Assembly (NCBI RefSeq): GCF_004403465.1
Contig: NZ_SOGQ01000077.1
Location: forward strand, 1 to 64,000
Direction: 5' to 3'
From: Cryobacterium sinapicolor
Lineage (GTDB): Bacteria > Actinomycetota > Actinomycetes > Actinomycetales > Microbacteriaceae
DNA length: 64,000 bases
Shown here: piece by piece, positions 1 to 64,000 of the stretch
Numbering within the stretch: position 1 is the stretch's first letter
How the letters are laid out: the number at the start of each line of letters is the position of its first letter
The notes under the pieces: generated by a model
The model's input: only the letters and a program-made list of their open reading frames with translations
The model's database searches: none
Told to the model about the DNA's origin: nothing
Program-made: the position numbers and the translations under genes

Positions 1-51
1 ATCGAGGTCATCGACGAGGCGGTGATCCTCCCCGAACTCGCCGCCGCCTAA
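1..51 (+). CDS. 3' end of an unidentified gene (truncated by window edge)
   Basis: Frame 1 is open from the first base and ends at TAA (49-51), encoding a 16-residue tail, IEVIDEAVILPELAAA. The acidic/hydrophobic tail gives no family assignment. If the 1-1850 segment is an integrated element, this would be its last cargo gene or a chromosomal gene beside it. The 200 bases after it (52-251) hold no convincing gene, only short frames antisense to the integrase end. Confidence 0.4.
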   Translation: MEVIDEAVILPELAAA

Positions 52-251
52 ACTAAAACAGCTGACCCGCACGGTGTTGAGAAACTCCACCACTCAGCGG
101 GACGTGACCAACATCAGTAGCACGCCTATGGTGCATAACGGCACCGTCGATGATGCCAGGGGCCTCGCCTTTGAGCTCGATCAGGATCGTGTGGGTCTCA
201 ATCTCCCCGATGTTCTCGCCAGAGTATCGATGAGCCGGATGGCGCCGTCCC

Positions 252-1442
252 TCACTTCACGGGTGGCGCCAGCTGTTGCAGGACATCCGCCGGGCCGGAC
301 TTCACCGTGCGGTCGGGCTCGGCATAGTGTGCCTTGGTCGTCGAAGTCGAAGTGTGACCGAGCATGTCGGCTGCGGCCTGAATGCCGAGTTCCTTGGCAA
401 GCAGCGTCGCCCCCGTGCGCCGAAAGGAGTGGGGCGTGATTTCCAGGCCCTCGAGGCCAGCGTTCAAGAGTATCCCCCGGAACGAGCGCCTCACGTTATA
501 CGGTGCGAGCGGTGTACCGACCCGCGAGAAGAAGAGCAGGTGCTCGGAGTCTTCCGGGTCGAGAAGCGCCAACCGCTGGCGAATCACGTCGGCCACGAAC
601 TGTGGCACAGCAATGACCCTGTTCGACTCGTGTGTTTTGGGATGTGCTTGGCGGTGCACGCCGGCGCCGTTATGCACCACAAGCGTGCCGCTGATGTTCA
701 CCCGTGGCGGATCGGCGTCCATGTCGACGTCGCACTGCCGAAGGGCAAGCGCCTCGCCGATGCGAGTAGCGGTACCGAGCATCACCTCGATGATGTCTCG
801 AACCTGCCCGTCTGACCGCGGCCCCATCCGGCCCTCCCCCGTGCGCCATTCGCGTGCCGCGAGGCGGATAGCGGCTATCTGCTCCGTCGTGAGTGCCTTC
901 GGGGCGTGAGAGGGCTTCTTCATGCGTGAGGCCTCCTTGATGGGATTTCGCGGAATGATCCCCCGCCGCACCGCGAATGCCAGGATCATCCCGAGGATCG
1001 TACGAGAGTGCTTTGCTCGCGTATACGACGTCTCGCGCTGCTTCTTCAAGAAGAGCTCGATGCGCCCGACGGTCACCTCGCGAACCGTGAAGTTCTCGAA
1101 AAAGGGCAGCACAAGCAAACGCAGTTGACGCTGGTAGGTGTCCTTTGTGCCTTGGGAACGGTCGACATCGTTCATCACGTCCTCCATCCAGGCGGCAGCG
1201 AGGAGGGGGAATGGTGAGCCAGCATGGAGTGAGTCGCCGACGTCCCCGGCATGCAACCGAGCCGCCAGGTCCGCTTTGAGGGCTGCCTGTGCGGCGTTAC
1301 GGCTCGAGCTGGTCGCTGTCACCTTCCGCGTCTGACCGTCCCAGTCGCGGAAGCGGGTCACCGCACGGAAGACTCCAAGACTGACCTGTGTCGTCGTGAT
1401 TGCGCCGAACGTACTGATCGGCAGTCGGGGTCGTCCAGCCAT
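252..1442 (-). CDS. int: Tyrosine recombinase / phage-type integrase
   Basis: A 396-residue site-specific recombinase. It has an N-terminal arm-binding part (about 1-65), a SAM-like core-binding domain (about 80-175) and a catalytic domain (about 185-385). The catalytic set is visible: Arg227 (TATRIGEAL), Lys269 (HPKTHESNR), His338 and Arg341 (HSFRRTG), His363 (LGHTS) and the nucleophile Tyr373 (HYAEPD), so it should be active. Its ATG overlaps the last bases of the xis-like gene upstream, so the two are co-transcribed. It lies about 400 bp from the 3' end of tRNA-Met, the usual position for an integrase that uses a tRNA gene as its attachment site. The element type (prophage remnant or ICE) cannot be judged because the rest is outside the window. 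Confidence 0.95.
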   Translation of the reverse strand: MAGRPRLPISTFGAITTTQVSLGVFRAVTRFRDWDGQTRKVTATSSSRNAAQAALKADLAARLHAGDVGDSLHAGSPFPLLAAAWMEDVMNDVDRSQGTKDTYQRQLRLLVLPFFENFTVREVTVGRIELFLKKQRETSYTRAKHSRTILGMILAFAVRRGIIPRNPIKEASRMKKPSHAPKALTTEQIAAIRLAAREWRTGEGRMGPRSDGQVRDIIEVMLGTATRIGEALALRQCDVDMDADPPRVNISGTLVVHNGAGVHRQAHPKTHESNRVIAVPQFVADVIRQRLALLDPEDSEHLLFFSRVGTPLAPYNVRRSFRGILLNAGLEGLEITPHSFRRTGATLLAKELGIQAAADMLGHTSTSTTKAHYAEPDRTVKSGPADVLQQLAPPVK

Positions 1443-1678
1443 CAGTGCTCAACTCCACGACGACTGAGGGCTGACTCGGGCTCATGGAGCCCGTCCAGCC
1501 ACCGCAGGACATCGGAGGCGCGGTAGCGAATCTCCCGGCCGACTCGAATGCCGGAGGGGCCGCGTCCGTCGGTACGGAGGTCATACATGGCCTGCACCTG
1601 AAGGCCGAGATATTCGGCGAGCTCGCTTGTCGTCAATACAGGCTCGAGACCGAGCCCCGTGAGTCTTTCAGTGTCCAT
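1442..1678 (-). CDS. Excisionase-like winged-helix DNA-binding protein
   Basis: A 78-residue protein with the helix-turn-helix of the excisionase/AlpA (MerR-like) family: LTTSELAEYLGLQVQAMYDL followed by a wing GIRVGREIRYRASDVLRWLD. In such elements it bends DNA near the attachment site and directs the integrase towards excision. I chose the ATG at 1678, giving MDTERLTGLG. An upstream in-frame start at 1822 would add 48 residues read from AT-rich sequence that looks like attachment-site DNA, with no clear ribosome binding site for either start. The 3' end overlaps the integrase start by one base. Confidence 0.75.
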   Translation of the reverse strand: MDTERLTGLGLEPVLTTSELAEYLGLQVQAMYDLRTDGRGPSGIRVGREIRYRASDVLRWLDGLHEPESALSRRGVEH

Positions 1679-1765
1679 AACCCGTAGGTGTTCGAGGTCA
1701 CTCCAGACGATTCGAACCGGGTCGTGCACCTTCTTCACAAGCCACTGTAGAAGGTGAAAATTTTC

Positions 1766-1786
1766 GAATAAACGGTGAATAAACGG
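1766..1786. repeat. Direct repeat GAATAAACGG x2, 11-bp period, near attachment site
   Basis: GAATAAACGG occurs at 1766-1775 and 1777-1786, one helical turn apart, in the AT-rich 170 bp between the excisionase-like gene and the tRNA. An inverted pair CACCTTCT/AGAAGGTG lies beside it (1727-1734 and 1749-1756). Helically phased repeats beside an attachment site are typical of Xis or integrase arm-binding sites. That role is inferred; only the repeats are observed. Confidence 0.5.
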
Positions 1787-1849
1787 ATAGTGCATCAAGT
1801 CTTGCCCTTTCGGTACAGACAAGAAACCCCGATCAGATCTAATTCACAG

Positions 1850-1890
1850 TAGGGCGGCTGGGACTTGAACCCAGGACCGACGGATTATGA
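1850..1890. other. Putative attachment site (att core) in the 3' half of tRNA-Met
   Basis: Inferred from the arrangement tRNA 3' end, AT-rich phased repeats, excisionase-like gene, integrase. The duplicated att core would lie left of position 1, so the core limits cannot be set here. Confidence 0.4.
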
Positions 1891-1923
1891 GTCCGCTGCT
1901 CTAACCAGCTGAGCTACCGCCCC
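1850..1923 (-). tRNA. tRNA-Met (CAT anticodon)
   Basis: A 74-nt cloverleaf on the minus strand: acceptor GGGGCGG/CCGCCCT (first pair G-U), D arm GCTC/GAGC, anticodon loop CTCATAA with anticodon CAT, 5-nt variable loop, T arm CTGGG-TTCAAGT-CCCAG, discriminator A, no encoded CCA. It resembles an elongator Met tRNA rather than an initiator. An Ile2 (lysidine-CAT) identity is not excluded from sequence alone. Its 3' end faces the integrase, so the 3' part is probably the attachment site of the 1-1850 element. The wobble first pair could reflect 3'-end replacement on integration. Confidence 0.93.
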
Positions 1924-2024
1924 AATCGACGCGACTCCTCCGACGAGAGTGCGACTGATTCTGCGGTGATCGGATGGATCACCGGCTCCCACGATACAGG
2001 CACTCGAATGGCGACCGTGCCCGG

Positions 2025-3353
2025 CTACTCTGCGCCGCGGGTTCCCGCGTCGGACGTAACCGCGTCGATGACCGGCTCGCCGCGGTACAGGCACTCGAAG
2101 GTGTTCAGGGTGCGGTTGATGTCGTGCACACCGATCAGCCGCAGGGACTCATTCTTGAGCGCGTTCAGATCGTCGGGTGCGGCCGTCAGGACTGTCGTGA
2201 GCTTGTCGGCGAGGTCCTGTGCGTTGCCGGGCTCGAACAGATAGCCGTTCTGCCCGTCGTGCACGAGGTGCGGGAGTGCCATGGCGTTTGCGGCCACGAT
2301 CGGCAGGCCGGATGCCATCGCCTCCATGGTTGCGATGCTCTGCAGCTCCGCAATCGACGGCATAGCGAACACGGTCGAGCGGGTGTAAGCGGCCGCCAGT
2401 TCAGCATCCGTCACATAACCGGCGAAAGTGACCCGGCGCGTGAGGCCGAGTGTCTGCGAAAGACTTTCCAGATTGCGCTTCTGGTCGCCGCCCCCGACGA
2501 TCTCCACCTTCACATCGAGGTCGGGCGACAGCAGGGCCACGGCCTGCAGCAGCACGTCGATCTGTTTCTCGCCGGTCACACGGCCGACGAAGAGGATGCG
2601 GTTCTCGGTGCGGGGAGCGAAGCTCGGCGAGTAGTTCTGGGCGTTGAGGCCGCACGAGATCGCCAGCACACCCTCGAGCCCGGTGTAGCGCTCCAGGAAC
2701 TCCGCGGCTCGGAGGGTGGGCGTGGTGACCGCTTCCGCCCGACCGTAGGTGCGCCTCGCTGCACGCCAGGCCGCCTTGATGAGGCGATCGTGCAGGCCCT
2801 TGGGAACCAAAGTGAATTCCAGCATGTTCTCCGGCATGAAGTGGTTCGTGCCGATGATGCGGATGCCCCGCTTCGCCGCCTCGATCGTGACGGCGCGGCC
2901 CACGTTGATGTGGGATTGGAAGTGCACGACATCCGGCTTCACCGTGTCGAGGATGCGCCGGGTTTCCCGCGGGATGAACCACGGCAGGGCGTAGCGCAAC
3001 CAGTCATGGGGGTACCAGCGCCAGCTCTGCAGGCGGTGCACGACCATCGGCTGGCCTTCGTGCACCTCGGTCCAGGTGCCGTGCTTACGAGATGCGGACG
3101 GAGCCATGATGTGCACCTCGTGCCCGCGGGCCACCATCCCCGCAGCAAGACGCTCGGCAAACCGGGCAGCGCCATTCACGTCGGGCGCGAAGGTGTCTGC
3201 CGCAATCAGGATGCGCAGCGGCTTCTTCAACACCGGCTCGCTGCGAGTCGACTCGCTCGGCAAATCGGTCAAATCTGACAAAAGACACTGTCCCAACGTA
3301 TGTGGGCCGGAGTTCGTCATCCGGCGAGAATTCAGGTTTTCGACGACGCGCAC
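2025..3353 (-). CDS. GT4-family glycosyltransferase
   Basis: A cytoplasmic or membrane-associated retaining glycosyltransferase with the GT-B fold. The N-terminal Rossmann half (RILIAADTFAPDVNGAARFA) binds acceptor. The C-terminal half carries ILFVGRVTGEKQIDVLL and the nucleotide-sugar-binding E-x7-E motif (IAELQSIATMEAMASG). Actinobacterial relatives transfer mannose or glucose to phosphatidylinositol or diacylglycerol lipids; the acceptor here is unknown. The GTG at 3353 gives 442 residues. An ATG at 3320 and a GTG just before LKKPLRILIAADTF are plausible later starts, since the first 40 residues look unlike the family. It stands alone, transcribed away from the DMT-type gene. Confidence 0.85.
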   Translation of the reverse strand: MRVVENLNSRRMTNSGPHTLGQCLLSDLTDLPSESTRSEPVLKKPLRILIAADTFAPDVNGAARFAERLAAGMVARGHEVHIMAPSASRKHGTWTEVHEGQPMVVHRLQSWRWYPHDWLRYALPWFIPRETRRILDTVKPDVVHFQSHINVGRAVTIEAAKRGIRIIGTNHFMPENMLEFTLVPKGLHDRLIKAAWRAARRTYGRAEAVTTPTLRAAEFLERYTGLEGVLAISCGLNAQNYSPSFAPRTENRILFVGRVTGEKQIDVLLQAVALLSPDLDVKVEIVGGGDQKRNLESLSQTLGLTRRVTFAGYVTDAELAAAYTRSTVFAMPSIAELQSIATMEAMASGLPIVAANAMALPHLVHDGQNGYLFEPGNAQDLADKLTTVLTAAPDDLNALKNESLRLIGVHDINRTLNTFECLYRGEPVIDAVTSDAGTRGAE

Positions 3354-3454
3354 GCTGACGTGGTCTTCTAGAACCCTATTCTAAACCGGCGCTGCAACCG
3401 CCATACAGGGGCGGCGCGCCCATACAAACACCGAACGGAGCTCCCTTTGCTGCT

Positions 3455-4369
3455 TCAGTCGTCGGCGAGAGGGTGGTACCGGGCCAACAGGAAGACCCCC
3501 ACGATCGCGATGACACCCGCGACAAGGAAGGCGACAGCCGCCCACGGCGGGGCCTGCTCGATCTCGCCCAAAACGACGATACCGATGCCGACGGCAATCA
3601 GCGGATCGATTACGGTGAGCCCGGCGATGACCAAGTCCGGTGGGCCAGACGCGTATGCGTTCTGCACGAAGTAGGCACCAAGGCCCGCCGCCAGCAGCAG
3701 CCCGATGACGCAGGTCAGAGTCAGCCACTCGAAGTTGCCGTTCTGGGTGCGGTTGATGACGACCTTGGCCAACGTGGCGACGAACCCGTAGAGCACCCCG
3801 GCGCCAACGATGTAGAACATCGCCTTGAACCGAGTGCGGAGCTTGAAGAAAGCGACGCCGAAGACCGACAACACGACACCGAGAACGATCAGGATCGTGA
3901 TCAGGTTACCGTCGGTGACCGGTTTGTCCACCGCGGTGAATGCGGCCACCGTGACGAAGAGCGCCACTCCGCCGACGCACATCGCGATCGCGATCTTCGA
4001 CGCGCGGTTGACGGGGACCCGGGTGATGCGGGAGTTCAGGATCGACGTGATCACCAGGGCGACGGCGCCGAGCGGTTGAACCATGATGATGGGCGCGAAA
4101 GCCAGGCTGGAGAGCTGGAACACGATCGCCAGTCCGAGCATGACCGTGCCGAAGACCCACGACGGCCGGCCGAGCAGCAGCATCAGCTGGCGCGGGTTGA
4201 GCCCGCCGGTAACCTCAGCCGTTTTGGCCTCGACTTTGGTCACGCCGCTGTGCTGAAATTGCGCCCCGAGCGACAGGAAGACCGCACCGACCAGAGCGAG
4301 CGGAATCCCGATGGCCTGACGGGGATCGATGGCGATTTCCGCAGCCAGGTCGGTCAAGTCGGGGTTCAC
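3455..4369 (-). CDS. DMT/EamA-type multispanning membrane protein
   Basis: A 304-residue protein with about nine or ten hydrophobic segments, beginning with an LVGAVFLSLGAQFQHSG helix and ending in VAFLVAGVIAIVGVFLLA. It resembles the drug/metabolite transporter superfamily (NIPA-like or EamA-like). The substrate cannot be deduced. The GTG at 4369 is preceded by TAGGCT (4382-4377) with 7 bases between, which fits a leaderless transcript. It is divergent from peptide deformylase across 41 bp. Confidence 0.8.
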   Translation of the reverse strand: MNPDLTDLAAEIAIDPRQAIGIPLALVGAVFLSLGAQFQHSGVTKVEAKTAEVTGGLNPRQLMLLLGRPSWVFGTVMLGLAIVFQLSSLAFAPIIMVQPLGAVALVITSILNSRITRVPVNRASKIAIAMCVGGVALFVTVAAFTAVDKPVTDGNLITILIVLGVVLSVFGVAFFKLRTRFKAMFYIVGAGVLYGFVATLAKVVINRTQNGNFEWLTLTCVIGLLLAAGLGAYFVQNAYASGPPDLVIAGLTVIDPLIAVGIGIVVLGEIEQAPPWAAVAFLVAGVIAIVGVFLLARYHPLADD

Positions 4370-4410
4370 TCAAGCCAGCCTATAGAGAATCAGGCCGTTA
4401 TCCTTGCTGA

Positions 4411-4977
4411 ATGGCCGTTCGCTCGATAGTTATTTCAGGAGATTCCGTTCTCCACTCCCCCGCCCTCCCCGTCACCGATTTCGGGAACGATCTGCATGAA
4501 CTCGTGCAGGACATGTTCGAGACGATGGATGCCGCGCCCGGCGTCGGTCTGGCGGCCCCGCAGGTGGGTGTGCCGCTCAGACTCTTCACCTACAGCTTCC
4601 TCGACGACGACGACCACCTCTGGCGGGGCGTGGCCATCAATCCCGAACTCTGGATCACCCCGGTTCCCGCGGGCGAGGCCGACGAGGATGAGGACGTCGA
4701 GGGCTGTCTGTCCTACCCGGGCGAACGCTTTCCGCTGCTGCGCTCCCCCTCAGCAATCCTTCGCGCGGTGGACCTCGAACAGAAGCCCTTCGAAATTCGA
4801 GCCGACGATTGGCTGGCACGCATCTTCCAGCACGAATACGATCATCTCGACGGCACGCTGTACGTCGATCGCCTCGAGCACTTCTACGCCAAGATCGCCA
4901 CCAAGGTGACCCGCAAGCGCGGCTGGGGCGTGCCCGGCCTCAGTTGGATACCCGGCGTCGACAACCTCGAAGACTGA
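4411..4977 (+). CDS. def: Peptide deformylase
   Basis: Removes the N-formyl group from nascent proteins in the cytosol. All three metal-site motifs are present: GVGLAAPQ (44-51), EGCLS with ligand Cys99, and QHEYDH (140-145) with ligands His141 and His145 and catalytic Glu142. Length (188 residues) is normal for actinobacteria. TATCCT (4399-4404) lies 6 bases before the ATG, suggesting a leaderless mRNA. The stop codon lies in a sequence that is tandemly duplicated downstream. There is no adjacent fmt gene, which is common for an unlinked def copy. Confidence 0.97.
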   Translation: MAVRSIVISGDSVLHSPALPVTDFGNDLHELVQDMFETMDAAPGVGLAAPQVGVPLRLFTYSFLDDDDHLWRGVAINPELWITPVPAGEADEDEDVEGCLSYPGERFPLLRSPSAILRAVDLEQKPFEIRADDWLARIFQHEYDHLDGTLYVDRLEHFYAKIATKVTRKRGWGVPGLSWIPGVDNLED

Positions 4978-5009
4978 ACCGGCAGGACCGGCTGAACCGG
5001 CAGGACCCG
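4974..5009. repeat. 18-bp tandem duplication spanning the def stop codon
   Basis: CTGAACCGGCAGGACCGG at 4974-4991 is followed directly by a 17/18 copy at 4992-5009. The first copy contains the def stop codon, so the gene's last bases and its 3' flank have been duplicated. Part of a pattern seen at other gene ends in this window. Confidence 0.85.
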
Positions 5010-5025
5010 CAGGCCCGGATCCGGG

Positions 5026-5904
5026 TCAGCCGCGGGTGAGGTCCACGCCGTGGATCCCGTTATGGAAGCGCAGCGACGGGAAGACGGCCGTGACCGTGAA
5101 CCCCACACCGGGCACGGTCCCCGCGTTGAAGATGCCACCGAACATCTCGGTGCGCTCGCGCATGCGGGTGATTCCTGCCCCGGAGACGTTAGCACTGAGG
5201 GCCTTGAGATCATCGTCGATGGTGTATTTCGTGCGAGATTGGAAGTCGGCGGCGTCGGCGCTGTCCCGGCGAGCCGCAGCACGGATGCCGTCGTCGGCGA
5301 CCACCAGCTGCAGCCCGTCCTGAGTCCACGTGAACGTGACCCGGGCCTCCGTGCCTCGGCCGCCGTGAGTGAGAGTGTTGGCCAGCGCGCCCTGCAGGAT
5401 CCGGAAGACGGCCAGTTCGGCGCCCGGCTTGAGCGGGAACCGTTCGCCGGACTCGGTGAAGGCCACGGAGACGCCCGCGCCCTGCATGACCCGGAACAGG
5501 TCCCGCGCCGACTGCAGGTCCGGTTGCGCCGAACCGACGGATTCGCCCTCGCGCACGATCGTGAGGACACGGCGCATGTCGGCCAGGGCCACCCGACCGT
5601 CCTCGACCAGTGCCGTCGCCACGCGGACGGCGCTGGACGGGTCGCTCTCGGCCGTGTAGCGGGCACCCTCGGCGCGGGTGATCAGCCGGGCGACGGACAG
5701 CACGGCCACGTCCTGAAGCTCCCGGATGATGCCGAGGCGGCCCTCTTGTTCGGCGAGGGACAGTTGCAGGTCGATGCGCATCCGTTCGGCCGCGTTGCGA
5801 TCGAACACCACACGCCGGGCCCGGAACAGGGTGACCAGCCACAGGGCCAGCAACACGACGACGAGCACGGCCAGAATTGTGCTCAGAGTGAGCCAGGACT
5901 CCAC
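5026..5904 (-). CDS. Sensor-histidine-kinase-like protein lacking the phosphoacceptor His
   Basis: A 292-residue protein with one N-terminal membrane helix (about 7-28), a DHp-like helix pair and a GHKL ATPase domain of the NarL-partner (HisKA_3) type. ATP-binding motifs are recognisable: N-box Asn176 (LANTLTHGG), VADDG (202-206) and GAGITRMRER (242-251). The dimerisation motif reads RELQDV (61-66): the histidine of the family's RELHD motif is replaced by Gln64. No response regulator is adjacent. It is therefore probably a pseudokinase, or acts as an ATP-dependent scaffold or modulator; this is inference. A conventional kinase function is unlikely unless another His serves. Confidence 0.75.
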   Translation of the reverse strand: MESWLTLSTILAVLVVVLLALWLVTLFRARRVVFDRNAAERMRIDLQLSLAEQEGRLGIIRELQDVAVLSVARLITRAEGARYTAESDPSSAVRVATALVEDGRVALADMRRVLTIVREGESVGSAQPDLQSARDLFRVMQGAGVSVAFTESGERFPLKPGAELAVFRILQGALANTLTHGGRGTEARVTFTWTQDGLQLVVADDGIRAAARRDSADAADFQSRTKYTIDDDLKALSANVSGAGITRMRERTEMFGGIFNAGTVPGVGFTVTAVFPSLRFHNGIHGVDLTRG

Positions 5905-5952
5905 GGATGCCGCCTTTTCTCACTCCACGCCGCACGGAAACGAACGGGATAC

Positions 5953-5990
5953 AAAAAAGGCCACCAGGGGTGGAGCCCTTGGTGGCCTTT
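5953..5990 (-). terminator. Rho-independent terminator after tRNA-Asn
   Basis: On the minus strand GGCCACCA and TGGTGGCC form a strong stem around a C-rich loop, followed by TTTTTT. It begins 3 bases past the tRNA-Asn 3' end. Confidence 0.88.
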
Positions 5991-5992
5991 CG

Positions 5993-6065
5993 CTCCCCGA
6001 CTTGGACTCGAACCAAGAACCTGCGCATTAACAGTGCGCTGCTCTGCCAATTGAGCTATCGAGGA
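5993..6065 (-). tRNA. tRNA-Asn (GTT anticodon)
   Basis: A 73-nt cloverleaf: acceptor TCCTCGA/TCGGGGA, D stem GCTC/GAGC, anticodon stem GCGCA/TGCGC with loop CTGTTAA (anticodon GTT), T arm CTTGG-TTCGAGT-CCAAG, discriminator G. No CCA is encoded. A terminator follows directly and a promoter-like TTGGCA-N16-TAAAGT precedes it. Confidence 0.96.
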
Positions 6066-6087
6066 ATACTGCTTGAGCAGCCCTACT

Positions 6088-6115
6088 ACTTTATCAAAAG
6101 TTGGCGATCTGCCAA
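6088..6115 (-). promoter_or_regulatory. Putative promoter of tRNA-Asn
   Basis: TTGGCA (6115-6110) and TAAAGT (6093-6088), spaced 16 bp, lie about 22 bp before the tRNA 5' end. The hexamers fit a vegetative sigma factor consensus. Confidence 0.55.
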
Positions 6116-6129
6116 ATCCACGGGGTCGA

Positions 6130-7137
6130 TCAGTAGCCGATTCGTGGGTCGACGACCCCGACGAACCGCCCGTCTTCAAGGAAGGCACCCACATTCAGGC
6201 GAATCCGCTCAGCCAGGAGCGGCGCGGTCATCTCGGGCGTGTCGGCCGAATGAGGCGTGATCAGGCACCGCGGTTCGACCCAAAGCGGATGCCCCTGCGG
6301 CAGCGGTTCCGGATCGGTCACGTCAAGGGCCGCACCGGCGATGGACGCCGCGGCCAGCGCCGCCACGAGGGCGTCCGTGTCGACGAGCGGGCCCCGGGCG
6401 ATGTTGACGAGCACGGCCTCGGGCCGCATCAGCTCGAATTCGGCCCGGCCGATCAGATGGCGGGTGCCGTCCGTGAGGGCTGCCGCCACCACGACGACGT
6501 CGCTGGTCGGGAGGACTCCTGGGAGGGCATCCGTCGCCACCGTGTGCTCGGCCCCGGACACCGGCTCGCTGCTGCGGCGCACGACGGTGATGTGGGTGCC
6601 GAAGGGCGCGAGCAGGCGGATCAGCTCGCGGGCGATCCCGCCGGCGCCGATCACGGTCACGTTGAGACCGTAGAGCGAGCGCCCCTCGGGCAGGGTGCTC
6701 CAGCGTGTGGAGCGCGCGCGCTTCGGCAACACGCGCAGCAACGCCAGGGTGAGCGTGAGGGCGTGTTCGGCGACGGGCTGCGCGTACGCGCCCTTCGCGC
6801 TGGTCCAGAGCAGGTCTGCGCGGTCCATGCCCGCCAGCACACCACTGAAGGCGTCCACCCCGGCCCAGGGAAGCTGCACCCAGCCGATCCCGGGATGGGC
6901 GTCGAGGGTGGCGCGCAGCTCGTCGGCGCGGCCGTAGTCGAGCCAGATCAGTCCCCGCGTTTCCCGGGTGAGCTCCGCCACGGTGCCCCCGGCGGCCTCG
7001 ACGGCCTGGGCGAAGGCCGGCTCCGGCCGCGGCAGGATGGTGATCGGGCCGGGAACCGGAAGCCGGTCCGCCGACAGCGGGGTGACATCGTCGGCAAGCA
7101 CGGCCTGGTGTTGAACGGATTCAATTTTCGATGACAT
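6130..7137 (-). CDS. D-isomer-specific 2-hydroxyacid dehydrogenase
   Basis: A 335-residue NAD(P)-dependent oxidoreductase that interconverts a 2-keto acid and a 2-hydroxy acid. The nucleotide-binding loop VIGAGGIARE (about 162-171) and the catalytic trio are present: Arg in NIARG (about 248), Glu in DPEPLP (about 277) and His in ITPHS (about 296). The true substrate is unknown. I chose the ATG at 7137; a GTG at 7152 in frame is possible. The start overlaps the end of the upstream ATPase gene, so it is the last gene of the peptide-transporter operon and probably translationally coupled to it. Confidence 0.88.
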   Translation of the reverse strand: MSSKIESVQHQAVLADDVTPLSADRLPVPGPITILPRPEPAFAQAVEAAGGTVAELTRETRGLIWLDYGRADELRATLDAHPGIGWVQLPWAGVDAFSGVLAGMDRADLLWTSAKGAYAQPVAEHALTLTLALLRVLPKRARSTRWSTLPEGRSLYGLNVTVIGAGGIARELIRLLAPFGTHITVVRRSSEPVSGAEHTVATDALPGVLPTSDVVVVAAALTDGTRHLIGRAEFELMRPEAVLVNIARGPLVDTDALVAALAAASIAGAALDVTDPEPLPQGHPLWVEPRCLITPHSADTPEMTAPLLAERIRLNVGAFLEDGRFVGVVDPRIGY

Positions 7138-8050
7138 CGTCCTCGAATTCACTTTCGTCGTCGTTCTCGTCGTCGTTCTCGTCGCCGTTCTCGTCGCCCG
7201 GCGTATCCCGTATCAGGGCCGCGGCCAGGCCGGCGACATACGGATGCCACGGGTCGTCGAACACCTCATCGATGGTGCCCAGCCCCACCAGCACTCCCTG
7301 GTGCAGCACGGCGATCCGATCCGCGACCCGTCGGAGCACGCTGAGGTCGGAGCTGATCACCAGCGCCGAGAAGGCCCGCTCGCGCTGAAGCTCCGCAATC
7401 AGATCGACCACGGCGTCCCGCACGGTGGCGTCGACGCCGGCCGTCGGCTCGTCCGCGATCAGGAGCGCAGGCCCGAACACGAGGGCCCGGGCCAGCGCCA
7501 CCCGCTGGCGCTGCCCGTTGCTGAGCTCGTAGGGGAACTTGGTGAGCACCGACAGCGGCAGGCGCACCGCGTCGATCATGGTCGCCACCTGATCGTCGAG
7601 GTCCTGCCTGTTGTAGCGCCGGTCCCGGTCGAGCACTGGCTCGGCAACGATCTCCGCGACCGTCAGGGTCGAGGGCAAGGTGTCGGAGGCATCCTGAGGC
7701 AGGTGCCCGACCTCGAAGGTCAGCCGGGTCAGCTTGCGCCGACGGATGCCGCGGAGCCGGTACCCGAGCACCGTCGCCTCTCCCCCGGTGATTTCTGGTC
7801 GCACGTCGCCGGAGCCCCCGCCGCCGGAGCCGAACGCGGCACCCGAGAGCACCCGAGCCAGCGTGCTCTTGCCCGAACCGCTCTGCCCGAGCAGTCCGAG
7901 CACCTCGCCGGTCCTGATCTGGAGGGTGAGGCCGCGCACGGCCAGGAAGGCACCACTGGCGCCGTGGGCCGGATACTCGACCGTGAGGTCACTGGTGGAG
8001 ACCGGACTGGTCGGACTGGTCGGACTGGTCGGTTCGGCGCCGCGGATCAT
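7121..8050 (-). CDS. ABC transporter ATP-binding protein (third, degenerate subunit of the peptide importer operon)
   Basis: A 309-residue ABC ATPase related to the DppD/DppF/OppF group. Walker A is intact (GQSGSGKST), as is Walker B (LLIADEPTAGVD). The signature reads LSNGQ rather than LSGGQ, and the switch (H-loop) histidine is replaced by serine (VISSDLSVL), so hydrolysis may be poor. The N-terminus has a TSP triplet repeat, and the C-terminus is a very acidic tail of DEN-D/G repeats. The ATG at 8050 follows the fused ATPase stop by 4 bases. An earlier in-frame start at 8182 would lie inside that gene and is rejected. A regulatory or asymmetric ATPase role is inferred. Confidence 0.85.
   Translation of the reverse strand: MIRGAEPTSPTSPTSPVSTSDLTVEYPAHGASGAFLAVRGLTLQIRTGEVLGLLGQSGSGKSTLARVLSGAAFGSGGGGSGDVRPEITGGEATVLGYRLRGIRRRKLTRLTFEVGHLPQDASDTLPSTLTVAEIVAEPVLDRDRRYNRQDLDDQVATMIDAVRLPLSVLTKFPYELSNGQRQRVALARALVFGPALLIADEPTAGVDATVRDAVVDLIAELQRERAFSALVISSDLSVLRRVADRIAVLHQGVLVGLGTIDEVFDDPWHPYVAGLAAALIRDTPGDENGDENDDENDDESEFEDDVIEN
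7155..7197. repeat. 12-bp coding repeat for the acidic tail of the third ABC ATPase
   Basis: About three and a half near-identical units of CGTCGTTCTCGT (plus strand) encode D-E-N-D/G on the minus strand, building the extreme C-terminus of the ATPase. Confidence 0.7.
8002..8034. repeat. 9-bp coding repeat for TSP triplets
   Basis: GGACTGGTC is repeated about three times. On the minus strand it encodes the Thr-Ser-Pro linker at the N-terminus of the third ABC ATPase, before the first conserved strand. Confidence 0.7.
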
Positions 8051-8054
8051 GTGT

Positions 8055-9743
8055 CTATCCTGCCTCACGCAGCCGCCGCAGTCCCTCCCTGCGCAGGGCC
8101 TGCTCGGCCGGGTCAGGCACAGGCAATGAGGCGAGGAGCCGCTGAGTGTAGGGATCCTTTGGCGCGCCGAGCACCGCGACACTCGTGCCCTCCTCGACCA
8201 GTTTGCCGCGGTACAGCACCGCGATCCGGTCCGCGACGAGGTCGACGACGGCCAGGTCGTGGCTGATGAACAAGGACGCGAATCCGAACTCCCGCTGGAG
8301 CTCGGCGAACAGCTCCAGCACCCGCGCCTGCACCGAGACGTCGAGGGCGCTGGTGGGCTCGTCGGCGATCAGCAGCGGCGGTTCCAGGGCGAGCGCCCGT
8401 GCCAGACTGGCGCGCTGACGCTGGCCACCGCTCAGTTCGTGCGGGTAGCGGTCGGCGTAGGCGCGCGGCAGCTGCACGGCCTCGAGGAGCTCGTTGACCC
8501 GTGTCCGGGCATCGGCGGCGTTCTTCGCCCGCCCGTGCACCACCAGCGGTTCGGCCACGCAGTCGGCGATGGTGAGCAGGGGGTTGAAACTCGACGCCGG
8601 GTCTTGGAATACGAAACCGATGTCACTGCGGAACTTCTTGAACGCACGCTCCTTGAACCCGTTCATCTCGTGACCCATCACGGTCAGGGATCCGCCGGTC
8701 ACCCGGGTCAGGCCGGCGATGGCCCGCCCGATCGTGGTCTTGCCCGAGCCGCTCTCCCCCACCAGACCGAGGACCTCGCCGGGCCGGATCAGGAAGCTCA
8801 CCCCGTCGACGGCGGTGAAACCGGACCGGCCGAGCCTGCCGGGGTATTCGATCCGGAGCTGGTCGGCGACCACGACCGGGGCCTGCTCTTCCCAGTCGTC
8901 CGTGCGCGCCCGGGCGCGCTCGGCGGCGTGCACGACCCCCTGGCCCACGTGCGGCACGGCGGCGAGAAGCCTCTTGGTGTAGTCGTTCTGCGGCGAGCTG
9001 AAGAGCGTCTGGGCATCCGCCTCTTCGACGACCTTGCCCTGGTACATCACCGCGACCCGGTCGGCGAGGTCGGCGACGACGCCCATGTTGTGGGTGATCA
9101 GCACGATCGCCGTGCCGAATTCGTCACGGCAGCGTCGCAGCAGGTCCAGGATCTCCGCCTGCACGGTCACGTCGAGCGCCGTTGTCGGCTCGTCGGCGAC
9201 AATCAGGCCGGGGTCGAGCACCAGGGCCATGGCGATCACCACCCTCTGCTTCTGACCGCCGGAGAACTGGTGCGGATAATAGTCGACGCGGGTCTCCGGG
9301 TCGGGAATGCCGACCCGCCCGAGGATCTCGATCGCCTTGGCCCGTGCTTCCTTGCGGCTGAACCGGCCATGCGCGCGGATGCCCTCCATGATCTGCCAGC
9401 CCACGGTGTAGACCGGGTTCAACGCCATGGACGGCTCCTGGAACACCATGGCCACGTCGGTGCCGCGCACCTGCCGCAACCGCGCGGTGCTGAGCGCGAT
9501 GACGTTGCTCTCGCTCGAACCGTCCTTGCTGCTGAGAATGACGGCGCCCGAGGCGGTCGCCGTCTCCGGTAGTAGCCCCAGGATGGTCTTGGCGGTGACG
9601 GTCTTTCCGCTGCCGCTCTCGCCGACAATGGCGAGCACCTCGCCCGGTGCGACCCGCAGGGTCACACCGTCGACGGCCCGGACGGCCCCGGCATCCGTCG
9701 CGAAGGAGATGCCGAGGTCGGTGATGGTGAGCACGTCGGTCAT
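8055..9743 (-). CDS. Fused dual-ATPase subunit of a peptide ABC importer (DppD-DppF type)
   Basis: A 562-residue protein with two complete ABC ATPase domains in tandem. Domain 1 has GESGSGKT, FSGGQKQRVVIAMAL, LIVADEPTTALD and an intact ITHN switch. Domain 2 has GESGSGKT, LSGGQRQRASLARAL, LLIADEPTSALD and ISHD. The domains match DppD-like and DppF-like subunits fused into one chain, a known arrangement in actinobacteria. The ATG at 9743 overlaps the stop of the upstream permease (ATGA), which fixes the start; a frame open to 9989 lies within that permease gene. It powers uptake of peptides or nickel-like solutes. Confidence 0.95.
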   Translation of the reverse strand: MTDVLTITDLGISFATDAGAVRAVDGVTLRVAPGEVLAIVGESGSGKTVTAKTILGLLPETATASGAVILSSKDGSSESNVIALSTARLRQVRGTDVAMVFQEPSMALNPVYTVGWQIMEGIRAHGRFSRKEARAKAIEILGRVGIPDPETRVDYYPHQFSGGQKQRVVIAMALVLDPGLIVADEPTTALDVTVQAEILDLLRRCRDEFGTAIVLITHNMGVVADLADRVAVMYQGKVVEEADAQTLFSSPQNDYTKRLLAAVPHVGQGVVHAAERARARTDDWEEQAPVVVADQLRIEYPGRLGRSGFTAVDGVSFLIRPGEVLGLVGESGSGKTTIGRAIAGLTRVTGGSLTVMGHEMNGFKERAFKKFRSDIGFVFQDPASSFNPLLTIADCVAEPLVVHGRAKNAADARTRVNELLEAVQLPRAYADRYPHELSGGQRQRASLARALALEPPLLIADEPTSALDVSVQARVLELFAELQREFGFASLFISHDLAVVDLVADRIAVLYRGKLVEEGTSVAVLGAPKDPYTQRLLASLPVPDPAEQALRREGLRRLREAG

Positions 9744-10816
9744 GGTCGGTCCTCGAGTCCGTCGGTGGGATGGGTTGCGGCGCCTTCGCGCCCGCCGAGC
9801 CCGCCGGGACCGGCGACCAGGGTGCCGCCGGGAACGACCGAGGTCTGCGCGACGACGCCGGCCGTCTGGCCGACGGCGCGGCGACCGCGCAGCCGGGGAT
9901 CGGCGAGGTCGTTCAGGCTTTCGCCGACCAGGGTGATGCCGAGCACCACCAGCACGATGGCGAGGCCGGGAAACAGTGACGTCCACCAAATGCCGCTGGT
10001 CACGTCCGAGAGGGCCTTGTTGAGGTCATAGCCCCACTCGGCGGCGGCCGTCGGTTCAATGCCGAACCCGAGGTAGCCGAGGCCCGCGAGGGTCAGGATG
10101 GCCTCCGACGAGTTCAGGGTCAGGATCAGCGGCAGGGTGCGGGTGGCGTTACGGAACACGTGCCGGAACATGATCCGGCCGCTGCCGGCACCCAGCACGC
10201 GGGCGGATTCCACGTAGGCCTCGGCCTTGATCCGCACCGTCTCGGCTCGGATCACCCGGAAGTACTGCGGGATGAAGACCACGGTGATCGAGATCGCCGC
10301 CGCGAGCACGCCGCCGATCAGGTTGGACTTGCCGCCGGAGATGACGATCGATATCACGATGGCCAGAAGCAGTGATGGGAACGCGTAGACGGCGTCGGAA
10401 ACGACCACCGAGATGCGGTCGAGCCAGCCGCCGAAGTAGCCCGACACCAGGCCGAGGAACACCCCGGCGAAAATCGACAGCAGCACGGCCACGACGATCA
10501 CGAACAGGGCGGTCTGGGCACCCCAGAGCACCCGGGAGAGCACGTCGTAACCGCCGACGGTGGTGCCGAGCGGATGCGCGCCGCCGGGCGGCTGCTGGGC
10601 CCCGAAGGCGCCGTCGGCGCCGCGCAGCTGGCTGAAGCCGTACGGCGCCAGCACGGGCGCGAAAATGGCGGTCAGCACGAACAGAGTGGTGATGGTCAGG
10701 CCGGCGATCAGCATCCCGCGCTGAAGTCCGATGCTCTGCCGGAGCTGGTGCACGATGGGGAGGCGGGACCAGGCGCTGCGTTTCTGCGCGGCGGGACTGC
10801 CGGTGGCGTCGCTCAT
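9740..10816 (-). CDS. Peptide ABC transporter permease (DppC type)
   Basis: A 358-residue inner-membrane permease with the BPD_transp_1 fold: an N-terminal OppC-like cytoplasmic/TM1 segment, a periplasmic-type loop, five further membrane helices, and the ATPase-docking EAA loop (VESARVLGAGSGRIMFRH). The last 50 residues form a Gly/Pro-rich cytoplasmic extension beyond the usual DppC end. The start follows the upstream permease stop by one base, and the stop overlaps the ATPase start. Confidence 0.94.
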   Translation of the reverse strand: MSDATGSPAAQKRSAWSRLPIVHQLRQSIGLQRGMLIAGLTITTLFVLTAIFAPVLAPYGFSQLRGADGAFGAQQPPGGAHPLGTTVGGYDVLSRVLWGAQTALFVIVVAVLLSIFAGVFLGLVSGYFGGWLDRISVVVSDAVYAFPSLLLAIVISIVISGGKSNLIGGVLAAAISITVVFIPQYFRVIRAETVRIKAEAYVESARVLGAGSGRIMFRHVFRNATRTLPLILTLNSSEAILTLAGLGYLGFGIEPTAAAEWGYDLNKALSDVTSGIWWTSLFPGLAIVLVVLGITLVGESLNDLADPRLRGRRAVGQTAGVVAQTSVVPGGTLVAGPGGLGGREGAATHPTDGLEDRP

Positions 10817-10817
10817 G

Positions 10818-11906
10818 TCAGTACCTCACTCTCGGGTCGATCAGTGCGGCGATGATGTCCACGACGAAGTTGGACAGGGCCACGATCACGGCGAGCAGGG
10901 CGACGATCCCCTGCACGGCCACGAAGTCCCGGGCCCTGAGGAACTCGGAGAGGATGAATCCCAGCCCCTTCCATTCGAAGGTGGTTTCGGTCAGAACCGC
11001 GCCGCCGAGCAGCAGCGCGATCTGGAGGCCGATGACGGTGATGATCGGGATCAGGGCCGGCCGGTAGGCGTGCTTCCGCACGAGGCGGAATTCGCTCACC
11101 CCGCGCGAGCGGGCCGCATCGACGTAGTCGGTGCCGAGGGTTCCGATCACGTTGGTGCGCACGAGGCGGAGGAAGATCCCCGCGGTGAGCAGCCCAAGCG
11201 TCAGCGCGGGAAGCACGGCATGCTCGAGCACGTCTGCGAGCACGCCTGGGTCTCCGGTCATGATGGCGTCGATCGTGTAGAGGCCCGTCTTGTTCGGTAA
11301 CAGCTGCATCTGCAGCTCGGAGCCGGTCGACGCCCGCCCGGACACGGGCAGCACGTCGAGGTACACGGCGAAGACGAGCTTGAACAGCAGCCCCGAGAAG
11401 AACACCGGGGTGGCGTAGCAGAGGATTGCGAAGACGCGCAGGAAGGCGTCAGCGGGCTTGTCCCGCCAGTAGGCGGCGACCATGCCCAGCGGGATCCCGA
11501 CGATGAATGCCACGAGCAGGGCGTAGCAGACGAGCTCGAACGTGGCCACCCCGTAGGTGAGCAGGATCTCGGCGACCGGGCGGTTGGTGCTGATGGTCGT
11601 GCCGAAGTTGCCGGTGAAGACCTGGCCCAGATACTCGACGTACTGCACGAAGATGGGCCGGTCGTAACCGGCCGCCTGGATGCGCTCGGCCAGCTGCTCA
11701 GGTCCGAGGCGCCCGCCGAGTGCGGCCGTGATCGGGTCTCCGGTCGTGCGCATCAGCCAGAAGACCATGGAGACGAGGATGAAGATGGTGGGGAAGATCA
11801 GCAGGAAGCGGATCAGGATGTAGCGGCCGATCCCGCTTTCGGATGCCGGACGTTTCGTGCGACCCGTCGCGCGAGGCGACGGGGACCGCGTGGTCACAGT
11901 GGTCAT
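10818..11906 (-). CDS. Peptide ABC transporter permease (DppB type)
   Basis: A 362-residue membrane protein with the DppB/OppB pattern: first helix IRFLLIFPTIFILVSMVF, a long extracytoplasmic loop, then five helices and the EAA loop (VDAARSRGVSEFRLVRKH). It pairs with the DppC-type permease encoded one base downstream. The N-terminal 25 residues are Ser/Arg-rich and cytoplasmic. It is separated from the binding-protein gene by 134 bp containing a strong hairpin. Confidence 0.94.
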   Translation of the reverse strand: MTTVTTRSPSPRATGRTKRPASESGIGRYILIRFLLIFPTIFILVSMVFWLMRTTGDPITAALGGRLGPEQLAERIQAAGYDRPIFVQYVEYLGQVFTGNFGTTISTNRPVAEILLTYGVATFELVCYALLVAFIVGIPLGMVAAYWRDKPADAFLRVFAILCYATPVFFSGLLFKLVFAVYLDVLPVSGRASTGSELQMQLLPNKTGLYTIDAIMTGDPGVLADVLEHAVLPALTLGLLTAGIFLRLVRTNVIGTLGTDYVDAARSRGVSEFRLVRKHAYRPALIPIITVIGLQIALLLGGAVLTETTFEWKGLGFILSEFLRARDFVAVQGIVALLAVIVALSNFVVDIIAALIDPRVRY

Positions 11907-11968
11907 TCCTGCCTAACGATTGGGCTGTGCGATTGGGCGTGCGATTGGCTAGACCACCGGAGCGGGAC

Positions 11969-12003
11969 GGGGGCACCCAGCGCGCAAGCGTCTGGATGCC
12001 CCC
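11969..12003. promoter_or_regulatory. Intercistronic hairpin with GCAA tetraloop between binding protein and permease genes
   Basis: GGGGGCA pairs with TGCCCCC. Inside that stem, CCAG-CGC pairs with GCG-T-CTGG (one bulge) around a GCAA (GNRA) tetraloop. No T-run follows on either strand, so it is not a classic terminator. Such hairpins after a binding-protein gene usually stabilise its mRNA or lower permease expression; that role is inferred. Confidence 0.65.
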
Positions 12004-12040
12004 GGGTTTCAAATTAGAGAAACTCTAACCGGTTGACGGA

Positions 12041-13678
12041 CTAGCCCTTGGCCAGCGCCGCGTAGCGGAACTTGAACGACGCGTCGAGCGTGTCGCTGGT
12101 TCCTGTCACATCGGTGCCGGTGACGGCGACCTGGGCACCCTGGAGCAGCGGCACGGTCGACAGCTGCGCGGCGACCTTGTCCTGGATCTCCTCGATCATC
12201 GCGGTGCGCGCGTCGGGATCGGCCGTGACGGCCTGCTTGAGGATCAGGGCGTCGACCACCGTGTCGCTGTAGTGGTTCTTGAGGAATCCGCCTTCGAGGA
12301 AGAACGGGGTCAGGTAGTTGTCGGCGTCGGAGTAGTCCGGGAACCAACCCAGCTGGTACACGGGGTAGACATCCGTCGTGCGGTCCTTCGAGTACTGAAC
12401 CCACTCGGTGGTCTGCAGGTTGACTTTGAAGAGTCCCGATGCTTCCAGCTGGTCCTTGACCAGGGCGTACTCGTCGCCCGACGACGGGCCGTAGTGGTCG
12501 TTGCTGTACTGCAGGTTCAGCTCGACCGGACCGGTCACGCCGGCGGCCTCGAGGGTTGCCGCCGCCTTGTCGGCGTCGGGGGCACCCTCTCCGTCGCCGT
12601 AGAGGCCCTTGAGGGACTCGGTGGCGCCGGTGAGTCCGGCCGGAACGTAGGAGTACACCGGGGTGTACGTGCCCTTGTAGACCTGCTCGGCGATTTCATC
12701 CCGGTCGACCAGGTCGGCCACGGCCTGGCGCACTGCGAGAGCCTTGGCCGGGTCGGCCTCGGCGGTCTTGGCGCCGAACGGCTGGGTGTCGAAGTTGAAG
12801 ACGATGTAGCGGAGCTCGCCGCCGGGGCCATCGACGACCTTGACCTTGTCGTTGCCGCGCAAGTCCTCGATGTCGGTGGCCGACAGGCTGCGGAACGCGA
12901 CGTCGATGTCACCCTGCTGTACTTCGAGCTTCAGGTTGGAGGCGTCGGCGTAGTACTTCACGTTGACGACGTCGGTCTTGGCGGCGCCGAGGAGACCCTG
13001 GTAGTCCGGGTTGGCCTTGTAGCCGACCAGGTTGTTGAAGTCGTAGCTGGTGATGACGTACTGGCCGGCGAACGCGTTCCCGTCGACGATGTCCTGGTCC
13101 GGCGTGAGCTCCGTCGCCGAGAAGGTGTCCTCGTCGACGATGGGGCCGGCCGGGCTTGACAGGATCTGCGGGAAGATCTGGTCGTCGGCCTGCTTGAGGG
13201 TGAAGACGACGGTCGTGTCATCGGGCGCCGCGACGCTGTCCAGGTTGTAAAGCAGCGAGGAGGGGCCGTTGTCGTCCGCGATCGCGAGCTGGCGGTCGAA
13301 GGTGAACTTGACGTCAGAGGAGGTGAGCTCGTTGCCGTTGGCCCACTTCAGACCTGGCTTGAGGGTGACCGTGTACTCCGTGGGGCTGGTGAACGAGGCC
13401 GCGGTGGCGATGTCGGGCTCGACGTCGGGGCTGCCGTAGGGGGTGTTCATCAGGAACGGGAAGACCTGGTTCTGAACGGCGAAGGAGCCGTTGTCGTAGG
13501 ACCCGGCCGGGTCGAGCGACGTAATCTTGTCGGTCGTGCCGATCGTGATGGCTTCGCCACCGGTGCTGGTCTCGTCGTCGGTTCCGCCGGCGGAGCAGCC
13601 CGCCAGGGTCAACGCGGCGACCGCGACAACCGCAGCGGCGCTGAGCCCTCTCGCGCGTGAAGTGGATGAGAATGCCAT
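12041..13678 (-). CDS. Peptide ABC transporter substrate-binding lipoprotein (family 5)
   Basis: A 545-residue SBP_bac_5 protein. It has a lipoprotein signal peptide ending in the lipobox LAGC (Cys about 28), then an Asp/Thr-rich linker and the family-5 binding fold (DKITSLDPAG near the start, RQAVADLVDRDEIAEQVYKG later). It captures peptides or a related solute outside the membrane and delivers it to the permeases encoded downstream. It is the first gene of the operon; the 200 bp upstream carry a 17-bp direct repeat that may be an operator. The ligand cannot be predicted from sequence. Confidence 0.94.
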   Translation of the reverse strand: MAFSSTSRARGLSAAAVVAVAALTLAGCSAGGTDDETSTGGEAITIGTTDKITSLDPAGSYDNGSFAVQNQVFPFLMNTPYGSPDVEPDIATAASFTSPTEYTVTLKPGLKWANGNELTSSDVKFTFDRQLAIADDNGPSSLLYNLDSVAAPDDTTVVFTLKQADDQIFPQILSSPAGPIVDEDTFSATELTPDQDIVDGNAFAGQYVITSYDFNNLVGYKANPDYQGLLGAAKTDVVNVKYYADASNLKLEVQQGDIDVAFRSLSATDIEDLRGNDKVKVVDGPGGELRYIVFNFDTQPFGAKTAEADPAKALAVRQAVADLVDRDEIAEQVYKGTYTPVYSYVPAGLTGATESLKGLYGDGEGAPDADKAAATLEAAGVTGPVELNLQYSNDHYGPSSGDEYALVKDQLEASGLFKVNLQTTEWVQYSKDRTTDVYPVYQLGWFPDYSDADNYLTPFFLEGGFLKNHYSDTVVDALILKQAVTADPDARTAMIEEIQDKVAAQLSTVPLLQGAQVAVTGTDVTGTSDTLDASFKFRYAALAKG

Positions 13679-13811
13679 AGCCGTGAGCCTCTTCCTCTAG
13701 AAAACCGATGCCGCGGCGCACGAATCATGCGCGCCGGCATTGCTGTAGGAACAGAACTAGCACAGAATTCCCGGCGCCCCGCCGCAATCCAGCCGGAATA
13801 TGGCGCATCTA

Positions 13812-13848
13812 TATCGAGCTGCAATCAACTTTATCGAGCTGCAATCAA
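13812..13848. repeat. 17-bp direct repeat, 20-bp period, upstream of the peptide-transporter operon
   Basis: TATCGAGCTGCAATCAA occurs at 13812-13828 and again, perfectly, at 13832-13848. It lies 134 bp upstream of the binding-protein start and just past the dnaG stop. The two-turn spacing suggests a dimeric or tandem regulator binding site. No regulator gene is next to it. Confidence 0.6.
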
Positions 13849-13875
13849 GGAGGAGCCGGGCGGGACGAGGCGCGC

Positions 13876-15744
13876 TCACTCCTCTCTGAGGTTGCGGCGC
13901 TCGGCCTCGACCCGCACCAGCTCCCGCTGCAACGCAACGTAGACCTCGCGATTGGTCGCATCCGCACGCTGGAGCCGGCCGAGCAGCTCGGCCTTCTGAC
14001 GCAGCAGGTCCCGGTCGATCAGGGCCACGGTGATGTCGCGCACGTAGCGTCCGATTTCGCGTTCGGAGCGTTCCGGCAGCGAGGCCATCGCCAGCTCCTT
14101 GACCAGGTTCTCCAACGAAGCCGGCACCTCGGTGACGATGCGGTCGAGCCAGTCGACGGCGTCGTGGTGCGGAACGCTGGCCGCGATGGCGTCGCGCACC
14201 ACCGCCAGTGAGCTGTTCACGAAACTCGTCGCCGCGGCACGCTGGATCAGGTCCACCCCGACGACGGTCGGGCGCTGCAGCATGGCCATCAGGCCGTCGC
14301 GTTCCAGCCGGGTCACCGGGTCGGTCGCCAGGTCGATCATGGAGAACGGCTGCTCCCGCGCGGCCGGCTCGTCCTCCCCCGGCCGGGCACTCGGAGTGGT
14401 CGTTCCAGTGCTCCGGGAGCGGGACAGGGCCGCGGAGACTGCCTTGCCCACCTCGCCGAGCTCCATGCCGAGCATGCGTGCCAGCTCATGCGTGTAGCCG
14501 GGGCGCAGGGTCGGGTCGCGGATGTCGCCGACGATCGGAGCCGCGGCGCGAAGCGCGGCAACGCGACCCTCCACGGTGTCCAGGTTGTACTGGCCCAGCA
14601 GCTGCCGGATCATGAACTCGAACATGGGTTTTTTCGAGTCGATCAGCCGGCGCACGGCGTCGTCGCCGCGGTGCAGCCGCAGGTCGCAGGGGTCTAGCCC
14701 CTCGGGGGCGACGGCCACGTACGTCTGGGCGGAGAAACGCTGCTCCTCACTGAACGCACGCACGGCGGCCTTCTGGCCGGCGGCATCCGGGTCGAACGTG
14801 AACACGACCTCACCGACCCCGCTGTCGTCGCCGAGAACCCGGCGCAGCACCTTGATGTGGTCGACACCGAAGGATGTGCCGCAGGTGGCGACCGCGGTCG
14901 TCACCCCCGCGAGGTGGCAAGCCATGACGTCGGTGTAGCCCTCGACGACCACGACCTGGTGACCGCGGGAAATGTCGCGCTTGGCGAGGTCGAGACCGTA
15001 GAGGACCTGGGCCTTGTGGTAGATCGGCGTCTCGGGGGTGTTCAGATACTTGGGTCCCTTGTCGTCGTCGAGGAGCCGGCGCGCCCCGAAGCCGATGGTC
15101 TGCCCGGTGATGTCGCGGATCGGCCAGACCAGGCGTCCGCGGAAACGGTCGTACACCCCGCTCGCCCCTTCCCTGCTGGAGACCAGACCGGCGAGAGTGA
15201 GTTCATCGGTGGAGAATCCCTTGGCGCGCAGGTGGTTGGTGAGCTCGTCCCAGCTTTTCGGGGCGAAGCCGACCCCGAACCGGGTGGCCGCGAGGGAGTC
15301 GAAGCCGCGTTCGCCGAGGAAGGTGCGCCCGACCAGGGCGCCGGGGCTGCCGAGGCGCTCCACGAAGAAATCGGCCGCGGCCTGGTTGGCGGCGTACAGG
15401 CGGGCCCGATTGGTGTGGTCCGGAGCGTCGCCGGCGCCGCCCTCGTAGTGCAGTTCGACACCGGCCCGGCCGGCGAGCCGTTCGACGGCCTCGCTGAAGC
15501 TGACGTGGTCCATCTTTTGCAGGAAGGAGTAGACGTCGCCGCTCTCGCCGCAACCGAAGCAGTGGTAGAAACCGACCTGCGGGCGCACGTGGAAGCTCGG
15601 ACTGCGTTCGTCGTGGAAGGGGCACAGCCCCTTCATCGACCCGACGCCGGCGGACTTGAGACTCACATAGTCACCGACGATGTCGGCGATGTTGGTACGG
15701 GCCTTGACTTCTTCGATGTCGTTTTGTCGAATCAGGCCTGCCAT
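13876..15744 (-). CDS. dnaG: DNA primase
   Basis: Synthesises RNA primers at the replication fork. The 622-residue chain has the CHC2 zinc finger near residues 40-65 (CPFHDERSPSFHV...CFGCGESGD), the DnaG N-terminal core, the TOPRIM domain with VVVEGYTDVMACHLAG and TFDPDAAG, and a C-terminal DnaB-binding region. Length and order are normal. It is the last gene of the minus-strand run recO-uppS-dsbA-like-dusB-dgt-dnaG, about 97 bp after dgt. Confidence 0.97.
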   Translation of the reverse strand: MAGLIRQNDIEEVKARTNIADIVGDYVSLKSAGVGSMKGLCPFHDERSPSFHVRPQVGFYHCFGCGESGDVYSFLQKMDHVSFSEAVERLAGRAGVELHYEGGAGDAPDHTNRARLYAANQAAADFFVERLGSPGALVGRTFLGERGFDSLAATRFGVGFAPKSWDELTNHLRAKGFSTDELTLAGLVSSREGASGVYDRFRGRLVWPIRDITGQTIGFGARRLLDDDKGPKYLNTPETPIYHKAQVLYGLDLAKRDISRGHQVVVVEGYTDVMACHLAGVTTAVATCGTSFGVDHIKVLRRVLGDDSGVGEVVFTFDPDAAGQKAAVRAFSEEQRFSAQTYVAVAPEGLDPCDLRLHRGDDAVRRLIDSKKPMFEFMIRQLLGQYNLDTVEGRVAALRAAAPIVGDIRDPTLRPGYTHELARMLGMELGEVGKAVSAALSRSRSTGTTTPSARPGEDEPAAREQPFSMIDLATDPVTRLERDGLMAMLQRPTVVGVDLIQRAAATSFVNSSLAVVRDAIAASVPHHDAVDWLDRIVTEVPASLENLVKELAMASLPERSEREIGRYVRDITVALIDRDLLRQKAELLGRLQRADATNREVYVALQRELVRVEAERRNLREE

Positions 15745-15841
15745 AGCTGAATGTTAGTCCTGCCCGTGTCGGTGTTCGGTGCGGTGCCATCGTTCTGTGC
15801 GGTGCTGTCGGAGCTGACCGTGCCGTCGTCCACGCTGATGG

Positions 15842-17092
15842 TCAGTGTTTCACCAGGCGCGTGTACCAGGCCAGCGCGGACTGGTCCGTGAGGCTGGCCA
15901 CCTGGTCGACGACCACGCGTTTGCGGGCGGCGTCGTCGGTGGCCGCGTGCCAGTCTTCCCGGTACCCCGCGTCGAGGTGTTCGTCCCCGGTCGCGTGCAG
16001 CGTTCGCGCCAGCAGCGTGAGCACCTGCCTCTGCTCCACGTAGATGGGCTTTCGGGTCTGGCGCGTCATCACGAAGGTCGCCACGATCCCCTTGAGCACG
16101 GCGATCTCCGCCTCGACCTCCCGTGGTACGACCACGTGGGCACCGAAGCGGATCAGGTCTGCGCCCGGGCTGGCTTCGCGGGTGGCGCGCACGGCGGCAC
16201 CGCTGAAACGGCCGATCAGTTGACTGGTCAGATTCTTCAGCAGGCCCTGGTCGTGGCGACTGCCCGACCAGGTCTCGAGCCAGGCGTTGAGCGAGTCGAG
16301 TCGGTCGAAGGCGTCGGCCAGGTCTTCCTCGGAGAGACCGTCGCCGGTCCATTCGGTCATCGTGGCCAGGAGCGACTCGTGGTTGGCCCGACTGCCGAGC
16401 TGGCCGACGTCGATGTAGCCGTTGACGACGGCGTCCTCGAAGTCGTGCACGGAATACGCGATGTCGTCGGAGAGGTCCATGACCTGGGCCTCGATGCTGA
16501 GCCGGCGCTCCGGGGCCCCGGAACGCATCCACTCGAATGCCTCCCGGTCATCCGGGTAGAAACCGTACTTGGCGCGGCCGCTCGGATCGGCGACCGACGA
16601 CTCCGCCGGCCACGGGTACTTGCAGCTCGCATCGAGGCTCGCACGGGTGAGATTGAGCCCGTAGCTGCGGCCGTCGCGGCCGAAGACCTTGGGCTCGAGG
16701 CGGGTGAGCAGACGCAGTGTCTGCGCGTTGCCCTCGAAGCCGCCGATGTCCGCGGACCAGGTGTTGAGAGCCTTCTCGCCGTTGTGTCCGAAGGGCGGGT
16801 GGCCGATGTCGTGCGCCAGGCAGGCGGTGTCGACGATGTCCGGGTCGAGGCCCAGCCGCAGGGCCAACTCGCGCCCGACCTGGGCCACCTCGAGGGAATG
16901 GGTGAGTCGGTTGCGCGCGAAATCGAGGCCGGCGGCCGGGCTGAGCACCTGCGTCTTGGCGGCCAGCCGACGCAGCGCGCTCGAGTGCAGGAGTCGGGCG
17001 CGATCGCGCGCGAAATCGCTGCGCCGTGAGCCGTGCTCCTCCGGCAGCCAGCGTTCCTCGTCGTGCCTGCTGTATCCGGTCTCGTTAGCCAC
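15842..17092 (-). CDS. dgt: Deoxyguanosinetriphosphate triphosphohydrolase-like protein
   Basis: An HD-domain dNTP triphosphohydrolase that cleaves dNTPs to nucleoside and triphosphate. Metal ligands are visible in RNRLTHSLEVAQVG and AHDIGHPPFGHNGE, and in SDDIAYSVHDFED further on. I chose the GTG at 17092 (416 residues, MANETGYSRHDEERW) because AAGGGGA lies 9 bases upstream. A GTG at 17110 in frame, 6 residues earlier, has a poorer binding site. Either start leaves dgt tightly coupled to the end of dusB. The dgt-dnaG pairing is standard in actinobacteria. Confidence 0.94.
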   Translation of the reverse strand: MANETGYSRHDEERWLPEEHGSRRSDFARDRARLLHSSALRRLAAKTQVLSPAAGLDFARNRLTHSLEVAQVGRELALRLGLDPDIVDTACLAHDIGHPPFGHNGEKALNTWSADIGGFEGNAQTLRLLTRLEPKVFGRDGRSYGLNLTRASLDASCKYPWPAESSVADPSGRAKYGFYPDDREAFEWMRSGAPERRLSIEAQVMDLSDDIAYSVHDFEDAVVNGYIDVGQLGSRANHESLLATMTEWTGDGLSEEDLADAFDRLDSLNAWLETWSGSRHDQGLLKNLTSQLIGRFSGAAVRATREASPGADLIRFGAHVVVPREVEAEIAVLKGIVATFVMTRQTRKPIYVEQRQVLTLLARTLHATGDEHLDAGYREDWHAATDDAARKRVVVDQVASLTDQSALAWYTRLVKH

Positions 17093-18257
17093 CGCTTGTG
17101 TCCCCTTCACCTTCGGTCAGATTGGCGCGCTCCGCCGACACGAGCTCCCGGGAGTCGAGCCAGTGTTCGGGCAGGGAGGTTTTCTTCGGGCTTCCGGCCC
17201 GCCCCCGGGGACCCTCCGCGCCCTCGCCGGGGTATTCCTGGTCTCCGTCGAGCGTGCCGAGAAGGTCGTCGAGCTGCGCGAGCGAGACGACGGAGGCCAG
17301 GCTCGCCCGCAGGTCTCCGCCGACCGGGTAGCCCTTGAAGTACCAGGCCACATGCTTGCGGATGTCCCGGCAGGCCCGCTCCTCACTCTCGAAGAACTCG
17401 GTCAATAGCACCGCATGGCGCCGGAAGGCGTCGGCAACCTGTCCCAGGTCGGGCTGGATCCTGGCGGCCGCCGCACCCGACTCGCCGCCACGGAAGGCCG
17501 CGGCGAGGTCGCCGAAAAGCCAGGGCCGGCCCAGGCAGCCGCGGCCGACGACGACGCCGTCGCAGCCGGTCTCCGCGACCATGCGCAGGGCGTCCTCGGC
17601 GGACCAGATGTCGCCGTTGCCGAGCACGGGCACGCTGGTGATGGTGTCCTTGAGGGTTGCGATGGCGGACCAGTCGGCCTGGCCGGAATAGTACTCGGCG
17701 GCCGTGCGGGCGTGCAGGGCGATGGCCGCGACACCGGCCCCCTCGGCCGCCTTGCCGGCCTCCAGATAGGTGAGGTGGTCGGAGTCGATCCCCTTGCGCA
17801 TCTTCACGGTCACCGGAACGTTGCCGGCCGCGGTGACGGCCCCCTCGACGATCTGACGGAAGAGCCCGAGCTTCCAGGGCAGGGCCGCGCCACCGCCCTT
17901 GCGGGTGACCTTGGGAACCGGGCAGCCGAAGTTCAGGTCGATGTGGTCGGCTCGGTCCTCGGCCACGAGCAGGGTGACCGCTTCGGCCACGGTTTTCGGG
18001 TCCACGCCGTACAGCTGGATGGAGCGCGTCTTTTCGCTCTCGTGGTGGTTGATCAGGCGCATCGACTCCGTCGTGCGTTCGACCAGGGCACGGGAGGTGA
18101 TCATCTCGCTGACGTAGAGGCCCGCGCCGTATTCCCGGCACAGTCGGCGGAACGCCGTGTTGGTGATCCCGGCCATGGGCGCGAGAACGACGGGCACGTC
18201 GAGCGTGAGCGGGCCGATCGTGAGGGGCGCCGGGCTGGTCTGGGGTGCGGAAGTCAT
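17085..18257 (-). CDS. dusB: tRNA-dihydrouridine synthase
   Basis: An FMN enzyme that reduces uridines in the tRNA D loop. A TIM barrel begins at APMAGITNTAFRRLCREYG. The catalytic cysteine lies in DLNFGCPVPKVTRKGGG, and FMN/tRNA-binding motifs include LHARTAAEYYSG, GNGDIWSAEDAL and VGRGCLGRPWLF. The 390 residues include a C-terminal four-helix tRNA-binding part and a Ser/Gly-rich tail. The stop overlaps the region of the dgt start. Confidence 0.95.
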   Translation of the reverse strand: MTSAPQTSPAPLTIGPLTLDVPVVLAPMAGITNTAFRRLCREYGAGLYVSEMITSRALVERTTESMRLINHHESEKTRSIQLYGVDPKTVAEAVTLLVAEDRADHIDLNFGCPVPKVTRKGGGAALPWKLGLFRQIVEGAVTAAGNVPVTVKMRKGIDSDHLTYLEAGKAAEGAGVAAIALHARTAAEYYSGQADWSAIATLKDTITSVPVLGNGDIWSAEDALRMVAETGCDGVVVGRGCLGRPWLFGDLAAAFRGGESGAAAARIQPDLGQVADAFRRHAVLLTEFFESEERACRDIRKHVAWYFKGYPVGGDLRASLASVVSLAQLDDLLGTLDGDQEYPGEGAEGPRGRAGSPKKTSLPEHWLDSRELVSAERANLTEGEGDTSGG

Positions 18258-18302
18258 CCGTTCAATTCTCTCCCACGCCGGGGCGCCCCGCTGACGACCC
18301 GG

Positions 18303-18428
18303 CTAGACGCCGCAGGAGCCGCCGCCGCAGCATCCGCCGGCGTCGGCTCGGCCGAGAAGTTTGATCGGGGGATGGGCCGGGGCCTCGACGGGGACGGTCG
18401 GGGTGGTGGTGTCGGGGGCGGTGCTCAT
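18303..18428 (-). CDS. 41-residue protein with a C-terminal CCGGGSCG motif
   Basis: An unrecognised small protein. A Thr/Pro-rich N-terminus is followed by PPIKLLGRADAGGCCGGGSC-GV at the very end; all three cysteines lie in the last ten residues. Its ATG overlaps the TGA of the DsbA-family gene (ATGA), a strong sign of real, coupled translation, and its stop lies about 45 bp before dusB. The motif could bind a metal or act as a thiol partner of the neighbouring oxidoreductase. A modified-peptide precursor is less likely because no modifying enzyme is nearby. Function is unknown. Confidence 0.7.
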   Translation of the reverse strand: MSTAPDTTTPTVPVEAPAHPPIKLLGRADAGGCCGGGSCGV

Positions 18429-19084
18429 GCGTTCTTCTCCTCGATTTTTTCGGTCTGTGCCTGGCGGAGGGCCTCGGCGAAGGTGTCCGGGTCCTGTGCA
18501 CCTGAGATCCCGTATCTTCCGTCGATGACGAAGAAGGGCACCCCCTGGATTCCGTACGCGTTGGCCTGGGCGACGTCGGCCTTGACGTCCGGGAGGAAGT
18601 CGTGGGCGGTCAGGGCGCGGACGACGTCGTCGCGGTCCAAGCCGATTTCGGCGGCCAGGTCGGCGAGGTCTTCGATCCGGCCCACGTGGCGGCCGTCGAC
18701 GAAGTAGGCCTTGAGCAGGCGTTCCTTCATGTCGAGCTGGCGGCCGTGCGCCTTCGCGTAGTGCAGCAGCTCGTGCGAGATGACGGTGTTGGTCTGGTGC
18801 ACCGAGTCGTAGTCGTAGTGCAGCCCGACGTTCTCGGCAATGCCGGTGACGCGCTCGAGCATCAGCTCGACCTCCGCGACCGGCAGGCCTTTGCGTTGGC
18901 TCAGGTAATCGACGGGGCTGCCGTCGAAGTCGACCGGGGTATCCGGCGCGAGTTCGAAGCTGTGGTATTCGACCTCGACGTTTCCGTCGAACAGGGCCGC
19001 CCCGGCCTCGAATTTGCGCTTTCCGATGTAGCACCAGGGGCACTGCACGTCGGACCAGATGTCTACTTTGATGGTTTCACTCAC
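18425..19084 (-). CDS. DsbA-family (FrnE-like) thiol oxidoreductase
   Basis: A 219-residue thioredoxin-fold protein with an inserted helical domain. The redox site CPWC is near residue 15 (WSDVQCPWCYIGKRKFE), and the cis-Pro loop is in GIQGVPFFVIDGRYGISGAQ. It lacks a signal peptide, so it acts in the cytosol, like FrnE proteins associated with disulfide isomerisation and oxidative-stress tolerance. It is translationally coupled to the following 41-residue Cys-rich protein. Confidence 0.93.
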   Translation of the reverse strand: MSETIKVDIWSDVQCPWCYIGKRKFEAGAALFDGNVEVEYHSFELAPDTPVDFDGSPVDYLSQRKGLPVAEVELMLERVTGIAENVGLHYDYDSVHQTNTVISHELLHYAKAHGRQLDMKERLLKAYFVDGRHVGRIEDLADLAAEIGLDRDDVVRALTAHDFLPDVKADVAQANAYGIQGVPFFVIDGRYGISGAQDPDTFAEALRQAQTEKIEEKNA

Positions 19085-19174
19085 TGTGGGACCAACCGAC
19101 GGAGGGTGCTCGTCTATTCCCGGATCTCGACGAACTCGGTGCCCGGGGGTGCTCGATCACCGGGGATTTCCGGC

Positions 19175-20008
19175 CTACGCGGTCGGCGTGTCCACCGCGC
19201 CGCCGTACCGGCGATTGCGGGACGCGTAGATCTCGATCGCCCGCCACAGGTCCACCCGGCCGAAGTCCGGCCAGAGGGTGTCCAGGAACACCATCTCCGC
19301 GTAGGCGCTCTGCCAGAGCAGGAAGTTGCTGGTGCGCTGCTCCCCCGAGCTGCGCACGAACAGGTCCACGTCGGGGAGGTCCGCGGTGTACAGGTGCCGC
19401 TGGATCGATTTCTCGGTGATGCCGGCCGGTTTCAGCCTGCCCGCGGCGACGTCCTCGGCCAGCGCACGCACGGCATCCGCGATCTCGGTGCGCCCGCCGT
19501 AGTTGACGCACATGGTCAGGGTGAGCACGTCGTTGCCCGCGGTCAGCCGTTCGGCGAACTGAAGTTCTGTGATGACGGATGCCCAGAGCCGGGGCTTGCG
19601 TCCGGCCCACCGCACGCGCACTCCCCACTCATTGAGCTGGTCGCGCCGGCGGTGCAGCACATCCCGGTTGAAGCCCATCAGGAAGCGCACCTCGTCCGGC
19701 GACCGCTTCCAGTTCTCGGTTGAGAACGCGTAGACGCTCAGATGCTTGACGCCGATCTGGATGGCGCCGGCGACGACGTCGAGGAGCGCCGCCTCCCCGG
19801 CCTTGTGGCCTTCCACTCGCGGCAGGCCGCGCGCGTTCGCCCACCGGCCGTTGCCGTCCATGACGACCGCCACATGCTCGGGCACGGCCTTCCTTGGCAG
19901 GGAGGAAGGGTACAGGCCCGTCCAGTCCAGAGGCTTGAACGGCACCGCATCCTTGTGGGTGAGGGGCTTCTGGCCGAAGGGGTTGAGGTTGAACGGCTTG
20001 GAGGTCAT
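19175..20008 (-). CDS. uppS: Isoprenyl (undecaprenyl-type) diphosphate synthase
   Basis: A cis-prenyltransferase making the polyprenyl carrier lipid for cell-wall precursors. The 277-residue protein shows [20 protein letters not shown] (diphosphate and Mg site), [25 protein letters not shown] and the C-terminal [18 protein letters not shown]...WPDF. The ATG at 20008 overlaps the recO TGA (ATGA), fixing the start. The product chain length cannot be read from sequence. Confidence 0.96.
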
Positions 20009-20727
20009 CGACTCACGTGTTCCAACGATCGGAGGCCGCGTCCGAGGTGCCACTGCGTGTACGCGGCGACGACCCCGGTGGCCTGGGCTCTGGTTTGCGG
20101 CGGGGTGGACGTGGTGTGCTCCCAGTCCCCGGTCAGCAGGGAGCCGAGCAGGGCGATGGTGGCCGGATCGAGCCGGGGCGAGCCGGGGGCCGCGCAGTCG
20201 TCGCACACGATCCCACCGACCTGCACGACCATCGCGGAATGGTCACCCCGGGCGCCGCACCGCGCGCAATCCTGGAAACTGGGAGCCCAGCCGGCCATCG
20301 ACAGCGCCCGGAGCAGATAGGAATCGAGGGTGAGACCGGCGCCGTGCTCACGGCGGGACAACGACCGGAGGGCACCCACCAGCAGCAGGTACTGCTGCAG
20401 CGACCCCTCCGCCTCGGTGAGCTTGTCGGCTGTTTCCACCATTGCACTGGCCGCCGTGTAGCTCGGATAGTCCGCTGTGATCAGGGCCCCGTAGGACGCG
20501 ATGGACTCCGCCTGCGTGATGACGTCAAGGCTCCGACCCTCCCAGAGCTGCACATCGGCGACCATGAACGGTTCCAGTCGGGCGCCGAATTTCGACGCGG
20601 TGCGACGCACGCCTTTGGCGACCGCGCGCACCTTGCCGTGCTGGCGGGTGAGCATGGTGACGATGCGGTCGGCTTCGCCCAGTTTTTGGGTGCGCAGCAC
20701 GACGACATCATCACGGTAGACAGGCAC
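20005..20727 (-). CDS. recO: DNA repair protein RecO
   Basis: Mediates RecA loading onto SSB-coated DNA in the RecFOR pathway. The 240-residue protein has an N-terminal OB fold ([20 protein letters not shown]), a helical middle, and a Zn motif [11 protein letters not shown]...CDDC. I chose the GTG at 20727 because GGGAGAA lies about 8 bases upstream and the family begins at this PVYR motif; a longer frame to 20799 reads through the divergent promoter. Confidence 0.95.
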
Positions 20728-20759
20728 CCTAGGATTCTCCCACCTGGCGGGAGCACTGG

Positions 20760-21503
20760 ATGCCGAGCGCGCCGACGCCCACCGTTTCAGTGGTTTCATT
20801 AGGGGTGCCCTCGACCTCTTTCTTCATCCCGCTCTGGCTCGACCTCACTGCCGTCGCCATCGGAGCCGTGCAGGGCGCCATGTTCGCCGGCCGCTTCACC
20901 GACCGCCGCTTCGACCTGCTCGGGATCGCACTGATCGGGGTCACCGTCGGGCTCGGTGGCGGGTTGCTCCGCGACATCCTGCTGGGCGGCGTGCCCGCCG
21001 CCCTGCAGAGCAATTGGTACCTGCCGGTGTGCGCGGGGGCTGCCCTGCTGGGAATGCTGCTGCAGAGCCTGTTCAACCGGCTCGGCCCGTTCATCATCGC
21101 CCTCGACGCGGTGACCATCGGACTGTTCGGAGCCCTCGGAACCAGCAAGGCGCTCGCTGCCGGCCTGCCGGAGATTCCCGCCCTGTTCGTGGGGGTCATC
21201 ACAGCGGTGGGCGGGTCGGCCCTGCGGGACATGATGCTGAACGTGCCGATCGCGGTGATGCACGTGGGGTCGTTCTACGCCGTCGCGGCCGGGGTCGGCA
21301 GCGGGCTGCTGGTGGTGCTCTTCCTTCTGCAGGTGCCGATCACGGTGGCCGGGATCGCCTGCGTCGTGGTGACGACGGTCATCCGGATCCTCGCCGCCCG
21401 ATATGGCTGGAGCCTGCCGCAGCAGCGGGCGATCGGCAGCTGGCCGCGGTGGCGGCGCGACAATATCGTGGCCTTCCGGCGGCACAGGGGCCCCGGGGCC
21501 TGA
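20760..21503 (+). CDS. TRIC/UPF0126-family membrane protein (YicG-like)
   Basis: A 247-residue protein with seven hydrophobic segments in two related halves, each with the family signature: [14 protein letters not shown] in the first and [13 protein letters not shown] in the second. Members are trimeric cation channels in structural studies; other proposed substrates remain uncertain. GGGAG lies 6 bases before the ATG at 20760. A GTG at 20805, just before [13 protein letters not shown], is an alternative start. It is divergent from recO across a very short gap. Confidence 0.9.
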
Positions 21504-21611
21504 GTCCGAACAGTTCCGAAACTGGACCACATACGACGGAATCCGCTCTCGCCTTTCCCTGCGTCCCGGGTGAAACTAATGAGAAGAACTCACGTCGTTT
21601 GGAGGAACCTC

Positions 21612-22352
21612 ATGAACATGCTGAAGGGCAACGTGCCCGATTCCATGCCGGATTTGATGCCGGTCCTGTCCCGAGGCAAGCACAGAAACCCGCGTTCCGG
21701 CGCCTGTTTCATGGAGTTCGCCTCCTATCTCGCCGGTGAGGCGTGGAGCGACCACCCGGCCTGCACGCATCCCCTGCTCGCCTCCGTGGCCCGAATGGTG
21801 AACGACTGCACGTCGGACACCGCCCGTGCCCGGTTGGTCCCGCTGATTCCGCCGGTGATCGGTCTGCGCGGGGACAACGCGAGGGTGCGACTGCTGATCG
21901 CGCTGCGCGCGGCCACCTCGGCGCTCCCGGTCACCAGCGCCGACCACCAGCGGGCCCTCGCCGTGGGGATCCTCAACTGCGAACGGCACCTGACCGAGGC
22001 CGACGGAATGATTCCAGACGACGTCGCCCTGCGCATCCGCACTGCGTTCGACGCGGCACCGACGACCGAACGGTGGGCACGGGAGTTCATCTCGTCGATG
22101 GGATCCTGGTCCCGGAGCAAGTTCACGGATCGCACGGCGGAGACCATCATCCGGGTGTCCGTGCAGGGCATCGCGGAAGCGTGTGTTCCCGACCCGGACG
22201 GCCAGCTCTACGACCTGCTCGCCGGGGCGATCGACGACTGCACGATGGTGCTGACCCCGGAGCCCGCGACCCGGCCGGCCACGCCGACCGCGGAGCCGAC
22301 CCACGTTGCTCCGGCCAACCGGGCACGGTCGAAGGATGCCGCGCGACTCTGA
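21612..22352 (+). CDS. Conserved hypothetical protein
   Basis: A 246-residue soluble protein I do not recognise. It looks mostly alpha-helical, with a conserved-looking segment SGACFMEFASYLAGEAWSDH near residue 30 and several arginine-rich helices, then a Pro/Thr-rich tail. There is no signal peptide or membrane segment. The start is set by a perfect GGAGGA six bases before the ATG at 21612. It is monocistronic, flanked downstream by a long hairpin that separates it from leuA, which is transcribed towards it. Confidence 0.8.
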   Translation: MNMLKGNVPDSMPDLMPVLSRGKHRNPRSGACFMEFASYLAGEAWSDHPACTHPLLASVARMVNDCTSDTARARLVPLIPPVIGLRGDNARVRLLIALRAATSALPVTSADHQRALAVGILNCERHLTEADGMIPDDVALRIRTAFDAAPTTERWAREFISSMGSWSRSKFTDRTAETIIRVSVQGIAEACVPDPDGQLYDLLAGAIDDCTMVLTPEPATRPATPTAEPTHVAPANRARSKDAARL

Positions 22353-22372
22353 GAACCACAGCACGCACCACC

Positions 22373-22435
22373 AGAATCGCCGTTCCGGCCGAACGTGTCC
22401 CCGGAGGGAGGTCTTTCGGCCGGGACGGCGATTCT
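22373..22435. terminator. Long hairpin between convergent genes (probable bidirectional terminator)
   Basis: Arms of 21 bp with one mismatch, AGAATCGCCGTTCCGGCCGAA read as 22373-22393 and its complement at 22415-22435, enclose a 21-nt loop. It lies exactly between the hypothetical gene end (22352) and the leuA end (22467). It has no T-run, as is common for actinobacterial terminators. Confidence 0.7.
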
Positions 22436-22466
22436 CAGTTCACGCAGCGGTTGAGGCCGCACCGGT

Positions 22467-24305
<1,839 letters not shown>

Positions 24306-24321
<16 letters not shown>

Positions 24322-24350
24322 CAGCGAAGAAGGAGCTCACCGAAAAACAT
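24306..24350 (-). CDS. leuL: leuA leader peptide (MFFGELLLRCRDES)
   Basis: A 14-residue open frame upstream of leuA with three consecutive Leu codons (CTC CTT CTT), read against a hairpin that starts within it. The ATG lies 6 bases downstream of a TAGCCT -10 element with no ribosome binding site, so it is probably translated from a leaderless transcript. Leu-rich leader peptides controlling leuA are known in actinobacteria. Its identity rests on position, Leu run and hairpin. Confidence 0.65.
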
Positions 24351-24356
24351 AAGTGC

Positions 24357-24384
24357 AGGCTACCATCCCCCGCGGGAAGGTCAA
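24357..24384 (-). promoter_or_regulatory. Putative leuA promoter
   Basis: TTGACC (24384-24379) and TAGCCT (24362-24357), spaced 16 bp. The expected start of transcription coincides with the ATG of the leader peptide. Confidence 0.6.
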
Positions 24385-24395
24385 CCGACGGGCCG

Positions 24396-25298
24396 CTAGA
24401 AGCCCAGGCGACCCAGCTGTTTCGGGTCGCGCTGCCACTCCTTGGCGACCTTGACCCGGAGCGAGAGGAAGACCCGCTTGCCCACGAGAGGTTCGATCTG
24501 TTTGCGCGCGCGCACGCCGACGTCCTTCAACCGGCTGCCCGACTTGCCGATGATGATGCCCTTCTGGCTGTCCCGCTCGACGAACAGGTTCGCGTAGATC
24601 TCGACCAGTTCCTGGTCGTCGCGCTCGATGATGTCGTCGATGGTCACGGCGATCGAGTGCGGCAGTTCGTCGGTGACGCCCTCGAGCGCCGCCTCGCGGA
24701 TGTACTCCGAGATACGCGATTCGAGGCTCTCGTCGGTGACCGCGTCGGCCGGGTAGAGCGGAGCATCCGACAGGGGCAGCAGTCGCAACAACTCGGCGCC
24801 GAGGATATCGAGCTGGATGCGGCTGGTCGCCGAGATCGGCACGATCGCCTCCCAGTCACGCAGCTGCGAGACTGCGAGGAGCTGGTTGGCCACACTGGTC
24901 TTGGAGGACATGTCGATCTTGGTCACGATGGCCACCTTCCGGGCCCGCGGAAAATTGTCCAGCTGTTCGTTGATGAACCGGTCGCCCGGGCCGATCGGTT
25001 CGTTGGCCGGAATGCAAAGGCCCACCACGTCCACGCCGGACAGCGTCGACTGCACCAGGCTGTTCAGCCGTTCGCCCAGCAGGGTGCGCGGCTTGTGGAT
25101 GCCCGGGGTGTCGACCAGAATCAGCTGGCCGTTCTTCTGGTGCACAATGCCGCGGATGGCACGCCGGGTGGTCTGCGGCTTCGATGACGTGATCGCGACC
25201 TTCTCCCCCACCAGCGCGTTCGTCAGGGTGGACTTGCCCACGTTGGGGCGCCCCACAAACGACACGAACCCCGCTCGGAATCCCTCTACTTCAGTCAT
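24396..25298 (-). CDS. era: GTPase Era
   Basis: Assembly GTPase for the 30S subunit that binds the 3' end of 16S rRNA. The 300-residue protein has G1 GRPNVGKST, G3 DTPGIHKP, G4 TKID and a C-terminal KH domain containing GIIIGKSGSRLKDVG. Its start overlaps the CBS-protein stop by 8 bases, in a run with ybeY and phoH, which also serve rRNA maturation. Confidence 0.96.
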   Translation of the reverse strand: MTEVEGFRAGFVSFVGRPNVGKSTLTNALVGEKVAITSSKPQTTRRAIRGIVHQKNGQLILVDTPGIHKPRTLLGERLNSLVQSTLSGVDVVGLCIPANEPIGPGDRFINEQLDNFPRARKVAIVTKIDMSSKTSVANQLLAVSQLRDWEAIVPISATSRIQLDILGAELLRLLPLSDAPLYPADAVTDESLESRISEYIREAALEGVTDELPHSIAVTIDDIIERDDQELVEIYANLFVERDSQKGIIIGKSGSRLKDVGVRARKQIEPLVGKRVFLSLRVKVAKEWQRDPKQLGRLGF

Positions 25299-26607
25299 GA
25301 CCGTTCACTCTCTCATCGTCCGACACTCCGAGGAATGCGTTCTGCGCGTCTATCAGCGCTTGGTCTCGTTCAACCAGCACGGTGCTGATTCTCTTGCGGC
25401 GGCCCTCGGTGCGTTCGGCTGTGAGGACCAGCCCACTCGCCCGGGCGACCGAACCCGCGACCGGCAACCGGCCGAGGGCCTTGGCCAGCAGGCCACCCAC
25501 CGAGTCGACGTCGTCGTCATCCAGTTCCAGGTCGAACAGTTCGCCGAGCTCGTCGACCGGGAGCCGCGCACTGACCCGGAAGCGGCCGTGGCCGAGGTCT
25601 TCGACTTCCACCACGTCGCGGTCGTACTCGTCGGAGATGTCTCCCACGAGTTCCTCGATCAGGTCTTCGAGGGTGACCAGTCCGGCGATTCCACCATACT
25701 CGTCGACCACCATGGCGAGGTGGTTCGACTCGAGTTGCATTTGGCGGAGCAGGGCGTCGGCTTTCTTGGACTCGGGCACGAAGACGGCGGGCCGCTCGAG
25801 TTCGCGCACCGTGAGGCTCTCCACGTTCGGCGGCCGCTCGTAGACGAGGCGGGCCACATCGCGCAGGTACAGGATGCCCGTGACGTCATCCACTTCGCCG
25901 TCGATGACCGGCACCCGGGAGAAGCCCTTGCTCAGGAACAAGCCCATCGCCGCGCCGATCGAGGAGTCCGCTTCGATGGTGACCATGTCGGTGCGCGGGA
26001 TCATCACCTCGCGCACGACGGTCTCGTTGAACTCGAAGATGGAGTGGATCAGTTCCCGGTCGTCCTCCTCGAGGACGTCGAGCTCGGTGGCCTCGTCGAC
26101 CATGCTGAGCAGCTGGTCCTCCGACGTGAACGTGGCCAGCCGCGTGCGCCCGGGGGTGACCCGGTTGCCGAGCGCCACGAGCGCGTTGGCGATCGGGCCG
26201 AGGAGCACCCGGAGGAAGTGCACCAGCGGCGCGGTCGCGGCCAGGAGTTCCACGGGGTGCGCCCGGCCCACGCTACGCGGGCTGGCGCCGACGAGCACGA
26301 AGGAGACCGCGGTCATCAACAGGGAGGACAGCAGCAGTGCCAGCCACAGCTCCTCGATTGTGGTCGCGAAGACGAGGGTGACGAGCACGGCCGCCGTGGT
26401 CTCGGCGATGATCCGCACGAAACTGATGGTGTTCAGGTGCGCGCCGGTGTCGGCGGCGATGGCGGTCAGGGAGCGCCTCGCCCGGGACTTCTCGGCCAGG
26501 TCGTGGATGTCGGCTCGTGACTGGCTCGTGACGGCGGCATCTACCGCGGCCATCAGGCCGCCGAAGGCGACCAACAGGATGGCCGACGTGAGAAACCACC
26601 CGATCAT
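25291..26607 (-). CDS. CNNM/CorC-family membrane protein with CBS pair
   Basis: A 438-residue protein with an N-terminal CNNM (DUF21) domain of about four membrane segments, a tandem CBS domain ([16 protein letters not shown] and the second ending in [20 protein letters not shown]) and a C-terminal CorC_HlyC domain. Relatives are linked to Mg2+ efflux or homeostasis. Although often annotated as hemolysin, that function is not supported. It overlaps ybeY by 4 bases. Confidence 0.92.
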
Positions 26608-27071
26608 CGGTCGCGGAGGCGTTCCTGCAGGGCGAAGCCGATCAGAATGTCGCGCTGGATGCCGAACATCTCCTTCTCCTCGGCGGGTTCCGCATGGTCG
26701 AATCCGAGCAGGTGCAGCACGCCGTGCGTGGTGAGCAGCAGCAGCTCTTCCAGGGTGCTGTGCCCGGCCGTCTCGGCCTGGCCCTGGGCCACCTGCGGGC
26801 AGAGCACGATGTCGCCGAGCAACCCCGGCGGGGTTTCGGCCTCTTCGGTGCCCGGGCGCAGCTCGTCCATCGGGAAGCTGAGCACGTCGGTGGGGCCCGG
26901 CTCATCCATCCACTGCACGTGCAACTGCTCCATCGCGCCCTCGTCGACGAGCACGATCGCCAGTTCGGCGTCGGGGTGCACGTGCATGGAGTCCAGAGCG
27001 TAAGCGGCCAGGCGCAGGATGGCGGCCTCATCGACCGGGATGGTCGATTCGTTGTTGATGTCGATGCTCAA
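26604..27071 (-). CDS. ybeY: Endoribonuclease YbeY (rRNA maturation)
   Basis: A metal-dependent RNase for 16S rRNA 3'-end maturation and 70S quality control. The 155-residue protein carries the zinc motif [11 protein letters not shown] (H-x3-H-x5-H) and the conserved [10 protein letters not shown]. It overlaps both neighbours: 4 bases with the CBS protein and 4 bases with phoH. Confidence 0.96.
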
Positions 27072-28165
27072 GAGGATCTCCGTTTCGGAAGGCGGTCGCG
27101 GGGAGTGTTGGGGCGGCCGGGTCCTCGACTGGCGAATTCACGCGCCTGGTCGCTTTCGTAGCGGTCGGCCTGCTTCTGCGCGTCGTACTCGGTCCAGGCG
27201 TCGACGATCCGGCCCACGAGGGAGTGCCGCACGACGTCGGCACTGGTCAGACGCACGAAACGGATGTCGTCGACCCCGTCGAGCACCCGGCTCACCAGGC
27301 GCAGCCCGCTCGATCCAGCCGGCAGGTCGATCTGGGTGATGTCCCCGGTCACGACCATTTTGGAACCGAACCCCAGGCGGGTCAGGAACATCTTCATCTG
27401 CTCGGGGGTGGTGTTCTGCGCCTCGTCGAGCACGACGAAGGAGTTGTTGAGCGTGCGTCCACGCATATAGGCGAGCGGGGCCACCTCGATGGTTCCGGCG
27501 GCCAGCAGCTTGGGCACGAGCTCCGGGTCCATCATCTCGTTCAGGGCGTCGTAGAGCGGGCGCAGGTACGGGTCGATCTTCTCGGTGAGGCTGCCCGGCA
27601 GGAAGCCGAGCCGTTCCCCGGCCTCGACGGCCGGGCGGGTGAGGATGATCCGGTCGACCTCCTTGCGCTGCAGCGCCTGCACGGCCTTGGCCATCGCCAG
27701 GTAGGTCTTTCCGGTGCCGGCCGGCCCGACCCCGAACACGATGGTGTCGGTGTCGATGGCGTCGACGTATTCCTTCTGCCCGATGGTCTTGGGGCGGATG
27801 CTCTTCCCTCGGGAGCTGAGGATGGCCGGGCCGAGGCGTTCGGACGGGCTTGTGGAACTGTCCTCGTGCAGCATCCGTGACGACGTGCTCACCTCGGACT
27901 CGGCGAGGTCGCGGCCGCCGCTCACCATGAGCAGCAGTTCCTCGATCAGGCGCCGCGCCGCCTCGACCTGCTCGGTCTGGCCGGTGAGGGTGATCTCGTT
28001 GCCGCGCACGTGCACGCTGACTCCGGGGTGTTCCTTCTCGACGGTGGCGAGCAGGCGGTCGTCGGCGCCCAGCAGGCGCACCATGGCGACGCCATCGACC
28101 GTGATGTGTACCTCGGCCTGGCCGGGACCCTCCGTTCCGGGCCCCGTGGTCTCAGCGGAAGCCAA
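27068..28165 (-). CDS. phoH: PhoH-family ATPase
   Basis: A 365-residue cytoplasmic protein with an N-terminal KH-like RNA-binding segment (about residues 15-80) and a P-loop NTPase domain: Walker [15 protein letters not shown], Walker [15 protein letters not shown]. It probably acts in RNA processing with YbeY. I chose the TTG at 28165 because GGGGAGGGA lies about 5 bases upstream; this overlaps the HIT gene end by 14 bases. An ATG-started longer frame to 28252 lies inside the HIT gene. Confidence 0.92.
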
Positions 28166-28526
28166 GCGTTCCCTCCCCGAGGGTTCCGGCGGCGGTCTGC
28201 GGGGCGAGCAGGTGCGCATGAACGTGGAAGACGGTCTGTCCGACTGCGGCACCGGTATTGAACACGAGCCGGAACTGGCCGTTCGACACCGTGGCCGCCA
28301 CAGCGTTGGCGACCTCGACGAGTTCGACGAGGAGCCCGGGGTCTCCGGCCGCGAGTTCGACGACGTTGCTGTACTGGGACGTTTTCGGCGTGATCACGAT
28401 GTGCACGGGCGCCTGCGGGGCGATGTCGTTGAAGGCGATGATCCGGTCGGTTTCGGCGACAATGGTCGCCGGGATCTCGCGCGCGGCGATACGGGTGAAG
28501 ATGGACGGTTCTCCGGTGGAAGACAT
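28152..28526 (-). CDS. HIT-family nucleotide-binding protein
   Basis: A 124-residue histidine-triad hydrolase of the HINT type, which cleaves adenosine phosphoramidates or related nucleotides. The triad HVHAHLL (H-x-H-x-H) is near the C-terminus, and IFTRIAAREIPATIVAETD is at the start. It sits between rsmE and phoH, an order typical of actinobacteria. Confidence 0.95.
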   Translation of the reverse strand: MSSTGEPSIFTRIAAREIPATIVAETDRIIAFNDIAPQAPVHIVITPKTSQYSNVVELAAGDPGLLVELVEVANAVAATVSNGQFRLVFNTGAAVGQTVFHVHAHLLAPQTAAGTLGEGTLGFR

Positions 28527-28548
28527 ATCTCTATCTTAAGCTCGCGCG

Positions 28549-29289
28549 CTACCAGCGGCCGAGCGTCGAGTTCAGAATGGAGAGCGCGGCTGGACCCGCG
28601 GTGGAGGTGCGCAGCACGTTGTCCCCCAGCCGCACCGGGGTGGCGCCGGCCTGCTCCAGCAGGGTCAGCTCGGCCGGGGAGATACCGCCCTCGGGGCCGA
28701 CGACGAGCAGGATCTCCCGGTCGTCGGTCGGCGCCGCCTGCGACGTGAGGCGTTCAGTCGCGGAGGGTTCCAATAGCAGCATTCGGGTGGAGCCGGCCAG
28801 CTCGGCCAGCATTTTTGTGCTCATCAGGTCCGCGACAGTGGGCAGCCACGCGCGGATCGACTGCTTGGAGGCCTCGCGCACGATGCTGGACCAGCGATCT
28901 CGGCCCTTCTGCACCTTCGCACCCTCCCAGCGGGTCACCGACCGGGATGCGGCCCAGGGGATGACCCCGTCGATGCCGAGCTCCGTGGCAGCCTGCACGG
29001 CCAGTTCGTCCCGGTCTCCCTTGGCGAGGGCCTGGACCAAACGGATGCGCCGCGTCACGCGCGCGGTCACGGTCACCGTTTCGACGCGCAGGGTCAACAG
29101 GCTCGCGTCCGCGCCGACCACGGTGGCGGAGAGCATCAGCCCGGCCCCGTTCCCGATCTGCAGGTGCTCACCCGGTCGCACCCGGCTGACGGTGACCGCG
29201 TGCCGCGCCTCGGCGCCGGTGATCCCGACGACTGCCCCCGGCACGCAGTCGGTGGCCAGGAGCGCCTCATCGATGAAGAAATGTGCCAT
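28549..29289 (-). CDS. rsmE: 16S rRNA (uracil1498-N3)-methyltransferase
   Basis: A SPOUT-class SAM methyltransferase modifying U1498 of 16S rRNA. The 246-residue protein has an N-terminal PUA-like domain and the knotted C-terminal domain with LLVVGPEGGISPAELTLL and LGDNVLRTSTAGPAALSIL. It lies 6 bases after dnaJ and shares that operon. Confidence 0.95.
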   Translation of the reverse strand: MAHFFIDEALLATDCVPGAVVGITGAEARHAVTVSRVRPGEHLQIGNGAGLMLSATVVGADASLLTLRVETVTVTARVTRRIRLVQALAKGDRDELAVQAATELGIDGVIPWAASRSVTRWEGAKVQKGRDRWSSIVREASKQSIRAWLPTVADLMSTKMLAELAGSTRMLLLEPSATERLTSQAAPTDDREILLVVGPEGGISPAELTLLEQAGATPVRLGDNVLRTSTAGPAALSILNSTLGRW

Positions 29290-29295
29290 GGACGT

Positions 29296-30417
<1,122 letters not shown>

Positions 30418-30496
30418 AGCTGGCTCTCCTAGGTCTGTTCTGAAATATGGGTTCGTTCTGAATGCGGGCCCCCGACCTCTGGGCAGGGGGACCTGG

Positions 30497-31534
30497 TCAA
30501 TTCTCGCCGAGAAGGCGTGAAAGGTAGCGGGCGACCGCTCGGACGGCCGCCATGTTGTTTGAATAGTCCATTCGGGTGGGGCCCAGCACGCCGAGGCGGG
30601 CCAGGTTGCCGCCCTGCGACGAGTAGCCGCTGGTGAGCACGGATGTCTCGGCCAGACCGAACGGGGCGTTCTCCCGGCCGATGCTGACAGACACGCCGTG
30701 CTGGTCGGTGGCCATCTCACCGAACAGCCGCAGGAGCACGACCTGTTCTTCGATGGCCTCGAGCACCGGGTAGATACTGCCGGTGAAGTCTTCCTCGGTG
30801 CGCACGAGGTTGGCGGCGCCGGCCATCACGAGCCGGTCCTGCCGGTTCGCGCCGACCTGGTCGCGCAGTGTGCCGATGATCAGCTCCACGGCTTCCTGCT
30901 GATCGAACGAGCCGAGGTCGGCGGCGGCGGTCAGGGTGCCCGCGGTGAGGGAACCGGCGGCCTCGCTCATGCCGAGACCGACCAGGGCCGCATTCAGCCG
31001 GGCCCGCAGCTCGACCAGAACGGTTTCCGCCAGCGGCCGGGGCAGGTCGACGACGCGCTGCTCGACACGTCCGGCATCCGTGATCAGAACGGACAGGAGG
31101 CGGGTTTCGGATAGAGGAACCAGTTCGATATGGCGCACCTTCGCGCGGGACAGCGACGGATACTGCACCAGCGCGACTTGGTGGGTGAGCTGGGAGAGCA
31201 GCCGCACGCTGCGGGCCAGCACCTCGTCGAGGTCGGCCGATTGGCCGAGGAACGTCTCGATGGCCTGGCGCTGCGCCGCCGAGAGCGGCCGCAGATCGGC
31301 GAGGTGGTCGACAAACAGGCGGTAACCCTTGTCGGTGGGGATCCGGCCCGACGAGGTGTGCGGGGCCGCGATCAACTCCTCCTCTTCGAGCAGGGCCATG
31401 TCGTTGCGGATCGTGGCCGCCGAGACCCCGAAGGAGTGCCGGTCGACGATAGATTTGGACCCGACGGGTTCGCGGGAGGCAACGTAGTCCTGAACGATCA
31501 CCCGCAGGACTTCGAGACTGCGATCGGACACCAT
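30497..31534 (-). CDS. hrcA: Heat-inducible transcription repressor HrcA
   Basis: A 345-residue dimeric repressor of class I heat-shock genes. An N-terminal winged helix ([20 protein letters not shown], then [19 protein letters not shown]) binds CIRCE; a GAF-like domain and a C-terminal dimerisation part follow. The ATG at 31534 has GGAGG about 10 bases upstream. A CIRCE-like dyad lies 40 bp further up, so it should autoregulate the hrcA-dnaJ-rsmE... transcript. Confidence 0.96.
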
Positions 31535-31573
31535 GACTCTCGCCTCCTCCCAGCGTCGTGAGTGCAGCACTGG

Positions 31574-31600
31574 TTGGCACTCGGGGTATGTGACTGCCAA
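31574..31600 (-). promoter_or_regulatory. CIRCE operator upstream of hrcA
   Basis: TTGGCAGTC-N9-GAGTGCCAA on the minus strand (plus strand arms 31574-31582 and 31592-31600) matches the CIRCE consensus TTAGCACTC-N9-GAGTGCTAA with A-to-G changes in both arms and one further mismatch. A -10-like TATGAT (31605-31600) abuts it, so bound HrcA would block transcription start. Confidence 0.85.
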
Positions 31601-31701
31601 TCATACCGCGACCGGCTGGGCTTCCCCATTGCTCCCGAATGTCTGGGCGCGGTAACTTTGGCATGTACCACCCCTTCCCCTGTGCACTGAAAGGCACGAT
31701 C

Positions 31702-32151
31702 ATGAGCAATTTCACCGGTCCCGGACCCGGACCCGATGATCCCTACCAGGGCCAGCGGCCGCCGCAACCGCCGTATCAGCCTGCCGCCCCCGGACCGTCA
31801 CCTGTGTCCGAGGCGGATGACCGCCAGTGGGCGTCCCTCGCCCACCTCGGCGGGATCCTGATGTTCCTGCCGTCCCTGGTGCTGTGGCTGCTCTTCAAGG
31901 ACCGCGGACCCCTGACCGGCGTCGAGGCCAAGGAAGCGCTCAATTTTCAGATCACACTTCTGATCGGCTACTTCGCGGTCAACTTCTTTGCGACGGTCAT
32001 CGGCTTCCTCACGTTCGGCATCGGCGGCGTCATCGGTGGTCTCGCCTGGGTGCTCTACATCCTCGGCGTAGTCTTCTCGGTGCTCGGCTATCTCCAGGCC
32101 AAGGATGGGAACCACTACCGGTACCCGTTCGCCCTGCGCCTCATCAAGTAG
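31702..32151 (+). CDS. DUF4870-type membrane protein
   Basis: A 149-residue protein with a Pro/Gly/Gln-rich cytoplasmic N-terminus and about three membrane segments. The DUF4870 signature is visible: DDRQWASLAHLGGILMFLPS, then a loop with EAKEALNFQITL, and a C-terminal YRYPFALRLIK. Function is unknown. The ATG at 31702 follows AAAGG. It is the first of a tandem pair of paralogues. Confidence 0.88.
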   Translation: MSNFTGPGPGPDDPYQGQRPPQPPYQPAAPGPSPVSEADDRQWASLAHLGGILMFLPSLVLWLLFKDRGPLTGVEAKEALNFQITLLIGYFAVNFFATVIGFLTFGIGGVIGGLAWVLYILGVVFSVLGYLQAKDGNHYRYPFALRLIK

Positions 32152-32187
32152 CCGGCCCGAGCCAGTCTTTTCTATCGAAGGAGCAAC

Positions 32188-32562
32188 ATGTCCGATTACA
32201 CCCCGCCTCCGCCTAACCCGTACCAGGCACCGACTCAACTGAACCCGGCCGACGAGAAGCTGTGGGCCACTCTCATCCACATCGGTGGGATTCTGTTCGG
32301 CCCGCTGCCCGCTCTGGTCGGCTACATCGTGCTCAAGGAACGCGGCCCGTTCATCCGGGCACACACGGCGGCCGCCCTGAACTTCCAGCTGACGCTGCTG
32401 CTCGCCTACATCGTGGGTTCGGTCCTCACCATCGTCGTCGTCGGCTTCCTGCTCCTGGCTGCCGCCTGGGTGCTGGCGATCGTCTTCGGCATCATGGCCG
32501 CCCTTGCGGCGAACCGGGGCGAGTACTACACGTACCCGCTCACGATCAAGTTCGTGAACTAG
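32188..32562 (+). CDS. DUF4870-type membrane protein, second copy
   Basis: A 124-residue paralogue of the preceding gene, with a short Pro-rich N-terminus, DEKLWATLIHIGGILFGPLP, AALNFQLTLLLAYIVGS and an ending YTYPLTIKFVN. GAAGGAG precedes the ATG, and the 36-bp gap suggests one transcript. The pair probably forms a hetero-oligomer or arose by recent duplication; both are inference. Confidence 0.88.
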   Translation: MSDYTPPPPNPYQAPTQLNPADEKLWATLIHIGGILFGPLPALVGYIVLKERGPFIRAHTAAALNFQLTLLLAYIVGSVLTIVVVGFLLLAAAWVLAIVFGIMAALAANRGEYYTYPLTIKFVN

Positions 32563-33789
32563 TCAGTCCGCGACCAGTCGGCGCACGACGGCATCCGCCA
32601 GGAGGCGTCCTCTTCGGGTCAGTTCGACGGACCCGGAGAGGGCTGCTCGCGCGTCGATGAGTTCGTCAGCGATCAGCCCGGCCACCTCGCGGCGGCCGAG
32701 CGGGCCGAGGGAGTCGATGCGAATTCCCTCGCGGATGCGGGTGAGCAGCAGCACCCGCTCCACTTCCTGGGTGGCCGCGTCGAGGGTCTCCCGACCCGCG
32801 GCCGGTGAGTCGCCGGCGCGGATCCGGTCGCCATAGGCCGACGGATGCTTGACGTTCCACCAGCGCACCCCGCCGATGTGGCTGTGCGCTCCGGGCCCGA
32901 CGCCCCACCAGTCCTGGCTGCGCCAGTAGGCAAGGTTGTGGCGGGAACGGTGAGCGTGGTCCGTGGCCCAGTTGCTCACCTCGTACCAGCTGTAGCCGGC
33001 CCGCGACAGAAGGTCATCGGCCAACTCGTAGAACTCCGCCTGCACGTCGTCGTCGACCGAGGCCAACTCGCCGCGCTTGATCTGGCGGGCGAGTTTGGTG
33101 CCCTCCTCAACGATGAGCGAGTACGCGCTGATGTGCGTGGGTGCCTGACGGATGGCGTGCTCGAGGCTGGTGCGCCAATTCGCGAGGGTCTCCCCCGGAG
33201 TGCCGTAGATCAGGTCGAGGGACACGTCGAGGCCGGCCTCGCGGGCCCACTGCACGACCAGTGGCACGCGCTCGGGGTCGTGGGTGCGCTCGAGGGTGGC
33301 CAGCACGCTCGGCACAGCGGACTGCATGCCGAAGGACACCCGGGTGAAGCCTGACTCGGCGAGGCGGGCGAGGTAGGCGGCGTCGACAGAGTCGGGGTTC
33401 GCCTCGGTGGTCACCTCCGCGTCGGGCGCGATGCCCCAGGTGGAGCGCACGGCCTGCAGCATCCGCACCAGGTCGTCGGCCGGAAGCAGGGTGGGGGTTC
33501 CGCCGCCGAAGAAGACGGTCGCCGCCTCGCGGGCTGGCACGCCCGACAGGGTCAGGATGCGGCCGGCCGCCTCGACCTCGCTGATCGCCTGACCGGCATA
33601 GTCGTGCTGTGATGCGCCGCGCAACTCGGTGGCGGTGTAGGTGTTGAAATCGCAGTAGCCGCAACGCACCCGGCAGAACGGCACGTGCAGGTAGACGCCG
33701 AAGTCGCGCCCGGCCGCCCCCACGGCGGCCGAGGCCGGTAGCAGGCCGTCGCGGGGTGCGGGGTCGCCGAGAGGGAGGGCACTGCCCAT
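32563..33789 (-). CDS. hemW: Radical-SAM heme chaperone HemW
   Basis: A 408-residue CPO3-related protein that carries heme to respiratory enzymes; older annotation is oxygen-independent coproporphyrinogen oxidase. The 4Fe-4S motif CRVRCGYC (C-x3-C-x2-C) and the adjoining DFNTYT identify it, with VFFGGGTPTLLP and a C-terminal winged helix. The ATG at 33789 follows the DUF1990 stop closely; a longer open frame to 34026 is rejected. Heme supply may matter for the cytochrome bd genes in this window. Confidence 0.94.
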   Translation of the reverse strand: MGSALPLGDPAPRDGLLPASAAVGAAGRDFGVYLHVPFCRVRCGYCDFNTYTATELRGASQHDYAGQAISEVEAAGRILTLSGVPAREAATVFFGGGTPTLLPADDLVRMLQAVRSTWGIAPDAEVTTEANPDSVDAAYLARLAESGFTRVSFGMQSAVPSVLATLERTHDPERVPLVVQWAREAGLDVSLDLIYGTPGETLANWRTSLEHAIRQAPTHISAYSLIVEEGTKLARQIKRGELASVDDDVQAEFYELADDLLSRAGYSWYEVSNWATDHAHRSRHNLAYWRSQDWWGVGPGAHSHIGGVRWWNVKHPSAYGDRIRAGDSPAAGRETLDAATQEVERVLLLTRIREGIRIDSLGPLGRREVAGLIADELIDARAALSGSVELTRRGRLLADAVVRRLVAD

Positions 33790-33793
33790 TCGG

Positions 33794-34441
33794 TTAGACC
33801 GCGCCGATCGGATGCAGCGCGCGCAGGTACCGTGCTGTGATTTTCGACTGCTGCCGTCGCACGAGCGGCCAGCCGAGCCGGTAGACCCAGGAACTGGGGC
33901 GCGAGAAGGCACGGATGGTGAGCCAGACCGAGTCGTCCGCGCGCCTCTCGACGATGAATGACTCCTCACCGCTGGCTGGGTGCCCGGCCATGGTGCCGTA
34001 GGCGTAGCCGAGGCGGTTGGGCTCATCGATCACGTAGACCACACGCACGGGGGCGTCGATCGTGAAGGGCCCGAACTTGGTCGTGAGGTGCGCGGACATC
34101 CCGTTGACGATGTAGGGGGTTCCGTCCTCGGCGAAGACGGCCTCGTCCGGCTCGACCTTCTGGTTGCGGGCGGCCTGACCGTCGGCGTCGAAGACGAGCC
34201 CCGTGTACTGCTGACCGGTGCCGTCCAGAAGGTCGGTGACGGTCATGCCGCTCCCCCGCTGCACACCCCAGGTCATCAGCGACTTCGAGGCGAGCTCGAA
34301 GCGCTCCTCGCCGCTGCCGAGGCGCACGGTGCGCTCGAGGGGCCGGTACCCCTTGGGTGGGAACCGGAGAAGGTCGGGGGCGAGGGTGCCGCCGATGGAC
34401 GCGTAGGTGACGGCTGTGTCGGTGAAGGTGGCGCGGCGCAT
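33794..34441 (-). CDS. DUF1990-family protein
   Basis: A 215-residue protein of the DUF1990 family, recognised by the start RRATFTDTAVTYASIGGT, LERTVRLGSGEERFE and RLGYAYGTMAGHPASGEESF. Some relatives are called YndJ-like or lipid-binding; function is unknown. The ATG at 34441 lies 4 bases after the lepA stop. It forms lepA-DUF1990-hemW. Confidence 0.88.
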   Translation of the reverse strand: MRRATFTDTAVTYASIGGTLAPDLLRFPPKGYRPLERTVRLGSGEERFELASKSLMTWGVQRGSGMTVTDLLDGTGQQYTGLVFDADGQAARNQKVEPDEAVFAEDGTPYIVNGMSAHLTTKFGPFTIDAPVRVVYVIDEPNRLGYAYGTMAGHPASGEESFIVERRADDSVWLTIRAFSRPSSWVYRLGWPLVRRQQSKITARYLRALHPIGAV

Positions 34442-34445
34442 CCGT

Positions 34446-36293
34446 CTACTTCTTCTTCGGGGGTTCGTCGCCGGACAGGGCGGCAATGAACGCCTCCTGG
34501 GGAACCTCGACCCGGCCGACCATCTTCATTCGCTTTTTTCCCTCTTTCTGCTTCTCCAGCAGCTTGCGCTTGCGGGAGATGTCACCGCCGTAGCACTTGG
34601 CGAGGACGTCCTTGCGAATGGCGCTGATCGACTCGCGTGCGATGATACGGGCGCCGATCGCGGCCTGGATGGGAACGTCGAACTGCTGCCTCGGGATGAG
34701 TTTCCGGAGGCGCCCGGTCATCAGCACGCCGTAGTCGTAGGCCTTGTCGCGGTGCACGATCGCGCTGAACGCGTCGACCTGTTCGCCCTGCAACAGGATG
34801 TCGACCTTGACCAGGTCGGCCTCCTGCGAGCCGATCGGCTCGTAGTCGAGCGAGCCGTAGCCGGCGGTGCGGCTCTTCAGGTTGTCGAAGAAGTCGAACA
34901 CGATCTCGCCGAGCGGCATCGTGTAGCGGATCTCGACCCGGTCTTCACCGAGGTAGTCCATGCCGAGCAGGGTTCCGCGGCGGCTCTGGCAGAGTTCCAT
35001 GATCACACCGACGTAGTCCTTGGGCGCGAGGATGGCCGCCTTCACGATGGGCTCCTCGACCTTGGCGATCTTGCCGTTCGGGAACTCGCTCGGGTTGGTC
35101 ACCGTGACCGACTTCTTATCGTCGGTGGTGACCTCGTAGATCACGCTGGGAGCGGTGGTGATCAGGTCGAGGCCGAATTCGCGGTCGAGCCGCTCGGTGA
35201 TGATCTCGAGGTGCAGCAGGCCGAGGAAGCCGCAGCGGAAACCGAATCCGAGGGCGACGGATGTCTCGGGCTCGTAGACGAGGGACGCGTCGGAGAGCTT
35301 GAGCTTGTCGAGGGCCTCGCGGAGGGCCGGGTAGTCGCTGCCGTCGATCGGGTACAGGCCCGAGAAGACCATCGGCTTGGGCTCGGTGTAACCGGGCAGG
35401 GCGACGGTCGCGGGGCGGAGCGCCGTGGTGACCGTGTCGCCGACCTTCGACTGGCGCACATCCTTCACGCCCGTGATCAGGTAGCCGACCTCGCCGACTC
35501 CGAGGCCCTTGCTGTTGGTGGGCTCGGGCGAGGTGACGCCGATCTCGAGGATCTCGTGCGTGGCCCGGGTCGACATCATCTGGATCTTCTCGCGCGGGCC
35601 CAGCTTGCCGTCGATCATGCGCACGTAGGTGACGACGCCGCGGTAGCTGTCGTAGACCGAGTCGAAGATCATCGCGCGGGCCGGGGCGGCCGGGTCGCCC
35701 ACCGGGGCCGGGATGAGGCGGGTGGCCCGGTCCAGGAGTTCGGCGACGCCGACGCCGGTCTTACCGGAGACCCGGAGCACGTCGTCGGGGCTGCCGCCGA
35801 TCAGGCTGGCGAGCTCCTTCGCATACTTGTCGGGGTCAGCGGCCGGCAGGTCGATCTTGTTCAGCACCGGGATGATGGTGAGGTCGTTCTCCAGCGCCAG
35901 GTAGAGGTTGGCGAGGGTCTGCGCCTCGATGCCCTGGGCGGCGTCGACGAGGAGGATGGCTCCCTCGCACGCGGCCAGGCTGCGGGACACCTCATAGGTG
36001 AAGTCCACATGGCCGGGAGTGTCGATCATGTTCAGTGCGTAGGTCTGGCCGTCGAGTTCCCACGGCATCCGAACGGCCTGGCTCTTGATGGTGATGCCGC
36101 GCTCGCGCTCGATATCCATCCGGTCGAGGTACTGGGCGCGCATCGAACGGTCGTCGACGACGCCGGTGATCTGCAGCATCCGGTCGGCCAGCGTGGACTT
36201 GCCGTGGTCGATGTGGGCGATGATGCAGAAGTTGCGGATGAACTCGGGCGGGGTGGCGGCCGGTTCAAGCGCCGTGAGGGGTCTCGGTGACAT
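34446..36293 (-). CDS. lepA: Elongation factor 4 (LepA) GTPase
   Basis: A ribosomal GTPase that back-translocates stalled ribosomes or aids 30S assembly. The 615-residue protein has G1 [10 protein letters not shown]3 DTPGHVDF, G4 NKIDLP, domains II-III and V and the LepA-specific C-terminal domain ([20 protein letters not shown]). An extra 20-residue N-terminus precedes the G domain. The gene is followed by DUF1990 and hemW. Confidence 0.97.
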
Positions 36294-36371
36294 GGTCTGG
36301 CAATTCTCCCATAGGTGGCTGGGTCCCCGTTTCGCCGCTGCTGCTCCGCGTTCCAGGCGGCCGCTCTGGAC

Positions 36372-36461
36372 CGCTCAGCGCTCGACGCTCGACGCTCGAC
36401 GCTCGACGCTCGACGCTCAGCGCTCAGCGCTCGACGCTCGACGCTCGACGCTCGACGCTCG
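36372..36461. repeat. Heptamer tandem repeat (CGCTCGA), about 12.9 copies
   Basis: Twelve full 7-bp units plus six bases of a thirteenth. Nine are CGCTCGA; three (36372, 36414, 36421) are CGCTCAG. It lies 79 bp upstream of the lepA start, in a 373-bp gap that otherwise holds a palindromic element (36495-36576) and the hydrolase promoter. Not a multiple of three, so unlikely to be coding. It may vary in copy number by slippage. Confidence 0.92.
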
Positions 36462-36494
36462 CAGCCAACCACTGCCGTGCATCACTGCCGTGAA

Positions 36495-36576
36495 CCACTT
36501 CGACGGAGAATTTCCCGAAAATGAGCTTTTTCCACCCATCTGTGTCCGATTTCGGAAAAATGTCCGTCGAATTCGT
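36495..36576. repeat. Dispersed palindromic element, copy 1
   Basis: About 82 bp with imperfect inverted arms: CTTCGACGGAGAATTTCCCG on the left and a near-complement ending TGTCCGTCGAATTCGT on the right. It shares its right arm and inner GTCCGATTTCGG with copy 2 (48011) and its arms with copy 3 (57904). It lies between divergent lepA and the hydrolase gene. Confidence 0.75.
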
Positions 36577-36666
36577 TCTCACGACTGCACCGAGCAACGG
36601 TTCCCGTGTGAGGCTCCCTCGGTACGGGCCACCTCTGTAATATCGCTGCTCATTGAGGAGGAATGA

Positions 36667-37413
36667 ATGACACCCGCCATCCCCGTTCTCTTCGTCCACG
36701 GGATCCGCACGTCGAGCACCATGTGGCGGCACCAGTTGTTCATGCTGGGCGAGACGGGGCATCCGGCGCTCGCGATCGATCTGCCGGGGCACGGCTCCCG
36801 CATGGACGAACCGTTCACCGTGGCGGGCGCCCTGGCCGCCATCGACGAAGGAGTCGACGCCCTGGGTGGCCGGGTGCTGTTGGTCGGACTGTCCTTGGGC
36901 GGCTACTACGCCATCGAGTACGCCGCACGCCACCCGCAGAAGGTGGCCGGGCTGGTCGCCGCGGGAAGCTGTGCGGTTCCCGCCGGCTGGCCGCTTGACG
37001 CCTACCGGGGACTGGCCCGGCTGATCCGCCGGCTGCCCGACCAGGGACTGTGGCTCCACACCACGCTCGTGCGAGTGCTCCTGCCACCGCACGGGGCCGC
37101 CGACACGCTCTCCGGTGGGGTACCGCTGGGCGTGATGGATGCCGGGCTCGGCGCCACCGGAACCCTCCGCCCGCTCGACAGCCTGGCACGCTATCCCGGA
37201 CCGGTGTGGCTGGTCAACGGTTCACTCGACCAGTTCCGGCTACATGAGCGACGTTTCCTCGCCGCCTGCCGGGACGGCCGCCTCGTGATCGTTCCCCGTG
37301 CGTCGCACCTCGTCAGCCTTGCCCAGCCGGAGCGGTTCGCGGCGGTGCTGCGCGGCATCCTCAAGGACATTGCCATCGACCGGCCGGGTCCGATTGTCGG
37401 CCTGAGCGAATAA
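36667..37413 (+). CDS. Alpha/beta-hydrolase
   Basis: A 248-residue serine hydrolase without signal peptide. The oxyanion region is FVHGIRTSS; the nucleophile elbow is GLSLGGYYA; the acid is probably Asp in NGSLDQF; and the histidine is in ASHLVS. The substrate is unknown; it could be an esterase or a C-C hydrolase. GAGGAGGA lies just before the ATG. It precedes rpsT by 118 bp and is probably separately transcribed. Confidence 0.88.
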   Translation: MTPAIPVLFVHGIRTSSTMWRHQLFMLGETGHPALAIDLPGHGSRMDEPFTVAGALAAIDEGVDALGGRVLLVGLSLGGYYAIEYAARHPQKVAGLVAAGSCAVPAGWPLDAYRGLARLIRRLPDQGLWLHTTLVRVLLPPHGAADTLSGGVPLGVMDAGLGATGTLRPLDSLARYPGPVWLVNGSLDQFRLHERRFLAACRDGRLVIVPRASHLVSLAQPERFAAVLRGILKDIAIDRPGPIVGLSE

Positions 37414-37425
37414 CTGGTATCGTTT
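37394..37425 (+). promoter_or_regulatory. Putative rpsT promoter
   Basis: TTGTCG and TATCGT spaced about 18 bp, beginning inside the hydrolase 3' end. A leader of roughly 100 bases before rpsT would leave room for control by the S20 protein, but I see no definable structure. Confidence 0.4.
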
Positions 37426-37531
37426 CCTGTTGGCTTGCGTGTTGGGTCCCACCCCACACGATTATTGCCGCACGGCGCCCTCTACCGCCAAGCGGCCCAT
37501 CCGAACAAGAACCTAACGAAAGCGTATAAAC

Positions 37532-37795
37532 GTGGCAAATATCAAGTCGCAGATCAAGCGTATCGGCACCAACAAGAAGGCCCAGGAGCGCAACAAGTCG
37601 GTCAAGAGCGAGTTCAAGCGCGCCGTCCGCGCGACGCGCCTCGCGATCGCCTCCGGCGACAAGGACAAGGCCGTCGCCAGCCTCGCCATTGCTTCGAAGA
37701 AGCTCGACAAGGCCGTCAGCAAGGGCGTCATCCACCAGAACCAGGCCGCGAACAAGAAGTCCGCGATCGCCAAGTCGGTCAACGCCCTCGTCTAG
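37532..37795 (+). CDS. rpsT: 30S ribosomal protein S20
   Basis: An 87-residue, Lys/Arg-rich helical protein beginning [20 protein letters not shown] and containing [16 protein letters not shown], diagnostic of S20. The start is GTG with a weak upstream binding site, common for this autoregulated gene. A terminator follows. Confidence 0.97.
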
Positions 37796-37850
37796 TCTCC
37801 GCCTGACCCGGCTCAGGACCCTTCACCGGCCCTGACCGGCGCACACAATC

Positions 37851-37876
37851 GCCCCCTCCGTTTCGGTGGGGGCTTT
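37851..37876 (+). terminator. Rho-independent terminator after rpsT
   Basis: GCCCCC-T-CCG and CGG-T-GGGGGC form a stem with a TTT loop, then TTTC. Outer CACAC/GTGTG can extend it. It lies 55 bp after rpsT. Confidence 0.8.
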
Positions 37877-37976
37877 CGTGTGTCCGGTCCTAGGCTCCAA
37901 ATGTTGCGGGAGGTGCTACCGGGTCGACAAGGAGCCGGCCTCTCCCTGACTCTTCGCCGATGATTCAGTCCTGTTC

Positions 37977-38314
37977 CTAGCTCGCCGAGTCATACCCGAA
38001 CTCGCGGAGCTCCTGCGAGCACCGGCAGGCCTGCGCGAGCTTCCTCGCCCACCCGACCGCGGCCTCCCGCGTGGGCAGCTCCAACACGGTGAACCCGCCC
38101 GTGAGGTCGCTCCCGGATAGAGATCCATACTCACCGTCCCGTCGGCGGAGACCAGGACAGGATCGATTCCCTCCTCGATTCCGCCACCGAACACATAGAC
38201 GCCAGCGGCCTTGGCCTCCTCGATCACCGCATGGGATTCCGCGACGGCGAGCGGGAAGTCATCATCGGTGAGCACCATGGCTTCACCAGGGAAGGAGATG
38301 AGGTATTTGGTCAT
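37977..38314 (-). pseudogene. YCII-family (DGPF-type) protein with a frameshift
   Basis: The first 68 residues (MTKYLISFPGEAMVLTDDDF...) fit the YCII/DGPF fold. In another frame the match continues as GSDLTGGFTVLELPTREAAV and ends at TAG (37977-37979). Restoring one G in the run at 38112-38114 (minus-strand CCGGG to CCGGGG) would join the halves to about 112 residues with the usual GGFTVLELP motif. So this is a single-base deletion, a sequencing error in a homopolymer, or a slip site. As sequenced, the first frame runs on to 37916 in an unrelated Arg/Ser-rich tail. Confidence 0.8.
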
Positions 38315-38419
38315 GTCTCGATGGTCCCCTCGGGCGGTCCGGACCGCAACGGGGAGTGCGAGAGGAAGACGTTGCCGTGCAGGTGCCGGAGCAGCTGACC
38401 TCAGCCGGGCCGAGCCCGG

Positions 38420-39502
38420 TCAGTTCTCACCCCGTCGGGCAATCACGCCGATGAGCCGCTCGAGGGCGAACACGGGGTCGCGCTCGGCACCCTTCACCGC
38501 GGCATCCGTCTCGGCCAGTGCCACGACGCAGCGGGCCAAACCCTCGTCGGTCCAGTTCCGCAGGTCGCGCTGGGCACGCTCGACCTGCCAGGGGGCGAGC
38601 CCGAACTGCGACGCCAGCTGGCCCGAGCCGCCGCGCGCCCCGCAGAGTTTCGCCATGGTGCGGATCTTCATAGCGAACGCGGCCACCACGGGGACCGGGT
38701 CCGCACCGGAGGACAGGGCGTGGCGCAGGATGACGAGCGCCTCACCCTGATGCCCGGCGATCGCCGCGTCGGCCACCTTGAACGCGTTGGCCTCGACCCG
38801 GCCACCGTAGTAGCGGTCCACGGTCGTCTCGGTCACCTCGGCGCCCACATCCGCGATGAGCTGTTGGCAGGCCGCGGAGAGTTCGGCCAGGTCGCCGGAG
38901 AACGCGGCGACCAGGGACCGCAGCGCGCTGGGCGTGACCCGCTTGCCGGCCGTCTTGAACTCGGCGGAGGCAAAGTCGTGGCGGTCGGAGTCCTTCTTCA
39001 ACTCGGCGCAGACGACCTCGATGCCGCCTCCGATGCCGGAGCGGATGGTGTCGAGCAGCTTCTTGCCGCGCACACCGCCGCCGTGCCGGAGCACCACGTA
39101 GGTGTCCTCGGCCGGGTTCTGCAGGTAGTCCAGGGCCTCCGCGAGGAAGGTATCGCTGCACTTCTCCACCGAGCTGACCCGGATCAGCCGCGGTTCGCCG
39201 AAGAGAGACGGGCTGGCCATGGTGAGTAGCTCGCCGGGCGCATAACTGTCTGCCTGCACGTCGCTGATCTCCAGGCTGGGGTCTTCGAGCTTGAGGAAGT
39301 CCCGCAGCTGGCGGATCGCACGCTCGGCCAGGAAGACCTCGGTTCCGGACACCAGGATGATCGGGGCCGGCCGCACCTGATGCCAGGCCAACTGCGGAAT
39401 GGCGGCCGTTTTCGGCGCGGCGCGGGGTGCGGCCCGGCCGGATGAGGCGGTTCGTGCGGCCACTCGGGGTTCCTTCGGTCGAGGCGGTGCAGGTTCTGTC
39501 AA
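38420..39502 (-). CDS. holA: DNA polymerase III subunit delta
   Basis: Clamp-loader subunit that opens the sliding clamp. The 360-residue protein has an Ala/Arg/Pro-rich N-terminal extension (about 1-40), then the RAP-like fold beginning ILVSGTEVFLAERAIRQLRD and C-terminal helices (VERAQRDLRNWTDEGLARCV). It starts 2 bases after the comEC stop, the standard comEC-holA order. Confidence 0.94.
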   Translation of the reverse strand: MTEPAPPRPKEPRVAARTASSGRAAPRAAPKTAAIPQLAWHQVRPAPIILVSGTEVFLAERAIRQLRDFLKLEDPSLEISDVQADSYAPGELLTMASPSLFGEPRLIRVSSVEKCSDTFLAEALDYLQNPAEDTYVVLRHGGGVRGKKLLDTIRSGIGGGIEVVCAELKKDSDRHDFASAEFKTAGKRVTPSALRSLVAAFSGDLAELSAACQQLIADVGAEVTETTVDRYYGGRVEANAFKVADAAIAGHQGEALVILRHALSSGADPVPVVAAFAMKIRTMAKLCGARGGSGQLASQFGLAPWQVERAQRDLRNWTDEGLARCVVALAETDAAVKGAERDPVFALERLIGVIARRGEN

Positions 39503-39504
39503 GA

Positions 39505-41988
39505 CTATCCGGGGCCGGCGACCGCCACGGTCTCGCCCCGCACGCTCTCGGTCCAGACCGTCAGCGCACCACCGCCCGGCCCCGGGGCGATCACGAGCAG
39601 CCCCTGCTGGTCGGTGCGGAAGGCCAGCGTGCCCACGGACCCGAGGATGTCCAGGATCGTGTCCGTGGGATGCCCGTAGCCGTTCTCCCGGCCGACGGAG
39701 ATCAGCCCCACCGTGGCCCGGAGATCGGCGTAGAGCGCCGGACTCTGGTCCCCCGACCCGTGGTGGGCGACCTTGACGACATCCACCGAGCCCGGACCAT
39801 CACGACGCCGGAGCGCGTCCTGGGACTCCTCGCCGAGATCTCCCAGGAAGAGGGAACGGATGCCCCGACCGTCGAACCCGATCGTCACGCTGCCCTCGTT
39901 GCCGGTCTGCATCACCGGCGAGCCCCGCACCGGCCAGAGGATCTCCCAGCGCAGCTCCCCGAGGGTGCCGGTGTCACCGCGGGCGGCCTCCCGGATCTCG
40001 GCCCCGCCCGCGGCAAGGGCATCGTGCAGGCGCTCATCGTCGGCATTCTCCGGGATGCCGACCAGAGCCGTGTCGACCCGGCCGATCACGGCGGAGACCC
40101 CGCCGATGTGGTCCAGGTCGTAGTGGGTCAACACGAGGATGTCGATCCGGTCGATGCCGAGCGTGTCTAGGCATTCGCTGAGGAGAACCGGGTCGGGCCC
40201 CACATCGACGAGCGCGTAGCGTTCACGGTCACGCACGACGATCGCGTCACCCTGCCCGATGTCGCAGGCGGCGATCTGCCAGTCCGCCGGAAACGCCACG
40301 GCCCGGCCGACGCCGGCTCCGATCAGGCTTCCGCCGTAGCTGCCGGTGGCCAGGACCAGAACCGCAATCGCCGCGATCGGCCAGTGCGCCCGGACCTGCC
40401 CCCGGCCGCGCAGCACCAACGCAACCACCGCCACGGTCAGCAGGACGGTCACGAGCATACCGATCGCGCCCCCCAGCCAGGGCAGACGGCTGCCGGGAAG
40501 CCCTGCGGACGTGCGGGCGATCGCCGCGATCCAGGCGGCTGGCAACCAAGCCAGGTAAAGCACTCCCCCGGCGACGCCGGGCAACCACGGCAGCAGCAGG
40601 CACGCGATCAGACCGATCACGGTGGCGGCCGGAGCCGCGGGACCGGCCAGCAGGTTCGCGGGCACCCCGTACAGCGGAAGGGTTGGGGTGAGCAGCACGA
40701 GCACCGGCTGGCAGGCCAGCTGTGCGGCCAGCGGGATGGCGATCACCGCAGCGAGCCAGGCGGGCAGCCAGCGGTGCAGCAGCCGGGTGAGCGGCGCGGC
40801 CAGTACGAGCAGGCCCGCCGTCGCGAGCACCGACAGGGCGAAGCCGTAGCTACGGGCCAGCCACGGGTCGGCCGCGAGCAGCAGAATCACGACGAGGGCG
40901 AGCAGCGGCACGCCTCGGCCCGGCCGCCCCGAGGCAATCCCGAGCAGCAGGATCGTGGCCATCAGGGCGGCGCGCAGCACGCTGGGTTCGGGTGTCACCA
41001 GCACGACGAACGCGAGCAGGGTGAGCAGCGAAATCCCGATCCGGATGCCGCGGCGCAGTCCCAGAAACCCAGTCAGGAGCATAACGCCCGCGATCACCAC
41101 GGCGCAGTTGGCCCCAGACACGGCTGTGAGGTGGCTGAGGGAACTCGTCTTCATCGCTTCATCCAGATCAGCCTCGACTGAACTCGTGTCGCCGATAGCC
41201 AGGCCGGGCAGCAGGTCGCCGCCGTCACCGGGCAGCTCCCCCGCGGCGGCCGTGAACAGGGTGCGCAGCTCCGCGGCCCAGCCGAGCCACCAGGGCGGCG
41301 TATCGACGAGCTCGGGCATTCCGCGCCCGAAGACCAGGGCGGACGCCGCATCCCCGGCCGCGGTGAGCCGGAGGGTGGCGTCCAGCCGCAGGACGCTGCC
41401 GATCTGGAGCGTCGCCGCCGTGTCCTGGGCGGCCTCTGCGAACACGACCACTGGAACCGACAGGCTCCGCAGAGTGCCGTTCCGCACGGCATCGTCCCGC
41501 ACAGCGTCGTCCCTGGCCGTATCGCCGCTGGCAGCCCCGCCCCGCTCGATCCCGGTCAGGATGCCGCGGAATCGCACCCGGGGAGATGCGCCGAGGTCGG
41601 TGTCGGAGTCGGCCCCTGCAGGGCCGAACAGGGTGGGCGCACCGAACGACTGCGTCTGCACCGGGATCGACGACACCGTGAGGAGCAGGGTCACGCCGGC
41701 TTGGCGGGCCGCTTCCTCCCGCACGGCGTCCGGCAACCGCCCCGGCGCGGCGACCGTGACGGCGGATGCCAGCAGCGCGGCCGCCGCGCAGCAGACCAGG
41801 AGCACTCCGCACACCGGTGCTCCCCAGGGCCGGACCAGACGCAGAGCCACGACCAGACCCACGCAGAGTGAAACGCTCCAGAGCGCGGCCTGCGCACCGG
41901 CCGCCCACTCGGGGACGGCAATGAGCAACCAGGCCGCCAGCCACGCGGCCGCCGCGGGGAGCACCAGGCGCAGGTCGAGCCCGGTCAT
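39505..41988 (-). CDS. comEC: ComEC/Rec2 DNA-uptake channel
   Basis: An 827-residue inner-membrane protein for single-stranded DNA import. It has N-terminal helices, an OB-like region, the Competence domain (SHLTAVSGANCAVVIAGVML and following helices) and a C-terminal metallo-beta-lactamase-like nuclease with LTHYDLDHIGG and VAHHGSGDQS. All metal-binding motifs look intact. comEA lies further upstream, but gene remnants intervene. Whether the organism is competent cannot be told here. Confidence 0.93.
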   Translation of the reverse strand: MTGLDLRLVLPAAAAWLAAWLLIAVPEWAAGAQAALWSVSLCVGLVVALRLVRPWGAPVCGVLLVCCAAAALLASAVTVAAPGRLPDAVREEAARQAGVTLLLTVSSIPVQTQSFGAPTLFGPAGADSDTDLGASPRVRFRGILTGIERGGAASGDTARDDAVRDDAVRNGTLRSLSVPVVVFAEAAQDTAATLQIGSVLRLDATLRLTAAGDAASALVFGRGMPELVDTPPWWLGWAAELRTLFTAAAGELPGDGGDLLPGLAIGDTSSVEADLDEAMKTSSLSHLTAVSGANCAVVIAGVMLLTGFLGLRRGIRIGISLLTLLAFVVLVTPEPSVLRAALMATILLLGIASGRPGRGVPLLALVVILLLAADPWLARSYGFALSVLATAGLLVLAAPLTRLLHRWLPAWLAAVIAIPLAAQLACQPVLVLLTPTLPLYGVPANLLAGPAAPAATVIGLIACLLLPWLPGVAGGVLYLAWLPAAWIAAIARTSAGLPGSRLPWLGGAIGMLVTVLLTVAVVALVLRGRGQVRAHWPIAAIAVLVLATGSYGGSLIGAGVGRAVAFPADWQIAACDIGQGDAIVVRDRERYALVDVGPDPVLLSECLDTLGIDRIDILVLTHYDLDHIGGVSAVIGRVDTALVGIPENADDERLHDALAAGGAEIREAARGDTGTLGELRWEILWPVRGSPVMQTGNEGSVTIGFDGRGIRSLFLGDLGEESQDALRRRDGPGSVDVVKVAHHGSGDQSPALYADLRATVGLISVGRENGYGHPTDTILDILGSVGTLAFRTDQQGLLVIAPGPGGGALTVWTESVRGETVAVAGPG

Positions 41989-42127
41989 GCCGTGATCCGC
42001 TGAGCGAATCCTGCAGCGGGGGGTCTGCGCGTCATACCGGGAGGCTAAGCGCGCCCGTGACTCTCCTCGGTTCCCTCCATGATCTGTGGGCCGTTCCCTC
42101 CGGCCCGTGGGTGGGGAGGCGTGCCCA

Positions 42128-42541
42128 CTATTCGAGGATGTCCTCTGCCAGCCGGTTCACGGCAGCCGTGCGGGTGTTCAGGAACGACACGCTGAACCCG
42201 GCAAGCAGCGCGCCGGCACCGCCCCAGACCACGTCTCCGATCGTGTCGACGTACCCGACGAAGATCTCCTCATCGATGAACGTGTGGCCGAACCACTCGA
42301 AAATCTCCCAGAGCACTCCGAGAGCCAGGCTCAACGAGGTTGTCATCACGACGGCCGAGAGCATCAGTCGTGGGAGGGTCACGGCGTCGGCCAGGACTCC
42401 GAGCCTCACCGACAGGAGGTAGCACAGCGCGGCGCAGAGCCCGTTGGTGAGGAAGTGCATCGGAAGGTCCCACCGCCGGATCGAGGTGCAGATCTGCAGC
42501 ACGCTGCGCCACACGGCCAGGAGAACCATCTCCGGAGGCAC
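42128..42541 (-). pseudogene. Truncated multispanning membrane protein (DUF2238/YjdF-like)
   Basis: The reading frame gives 137 residues with three or four hydrophobic segments and the motif GVLWEIFEWFGHTFID followed by GYVDTIGDVVWGGAGALLAG, which resembles YjdF/DUF2238 proteins. The family is longer at the N-terminus; here the frame opens with a GTG inside what should be a middle helix and is directly preceded by a fragment of an unrelated gene. I read it as a 5'-truncated remnant, though a short functional protein is not excluded. Confidence 0.6.
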
Positions 42542-42544
42542 TGC

Positions 42545-42794
42545 GCCCGTGACCGACCCACCGGTTGTGCGATCCGAGCGTGTCCGCGACGAAGTCGACC
42601 TGGTCGGCCGGCGCCTCCTGCACGCCGTGGAGTGTCGGCTGCTCGGCGGTGAGGAGACGCCGCACGAGCTGCTTCCGGGTGCCCCAATGATCGGGGCTCC
42701 CCGGCCGCAGCGGTGTCCGGCGCCGACGGATGTTGTTCGTCATCATGTGCAGGTCAGGGGCGTTCACCGGACCGATCAGAGTGCCATCCGTCAT
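42545..42794 (-). pseudogene. 5' fragment of an endonuclease/exonuclease/phosphatase-family gene
   Basis: From ATG at 42794 the frame reads NAPDLHMMTNNIRRRRTPL and later TLHGVQEAPADQVDFVADTL and NRWVGHGRSASG, the N-terminal third of an EEP-superfamily hydrolase (the VQE glutamate binds metal). After about residue 83 the match stops and the frame enters the membrane-protein remnant. The catalytic C-terminal two thirds are missing, consistent with a deletion that fused two genes. It explains most of the 42542-42866 gap. Confidence 0.65.
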
Positions 42795-42866
42795 GCCGCA
42801 CAGAGTACGATCGCCGCTCCTAATTGGCGCCGCTCCGATTCGCCGGACGAATCCGATCGCCCGCGC

Positions 42867-43607
42867 TCACACCGTGACCAGGGCGCTGAGCCCCTCGAAG
42901 GTCTTCTCGCCGATGCCGGTGACATTGCGCAGGTCCTCGACGGTGGCGAACGGCCCGTTGGTGTCGCGGTAGTCCAGGATGCGTTGGGCCATGGCCGGTC
43001 CGATGCGCGGCAGGGTATCGAGGTCGACAAGGGTGGCCGTGTTCAGGTTGACCAGGGCCGACGGGCCGGCACCCGGGCCGGGTGCGCCACCGGGGACCGA
43101 GCCGGCACCCGGCGGCGGTCCGACGGGCACTTCCCCGAGCTGCGGCAGATACACCTGCTCCCCGTCGCTGAGCTTGCGGGCGAGATTCGTGCCGGCCGGA
43201 TCGGCGGTCTCGGTCAGCCCGCCGGCGGCGGCAACGGCATCCATCACCCGAGCACCGGTGGAGAGTTCGAAGAGCCCGGGACGACGCACGGCACCGAGCA
43301 CATGCACGAAGATGAGGCCACCGGATGCCGAAGCCGCCCCCGACGAGCTCGGGGCCGGGCCGGTGTCGGCGCCGCCGGCAGCCGTGCCGGCACCGGCGCC
43401 CGAGCCCGATCCCGCAGTCGAATCCGCCGGAGACACCACCTGATGACCGGCCTGTTGTCCGAGCGCGGACACGACCACCGCGGTGGCCAGCGCCGCGATC
43501 AGCAGCACCACGGCCGCACCGACCCCGATGCGCACGCGCGCAGGGGCACGCCCCTGCGCGCTCGGGGCCAAGCGGTCGAGTGCCGCGACTATCGGGTCAG
43601 GCTCCAT
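42867..43607 (-). CDS. comEA: ComEA-like DNA-binding competence protein
   Basis: A 246-residue membrane-anchored protein. It has an N-terminal cytoplasmic segment, one helix (VGAAVVLLIAALATAVVVSA), a Ser/Gly/Ala-rich linker, an SLBB domain (IFVHVLGAVRRPGLFELSTG) and a C-terminal helix-hairpin-helix pair (LVNLNTATLVDLDTLPRIGP and NVTGIGEKTFEGL) that binds incoming DNA outside the membrane. It works with ComEC. Confidence 0.93.
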   Translation of the reverse strand: MEPDPIVAALDRLAPSAQGRAPARVRIGVGAAVVLLIAALATAVVVSALGQQAGHQVVSPADSTAGSGSGAGAGTAAGGADTGPAPSSSGAASASGGLIFVHVLGAVRRPGLFELSTGARVMDAVAAAGGLTETADPAGTNLARKLSDGEQVYLPQLGEVPVGPPPGAGSVPGGAPGPGAGPSALVNLNTATLVDLDTLPRIGPAMAQRILDYRDTNGPFATVEDLRNVTGIGEKTFEGLSALVTV

Positions 43608-43706
43608 CCCGGCAGGCTACGCCGACGTAAGCCGGAGCCCCGGTGCGCGGCCGCACGCTGTGGGCGGCACCGTGAGGCGCCACCCTGGGGAGGCAAGGAC
43701 GTGGGA

Positions 43707-43731
43707 CTACTGGCCTTTGGGGCTACTGGCC
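43707..43731. repeat. Duplicated leuS stop-codon sequence
   Basis: CTACTGGCC occurs at 43707-43715 and 43723-43731 (16-bp period). On the minus strand it is GGCCAGTAG, the last codons and stop of leuS, repeated just downstream. Confidence 0.6.
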
Positions 43732-46305
43732 GCGGGTGACGATGCTGACCAGCCTTGGCGCGCGCACGATCACATTCATGATCTCGCGGTCGCCGATCCG
43801 GCGAATGACCTCGGCCGAGGTGCGCGCGAGACGCTCCAGCTCGTCGCCGGAAATCTTCGGGGACACGTCGATGCGGTCGCGCACCTTGCCGTCGACCTGC
43901 ACGACCGCCGTGACCGACTCCTCCACGAGCAGGGTGCGGTCGGCCTTGCGCCACTGAACGAGCGCGACACACGGCTCATAGCCGAGGTGCTGCCACATGT
44001 CCTCGGCCGCGTAGGGCGCGAACAGGTTGAGCGCCATGGCGGTGACCTCCGCGGCCTCGCGCACCGCGGCATCCGCGGGGCCGGAGCCCGTGTCGATCAC
44101 CTTGCGGGTGGCGTTGACAAGTTCCATCAGGCGGGCGACGACCACGTTGAACTTGAACGACTCGACCAGGCCGGGGGCGTCGGCGAGGAACCGGTGCGTG
44201 ACCCTTCGGAGACCGGCGTCGCCGGCCCTCCAATCGACGTCCGGTGTGCTCGTGACGTCACGGGCGACGCGCCAGGCGCGGGCCAGGAACTTGGCGGAGC
44301 CGACCGGCGAGACATCCGCCCAGTCGATGTCGTCTTCCGGTGGTCCGGCGAAGGCCATGGTGAGCCGCACCGCGTCGACGCCGAACTTGTCGACCTCCTC
44401 GGTGAAGTAGACCAGGTTGCCCTTGCTCTTGGACATCTTGGCGCCGTCCAGGATGACCATTCCCTGGTTCAGCAGCGCCGTGAACGGCTCGGTGAAGCTG
44501 ACATAGCCGAGGTCGAAGAGCACCTTGGTCATGAAGCGCGCGTAGAGCAGGTGCAGGATGGCGTGCTCGACGCCCCCGACGTACTGGTCGACGGGCGCCC
44601 ACTTCTCGGCTTCTTTGGGATCGAATGCCAACGTGTCGTCGGTGGGGTTGAGGAAGCGCAGGAAATACCAGGAGCTGTCCACGAAGGTGTCCATGGTGTC
44701 CGCGTCGCGGCGGGCCGGGGTGCCGTCGATCGGGTTGGGAACATTGACCCAGTCGGTCGCTCCGCCGAGCGGCGATGTGCCCTTGGGCTTGAGGTCGAGG
44801 CCGTCGGTCGGCGGCAGCAGCACGGGCAGTTGGTCTTCCGGAACGGGGATCTCGGCGCCGTCCTGGCCGTGGATGATCGGGATCGGCGTGCCCCAGTAGC
44901 GCTGGCGGGAGATGAGCCAGTCGCGCAGGCGGTAGTTCTTGGCGGCGCGTCCGGTTCCGTCGGCGGCCAGTTGTTCGATCATCCGCTTGATCGCGGTGTT
45001 CTTGCTCAGGCCGTTGAGCGCGCCGGAGTTGATCAGGCGACCCTCCCCGGTCAGCGCGATCCCGGTGCGGGCGGGTTCGAGGGAGGGGAGCTCCTCGGTG
45101 CCGTCGACCATCTCCTGGGTGATCACGGGAACCATTCCGGTGACCGCGGCGGTCGTGTCGACGACCACGATCACGGGCAGGTCGAAACGGCGGGCGAAGT
45201 CGAGGTCGCGCTGGTCGTGGGCCGGCACGGCCATCACGGCGCCGTGGCCGTAGTCGGCGAGCACATAGTCCGCGGCCCAGATCGGCAGGCGTTCACCGTT
45301 GGCCGGGTTGATCGCGTAGCGCTCGAGGAACACGCCGGTCTTCTCCCGGTCGGTGGCCTGACGCTCGATCTCGGTGCTGTTCTGAGCCTGGACCAAGTAT
45401 TCCTGGAACCGTTCCTTGACGGCGGGCGAGGCATCCGCGACCAATTCGGCGGCGAGGTCCGCGTCGGGGGCGACGACCATGAAGGTCGCCCCGTAGAGGG
45501 TGTCGGGGCGGGTCGTGAAGACGCTGATGCGTTCCTCGCGGCCCTCGATCACGAAGTCGACGTCGGCGCCGATGGAGCGGCCGATCCAGTTGCGCTGCAT
45601 GTTCAGCACTTTGGCAGGCCAGGTGCCCTCGAGCTGATTCAGGTCGTCGAGCAGGCGGTCGGCGTAGTCGGTGATCTTGAAGTACCACTGGGTGAGCTTC
45701 TTCTTGACGACCACGGCGCCGCTGCGTTCGGAGGTGCCGTCGGCGAGCACCTGCTCATTGGCGAGCACGGTTTGGTCTATCGGGTCCCAGTTGACCCAGC
45801 TGTCCTTGCGGTAGGCGAGGCCCTTCTTGTAGAGCTGCAGGAACAGCCACTGGTTCCACTTGTAATATTCGGGGTCGCTGGTGTGCAGCTCGCGGGACCA
45901 GTCGAAGGATGCCGCGTAGAGCTTCATGCTCTTCTTCTGCTGCGCGATGTTGTCGTAGGTCCAGCCGCGCGGGTCGATGCCGCGCTTGATCGCGGCGTTC
46001 TCCGCGGGAAGCCCGAAGGAGTCCCAGCCGATCGGGTGCAGCACGTTGAAGCCCTGCTGGCGCCAGTACCGGGCGACGATGTCGCCGAGGGCGTAGACCT
46101 CGGCATGGCCCATGTGCAGGTCACCGGAGGGATAGGGGAACATGTCGAGCACGTACTTGCGCGGACGCTTGTCGTCGGGGTCGCTCGTGCGGAAGGGGTC
46201 GAGCTCTTCCCAGATCGGCTGCCACTTCGCCTGGATGGCGGCGAAATCGTAGACTTCCTCGTCGCTGTCCCGGCCGGTGCGGGTGTGGTCGTACTCGTGT
46301 GCCAC
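43723..46305 (-). CDS. leuS: Leucine-tRNA ligase
   Basis: Class I aminoacyl-tRNA synthetase charging tRNA-Leu. The 860-residue protein has the HIGH-type motif [14 protein letters not shown] near residue 60, the CP1 editing domain ([32 protein letters not shown]), KMSKS in [10 protein letters not shown] and the C-terminal anticodon-binding and VDGKVRDR parts. Length is typical. The 115 bp between it and comEA hold only the stop-codon duplication. Confidence 0.98.
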
Positions 46306-46382
46306 GTGACTCTCTTCGTTGCAGTGGGGATTGCGCCAGCAGGCACCGGGCCGCGCGGAGGCGGCGTCCTTTTCCTAGGCTA

Positions 46383-47918
46383 CTAAACCTGGCCCTGGCC
46401 CGTTGCGGGGCCGGGTAGGTGAACACCGAGCACGGCCAGGAGCGCCGCCGCTTTCAGCCGGGTCTCCTCGATCTCCTCCAGCGGATCGGACAGGGCCGTG
46501 ATGCCGCCCCCCGTGCCGATGGAAGCCCCGTCCGGGCCGAGAACGATGCTGCGGATGACCATGGCCAGGTCGACGGCGCCGTCCTGCCCGAAATAGCCGA
46601 AGGCACCGGCGTAGAGCCCGCGCGGGCCGTCCTCGAATGCGTCGAGAATGGTCATCGCACTGATCTTGGGGGCTCCGGTCATGGAACCGGCCGGGAACGA
46701 GGATTCGACGACATCCACCCCGGTCAGCCCCGCGGCCAGGCGCGCCTCGACCGTGCTGACCAGCTGGTGCACATGCGCGTAACTCTCCACGGCGAGAAGG
46801 GTCGTGACCTGGACGCTGCCGAGCTCGGCGATCCGGCCGAGGTCGTTGCGCATGAGATCGACGATCATCAGGTTCTCGGCGCGTTCCTTCTCGCTGGCCT
46901 CGAGTTCGTCGCGGAGTTCCTGGTCGCGCACGACGCCGGTGGACCGGGCGCGTGTTCCCTTGATCGGTTTGGTGGTGATCCGGCCGTCAACCGTCACGGC
47001 CAGAAATTCCTCGGGCGAGGCGCTGAGCAGTGCGGTGTCCCCGAAGCGCAGGAACCCGCCGTGGTGGCTGGGGCTGCCGGCACGCAGGGCCAGGTAGGTG
47101 TCGACCGGGTGCGGTCGCACGTCGACCTGGATCTCGTTGGTGAGGCAGAGCTGATAGGCGTCGCCGGCCCGGATGCTGGCCTGGCAGTCTGCGATGAGCT
47201 CGGCGTATCGGTGCGCATCGTGCCGCCACCGGGCCGCGACGGTGCCGGCGGTGTCGGTATCGGCGGTGCCGGTGTCGGTATCGGCGGTGCCGGTGCCGCG
47301 GAATAACTGCAGGACAGGCCGGGTCACGGCTACGGCCGGTGACGACTCCGACCCGGCGAGAGAGTGCTGCACGGCGTCGGCCCACGCCTGCGGGGCATCC
47401 GTCGGGTCGCCGGGGGCGCAACGGGCGAGGGCGGTGACCGTGCGCGCAGCGTGATCGAACACGAGGACCCGGTGCACCTCGAGCAGGGCGGCATCCGGGT
47501 GGCGCGAGGCGTGCACGGGCGTGCCCACGGTCTGGGCACCGAGTTCGTAGCCGAGCCAGCCCACCCAGCCGAGGCGGAAGCCGCCGGTGCCGCCGGCCGG
47601 ACTGCTGTCGGTGCCGACCCTGGAATCGTCGGTGGAGCCGGCCAGGTCCGCGCGCAGGAACTCGAAGATCGTCCCGGGCGAGGCGAAACCAGACCCCGAT
47701 GGGTTCCCGGCGGCCGAGACCGTCACGGTCCCCTCCGGTACCGAGGCGATCGCGAACCGGGACCCGGACGACGCCGCCCCGAGGTAGCTGAGGCCGGTTG
47801 CAGCGCCGTCTCCGGCATCCAGCCAGAACGCGTACGGGCTGTCACGGTACAGGGTGTCGAAAACGGTGACCGGGTCCCACCACTCGGTGAGGAGGATGCG
47901 CTGAATCGGCCCGGTCAC
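46383..47918 (-). CDS. pabB: Aminodeoxychorismate synthase component I
   Basis: Converts chorismate and ammonia to 4-amino-4-deoxychorismate for folate. The 511-residue chorismate-binding enzyme carries PIKGTRARS (Lys in this position marks PabB; TrpE has Ala), ENLMIVDLMRNDLGR and SFPAGSMTGAPK. An internal linker with a Thr/Asp repeat (about 213-228) is coded by a 21-bp duplication. No pabA or pabC is adjacent; the glutaminase may be shared with trpG elsewhere. Confidence 0.92.
   Translation of the reverse strand: MTGPIQRILLTEWWDPVTVFDTLYRDSPYAFWLDAGDGAATGLSYLGAASSGSRFAIASVPEGTVTVSAAGNPSGSGFASPGTIFEFLRADLAGSTDDSRVGTDSSPAGGTGGFRLGWVGWLGYELGAQTVGTPVHASRHPDAALLEVHRVLVFDHAARTVTALARCAPGDPTDAPQAWADAVQHSLAGSESSPAVAVTRPVLQLFRGTGTADTDTGTADTDTAGTVAARWRHDAHRYAELIADCQASIRAGDAYQLCLTNEIQVDVRPHPVDTYLALRAGSPSHHGGFLRFGDTALLSASPEEFLAVTVDGRITTKPIKGTRARSTGVVRDQELRDELEASEKERAENLMIVDLMRNDLGRIAELGSVQVTTLLAVESYAHVHQLVSTVEARLAAGLTGVDVVESSFPAGSMTGAPKISAMTILDAFEDGPRGLYAGAFGYFGQDGAVDLAMVIRSIVLGPDGASIGTGGGITALSDPLEEIEETRLKAAALLAVLGVHLPGPATGQGQV
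47250..47291. repeat. 21-bp perfect tandem duplication inside pabB
   Basis: GGTGTCGGTATCGGCGGTGC-C is repeated exactly at 47250-47270 and 47271-47291. It is in frame and encodes two copies of a seven-residue Asp/Thr/Ala/Gly unit in a surface-like linker. Confidence 0.85.
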
Positions 47919-48010
47919 GCTCCCAGCCTAGATGCCACTATTCTCCCCGGAGTGCAGCACCCCGCCGCCCCGCCGAGACCCCTTCCGCACACCGTGACCG
48001 GCTCCGAACC

Positions 48011-48087
48011 AATTCGACGGAGATTCTTGCGAAAATCGGCTGTTCCGGGTTGATCGGGTCCGATTTCGGCAAAATCTCCGTCGAATT
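48011..48087. repeat. Dispersed palindromic element, copy 2
   Basis: Left arm AATTCGACGGAGATTCTTGC and right arm the near-complement ending AAATCTCCGTCGAATT, with inner GTCCGATTTCGGC. It lies 92 bp upstream of the pabB start and 40 bp after the M28 peptidase stop (both minus strand). Confidence 0.85.
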
Positions 48088-48126
48088 CGTCAGGACGGAG
48101 GCGCCTGGAGCTGTGACAGAGTGCTA

Positions 48127-49638
48127 CTACTTCGTGGCGTGGCTGCCTTTGAACTGAAGGTCCATGGTGCCGGAGCCGCCGCCCCTGGTCGTGCCGTTGA
48201 CCGCGGAGGTAGTCTCTCCGAAGGTCTTTGTCGCGTGGGCGATGGCATCGGCCATCTGCTCCAGCACCACCGCGTTGATGTTCGTGATGTCGTCACACGC
48301 GGCGTGGTAGCAGGCGTCGTACGGCGCGCCGGCGACTCCGCCGTAGGTGACCGCCTGGGCATCCGTCATCAGGTCTTCCGCACCGGTGAAGAGCCCACCG
48401 GCCGGAATCCCGTTCTCGATGAACCCGAAGTAGTCGGACCGACCGTCGAACTCGGTGGGTTCCACGGCCAGCCCCTGCGAGGCGAAGTAGTCCAGGAAGA
48501 CCTTCTCCACCCGCGCCGACCCGTTCGGGCCGGTGGTGCCGAAGGACGAGCCGTCACCGTCATAGACGAAGCGCACGAAGTTGGGCGAGGCGACCATGTC
48601 GAAGTTCAGGTTGACGGCGTGCTCCTTGATCTGGCGTTTCGTCAGCTGCGACACGTAGTACTCGGAACCGACCAGGCCGTCTTCCTCGCTTCCCCAGAAC
48701 GCGAACCGCACCCGGTTGGTGGGCGCGTCGCCGGAGGCGGCGAGCTGGATGGCCGTTTCGAGGATGGCGGCACTGCCGCTGCCGTTGTCGTTGATTCCCG
48801 CGCCCTCGGCGACGGAGTCGAGGTGCGCCCCGGCCACGACCGTGCGGTCCGCCCGACCGGCCGTGTCGGCCAGGATGTTGAAGGATTCGGTCACGATGAC
48901 CTCGGCGTCCACGGCCAGGCGCACAGACGGGGCCGGCTGCCCGGCCAGAGCCTCGCCGAGCGCGAAGCTCGTTCCGATCACCGGCACGGATGCCTGCGGG
49001 GCGTCGAGCGTGCCGTTGAGGAGGCCGAGGCGGTCGTCGGCGTTGCCCTGATTGAAGATGATCACGCCGGCGGCGCCGGCCGCGATGGCATTCTCGGCCT
49101 TGACCTGGAAGGTGCAGGTGCCGCGCTGGATCAACGCGACGTTCCCGGGTGTGAAGCCGGCGAAGTCCGCGGCTTCGCAGCCGCTGGTCGAGGCCCGGTC
49201 GCCCCCCAGGTTGATGTCGACCGCCTGCACCGTCGCGTCGACCAGCCCGGAGCCGGAATAGCTCATCGTGGCGAAGTCGGTTCCGCCCAGGTAGGTGGTG
49301 GGGGTGGGGGCGAGCTGCGCGAACGATTCCGCGTTCATCACGAACTGTTCATAGGAGTAGGGCTGCCGGGTCGGCGTGTACCCCGCGGCCCTGAGCTGCT
49401 CTTCGACGTACACGGCGGATGCCTCGTACCCGGGAGTACCGGATGCCCGCGTGCCGCCGTGGGCATCCGCGATGTCCTGCAGAGCCTGCAGGTGCTCGAT
49501 GATTCCGGACGCGGTGACGGCTTCGCGCAGCGCGCCGGTGCCCGTTCCGTTGTCGGCATGGGCAGGCAGCCCGACGCTGACGGACAGCGCCACGGCTGTG
49601 CCGATGGCGGCCAGACGAATATTCCGATTCTGTGTCAT
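48127..49638 (-). CDS. Secreted M28-family aminopeptidase with PA domain
   Basis: A 503-residue exported zinc peptidase. The signal peptide ends near SVGLPAHADN; an inserted PA domain (about 115-230, with NVALIQRGTCTFQVKAENAI) and the M28 catalytic domain follow. Metal ligands and the general base are in AGAHLDSV, INDNGSGSA, WGSEEDGLVGS, DMVASP and the C-terminal CYHAACDD. It probably trims peptides outside the cell, possibly supplying the peptide importer encoded elsewhere in this window; the link is speculative. Confidence 0.93.
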   Translation of the reverse strand: MTQNRNIRLAAIGTAVALSVSVGLPAHADNGTGTGALREAVTASGIIEHLQALQDIADAHGGTRASGTPGYEASAVYVEEQLRAAGYTPTRQPYSYEQFVMNAESFAQLAPTPTTYLGGTDFATMSYSGSGLVDATVQAVDINLGGDRASTSGCEAADFAGFTPGNVALIQRGTCTFQVKAENAIAAGAAGVIIFNQGNADDRLGLLNGTLDAPQASVPVIGTSFALGEALAGQPAPSVRLAVDAEVIVTESFNILADTAGRADRTVVAGAHLDSVAEGAGINDNGSGSAAILETAIQLAASGDAPTNRVRFAFWGSEEDGLVGSEYYVSQLTKRQIKEHAVNLNFDMVASPNFVRFVYDGDGSSFGTTGPNGSARVEKVFLDYFASQGLAVEPTEFDGRSDYFGFIENGIPAGGLFTGAEDLMTDAQAVTYGGVAGAPYDACYHAACDDITNINAVVLEQMADAIAHATKTFGETTSAVNGTTRGGGSGTMDLQFKGSHATK

Positions 49639-49774
49639 GAGGGTCCCTCAGATTGGATCGAACGTGGGCCGGTCGTCGTTGAACGGCCCTGCGGAGACGC
49701 TAGCGTATCCCCCGGTCGCGGGGCAAGGGTGGGTCCTCAGCCCCGCTGCGGGCACACGGCTTAGGCTGTATGAC

Positions 49775-50431
49775 GTGAACGACATCCTCAGCTGGATCCT
49801 CGAGACAGTGTCCAGCGTGGACCCGGTGCTGCGCACCCTGCTGGCCGGACTCGGGATGCTGCTGGAGACATCCGTGCTCGTCGGCCTGGTCGTGCCGGGC
49901 GATTCCATCGTGATCGTCGCCAGCACGGCGGTGAGCAACGCGGCCGAGTTCCTGGGGCTCATCGTCGCGGTGATCGTCGGAGCTCTGATCGGCGAGAGCA
50001 TCGGTTTCGCCCTGGGCCGCCATTTCGGGCCGTGGATTCGGATGAGCCGACTCGGGCGCCGCCTCGGTGAGCGCAACTGGGCCCGGGCCGAGATCTACCT
50101 CGCCCGGCGTGGCGGCATTGCCGTGTTCCTGTCGCGGTTCCTGCCCGTGCTCCACTCGCTGATCCCGTTGACGGTGGGGATGAGCCCGATGCCCTACCGC
50201 ACCTTTATGCGATGGACCGTTCCTGCCTGCGTGATCTGGGCGGTGGCCTACGTCTCGATCGGCTCTGCCGCCGCCGAGGGCTACCGGGAACTCTCCGACC
50301 GGCTCCACTTCGCCGGGTATCTGTTCGTGGGCGCGATCGCGGCCTTCGTACTGCTCGCCTTCCTGGTCAAGCGGTGGCTGCACCGGCGCGAGGAGCGGCA
50401 CATGGAACAGCCCGAGCCGCCGACGCTCTGA
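49775..50431 (+). CDS. DedA-family membrane protein
   Basis: A 218-residue multispanning protein of the DedA/SNARE-associated (VTT) family, linked to lipid-carrier flipping and membrane homeostasis. Signatures: LVVPGDSIVIVASTAVSNA, GALIGESIGFALGRHFG and FLSRFLPVLHSLIPLTVGMS. The GTG at 49775 is 7 bases from a TAGGCT -10 element with no ribosome binding site, so the mRNA is probably leaderless; longer frames upstream overlap the peptidase gene. It is convergent with cydC. Confidence 0.92.
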   Translation: MNDILSWILETVSSVDPVLRTLLAGLGMLLETSVLVGLVVPGDSIVIVASTAVSNAAEFLGLIVAVIVGALIGESIGFALGRHFGPWIRMSRLGRRLGERNWARAEIYLARRGGIAVFLSRFLPVLHSLIPLTVGMSPMPYRTFMRWTVPACVIWAVAYVSIGSAAAEGYRELSDRLHFAGYLFVGAIAAFVLLAFLVKRWLHRREERHMEQPEPPTL

Positions 50432-50455
50432 CCACTCACGGCGGGGCGGCTTCAT

Positions 50456-50480
50456 TCAGTGGCCGGTTTCAGCGGGCCGG
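50456..50480. repeat. Duplicated sequence at the cydC stop
   Basis: TCAGTGGCCGG (50456-50466) and TCAGCGGGCCGG (50469-50480) are imperfect copies; the second contains the cydC stop codon on the minus strand. Similar stop-flanking duplications occur at def, leuS and the App1-family gene. Confidence 0.45.
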
Positions 50481-52208
50481 TCCGGGCACGGCGACCCTCG
50501 CGGTGATCAGGTCGTCGGGCACGGGCGTATGCGAGATGAGCAGCACCGCGCGTCCGTCCTCCTTGGCCGTGGCCAGGATGTCCCGCACCAGCAGGTCGCC
50601 CTGCGCCTCGTCGACGTTGGCGGTGGGTTCGTCGACGATGAGCACCGGGAAGTCCGCCAGCAGGGCGCGCGCCAGCGCGATCCGCTGGGCCTGACCGCCG
50701 GAGACCAGGGCGCCCCGTTCACCGACCCGGGCGTCGAGGCCGCCGCGCTGAGCGGTCCACTCCCCCAGTCCGACCCGGCCCAGCACGGCCTCGAGGTCGT
50801 CGTCGGTGGCCGTTTCGCGGGCGAAGAGCAGGTTCTGACGGATGCTGTCGTCGAAGAGCCAGGGACGCTGCTCGCACAGTCCCACCCGGCTGCGCACCTC
50901 GGCCGGGGCCAGCAGGCGTGCCTCGACACCGTCGAGCCGGTACGAGCCCGTGTAGTCGAGGAAGCGCACCAGCGTCTGGGCCAGCGTGGTCTTGCCGGCG
51001 CCGCTCGGACCGGCCAGGTGCACGCGGTCCCCCGGCGCCAGTCGCAGGGTGATGCCGGAGACCCCGGGAGTCAGGGCTCCTGGCCAGCGGGCGCCGACGT
51101 CGGTGAGTTCGAGCACCGGGCGGGCGCCGACGGCGGCAGTCGCGCCCACCCCGGCCACGGTCGGCTCCGCCGGAATCTCAACCGGAACCACGGTCGGCAC
51201 CGCGGAAGCCACCCGCGCGGCACTGGAGTGCACCTGGCGCCAGACGCCGAGGGCGAGCGGGACCATGCCGAACACCTCGAACACCGCCATGGGCACCAGC
51301 ACGACGACGGCGAAGGCCGGACCGCTGATTCCGGCCGGCCCGGAGAGAGCCGGAATGCCGACCCAGAGCGCGGCGACCGTGGCCAGACCGGCGAACAGGG
51401 ACAGCACGGCGCCCTGCACGCCCACCCCCAGGGACCGGCGCAGCGAGGTCCGGCGCAGCCGGTCGTCGGCCGCGGCGAGGGTTGCCAGGCGGGCGTCGAG
51501 GGCGCCGAAGGCGGTCAGGACGTCGAGGTTCTCCACGACCTCGAGCACCTCTCCGGCGAGATCGCCGCGGAGAGGGGCGAGCCGCCGCTCCGATCGGGCG
51601 GACAGCGCGCTGGAGGCGAAGGTGGCCAGCAGGCCGGCGGCGAGCAGCGTGAGCGCCAGCGTCAGGCCGGCGGCGGGGAGCACCGACCAGACCCCGGCCA
51701 CGCTCACGATCGCGAGGATCCCGGCCGTGGCGAGAGGCTGAACGACGCGCAGCGGAAAGTCCTGCAGGTCGTCGACGTCGCGCACGAGGCGGCTGAGCAG
51801 GTCGCCGCGGCTCGTGCCCCCGAGGCCGGCCGGGGCGAGCGGCAGGATGCGGGCGAACACGCCCAGACGCAGGTCCGCCAGCTGGCGGAACGCGGCGTCG
51901 TGGCTGGCCAGCCGCTCGAGGTACCGGAACGCGGACCGGCCGAGCGCGAACGCACGTACGCCGACGACCGCCATCGAGAGGAACATGATCGGCGGCTGCT
52001 CGGCCGCGCGGGTGATCAACCAGGCCGACGACGCCAGCAGAGCCACCGCGAAGAACGCGCTCAGCACGCCTGCGGCCAGGCCAGGGGCGAACCGGCGGGC
52101 CGGCGGCTGGGCCAGGCGCAGCACGGCGCGCACCTCGGCAGGGCCCGCCGCCTCCGTGCTCGCGCTCGTGCTCGTGCTCGTGCTCGCGCTCGGTCGGGAA
52201 TCAGACAT
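50469..52208 (-). CDS. cydC: Heterodimeric ABC exporter CydC
   Basis: With CydD it forms an exporter needed for cytochrome bd assembly; thiols or heme have been proposed as substrate. The 579 residues have a six-helix transmembrane domain and an ATPase with GPSGAGKTTLA, VSGGQAQRIALARAL, LIVDEPTANVD and SHTP. The N-terminus is a Ser/Thr repeat coded by a hexamer repeat. It overlaps the cydD stop by 8 bases. Confidence 0.94.
   Translation of the reverse strand: MSDSRPSASTSTSTSASTEAAGPAEVRAVLRLAQPPARRFAPGLAAGVLSAFFAVALLASSAWLITRAAEQPPIMFLSMAVVGVRAFALGRSAFRYLERLASHDAAFRQLADLRLGVFARILPLAPAGLGGTSRGDLLSRLVRDVDDLQDFPLRVVQPLATAGILAIVSVAGVWSVLPAAGLTLALTLLAAGLLATFASSALSARSERRLAPLRGDLAGEVLEVVENLDVLTAFGALDARLATLAAADDRLRRTSLRRSLGVGVQGAVLSLFAGLATVAALWVGIPALSGPAGISGPAFAVVVLVPMAVFEVFGMVPLALGVWRQVHSSAARVASAVPTVVPVEIPAEPTVAGVGATAAVGARPVLELTDVGARWPGALTPGVSGITLRLAPGDRVHLAGPSGAGKTTLAQTLVRFLDYTGSYRLDGVEARLLAPAEVRSRVGLCEQRPWLFDDSIRQNLLFARETATDDDLEAVLGRVGLGEWTAQRGGLDARVGERGALVSGGQAQRIALARALLADFPVLIVDEPTANVDEAQGDLLVRDILATAKEDGRAVLLISHTPVPDDLITARVAVPGPAR
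52156..52193. repeat. Hexamer repeat at the start of cydC
   Basis: About six units of GTGCTC or GCGCTC. On the minus strand they encode the Ser-Thr/Ala dipeptide repeat after MSDSRPSA. Confidence 0.75.
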
Positions 52209-53856
52209 GGGCCACCTCGTTCAGGGCAACGATCTGGTCGGCGGCGTCCCGCAGCGCGGGCCGGTGGCTGACCACGATCACCATCCGCCCCTGGTCGGTG
52301 AGCCGGCGCAGCCCGGCCACGAGGGAAGCTTCCGCCGCCTCGTCCAAGGCCGAACTGGGCTCGTCGAGAACGATCACGGCACAGTCGTGCGCCTCGGCAC
52401 GGTAGATCGCGCGCGCGGCGGCCACCCGCTGAGCCTGCCCGCCGGAGAGCCCCGAGCCGGCGACGCCGAGCACGGTGGCCGGGTCGAGGTCGGCGGCTCC
52501 GGCGCATTCCAGCGCCCGCGTCACGGTCTCCGGGTCGACGGATGCGTCGCCGAGCGCAAGGTTGTCGGCGATCGTCCCATGGAACAGTCCCGGCCGTTGC
52601 CCCGCCCACGCCAGCCAGGGGCGAGGTGTGCCCGGAGTCTGCTCGGCACCATTCAGCCGGATCCGCCCGTCGAAGGGGACGAATCCCTGCAGGGCGGCCA
52701 CCAGTGTGGATTTTCCGGCGCCGCTCGGACCAACGACCACGGTGAGTTCGCCGGGGCGGAACACGGCGGTGAAGTCGTGCACCGGGGCATCCGTGCCGCG
52801 CCGAATCGTGACCTGCTCGAACCGTAGCTCGCCGGCATCCGCGGGGCCCTGACCGGGGTGAGCGGCCGAGGCAGCCGGGGCGGACGCGATGACGGCCGCG
52901 GCCCCGGCGTCGTCGAGAATGGCGAAGACCTCGGCCGCGGCGGCCAGGCCGTCGGCCGCGGCGTGGAATTGGGCGCCGACCTGGCGCACCGGCAAGAATG
53001 CCTCCGGGGCCAGCAGCAGCACGAACAGGCCGACGCCGAGCGCGAGGGTGCCGTCGACCAGGCGCAGGCCGATGGAGACGGCGACGAGGGCGACCGACAG
53101 GCTGGCCGCCAGCTCGAGCACGAAACCACTGAGGAAGGAGACCCGCAGCACCGTCATGGTGCGGGCGCGGTAGTCCTCGGTGATGGCGCGTACCCGGGCG
53201 AACTGGCGACGGTCCCGGCCGTAGATCTTGAGCGTGCCGAGCCCGCCGACGAGGTCGAGGAACCCCGTCGACAGCCGCTGCAGGGACTCCCACTGCTGGT
53301 GCTGCACGGACTGGGTGGCCTTGCCGATCAGCACCATGAAGATCGGAATGAACGGCAGCACCACGATGACCGTGATGCCGCTGGGCAGGTCCTGCCCAAG
53401 CATCACCAGGATCAGCAGGGGCGTGCTGATCGCCGCCAGCAGGAGCTGGGGCAGGTAGCGGGCGAAGTAGTTGTCGAGCGCGTCGAGCCCCTGGGTGACC
53501 AGGGTGGAGACGCCGGCGCCGGCCCGGCCGCTGATCCAGTCCGGGCCGCGCTCGGCGACGCGGTCGAGCACCTGGCGGCGCAGCTGGCTCTTGACCTGGG
53601 CTGCCCCGCGGGTGGCGGCCACCTCGAGCAGCCAGACCAGCGCGGCCCGGACCACGATCACCCCCGCAAGGGCGGCGGTGGTCGAGGCGAGGTCGGCCCG
53701 CGACGCCCCCGTCACCGCGAGGGTGATGCTCTGGCTCAATAGCCAGGAGAACGTGATGACCGTGACGGTCTGCGCCAGTCCAAGCAGGGCACCCACCGAC
53801 AGGAACCACCGGGCGGCGCTCGCATAGCGGAGGAGCCGAGGATCGAATGGGCGCAT
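52201..53856 (-). CDS. cydD: Heterodimeric ABC exporter CydD
   Basis: A 551-residue half-exporter: six membrane helices (first at about 17-45) and an ATPase domain with GPSGAGKSTL, LSGGQAQRVAAARAI, VIVLDEPSSALD and VSHRPAL. The sequence through TQGLDALDNYFARYLPQL is typical of CydD. It is encoded after cydB and overlaps cydC. Confidence 0.94.
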   Translation of the reverse strand: MRPFDPRLLRYASAARWFLSVGALLGLAQTVTVITFSWLLSQSITLAVTGASRADLASTTAALAGVIVVRAALVWLLEVAATRGAAQVKSQLRRQVLDRVAERGPDWISGRAGAGVSTLVTQGLDALDNYFARYLPQLLLAAISTPLLILVMLGQDLPSGITVIVVLPFIPIFMVLIGKATQSVQHQQWESLQRLSTGFLDLVGGLGTLKIYGRDRRQFARVRAITEDYRARTMTVLRVSFLSGFVLELAASLSVALVAVSIGLRLVDGTLALGVGLFVLLLAPEAFLPVRQVGAQFHAAADGLAAAAEVFAILDDAGAAAVIASAPAASAAHPGQGPADAGELRFEQVTIRRGTDAPVHDFTAVFRPGELTVVVGPSGAGKSTLVAALQGFVPFDGRIRLNGAEQTPGTPRPWLAWAGQRPGLFHGTIADNLALGDASVDPETVTRALECAGAADLDPATVLGVAGSGLSGGQAQRVAAARAIYRAEAHDCAVIVLDEPSSALDEAAEASLVAGLRRLTDQGRMVIVVSHRPALRDAADQIVALNEVAHV

Positions 53857-53862
53857 TTACAT

Positions 53863-54882
53863 TCAGTGTACGGCGGACTCTACGTCGGCCGAGACGGTCG
53901 TGCGACTGACCCGCTTGCGCAGCACCCAGTAGGTCCAGCCCTGGTAGAGGAGGATCACCGGCATGGCGAACAGGGCGGTCCAGCTCATCACCTGCAGCGT
54001 GTACGGCGTCGAGGACGCGTTTTCGATGGTCAGGCTATTCGCCGCGTCATTGCTGGCCGGCATCACGTCGGGGAACAGGGAGGCGAAGAGCGTCAGCACC
54101 GCGAGGGCGATGGTCGCGGCCATCAGCGTGAACGCCCATCCCTCGGACCCGCGCAGGTTCGCCAGGAACGCCCCGATCAGGGCGACGGCGGCGAGCACGG
54201 CGAAGGCTGCGGTGGCCAGGCTGCCGAAGGCGAGGGTGGTCCAGACCAGGAATGAGGCGGCCACCACGATGGTGACGATCCCGGCCTTGACGGCCAGCTT
54301 CTGGGCGCGCTGACGGATGTCCCCCTCGGTCTTCAGGGAGATGAAGATCACGCCGTGGGTGAAGAACAGGAGCAGCGTGGTGAGGCCGCCGAGGAGGGCG
54401 TAGGGATTGAGCAGGTCGAAGAAGGAGCCGATGTAGTTGTGGCCGGCATCCAGGGGCACGCCCTGCACGATGTTGGAGAAGGCGACACCCCAGAGCAGGG
54501 CGGGAACCGCGGACCCGATCACGATCATCAGGTCGAAGCGCTTCTTCCACGCCGCCTCTGGGCGCTGATGCCGGTACTCGAACGACACCCCGCGCAGGAT
54601 AAGGGCAAGCAGGATCACGAGCAGGGCCAGGTAGAAGCCGCTGAACAGGGTGGCGTACCACTCCGGGAACGCGGCGAACAGGGCCGCGCCGGCCACGATC
54701 AACCAGGTTTCGTTGAGGTCCCAGACCGGCCCGATGGTGTTGATGATGACCCGGCGGTCGAGGTCGTCCTTGCCGAGGAAGGGCAGGGACATGCCGACGC
54801 CGAAGTCGAAGCCGTCGAGAACGAAGTAGCCGATGAAGAGTGCACCGATGATCCAGAACCAGAGAATGTTGAGTTCCATCAT
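53863..54882 (-). CDS. cydB: Cytochrome bd oxidase subunit II
   Basis: A 339-residue membrane subunit with eight or nine helices, beginning MELNILWFWIIGALFIGYFV and carrying GFDFGVGMSLPFLGKDD and RRVIINTIGPVWDLNETWLI, diagnostic of CydB. It forms the structural partner of CydA. It starts 6 bases after the cydA stop. Confidence 0.96.
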   Translation of the reverse strand: MMELNILWFWIIGALFIGYFVLDGFDFGVGMSLPFLGKDDLDRRVIINTIGPVWDLNETWLIVAGAALFAAFPEWYATLFSGFYLALLVILLALILRGVSFEYRHQRPEAAWKKRFDLMIVIGSAVPALLWGVAFSNIVQGVPLDAGHNYIGSFFDLLNPYALLGGLTTLLLFFTHGVIFISLKTEGDIRQRAQKLAVKAGIVTIVVAASFLVWTTLAFGSLATAAFAVLAAVALIGAFLANLRGSEGWAFTLMAATIALAVLTLFASLFPDVMPASNDAANSLTIENASSTPYTLQVMSWTALFAMPVILLYQGWTYWVLRKRVSRTTVSADVESAVH

Positions 54883-54888
54883 GCGCTC

Positions 54889-56301
54889 CTAGTAGACCGT
54901 GACCTGTGGCTTGACCCTGCCGGACACCGGGTCGGGTTCCGCCAGCGGGGCCGGTCCCTGCCGCACGGCCTGCAGGATCAACTTGAATTCGACGACGGCG
55001 AGAGCGCCGTAGATCAGCGTGAACGCGATCAGTGAGATCAGGATCTCGACGCCGCTGACATTGGGTGACACGCCGTCCTGGGTGCGCAGGAGGCCGAACA
55101 CGAGCCAGGGCTGCCGGCCCATCTCGGTGAAGATCCAGCCGACGCTCATCGCGAGCAGGGAGAACGGGAAGCTCCAAATGGCGATCTTCCAGACCCAGGT
55201 GGCCTCCGGGCTGCGCCCATTCCGGGTCAACCAGAGGCCGACCACGGCGACGAGGATGTGCGCGATGCCGAGACCGATCATCCAGCGGAAAGCCCAGTAG
55301 GTGATCCAGATCGTCGGCGTGTAGTCCCCGGGGCCGTACAGGGTGACGTACTGCGCCTGCAGGTTGTCGATGCCCTCGACGGTGCCGTTGAGGGTGTGGG
55401 TCGACAGGAAGGACAGCAGGTAGGGGATGCGAATCGAGAACAACTCGCTCACGCCGTCGGGGGTGCCGAGGGTGAAGATCGAGAAGGATGCCTCGGCGCC
55501 CGTCGCGGTCTTGTACATCGCCTCGGCCGCCGCCATCTTCATGGGCTGGGCCGCGGTCATGGCGAGGCTGAGCGAGTCGCCGAAGAAGGTGGTGAGCGCC
55601 CCGGAGACGACCATCATCCACATGCCCAGCTTGAGCGCGGGACGCATGGTGTCCTCGTTCTGCCTGCGCAGCAGGTGCCAGGCCGCCACCGAGATGACGA
55701 GGCCCGACGACACCATGAAGCAGGCGAAGATCGTGTGCGGGAAGGAGGCCAGCGCGATCGGGTTGGTCAGGAGTTCACCGATGCTGGTCAACTCGGCCCG
55801 GCCGCGCTCCTCGTTGATGCGGAACGCGATCGGGTTCTGCATGAACGCGTTCGCCGCGAGGATGAAGTAGGCCGAGGCGATCGAGCCGGCCGTGGTCAGC
55901 CAGATGGTGGCCAGGTGCAGGCCGCGGGGCAGTTTGTCCCAGCCGAAGATCCACAGTCCGATGAAGGTGGCCTCCAAGAAGAAGGCGGTGATGCCCTCGA
56001 AGGCGAGCGGGGCGCCGAACACGTCGCCAACGAAGCGGGAGTAGTCCGACCAGTTCATCCCGAACTGGAACTCCTGCACGATTCCGGTAACGACGCCCAT
56101 GGCGAAGTTGATCAGGAAAATCTTGCCGAAGAAGTGGGTCAGCTGAAGGTATTTGGCCTTGTCGGTGCGCACCCAGGCGGTCTGGAAGAGCGCCACCGTG
56201 AATGCCAGCCCGATCGTGAGCGGCACGAAGAGGAAGTGGTAGACGGTGGTCAGACCGAATTGCCATCTTGACAGGAGTAACGGATCCAGCCACTCGTACA
56301 T
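54889..56301 (-). CDS. cydA: Cytochrome bd oxidase subunit I
   Basis: The heme b558/b595/d and quinol-binding subunit of the oxygen-scavenging terminal oxidase. The 470 residues contain RWQFGLTTVYHFLFVPLTIG (heme-ligand His near 19-25), the GRQPW motif in MGRQPWLVFGLLRTQDGVSP and about nine helices. The length suggests the short Q-loop form. GGAGG is just before the ATG at 56301; a GTG 18 bases earlier is less likely. Upstream lie two BlaI-type operators. Confidence 0.95.
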   Translation of the reverse strand: MYEWLDPLLLSRWQFGLTTVYHFLFVPLTIGLAFTVALFQTAWVRTDKAKYLQLTHFFGKIFLINFAMGVVTGIVQEFQFGMNWSDYSRFVGDVFGAPLAFEGITAFFLEATFIGLWIFGWDKLPRGLHLATIWLTTAGSIASAYFILAANAFMQNPIAFRINEERGRAELTSIGELLTNPIALASFPHTIFACFMVSSGLVISVAAWHLLRRQNEDTMRPALKLGMWMMVVSGALTTFFGDSLSLAMTAAQPMKMAAAEAMYKTATGAEASFSIFTLGTPDGVSELFSIRIPYLLSFLSTHTLNGTVEGIDNLQAQYVTLYGPGDYTPTIWITYWAFRWMIGLGIAHILVAVVGLWLTRNGRSPEATWVWKIAIWSFPFSLLAMSVGWIFTEMGRQPWLVFGLLRTQDGVSPNVSGVEILISLIAFTLIYGALAVVEFKLILQAVRQGPAPLAEPDPVSGRVKPQVTVY

Positions 56302-56324
56302 GCGCCCTCCAGCGTCCACGGATT

Positions 56325-56341
56325 TTCTACACTATGTAGAA
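56325..56341. promoter_or_regulatory. Operator 1 in the cydA-blaI intergenic region
   Basis: TTCTAC-ACTAT-GTAGAA, a perfect 6-bp dyad with a 5-bp spacer, in the 96-bp gap between divergent cydA and the BlaI-type gene. CTAC-N5-GTAG resembles BlaI/MecI/CopY-family sites. It lies where bound repressor would cover the cydA promoter. Confidence 0.8.
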
Positions 56342-56345
56342 TATT

Positions 56346-56370
56346 ACTCTTCTACGAGACGTAGAAGAGT
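56346..56370. promoter_or_regulatory. Operator 2 in the cydA-blaI intergenic region
   Basis: ACTCTTCTAC-GAGAC-GTAGAAGAGT, a perfect 10-bp dyad with a 5-bp spacer. Its centre is 25 bp from that of operator 1. It covers the expected -35 region of the BlaI-type gene, whose -10 is TAGACT (56385-56390). Confidence 0.82.
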
Positions 56371-56397
56371 CGATTCCCGCCCGCTAGACTCCCCACT

Positions 56398-56784
56398 ATG
56401 GGGCGATTGGGTGTACTCGAGAGACTGCTGATGGATGTCCTGTGGGACACCGAGGAGCCTCTCCCTGCCAACGACCTCCGGGACCGGCTGCTCACCCCGA
56501 CGGCCGCGACCGCCCGGCACAAACCACTCGCCACCACGACCGTGCTCACGGTGCTCTCCCGCCTCGAGGCCAAGGGCTTCGTCACCCGGGACCGGGACAT
56601 CCGGCCGCACCGCTACCGGGCCGTGGCGACCCGGGCCGAGCACACCGCGGAGCTGATGCACGAGGTGCTCGGTTCGGCGCCCGACCGGCAGGCGGCTCTC
56701 GCCCGGTTCATCGGCGACGTCACCCCGCAGGAGGCCGACGCCCTGCGCGTGCTCCTCGGCACTGCGCCGCTCGTTCGCGAGTGA
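56398..56784 (+). CDS. BlaI/MecI/CopY-family repressor
   Basis: A 128-residue winged-helix regulator (GRLGVLERLLMDVLWDTEEP, then TTVLTVLSRLEAKGFVTRDR) with a C-terminal dimerisation helix. In known systems a partner membrane peptidase cleaves such repressors. The ATG is 7 bases from TAGACT, so the mRNA is probably leaderless. Two CTAC-N5-GTAG dyads lie upstream, shared with cydA. I infer that it represses itself and the cyd operon. Confidence 0.93.
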   Translation: MGRLGVLERLLMDVLWDTEEPLPANDLRDRLLTPTAATARHKPLATTTVLTVLSRLEAKGFVTRDRDIRPHRYRAVATRAEHTAELMHEVLGSAPDRQAALARFIGDVTPQEADALRVLLGTAPLVRE

Positions 56785-56839
56785 CCGGCACCCTGTCCCG
56801 GTCCCCGCATCAGACAGCGCGAACCGGAATGGTCAAGTC

Positions 56840-57778
56840 GTGTTCGGCACTGCCGTAGCGCTCATGGTCGTCGCCGTTCTGCTGGCCGGTCCGGTTCCGA
56901 TCTGGTTGGCCCAGGCCGGATGGCCGTCCCGCTCCCCCGCGATCGCCCTGGTGCTGTGGCAGTCCTTCGCCCTGGCGGGCGGGCTCTCGATGATCGGCTC
57001 ACTGCTCAGCTTCGGACTGATCCCGTTCGGCGAGAACCTGCTCGACGGCATCCGTTCGTTGGCCGGCCATCTCTTCACCGGCACTCTGCCGGCCGGCACA
57101 TCGTTCGGCAGCGTGCTCATGCTGTGCGCGGCGCTGATCCTCGGCAGTCATTTGCTGCTCAACCTCGCCGCGACCTTGTCCCGCGCCCAGCGCCAGCACC
57201 GCCGGCACCGGCACCTGATCGGGCTGCTCAGCGAGCCTCTGCCCCACCATTCGGGCACCCTTGTGATCGAGCACGACGCACCGGTCGCCTACTGCCTGCC
57301 CGGCGCGACCCGGTCGGCGACCGTACTCTCCCGCGGCCTCCTGCAGCTGCTGGACGCGGACCAGCTGCGCGGGGTGATCGCGCACGAACGCGCCCACCTG
57401 CTGCAGCAGCACCACCTCGTGCTGCTCGCCTTCAAGTCCTGGCACAGCGCGCTGCCGTGGTTCCCGATCGCCAATCGCGCCGAGAACGCGGTGGCCCTCC
57501 TGATCGAGATGCTGGCCGACGACCAGGCCCGGCGCGTTATCGACGACCGCACGCTGGCCACCGCGATCGCGCTGGTCGGGTCGGCCCACCAGGTGGACCT
57601 GCTGGGAACGGATGTCGAACTCGCCGACGGCCCGGACCATCCGTTCGACCTCGTGACACCCCGCGTTCGCAGGCTGATCACCCCGCAGGCGCCCCTGCCG
57701 CGCTCCGCCGCGCCTATCGCCTCGGCGGCAGCAGCCGCGCTTCTGCTGCTGCCGACGCTGCTCCTGTTCCTGACCTGA
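56840..57778 (+). CDS. M56-family membrane metallopeptidase (BlaR1/MecR1-like)
   Basis: A 312-residue protein with three N-terminal helices, a soluble zinc-peptidase domain with HERAH (H-E-x-x-H) near residue 190 and ADD further on, and a C-terminal helix. It lacks the extracellular penicillin-sensing domain of BlaR1, so beta-lactams are unlikely as signal. It starts with GTG 55 bp after the repressor gene and is presumably its sensor-protease; the signal is unknown. The stop is inside a tandem repeat. Confidence 0.87.
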   Translation: MFGTAVALMVVAVLLAGPVPIWLAQAGWPSRSPAIALVLWQSFALAGGLSMIGSLLSFGLIPFGENLLDGIRSLAGHLFTGTLPAGTSFGSVLMLCAALILGSHLLLNLAATLSRAQRQHRRHRHLIGLLSEPLPHHSGTLVIEHDAPVAYCLPGATRSATVLSRGLLQLLDADQLRGVIAHERAHLLQQHHLVLLAFKSWHSALPWFPIANRAENAVALLIEMLADDQARRVIDDRTLATAIALVGSAHQVDLLGTDVELADGPDHPFDLVTPRVRRLITPQAPLPRSAAPIASAAAAALLLLPTLLLFLT

Positions 57779-57877
57779 CCCGGCCTGACCTGGCCTGACC
57801 CGGCCTGACCCGGCCTGACCTGACCTGACCCGGCCTGACCCGGCCTGACCTGACCTGACCCGGCCTGACCTGACCCC
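57769..57877. repeat. CTGACC-based tandem repeat across the M56 peptidase stop
   Basis: Fourteen CTGACC units spaced 5 or 10 bp in a roughly 109-bp tract, e.g. CCTGACCCGG units. The first two units hold the stop codon of the peptidase gene. It is followed by palindromic element copy 3. Open frames reading through it (GQVRPGQ-type) are spurious. Confidence 0.9.
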
Positions 57878-57903
57878 GGCCCAGGCCCAGCCCCCAGCCC
57901 CCA

Positions 57904-57986
57904 ACGAATTCGACGGAGATTTTCGGTCCCAGGGCCTGTTTTGCCCTGCAACCGGCCCGCAGGCGCAAAATCTCCGTCGAATTCGT
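57904..57986. repeat. Dispersed palindromic element, copy 3 (perfect arms)
   Basis: ACGAATTCGACGGAGATTTT at 57904-57923 and its exact complement at 57967-57986 enclose a 43-bp centre unlike the centres of copies 1 and 2. It lies between convergent genes (M56 peptidase and the osmoprotectant binding protein). Confidence 0.92.
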
Positions 57987-58029
57987 CAGGCGATGTTTGA
58001 GTCCGGCACTGCCGGAATCAGCTGGCGCT

Positions 58030-58956
58030 CTAGAAGAGGTTCGCCTGCTCGAGCCAGGCTGCCGCAATCTTCTCGGCCGAGAGCTCGTCGTTCACGCTCT
58101 CGGAGTTGAGGCTGACCAGGTCTTCGGCGGTCAGAGCGGCACTGACGGCGTTGAGTACGTCGGCGGCCTTCTCGTCGACCTTGTCGGAGACGAGAGGAAC
58201 GACGTTGTCCGCGAAGAACAGGCCGTCGGGGTCGTCGAGGGCGACGAGGCTGTCCGACTTGATGTTCGGGCTGGCCGTGTAGACGTTCGTGATCTGGATG
58301 TCGTTGTCGACGAGAGCCTTGATCGTGAGCGGGCCACCGCCATCCTCGATCGGTGTGAAGCCGGCGATCGGGATGCCGTACTTCTCCGTCAGGGTCGTCG
58401 GTCCGTACGGGCGGGTCTGCAGTTCAGACGGGCCGCCGACGGTGATCGGCTCGGTGACGTCGGCGAGTGACGCGATGTCGGTCAGGCTGTACTTGTCGGC
58501 GAAGGCCTGCGTCACGGTCCAGGAGTTCTGGTCCGTAGCCGAGGCCATGTCCAGCACGCTCAGCCCCTCGGGCAGCTCGTCCTGCAACTGCGCGTAGGTC
58601 TCGTCGGCGGTGCCGCCGGCGGCATTCTCCTTGAGGACCTGCAACAGGCTGCCCGTGTACTCCGGGAAGACGTCGATGGTGCCGGATTCGATCTCGGGCA
58701 GGTACACCTCGCGCTGGCCGATCTTGAATTGCCGGTCGACCGTGAAGCCGTTCGACTCCAACGCCTGCGCATAGATCTCGGCGATGATCTCGTTCGAGTA
58801 GTAGTCCTGCGAACCGATGACCAGGGTCGCGGATGCCTCGTCGGCGCTATTTCCGCTGTCCAGCGGATCACCGGACGCACACCCTGCAAGGGCTACGACG
58901 GCCCCAACCGCGACCGCGGCAACCGCCGCGAGCCGGCCTCTTTTAGCTGTGAACAT
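58030..58956 (-). CDS. Osmoprotectant (glycine betaine/choline-type) ABC binding lipoprotein
   Basis: A 308-residue OpuAC-family binding protein with a lipoprotein signal peptide ending ALAGCASG and the fold start ATLVIGSQDYYSNEIIAEIY. It contains EYTGSLLQVLKEN and PYGPTTLTEKYG. It captures compatible solutes such as glycine betaine, carnitine or choline; the aromatic cage cannot be assigned with certainty. The ATG overlaps the upstream permease stop by one base (TAATG). Confidence 0.92.
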   Translation of the reverse strand: MFTAKRGRLAAVAAVAVGAVVALAGCASGDPLDSGNSADEASATLVIGSQDYYSNEIIAEIYAQALESNGFTVDRQFKIGQREVYLPEIESGTIDVFPEYTGSLLQVLKENAAGGTADETYAQLQDELPEGLSVLDMASATDQNSWTVTQAFADKYSLTDIASLADVTEPITVGGPSELQTRPYGPTTLTEKYGIPIAGFTPIEDGGGPLTIKALVDNDIQITNVYTASPNIKSDSLVALDDPDGLFFADNVVPLVSDKVDEKAADVLNAVSAALTAEDLVSLNSESVNDELSAEKIAAAWLEQANLF

Positions 58957-59696
58957 TAGTGGGTTCCTTTCGTGATGGCGGGATCCATCCCCGGCACAGG
59001 TCGGGCTGACCTGGCGCGGTCGACTGGGGTGCGTCCGGACGCGACGCCTCTGGGAACGACAAGTCGCTGCATGACGGTGAATATTCCCTCGAGCGTGAGG
59101 GCGAGCAGGATCACGAGCAGCGACCCGCCCAGCATCTCCGCGTAGTCGCGAGTTTTCAACCCGGCGAACAGGAATCGCCCGAGGCCGATGTCCGCCACGT
59201 AGGCCGCCAGGGTGGCCGTGGCGATGACCTGCAGGGTGGCCGAACGGATGCCCGCGATGAGCAGCGGCATCCCCAGCGGGATCTCGACGGTTCGCACGAT
59301 CTGGCTCTCCGACATCCCGACCGAGCGGGCGGAGTCGATCACGGACCGGTCGATGGCCTCGAATCCGGCGTATGCGCCCGCGAGGATGGGCGGGATCGCC
59401 AGGACCGTGAGCGCCACGGACGGAGCCCCGAGCCCGATTCCGACCCACAGCGCGACCAAGGTGAGCAGGCCCAGGGTCGGAATGGCTCGCAGCCCGCCGG
59501 ACGTGGCCACGGCCAGGCTGCGCCCCCGGCCCGTGTGCCCGATCAGGAAGCCGACCGGAATCGCGATCGCGCAGGCCATCAGGACCGCCGCGACCGTGAA
59601 TACCAGGTGCTCAACCAGACGCACCGGGATGCCGCCCGGCCCGGCGTAATTGGCTGGGTCGAGGATCCAGTTCAGGGCGTCCTGGAACAGGTTCAT
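58956..59696 (-). CDS. Osmoprotectant ABC permease, subunit 2
   Basis: A 246-residue BPD_transp_1 membrane protein with five or six helices and the EAA-type loop DSARSVGMSESQIVRTVEIP. It pairs with the permease encoded by the overlapping upstream gene, as in OpuCB/OpuCD importers. The C-terminal tail is basic and cytoplasmic. Confidence 0.92.
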   Translation of the reverse strand: MNLFQDALNWILDPANYAGPGGIPVRLVEHLVFTVAAVLMACAIAIPVGFLIGHTGRGRSLAVATSGGLRAIPTLGLLTLVALWVGIGLGAPSVALTVLAIPPILAGAYAGFEAIDRSVIDSARSVGMSESQIVRTVEIPLGMPLLIAGIRSATLQVIATATLAAYVADIGLGRFLFAGLKTRDYAEMLGGSLLVILLALTLEGIFTVMQRLVVPRGVASGRTPVDRARSARPVPGMDPAITKGTH

Positions 59697-60379
59697 CCGG
59701 AACCCTCCGCGCTCCGGGAGACCCGCAGTGCCCGCCGGCTGGTGGCCGCTAGGCGGGTCCACGGCAGCAGCAGGCGCCCGAGCAGCACGAGGGCGCCGTC
59801 CAGCAGCAACGCCAGCGCCACGGTCAGCACGATTCCGGCGATGATCTCGGCCTGGATGCCGCGCTGGAAGCCATCCGTGAACAGGCTCCCGAGGCTCTGC
59901 GCGCCGATCACGGCCCCGACCGTGGCCAGGCTGACCGTGCTGACGGCCACGACCCGGAGGCCGGCCAGAAGCACCGGTCCGGCCAGCGGCAGCTCCACCT
60001 GCCAGAAGGTGCTCCAGCCGGAATACCCCACGGCGACAGCGGACTGACGCACGTCCTCGTCCACGGATGCCAGCCCGTCGGCCACCACACGCACCATCAG
60101 CGCGACGCCGTAGAGCGTCAGGGCGATGACCAGGTTGAGCGGTGAGCGGAGGCTGGTGCCCACGACGGCCGGGATCACGAAGAACAGCGGCAGGGACGGG
60201 ATGGCGTAGAGCAGCCCACTGGCTGTGAGGATCACGCCGCGCCCGGCCCGGTACCGGTTCGCGAGCCAACCGAGCGGCACGGCGATCAGGAAGCTGAGCA
60301 TGATGGGCGGCACGCTGAGCACCAGGTGGTCGAGGGTGCGATCCCAGAGCAGGTCGAGATTCGCCCAGATCCAGGTCAC
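59693..60379 (-). CDS. Osmoprotectant ABC permease, subunit 1
   Basis: A 228-residue permease (SFLIAVPLGWLANRYRAGRG...; EAA loop SAVAVGYSGWSTFWQVELP). It overlaps the ATPase gene and the second permease gene by four bases each, so all four proteins of the operon are coupled in translation. Confidence 0.92.
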   Translation of the reverse strand: MTWIWANLDLLWDRTLDHLVLSVPPIMLSFLIAVPLGWLANRYRAGRGVILTASGLLYAIPSLPLFFVIPAVVGTSLRSPLNLVIALTLYGVALMVRVVADGLASVDEDVRQSAVAVGYSGWSTFWQVELPLAGPVLLAGLRVVAVSTVSLATVGAVIGAQSLGSLFTDGFQRGIQAEIIAGIVLTVALALLLDGALVLLGRLLLPWTRLAATSRRALRVSRSAEGSG

Positions 60380-61230
60380 CGCGGAGCCGGTGAATCCGGC
60401 GAGGGCGCGGACGTCCCGGGCATGACGAGCACGCCGGCCAGGCGGCCCTCGCTGTCGAGCAGCAGGTCGGAGTCGCCACGGCGCTCCAGGTGCAGGGCTC
60501 GCTTGCCGCGATCCGCTCCGATGAAGCTGGCCACGAAGTCGTCGGCCGGGTCCGCCAGGATGTCGGCCGGCGCCCCGACCTGGGCGATCCGTCCGCCGTC
60601 GCGCAGGATGACGACCTGGTCGCCGAGGAGGAATGCCTCTTCGATGTCGTGGGTGACGAACACCACCGTTTTGCCGAGCTCGCTCTGCAGCCGGATCAGT
60701 TCCTGCTGCAGCTCGGCCCGCACGATCGGGTCGACGGCGCCGAACGGCTCGTCCATCAGCAGAATGTTCGGGTTCACCGCAAGCCCGCGGGCCACCCCTA
60801 CCCGCTGCTGCTGCCCGCCGGAGAGCTGGCTCGGGTACCGGGCCGCCAGGGTCTGGTCCAGGCCCACCGTGTCGAGCAGGGCGAGGGCATCGGCACGGGC
60901 CTTCTTCCTCGGCACCCCGCGCAGCAGCGGAACCGTCGCGACATTGTCGATCACCGTTCGGTGCGGGAGCAGGCCGGAGTTCTGCATCACATAGCCGATA
61001 CTGCGTCGCAGCTGCACCGGCTCGAGCTGGGCGATGTCGGCCCCGTCGATCTCGATGGTGCCGCCGCTCGGGTCGACCATCCGGTTGATCATGCGCAACA
61101 GGGTGGTCTTACCGGAGCCGGAGGAGCCGACGAGCACCGTCGTCCGATGCGACGGAAGGGTCAGGCTGAAATCGTCGACGGCACGGGTGCCGTCCGGGAA
61201 CTGCTTGCTCACCGAGCGGAACTCGATCAT
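60376..61230 (-). CDS. Osmoprotectant ABC transporter ATPase (OpuCA/ProV type)
   Basis: A 284-residue ATPase: Walker A GSSGSGKTTLL, signature LSGGQQQRVGVARGL, Walker B ILLMDEPFGAVD, H-loop VTHDIEEAFLLGD. The C-terminus is short, with only a partial regulatory segment rather than the tandem CBS pair of OpuCA, so osmotic sensing through CBS domains is probably lacking. First gene of the operon. Confidence 0.94.
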   Translation of the reverse strand: MIEFRSVSKQFPDGTRAVDDFSLTLPSHRTTVLVGSSGSGKTTLLRMINRMVDPSGGTIEIDGADIAQLEPVQLRRSIGYVMQNSGLLPHRTVIDNVATVPLLRGVPRKKARADALALLDTVGLDQTLAARYPSQLSGGQQQRVGVARGLAVNPNILLMDEPFGAVDPIVRAELQQELIRLQSELGKTVVFVTHDIEEAFLLGDQVVILRDGGRIAQVGAPADILADPADDFVASFIGADRGKRALHLERRGDSDLLLDSEGRLAGVLVMPGTSAPSPDSPAPR

Positions 61231-61329
61231 GGAGAGGGCTCATTTCTCGCCCGAGTCGACAGAACGCGGGCGGCAGGTACCCCACCCAACCATCACTCGG
61301 CGCCACGAGCCAACCGGAACGCGGAATTC

Positions 61330-61983
61330 CTAGCGAACGCTCGGCCCGTAGTATCCGGCCAGGTAGTCGTGGGTGACGACGCGACACTCCGTGATGAACC
61401 GCGGATCACCCTGCGGGTCGGAGCGGAATGCCCGCGACAGGATGGAATCACCCATCTCCACGGCGACCTCGAGCCGGAAGATCAGTTCGGCACCACCCTC
61501 GAGGCCGAACTCCTCGACCAGCATGCCGGCCACCCGGCGGGCGAAGTAGCCCGTGTCGGAGTCTTCGACGACGGAAGCACCCTGCCGGTCGTCGAAATGC
61601 ATGATGCGAAACCCCGGCTCGGAGCGGTACAGGTCGACGAAGGCCGTGATGGCCACGTCCACGGCCTGCCACCAGCCCTGGGGAGCACTCGTCGTGAGCT
61701 GCTCCGCCACCCGGCTGCGGAAGCGCAGCACGGCGCGCTCACGCAGCGCCTGCAGCACCGCGACGCGATCGGGGTAGTACCGGTACACGGTTCCGATCGA
61801 CGCGCCGGCACGTTCGGCCACCATCGCGGTCGTGATGCGGTCGAAACCGACCTCGTCCACGACGATGGCGGCGGCGTCGAGCAGACCCGACAGTCGTGCT
61901 GTGCTGCGCTGTTGGATCGGCTCGATGCGTGCCTGCTGGGCCGGCACAAAAGGATCCCCACCGAAAAGGTCACTGAGTGACAC
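61330..61983 (-). CDS. TetR-family transcriptional regulator
   Basis: A 217-residue regulator with an N-terminal HTH (GLLDAAAIVVDEVGFDRITT, then ERAGASIGTVYRYYPDR) and a C-terminal ligand domain. The start is set by AAGGAGG four bases before the GTG at 61983; an ATG at 62007 in frame would ignore it. It lies 99 bp upstream of the osmoprotectant operon on the same strand, a possible but unproven link. A dyad-like AGTAATTCACTAATACT (61998-62014) upstream may be its own operator. Confidence 0.88.
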   Translation of the reverse strand: MSLSDLFGGDPFVPAQQARIEPIQQRSTARLSGLLDAAAIVVDEVGFDRITTAMVAERAGASIGTVYRYYPDRVAVLQALRERAVLRFRSRVAEQLTTSAPQGWWQAVDVAITAFVDLYRSEPGFRIMHFDDRQGASVVEDSDTGYFARRVAGMLVEEFGLEGGAELIFRLEVAVEMGDSILSRAFRSDPQGDPRFITECRVVTHDYLAGYYGPSVR

Positions 61984-61997
61984 TTGTCCTCCTTGAG

Positions 61998-62014
61998 AGT
62001 AATTCACTAATACT
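61998..62014. promoter_or_regulatory. Possible TetR operator
   Basis: AGTA-ATTCACTAA-TACT is an imperfect dyad 15 bp upstream of the TetR gene start, in an AT-rich patch. Suggestive only. Confidence 0.35.
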
Positions 62015-62143
62015 AGGTGGCAATCGGCTCATCATCCTTCCGTAACGGCGTGTCTTGTCAGACTGGGCAGGAATGGACGTCGGATGCCCCGGGCGACGCC
62101 ACTCCGCTGCGGAGTTGAGGCCGGCGCATGCCAGACTAGAGGT

Positions 62144-63217
62144 GTGCCGACATATCCTCGAATCCCGCCCACGGGCACGCCAGCGAAGTTGATGCATCGC
62201 GCCGCCCGCATCGAGGACTGGCTGCACTTCAAGCGTGAACACTCAGCCCGCAAGCGCGGCTACCTGCCCACGGTCATTCCTTACGCCGGTTACGGCTCGA
62301 CCGAGTGGGTGCGCCTCCTGTGCCGGGTGCTCCTGGCCAAGCCGGCGAAACCCGGCTCCAAGCTGGCCCGCCGTCACTGGCGTGCCGACCGCCGCGAGGT
62401 CGGGATCCGCGGCTGGCGCAGCTTCACGAGTGTCCCGGTCAACGACGTCACGGTGACCATCGAGATCAACGGCTTCATCCATCGGGTGCAAGCCGACCGC
62501 GGCGGTGTGGTCGACACCGTCATACCGGTCACGCTGACGCCCGGCTGGCACACGGCCCGGCTGCACACCGACGACACGGCCGCGCCGGTCGAGGCACCGC
62601 TTTTCATCGTGGCCCCGTCGGTGCGCCGCGGGATACTCTCCGACGTCGATGACACGGTCATGGTCACCACTCTCCCCCGTCCGCTGCTCGCCGCCTGGAA
62701 CACCTTCGTGCTCGACGAGCACGCCCGGGTTCCCACGCCGGGCATGGCGGTCCTCCTGGACCGACTCGCCGCGGTCAACGAGGGTTCCCCGATGATCTAC
62801 CTGTCGACCGGGGCCTGGAACGTCGCCCCGACCCTGACCCGGTTCCTGAACCGCAACCTGTACCCGTCGGGAGCTCTCCTGCTCACCGATTGGGGTCCCA
62901 CCCACGACCGCTGGTTCCGTAGCGGTCAGGACCACAAGAGGGCCAACCTGCGCCGTCTCGCACTGGAGTTCCCGGACATCCGCTGGATCCTGATCGGCGA
63001 CGACGGCCAGCACGATGAGGCCATCTACAGCGAGTTCCAGCGGGACTTCCCGGGCAGCGTGGACGCGGTGGCTATCCGCCAGCTGTCCCCCAGTCAGGCC
63101 GTGCTGGCCGGGCGCCCGCTCAAGGATACCGCCACCGTACCCCGTGATCCACGCTGGGTGTACGGACCGGACGGCTCGGCCCTGGCCCGGCAGCTCGCGG
63201 ACCACGGCCTGATTTAG
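62144..63217 (+). CDS. App1-family (DUF2183) phosphatidate-phosphatase-like protein
   Basis: A 357-residue HAD-superfamily protein. A basic N-terminal region is followed by the App1 catalytic domain with RRGILSDVDDTVMVT (DxDDT nucleophile motif), IYLSTGAWNVAPTLTRFL and ILIGDDGQHDEAIYSEF. The yeast relative dephosphorylates phosphatidate; bacterial substrates are unproven. I chose the GTG at 62144 (PTYPRIPPTG...); the frame opens at 62084. The stop is flanked by a 10-bp duplication. Confidence 0.88.
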   Translation: MPTYPRIPPTGTPAKLMHRAARIEDWLHFKREHSARKRGYLPTVIPYAGYGSTEWVRLLCRVLLAKPAKPGSKLARRHWRADRREVGIRGWRSFTSVPVNDVTVTIEINGFIHRVQADRGGVVDTVIPVTLTPGWHTARLHTDDTAAPVEAPLFIVAPSVRRGILSDVDDTVMVTTLPRPLLAAWNTFVLDEHARVPTPGMAVLLDRLAAVNEGSPMIYLSTGAWNVAPTLTRFLNRNLYPSGALLLTDWGPTHDRWFRSGQDHKRANLRRLALEFPDIRWILIGDDGQHDEAIYSEFQRDFPGSVDAVAIRQLSPSQAVLAGRPLKDTATVPRDPRWVYGPDGSALARQLADHGLI

Positions 63218-63232
63218 GCGCGACGGCCTGAT
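63204..63232. repeat. 10-bp duplication flanking the App1-family stop codon
   Basis: ACGGCCTGAT at 63204-63213 and 63223-63232 (19-bp period), with the TAG at 63215-63217 between them. Confidence 0.6.
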
Positions 63233-63239
63233 CCGGGAG

Positions 63240-64000
63240 CTACGGCCGCGGGGCGAGGATGCGGTCGAGCCCACGGTTGATCTGGCGCGCCCACAGCGGA
63301 CCGCGGTAGAGGAACCCGGTGTAGCCCTGCACGAGCGTCGCGCCGGCCGCGAGACGCTCGGCCACGTGTTCAGCGGTCTCCACGCCGCCCACCGAGATCA
63401 CGCACAGGTCTCGGGGCACCGCGGCCCGGATCACGCGCAGCACGGCCAGGGAACGGGCCCGGAGCGGGGCTCCGGAGAGACCACCGGCGCCGGCGGCCTC
63501 GACGGTCGCGGCATCCGTGGCGAGGCCGGCGCGGGAAATCGTGGTGTTCGTGGCGATGATGCCGTCAAGCCCCAACGCCACGACGAGTTCGGCAATACGG
63601 GTCACCGCCTCATCCTCGAGGTCGGGGGCGATTTTCACCAGCAGAGGCGTGGCGCCGGCCTCGACCTTGACCGCCCGCAACAGCGGGGCGAGCTGGTCGA
63701 GCTCCTGCAGTCCGCGCAGCCCGGGGGTGTTCGGCGAACTGACATTGACGACGAGGTAGTCGGCGAGGGGCGCGAGCAGGGCGGCGCTGACGAGGTAGTC
63801 GGCGGTGGCGTCCTCGACCGCGGTGACCCGGCTCTTTCCGATGTTGATGCCCAGGACCGGGCGGCCAGCGACGGACCGGACGTGCGCGAGGCGCACCCGC
63901 GCGGCGCGGGCACCGGAATTGTTGAAACCCATCCGGTTGACGATTGCACGGTCGGGGATCAGGCGGAAGAGGCGAGGCTTCGGGTTGCCCGGCTGCGGGA
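63240..64000 (-). CDS. pyrD: Dihydroorotate dehydrogenase (quinone), class 2, 5'-truncated by window edge
   Basis: Oxidises dihydroorotate to orotate in pyrimidine synthesis, using quinone at the membrane. The visible 252 codons run from GNPKPRLFRLIPDRAIVNRM through MGFNNSGA, VNVSSPNTPGLRGLQ (FMN/substrate and class 2 catalytic Ser region), NTTISRAGL, SVGGVETAEHVAERL and TGFLYRGPLW. The frame stays open to 64000, so the N-terminal membrane-association part lies outside. It is convergent with the App1-family gene, 22 bp away. Confidence 0.95.
   Translation of the reverse strand, partial: PQPGNPKPRLFRLIPDRAIVNRMGFNNSGARAARVRLAHVRSVAGRPVLGINIGKSRVTAVEDATADYLVSAALLAPLADYLVVNVSSPNTPGLRGLQELDQLAPLLRAVKVEAGATPLLVKIAPDLEDEAVTRIAELVVALGLDGIIATNTTISRAGLATDAATVEAAGAGGLSGAPLRARSLAVLRVIRAAVPRDLCVISVGGVETAEHVAERLAAGATLVQGYTGFLYRGPLWARQINRGLDRILAPRP

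Follow-up and report, generated by a model that had tools for sequence, protein, structure and literature searches.

The stretch of DNA analysed here (the window), 64,000 nucleotides from the glacier bacterium Cryobacterium sinapicolor, carries three similar palindromic repeats, which raises the question of what kind of element they represent. The initial annotation offered three answers, namely MITE/REP-like elements, RNA-processing hairpins and protein-binding sites. All three copies lie where that annotation placed them: they top the list of inverted repeats in the window and are its only matches to a model of the family at E ≤ 10 (36493-36577, 48007-48090 and 57903-57986). Likewise, the divergent, co-directional and convergent settings that it described are borne out by a simple gene finder together with Pfam (Table 1). 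Among Rfam families, only two tRNAs exceed the gathering score in the window, with no match to the element.

Table 1. The three copies in the window, their parts and the adjoining genes (window positions)
Feature	Position	Strand	Remarks
Copy 1, full element (arms and 43-bp middle)	36493..36577	.	55.3 bits, E 3e-16; divergent genes flank; most diverged of the three
Copy 1, left arm	36493..36514	+	
Copy 1, variable 43-bp centre	36514..36556	.	
Copy 1, right arm, inverted	36556..36577	-	
Copy 2, full element	48007..48091	.	66.8 bits, E 7.5e-20; co-directional genes flank
Copy 2, variable 43-bp centre	48028..48070	.	
Copy 3, full element	57903..57987	.	65 bits, E 2.7e-19; convergent genes flank; 26 inner arm positions exact
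Copy 3, variable 43-bp centre	57924..57966	.	
LepA-type GTPase (EF-Tu GTPase and LepA_C domains), adjoins copy 1	34449..36293	-	Pfam
alpha/beta hydrolase, adjoins copy 1	36667..37410	+	Pfam
Anthranilate synthase component I family (chorismate-binding enzyme), adjoins copy 2	46386..47918	-	Pfam
M28 peptidase, adjoins copy 2	48130..49638	-	Pfam
M48 peptidase, adjoins copy 3	56840..57775	+	Pfam
Glycine-betaine-type substrate-binding protein (OpuAC), adjoins copy 3	58033..58956	-	Pfam

Copy number, arms and spacing of the family

At ≤3 mismatches over 26 arm positions, the C. sinapicolor genome (an assembly of 96 contigs) contains 118 copies compared to 0 in the backwards control; thus, the family stands far above chance. 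The prospect, entertained in the initial annotation, of a set of just three copies with no conservation is dispelled by this count and by further copies in relatives. The element is ~85 bp long and consists of two arms (AACGAATTCGACGGAGATTTTG), inverted relative to each other, that flank a 43-bp middle. The arms had been correctly described as inverted; their length, previously put at about 20 bp, is corrected by the family alignment to ~22 bp plus a weak extension of ~5 bp. Among 44 own-genome copies (the matches to copy 3 and those in the window), the span from AATT to AATT is 77 bp in 43 and 76 bp in one, where 47-126 bp was allowed.

The same spacing of 43 bp is seen in 148 of the 152 gaps shorter than 100 bp among the matches listed, with the copies from the public index having been chosen at 43 bp. 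Because the public loci were selected by exact arms at this spacing, the arm identity and spacing seen there, counted among the matches listed, come partly from selection, the centre sequence being unaffected. Of the 14 public-locus copies through which no locus had been selected, 12 match the usual length and 2 exceed it by 1 bp. The 78 loci hold full copies at 93 places, 79 of them exact (the kind that brought the loci in) and 14 inexact, with 3 truncated copies besides. Allowing ≤1 mismatch in 18 core arm positions recovers 113 own-genome copies, and a tolerance of 2 raises the number only to 119. Degraded copies are rare: in 624 kb scanned, 186 of 196 family-model rows reach ≥50 bits, and scores of 18-41 bits occur at only 5 places, 3 being truncated copies and 2 belonging to a second type.

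Phase and pairing of the centre

The centres differ in their letters, as originally claimed, but across the family they have length and A/T phasing in common, and it is because these are kept, and not the sequence, that the different centres are the telling feature of the element. Blocks of A/T recur every 10.2 bp, in register with the arms and with symmetry around the dyad. For 67 centres less than 60% mutually identical, among the matches listed, the A/T power has its maximum at 10.2 bp, with 1.345 versus 0.238 (sd 0.029) in row-shuffled centres, and the phase-coherent power reaches 1.35 within the centre, compared to 0.004 in the flanks and 0.001 in shuffles (profile and phase counts leave out the 76-bp copy, L029, and copies of other lengths; flank counts leave out copies close to a locus end). 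Moreover, A-runs and T-runs both occur at one same position, an interchange that minor-groove readout would permit.

Across 70 ortholog pairs, including one own-genome self pair (L061), the phase score is steady with divergence (Spearman 0.02): its means in classes of rising divergence are 0.486, 0.524, 0.479 and 0.473, and simulated mutation at 13 sites brings it to 0.278. A site-by-site comparison of A/T-class constraint in 33 ortholog pairs gives a Fisher p of 0.53, and the class-keeping share of changes is lower in the centre (0.31) than in flank alignments (0.45). Helical phase and length, not letters, appear to be what is conserved in the centre. Some of the strongly diverged "orthologs" may be separate insertions at the same place.

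The pattern is that of a nucleosome-positioning-type signal, with A/T recurring at ~10-bp intervals out of register with G/C and with symmetry about a G/C-rich dyad, the likeness lying in the DNA only. In archaeal nucleosome-positioning DNA, according to the available parts of PMC3691661, A/T dinucleotides likewise recur every 10 bp over ~60 bp, at a 5-bp offset from G/C and around a G/C-rich centre. In contrast to the discrete bacterial element found here, the archaeal signal is statistical and genome-wide, and those parts of the source describe no sequence-specific arms.

The same phase recurs outside Cryobacterium. A genome of another genus (G163) has 65 copies with outer arms that differ from those of Cryobacterium; for the 50 of these that were listed, picked by arms and spacing alone, the A/T profile correlates with that of Cryobacterium at r = 0.957, and 5-bp slides turn the correlation to -0.76 and -0.74. 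The outer arms vary by clade, with joint alteration of both sides in several other genera; the Cryobacterium arm contains CGAATTCG, which by eye is absent from the arms of other genera. Lone weak matches in other genera are not all convincing, and one of them (L166) resembles coding sequence.

With respect to base pairing, arm positions 1-17 of 158 copies among the matches listed show 72 one-sided changes, 9 compensating double changes and 7 non-compensating ones, and positions 0 and 78, which would lie inside the stem, change independently of each other (GG 49, CC 40, GC 40, CG 15 and other 14 of 158, among the matches listed). The initial annotation had read two-sided arm changes as a possible sign of a hairpin; copy 1 does differ from the consensus at positions 2, 14 and 66, but without compensation, as none of the three pairs with another (partner positions sum to 78). 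Centre pairing is weak or absent in Cryobacterium: mirrored complementarity is 0.361 versus 0.357 in the control, and the fold energy of -22.13 is lower than that of column-permuted centres (-21.01, sd 0.35) and close to block-permuted controls, 4 of 30 of which are as low (1 of 30 for halves). Self-pairing of the centre is real in G163, where mirrored complementarity is 0.471 versus 0.440, a level reached by 3 of 300 shuffles, and the fold energy is -23.71 versus -22.50 and -22.30 for two sets of block permutations, none of the 30 in each set being as low.

Placement, gain and loss

The copies examined are nearly always intergenic and are commoner at the 3′ ends of genes. Convergent gaps with and without an element number 53 and 31, respectively, compared to 16 and 98 for divergent gaps, and 17 of 152 copies among the matches listed lie between divergent genes, a setting in which the elements are depleted. 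In tandem gaps, the median distance is 40 bp to the upstream stop and 104 bp to the downstream start. The possibility of a regulon was dropped, as the neighbouring genes have no common Pfam theme: no family matches more than 4 of 86 neighbour proteins (best 25 of 177 families). A role of the element as terminator was also discarded, given that a site near clpP has its own terminator-like hairpin beside the element (by eye, 30 genomes), which is present with and without it; a terminator consensus scan at copies 2 and 3 found none. A phage or plasmid origin was set aside, with no match to the exact core in viral contigs and none to copy 3 in plasmids.

Copies are gained or lost between species. 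At the site near clpP the element is present in some genomes and absent in others, an empty site of the kind envisaged in the initial annotation. Furthermore, 26 of 903 pairs of centres at different own-genome sites reach 0.65 identity, versus 2-11 in 20 block permutations, and one centre subfamily is found again, by eye, in G050 and G044. Given this gain and loss and the relatedness of some middles, the elements also disperse.

A candidate protein-bound site and its rivals

We propose, with confidence slightly short of an even chance, that the element is a duplex DNA site whose arms are bound by a putative protein and whose middle is bent or wrapped. Among the options of the initial annotation, protein binding fits best, the phased centre being what is new in this putative assignment. 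The predicted protein, a dimer or higher oligomer, would bind both inverted ~22-bp arms, and the 43-bp middle, with its A/T minor grooves one helical turn apart, would be bent or wrapped so as to bring the arms together, a wrapping that it may favour much as a nucleosome-positioning sequence does. Our guess at the most likely role is local chromosome architecture or the control of supercoil or transcription-unit boundaries, by sites that are gained, lost and occasionally copied. A more specific version, which we offer tentatively and regard as rather doubtful, is a bacterial "micro-nucleosome" site, in which a specific protein would clamp the two arms and the intervening DNA would wrap in a single tight turn. 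Selection on such a site would act on its helical phase and length, not on its sequence, and arm specificity would co-evolve with the protein across Microbacteriaceae. The family is a high-copy DNA element with a centre apparently kept for phase and length and with arms that vary among lineages. Were the protein to be identified, the family would offer a natural replicated system (~118 sites here and, in at least one other genus, 65) for studying bacterial DNA clamping and bending and the co-evolution of a dispersed site family with its reader.

The real self-pairing revealed by the block-permutation control in G163 lowers the odds of the protein-site reading and of its micro-nucleosome version, and raises those of a mobile element and of an RNA. 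The mobile alternative, a REPIN- or MITE-like miniature element moved by a putative transposase, is a serious possibility, although we would lean against it. Its arms would persist as a requirement of the transposase, and its phased centre, hairpin-forming in G163, because ends so close can pair only if the DNA bends or extrudes. REPINs, the nearest known kind, have inverted conserved ends at a perfectly fixed distance around a less conserved spacer, are extragenic and, for one group in a single genome, amount to 101 doublets, according to the available text of Bertels and Rainey (2011; PMC3116915). The present family likewise combines two inverted conserved ends at a fixed distance with a variable, less conserved spacer, about a hundred copies, extragenic placement and dispersal, and, in G163, a spacer that folds; the related centres, including the subfamily shared with G050 and G044, the presence or absence near clpP and the differing outer arms among clades are also as a mobile element might have them. 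In contrast to REPINs as described there, the spacer shows 10.2-bp A/T phasing, pairing in Cryobacterium is weak or absent, and the arms of other genera lack, by eye, the small hairpin and tag. Moreover, the Y1 (RAYT) transposase domain PF01797 (E ≤ 0.001) was found in 0 of 57 Cryobacterium genomes, a few of them incomplete, and in 0 of 12 other-genus genomes bearing an element match, whereas the search control, on 14 named genomes, detected it in 5. The MITE/REP-like option of the initial annotation fits in architecture, copy number and placement; its mover, sought as a Y1 transposase, was not found in these genomes. Unpaired arm-like stretches number 15 at ≤4 mismatches in 997 kb of loci, and the three within 1 mismatch look like truncated copies; the target-site duplication that might have been expected was not recognised at the one site compared, near clpP, where the divergence of the flanks is too great for the ends to be placed. 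The scarcity of decayed copies, the lack of viral or plasmid matches and the persistence of phase among copies that have diverged in place also argue against mobility. Should the element be mobile, it would represent REPIN-like elements without the REPIN transposase.

The GTAG- and CGTC-tagged REPs (Di Nocera, 2013; PMC3733652) are likewise short palindromic repeats of intergenic DNA that lie for the most part between tandem or convergent genes, and the CGTC type also has no dedicated transposase. They differ in being 20-40 bp stem-loops, with no phased spacer described in the available text of that paper, the main text of which does not contain the word Actinobacteria. In the literature searched, we found no description of the present family: the available text of a Cryobacterium genome paper (PMC7381226) uses "palindromic" for CRISPR only, and the 13 letters of the arm turn up in one paper, on Leishmania.

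It seems improbable that the elements act as RNA hairpins of 3′ untranslated regions, in processing, stability or termination. The arms could form a stem of 17-22 bp, the copies in tandem gaps lie closer to the upstream stop than to the downstream start, and the folding of G163 centres, which beats the controls, keeps some weight with this option of the initial annotation. In Cryobacterium it is disfavoured by the mostly one-sided arm changes, the independence of positions 0 and 78 and the near-control folding of the centres; furthermore, a 10.2-bp phase is a property of duplex DNA, the clpP site has its separate hairpin regardless of the element, and some copies do lie between divergent genes.

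Positive supercoils gather between convergent genes, which counts for the least probable alternative, namely that the elements are strong sites for DNA gyrase in the manner of E. coli BIME-2; this we consider very unlikely. As described in the available parts of PMC6379681, BIME-2 are intergenic repeats bound by this DNA-wrapping enzyme and its motif also has helically phased G/C, but that motif extends over 130 bp, in which a 36-bp cleavage core lies between 47-bp flanks phased at 10.75 bp, and it includes no conserved 22-bp arms, whereas the present elements are phased in the middle and unphased outside.

Copies, arms and spacing

The observed arms, spacing, phase, persistence and placement are best accounted for if the element is a duplex DNA site for a putative protein that would hold both arms, with the DNA between them bent or wrapped, possibly in the service of chromosome organization. 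The initial annotation described three palindromic repeats of about 80 bp, and the family does extend beyond them: a search for two arms around 43 free bases, permitting up to 3 mismatches over the 26 arm positions, yielded 118 copies in the C. sinapicolor genome (3.53 Mb in 96 contigs), 46 of them with exact arms (hand count), versus 0 in the backwards control. A BLAST search of this genome with copy 3 (E<=0.001) gave 75 matches, many of which are one element on both strands. The pattern is present in 19/57 Cryobacterium genomes, the richest four with 118, 118, 117 and 76 copies; at least one match with <=2 mismatches in the 18-position core occurs in 38/57, many with one or two matches each, some belonging to a second palindrome type. 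The public-collection exact matches turned into loci all bear Cryobacterium titles, among the matches listed.

With numbering begun at the leading A of AATT, the arm consensus is AAC(G/C)AATTCGACGGAGATTTTG, followed by the 43-bp variable centre and the inverse arm; centres vary, arms hardly. The C. sinapicolor genome holds 113 copies with at most one mismatch in the core, and since permitting a second adds only 6, the arms are kept. With 47-126 bp permitted, the span is 77 bp in 43/44 copies of this genome and 76 bp in the other. Over all loci, with an inner part of 60-79 bp permitted, 173/177 matches (158/162 distinct) have the usual length, the public loci having been selected for it; among the 14 public copies that brought no locus in, 12 have that length and 2 are longer by 1 bp. 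Three copies of the C. sinapicolor genome (C81:875, C89:2138 and C94:694) have centres that are identical or nearly so. Each lies within the opening 1-2 kb of its contig; at a guess, the three may border some multi-copy stretch, for example an rRNA operon.

Positions of the element, its truncated copies and the second palindrome (L, loci gathered for comparison; G, genomes)
Feature	Position	Sequence	Remark
Element copy 1	36493-36577	window	pattern and model match
Element copy 2	48007-48091	window	pattern and model match
Element copy 3	57903-57987	window	pattern and model match
Truncated copy	5040	L034	cut inside or before one arm, rare state
Truncated copy	7176	L102	as above
Truncated copy	240	L144	as above
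Truncated copy	7734	L121	as above
Second palindrome	7509-7571	L067
Second palindrome	7062-7125	L120
Second palindrome		L185, L162, L167, L173, G044, G056

Helical phase, persistence and folding

Across 67 centres with mutual identity <60%, A/T-rich blocks lie at about 22-25, 33-35, 43-46 and 53-56, in step with the A/T blocks of the arms (13-17 and 61-65) and symmetric about position 39; the same position is filled by A runs or by T runs. The 10.2-bp A/T period scores 1.345 versus 0.238 (sd 0.029) in row shuffles, phase-coherent power is 1.35 in the centre, 0.004 in the flanks and 0.001 in shuffles, and 98% of 158 distinct centres exceed the 95th percentile of shuffles for phase. Spaced about +-5, +-15 and +-24 bp away from a G/C dyad, A/T blocks occupy the places where the minor groove of wrapped DNA turns towards the protein core. 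Archaeal nucleosomal DNA (PMC3691661) has, over about 60 bp, the 10-bp A/T pattern seen in the element, with G/C centres.

Flank BLAST yielded 36 pairs of an own locus and another locus matching on both flanks, with the element at the same place in 35/36, a figure inflated because the compared loci had been picked for holding an element. The centres of such pairs differ at 0-29 of 43 positions (the 0 being the own genome against itself). Over 70 distinct ortholog pairs, scored on the profile of G163, a carrier genome from another genus, phase score is flat with divergence (Spearman 0.02; means 0.486, 0.524, 0.479 and 0.473 for 0-10, 11-17, 18-23 and >=24 centre differences), whereas simulated mutation of 8 and 13 sites brings the score down to 0.368 and 0.278, respectively. 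Counting against selection on phase, A/T-class changes showed no significant difference between phased and unphased positions when compared directly (33 pairs, Fisher p = 0.53), and class-keeping changes amount to 0.31 in centres versus 0.45 in flank alignments. The most diverged ortholog pairs might be independent insertions.

With respect to a hairpin, arm positions 1-17 of 158 copies, many selected for exact inner arms, hold 72 one-sided changes; of the double changes there, 9 compensate and 7 do not. Variation at position 0 is independent of that at position 78. Mirrored complementarity of Cryobacterium centres is 0.361 versus 0.357 in column shuffles. The fold energy of 67 Cryobacterium elements is -22.13 versus -21.01 (sd 0.35) with column-permuted centres, a control that disrupts stretches of A and of T; permuting in blocks gives -21.81 (4/30 as low) and, by halves, -21.76 (1/30). 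Block-permuted controls for 43 copies of the C. sinapicolor genome were as low in 4/30 and 9/30. In G163, mirrored complementarity is 0.471 versus 0.440 (reached by 3/300 shuffles) and fold energy -23.71 versus -22.50 and -22.30 in block permutations (0/30 as low, each); here self-pairing of the centre is real. Thus, phase is common to both genera and pairing is clear in one only, which lowers the duplex reading, though it does not overturn it.

Dispersal and comparison with known repeats

The strongest rival is a mobile element, which is compatible with a duplex site. Related centres recur at different sites of the C. sinapicolor genome (26/903 pairs with >=0.65 identity versus 2-11 in 20 permutations), and two further Cryobacterium genomes, G050 (L051) and G044 (L048), hold many copies with a common centre (GCCCGGAAAGCGCTT...), one arm often being AAAAACTCC (by eye), which suggests that one form spread recently; therefore, copies disperse. 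The clpP-adjacent gap holds the element in 5/30 genomes (G000, the own genome; G024; G025; G056; and G026, with a different outer arm) and lacks it in G042, G008 and G039, carriers elsewhere. With flanks too diverged to place the element's ends, we recognized no target-base duplication at the clpP site, where a separate terminator-like hairpin is seen with and without the element (by eye). Decayed copies are few: over 624 kb, 186/196 model rows score >=50 bits, and five places score 18-41 bits (3 truncated copies, 2 of the second type); copies that brought no locus in comprise 14 full (each <=2 arm mismatches) versus 3 truncated.

Against mobility by an IS200/RAYT-type transposase, one of the two kinds named in the initial annotation, the Y1 transposase was not found in any of 57 Cryobacterium genomes (a control search was positive in 5/14 named genomes) or of 12 other-genus genomes matching R1, our sequence model of the element, several by few weak matches only. 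REPINs (PMC3116915) have inverted conserved ends at a perfectly fixed distance and a looser spacer, a layout that the element shares; however, their defining Y1 transposase was not found in those genomes, and the REPIN spacer hairpin is weak or absent in Cryobacterium, although present in G163. The element is thus REPIN-like in layout, yet we do not file it as a REPIN. CGTC-type REPs (PMC3733652) likewise have no dedicated transposase, and REPs are commoner in tandem and convergent gaps, but they are shorter stem-loops. The gyrase motif (PMC6379681) has a layout unlike that of the element.

Placement and occurrence in other genera

A simple purpose-made gene finder could call the neighbours of 152 copies: tandem genes enclose 84 of them, convergent genes 51 and divergent genes 17, and 9 copies overlap a predicted gene end by >20 bp. 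Intergenic gaps of 90-1500 bp with versus without the element number 53/31 (convergent), 16/98 (divergent) and 87/181 (tandem), an odds ratio of 10.5 for convergent versus divergent; because loci were centred on elements, these counts are informative for comparing the classes rather than as fractions. Copies in tandem gaps sit a median of 40 bp after the upstream stop and 104 bp before the downstream start. Neighbour genes are varied. Short tandem repeats (GCTCGAC-type, CCTGACC-type and GGATGCCGTGAAC-type) adjoin copies 1 and 3 (window 36400-36460 and 57800-57880) and a copy in locus L158 (from ~1360). At locus L047, a small acetyltransferase gene that lies between the genes for adenylosuccinate synthetase and an EamA transporter has a copy on each side (3014 and 3965), the two centres being related (79% identical); the matching place in C. 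shii (L084) also has two copies.

Across the family, R1 matches 18/299 genomes in 11/85 genera (E<=0.001; <=15 candidates scored per genome), and the exact core GGAGATTYT-N43-ARAATCTCC occurs in 12/398 family genomes and 9/85 genera (control 0). At <=1 mismatch the core matched 2/297 genomes of the order, both Cryobacterium, and none of the 274 outside the family; the exact core was not found in viral contigs, nor copy 3 in plasmids. By eye, the outer arm differs between genomes, altered on both sides together in G163, G234, G286, G345, G379 and G244 and only in part in G301, G172 and G386. G163 has 65 copies with AAACGACGGAGATT arms, a pattern also found in G064 (9), G193 (3) and G386 (1) and not in G172 or G319. 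For the 50 G163 centres compared, out of 65, the A/T profile correlates with that of Cryobacterium at r = 0.957, which drops to -0.76 and -0.74 on a 5-bp slide.

A copy in locus L058 (genome G037) has one Cryobacterium-type arm (AATTCGACGG) and one G163-type arm (AAAACGACGG), and is possibly an evolutionary intermediate. The second, related palindrome, present in several genera including Cryobacterium, has GGAGATTYT-like ends at the same core spacing, sometimes asymmetric outer arms and a conserved centre (CGCGACACGCCG ... GGATGCC ...).
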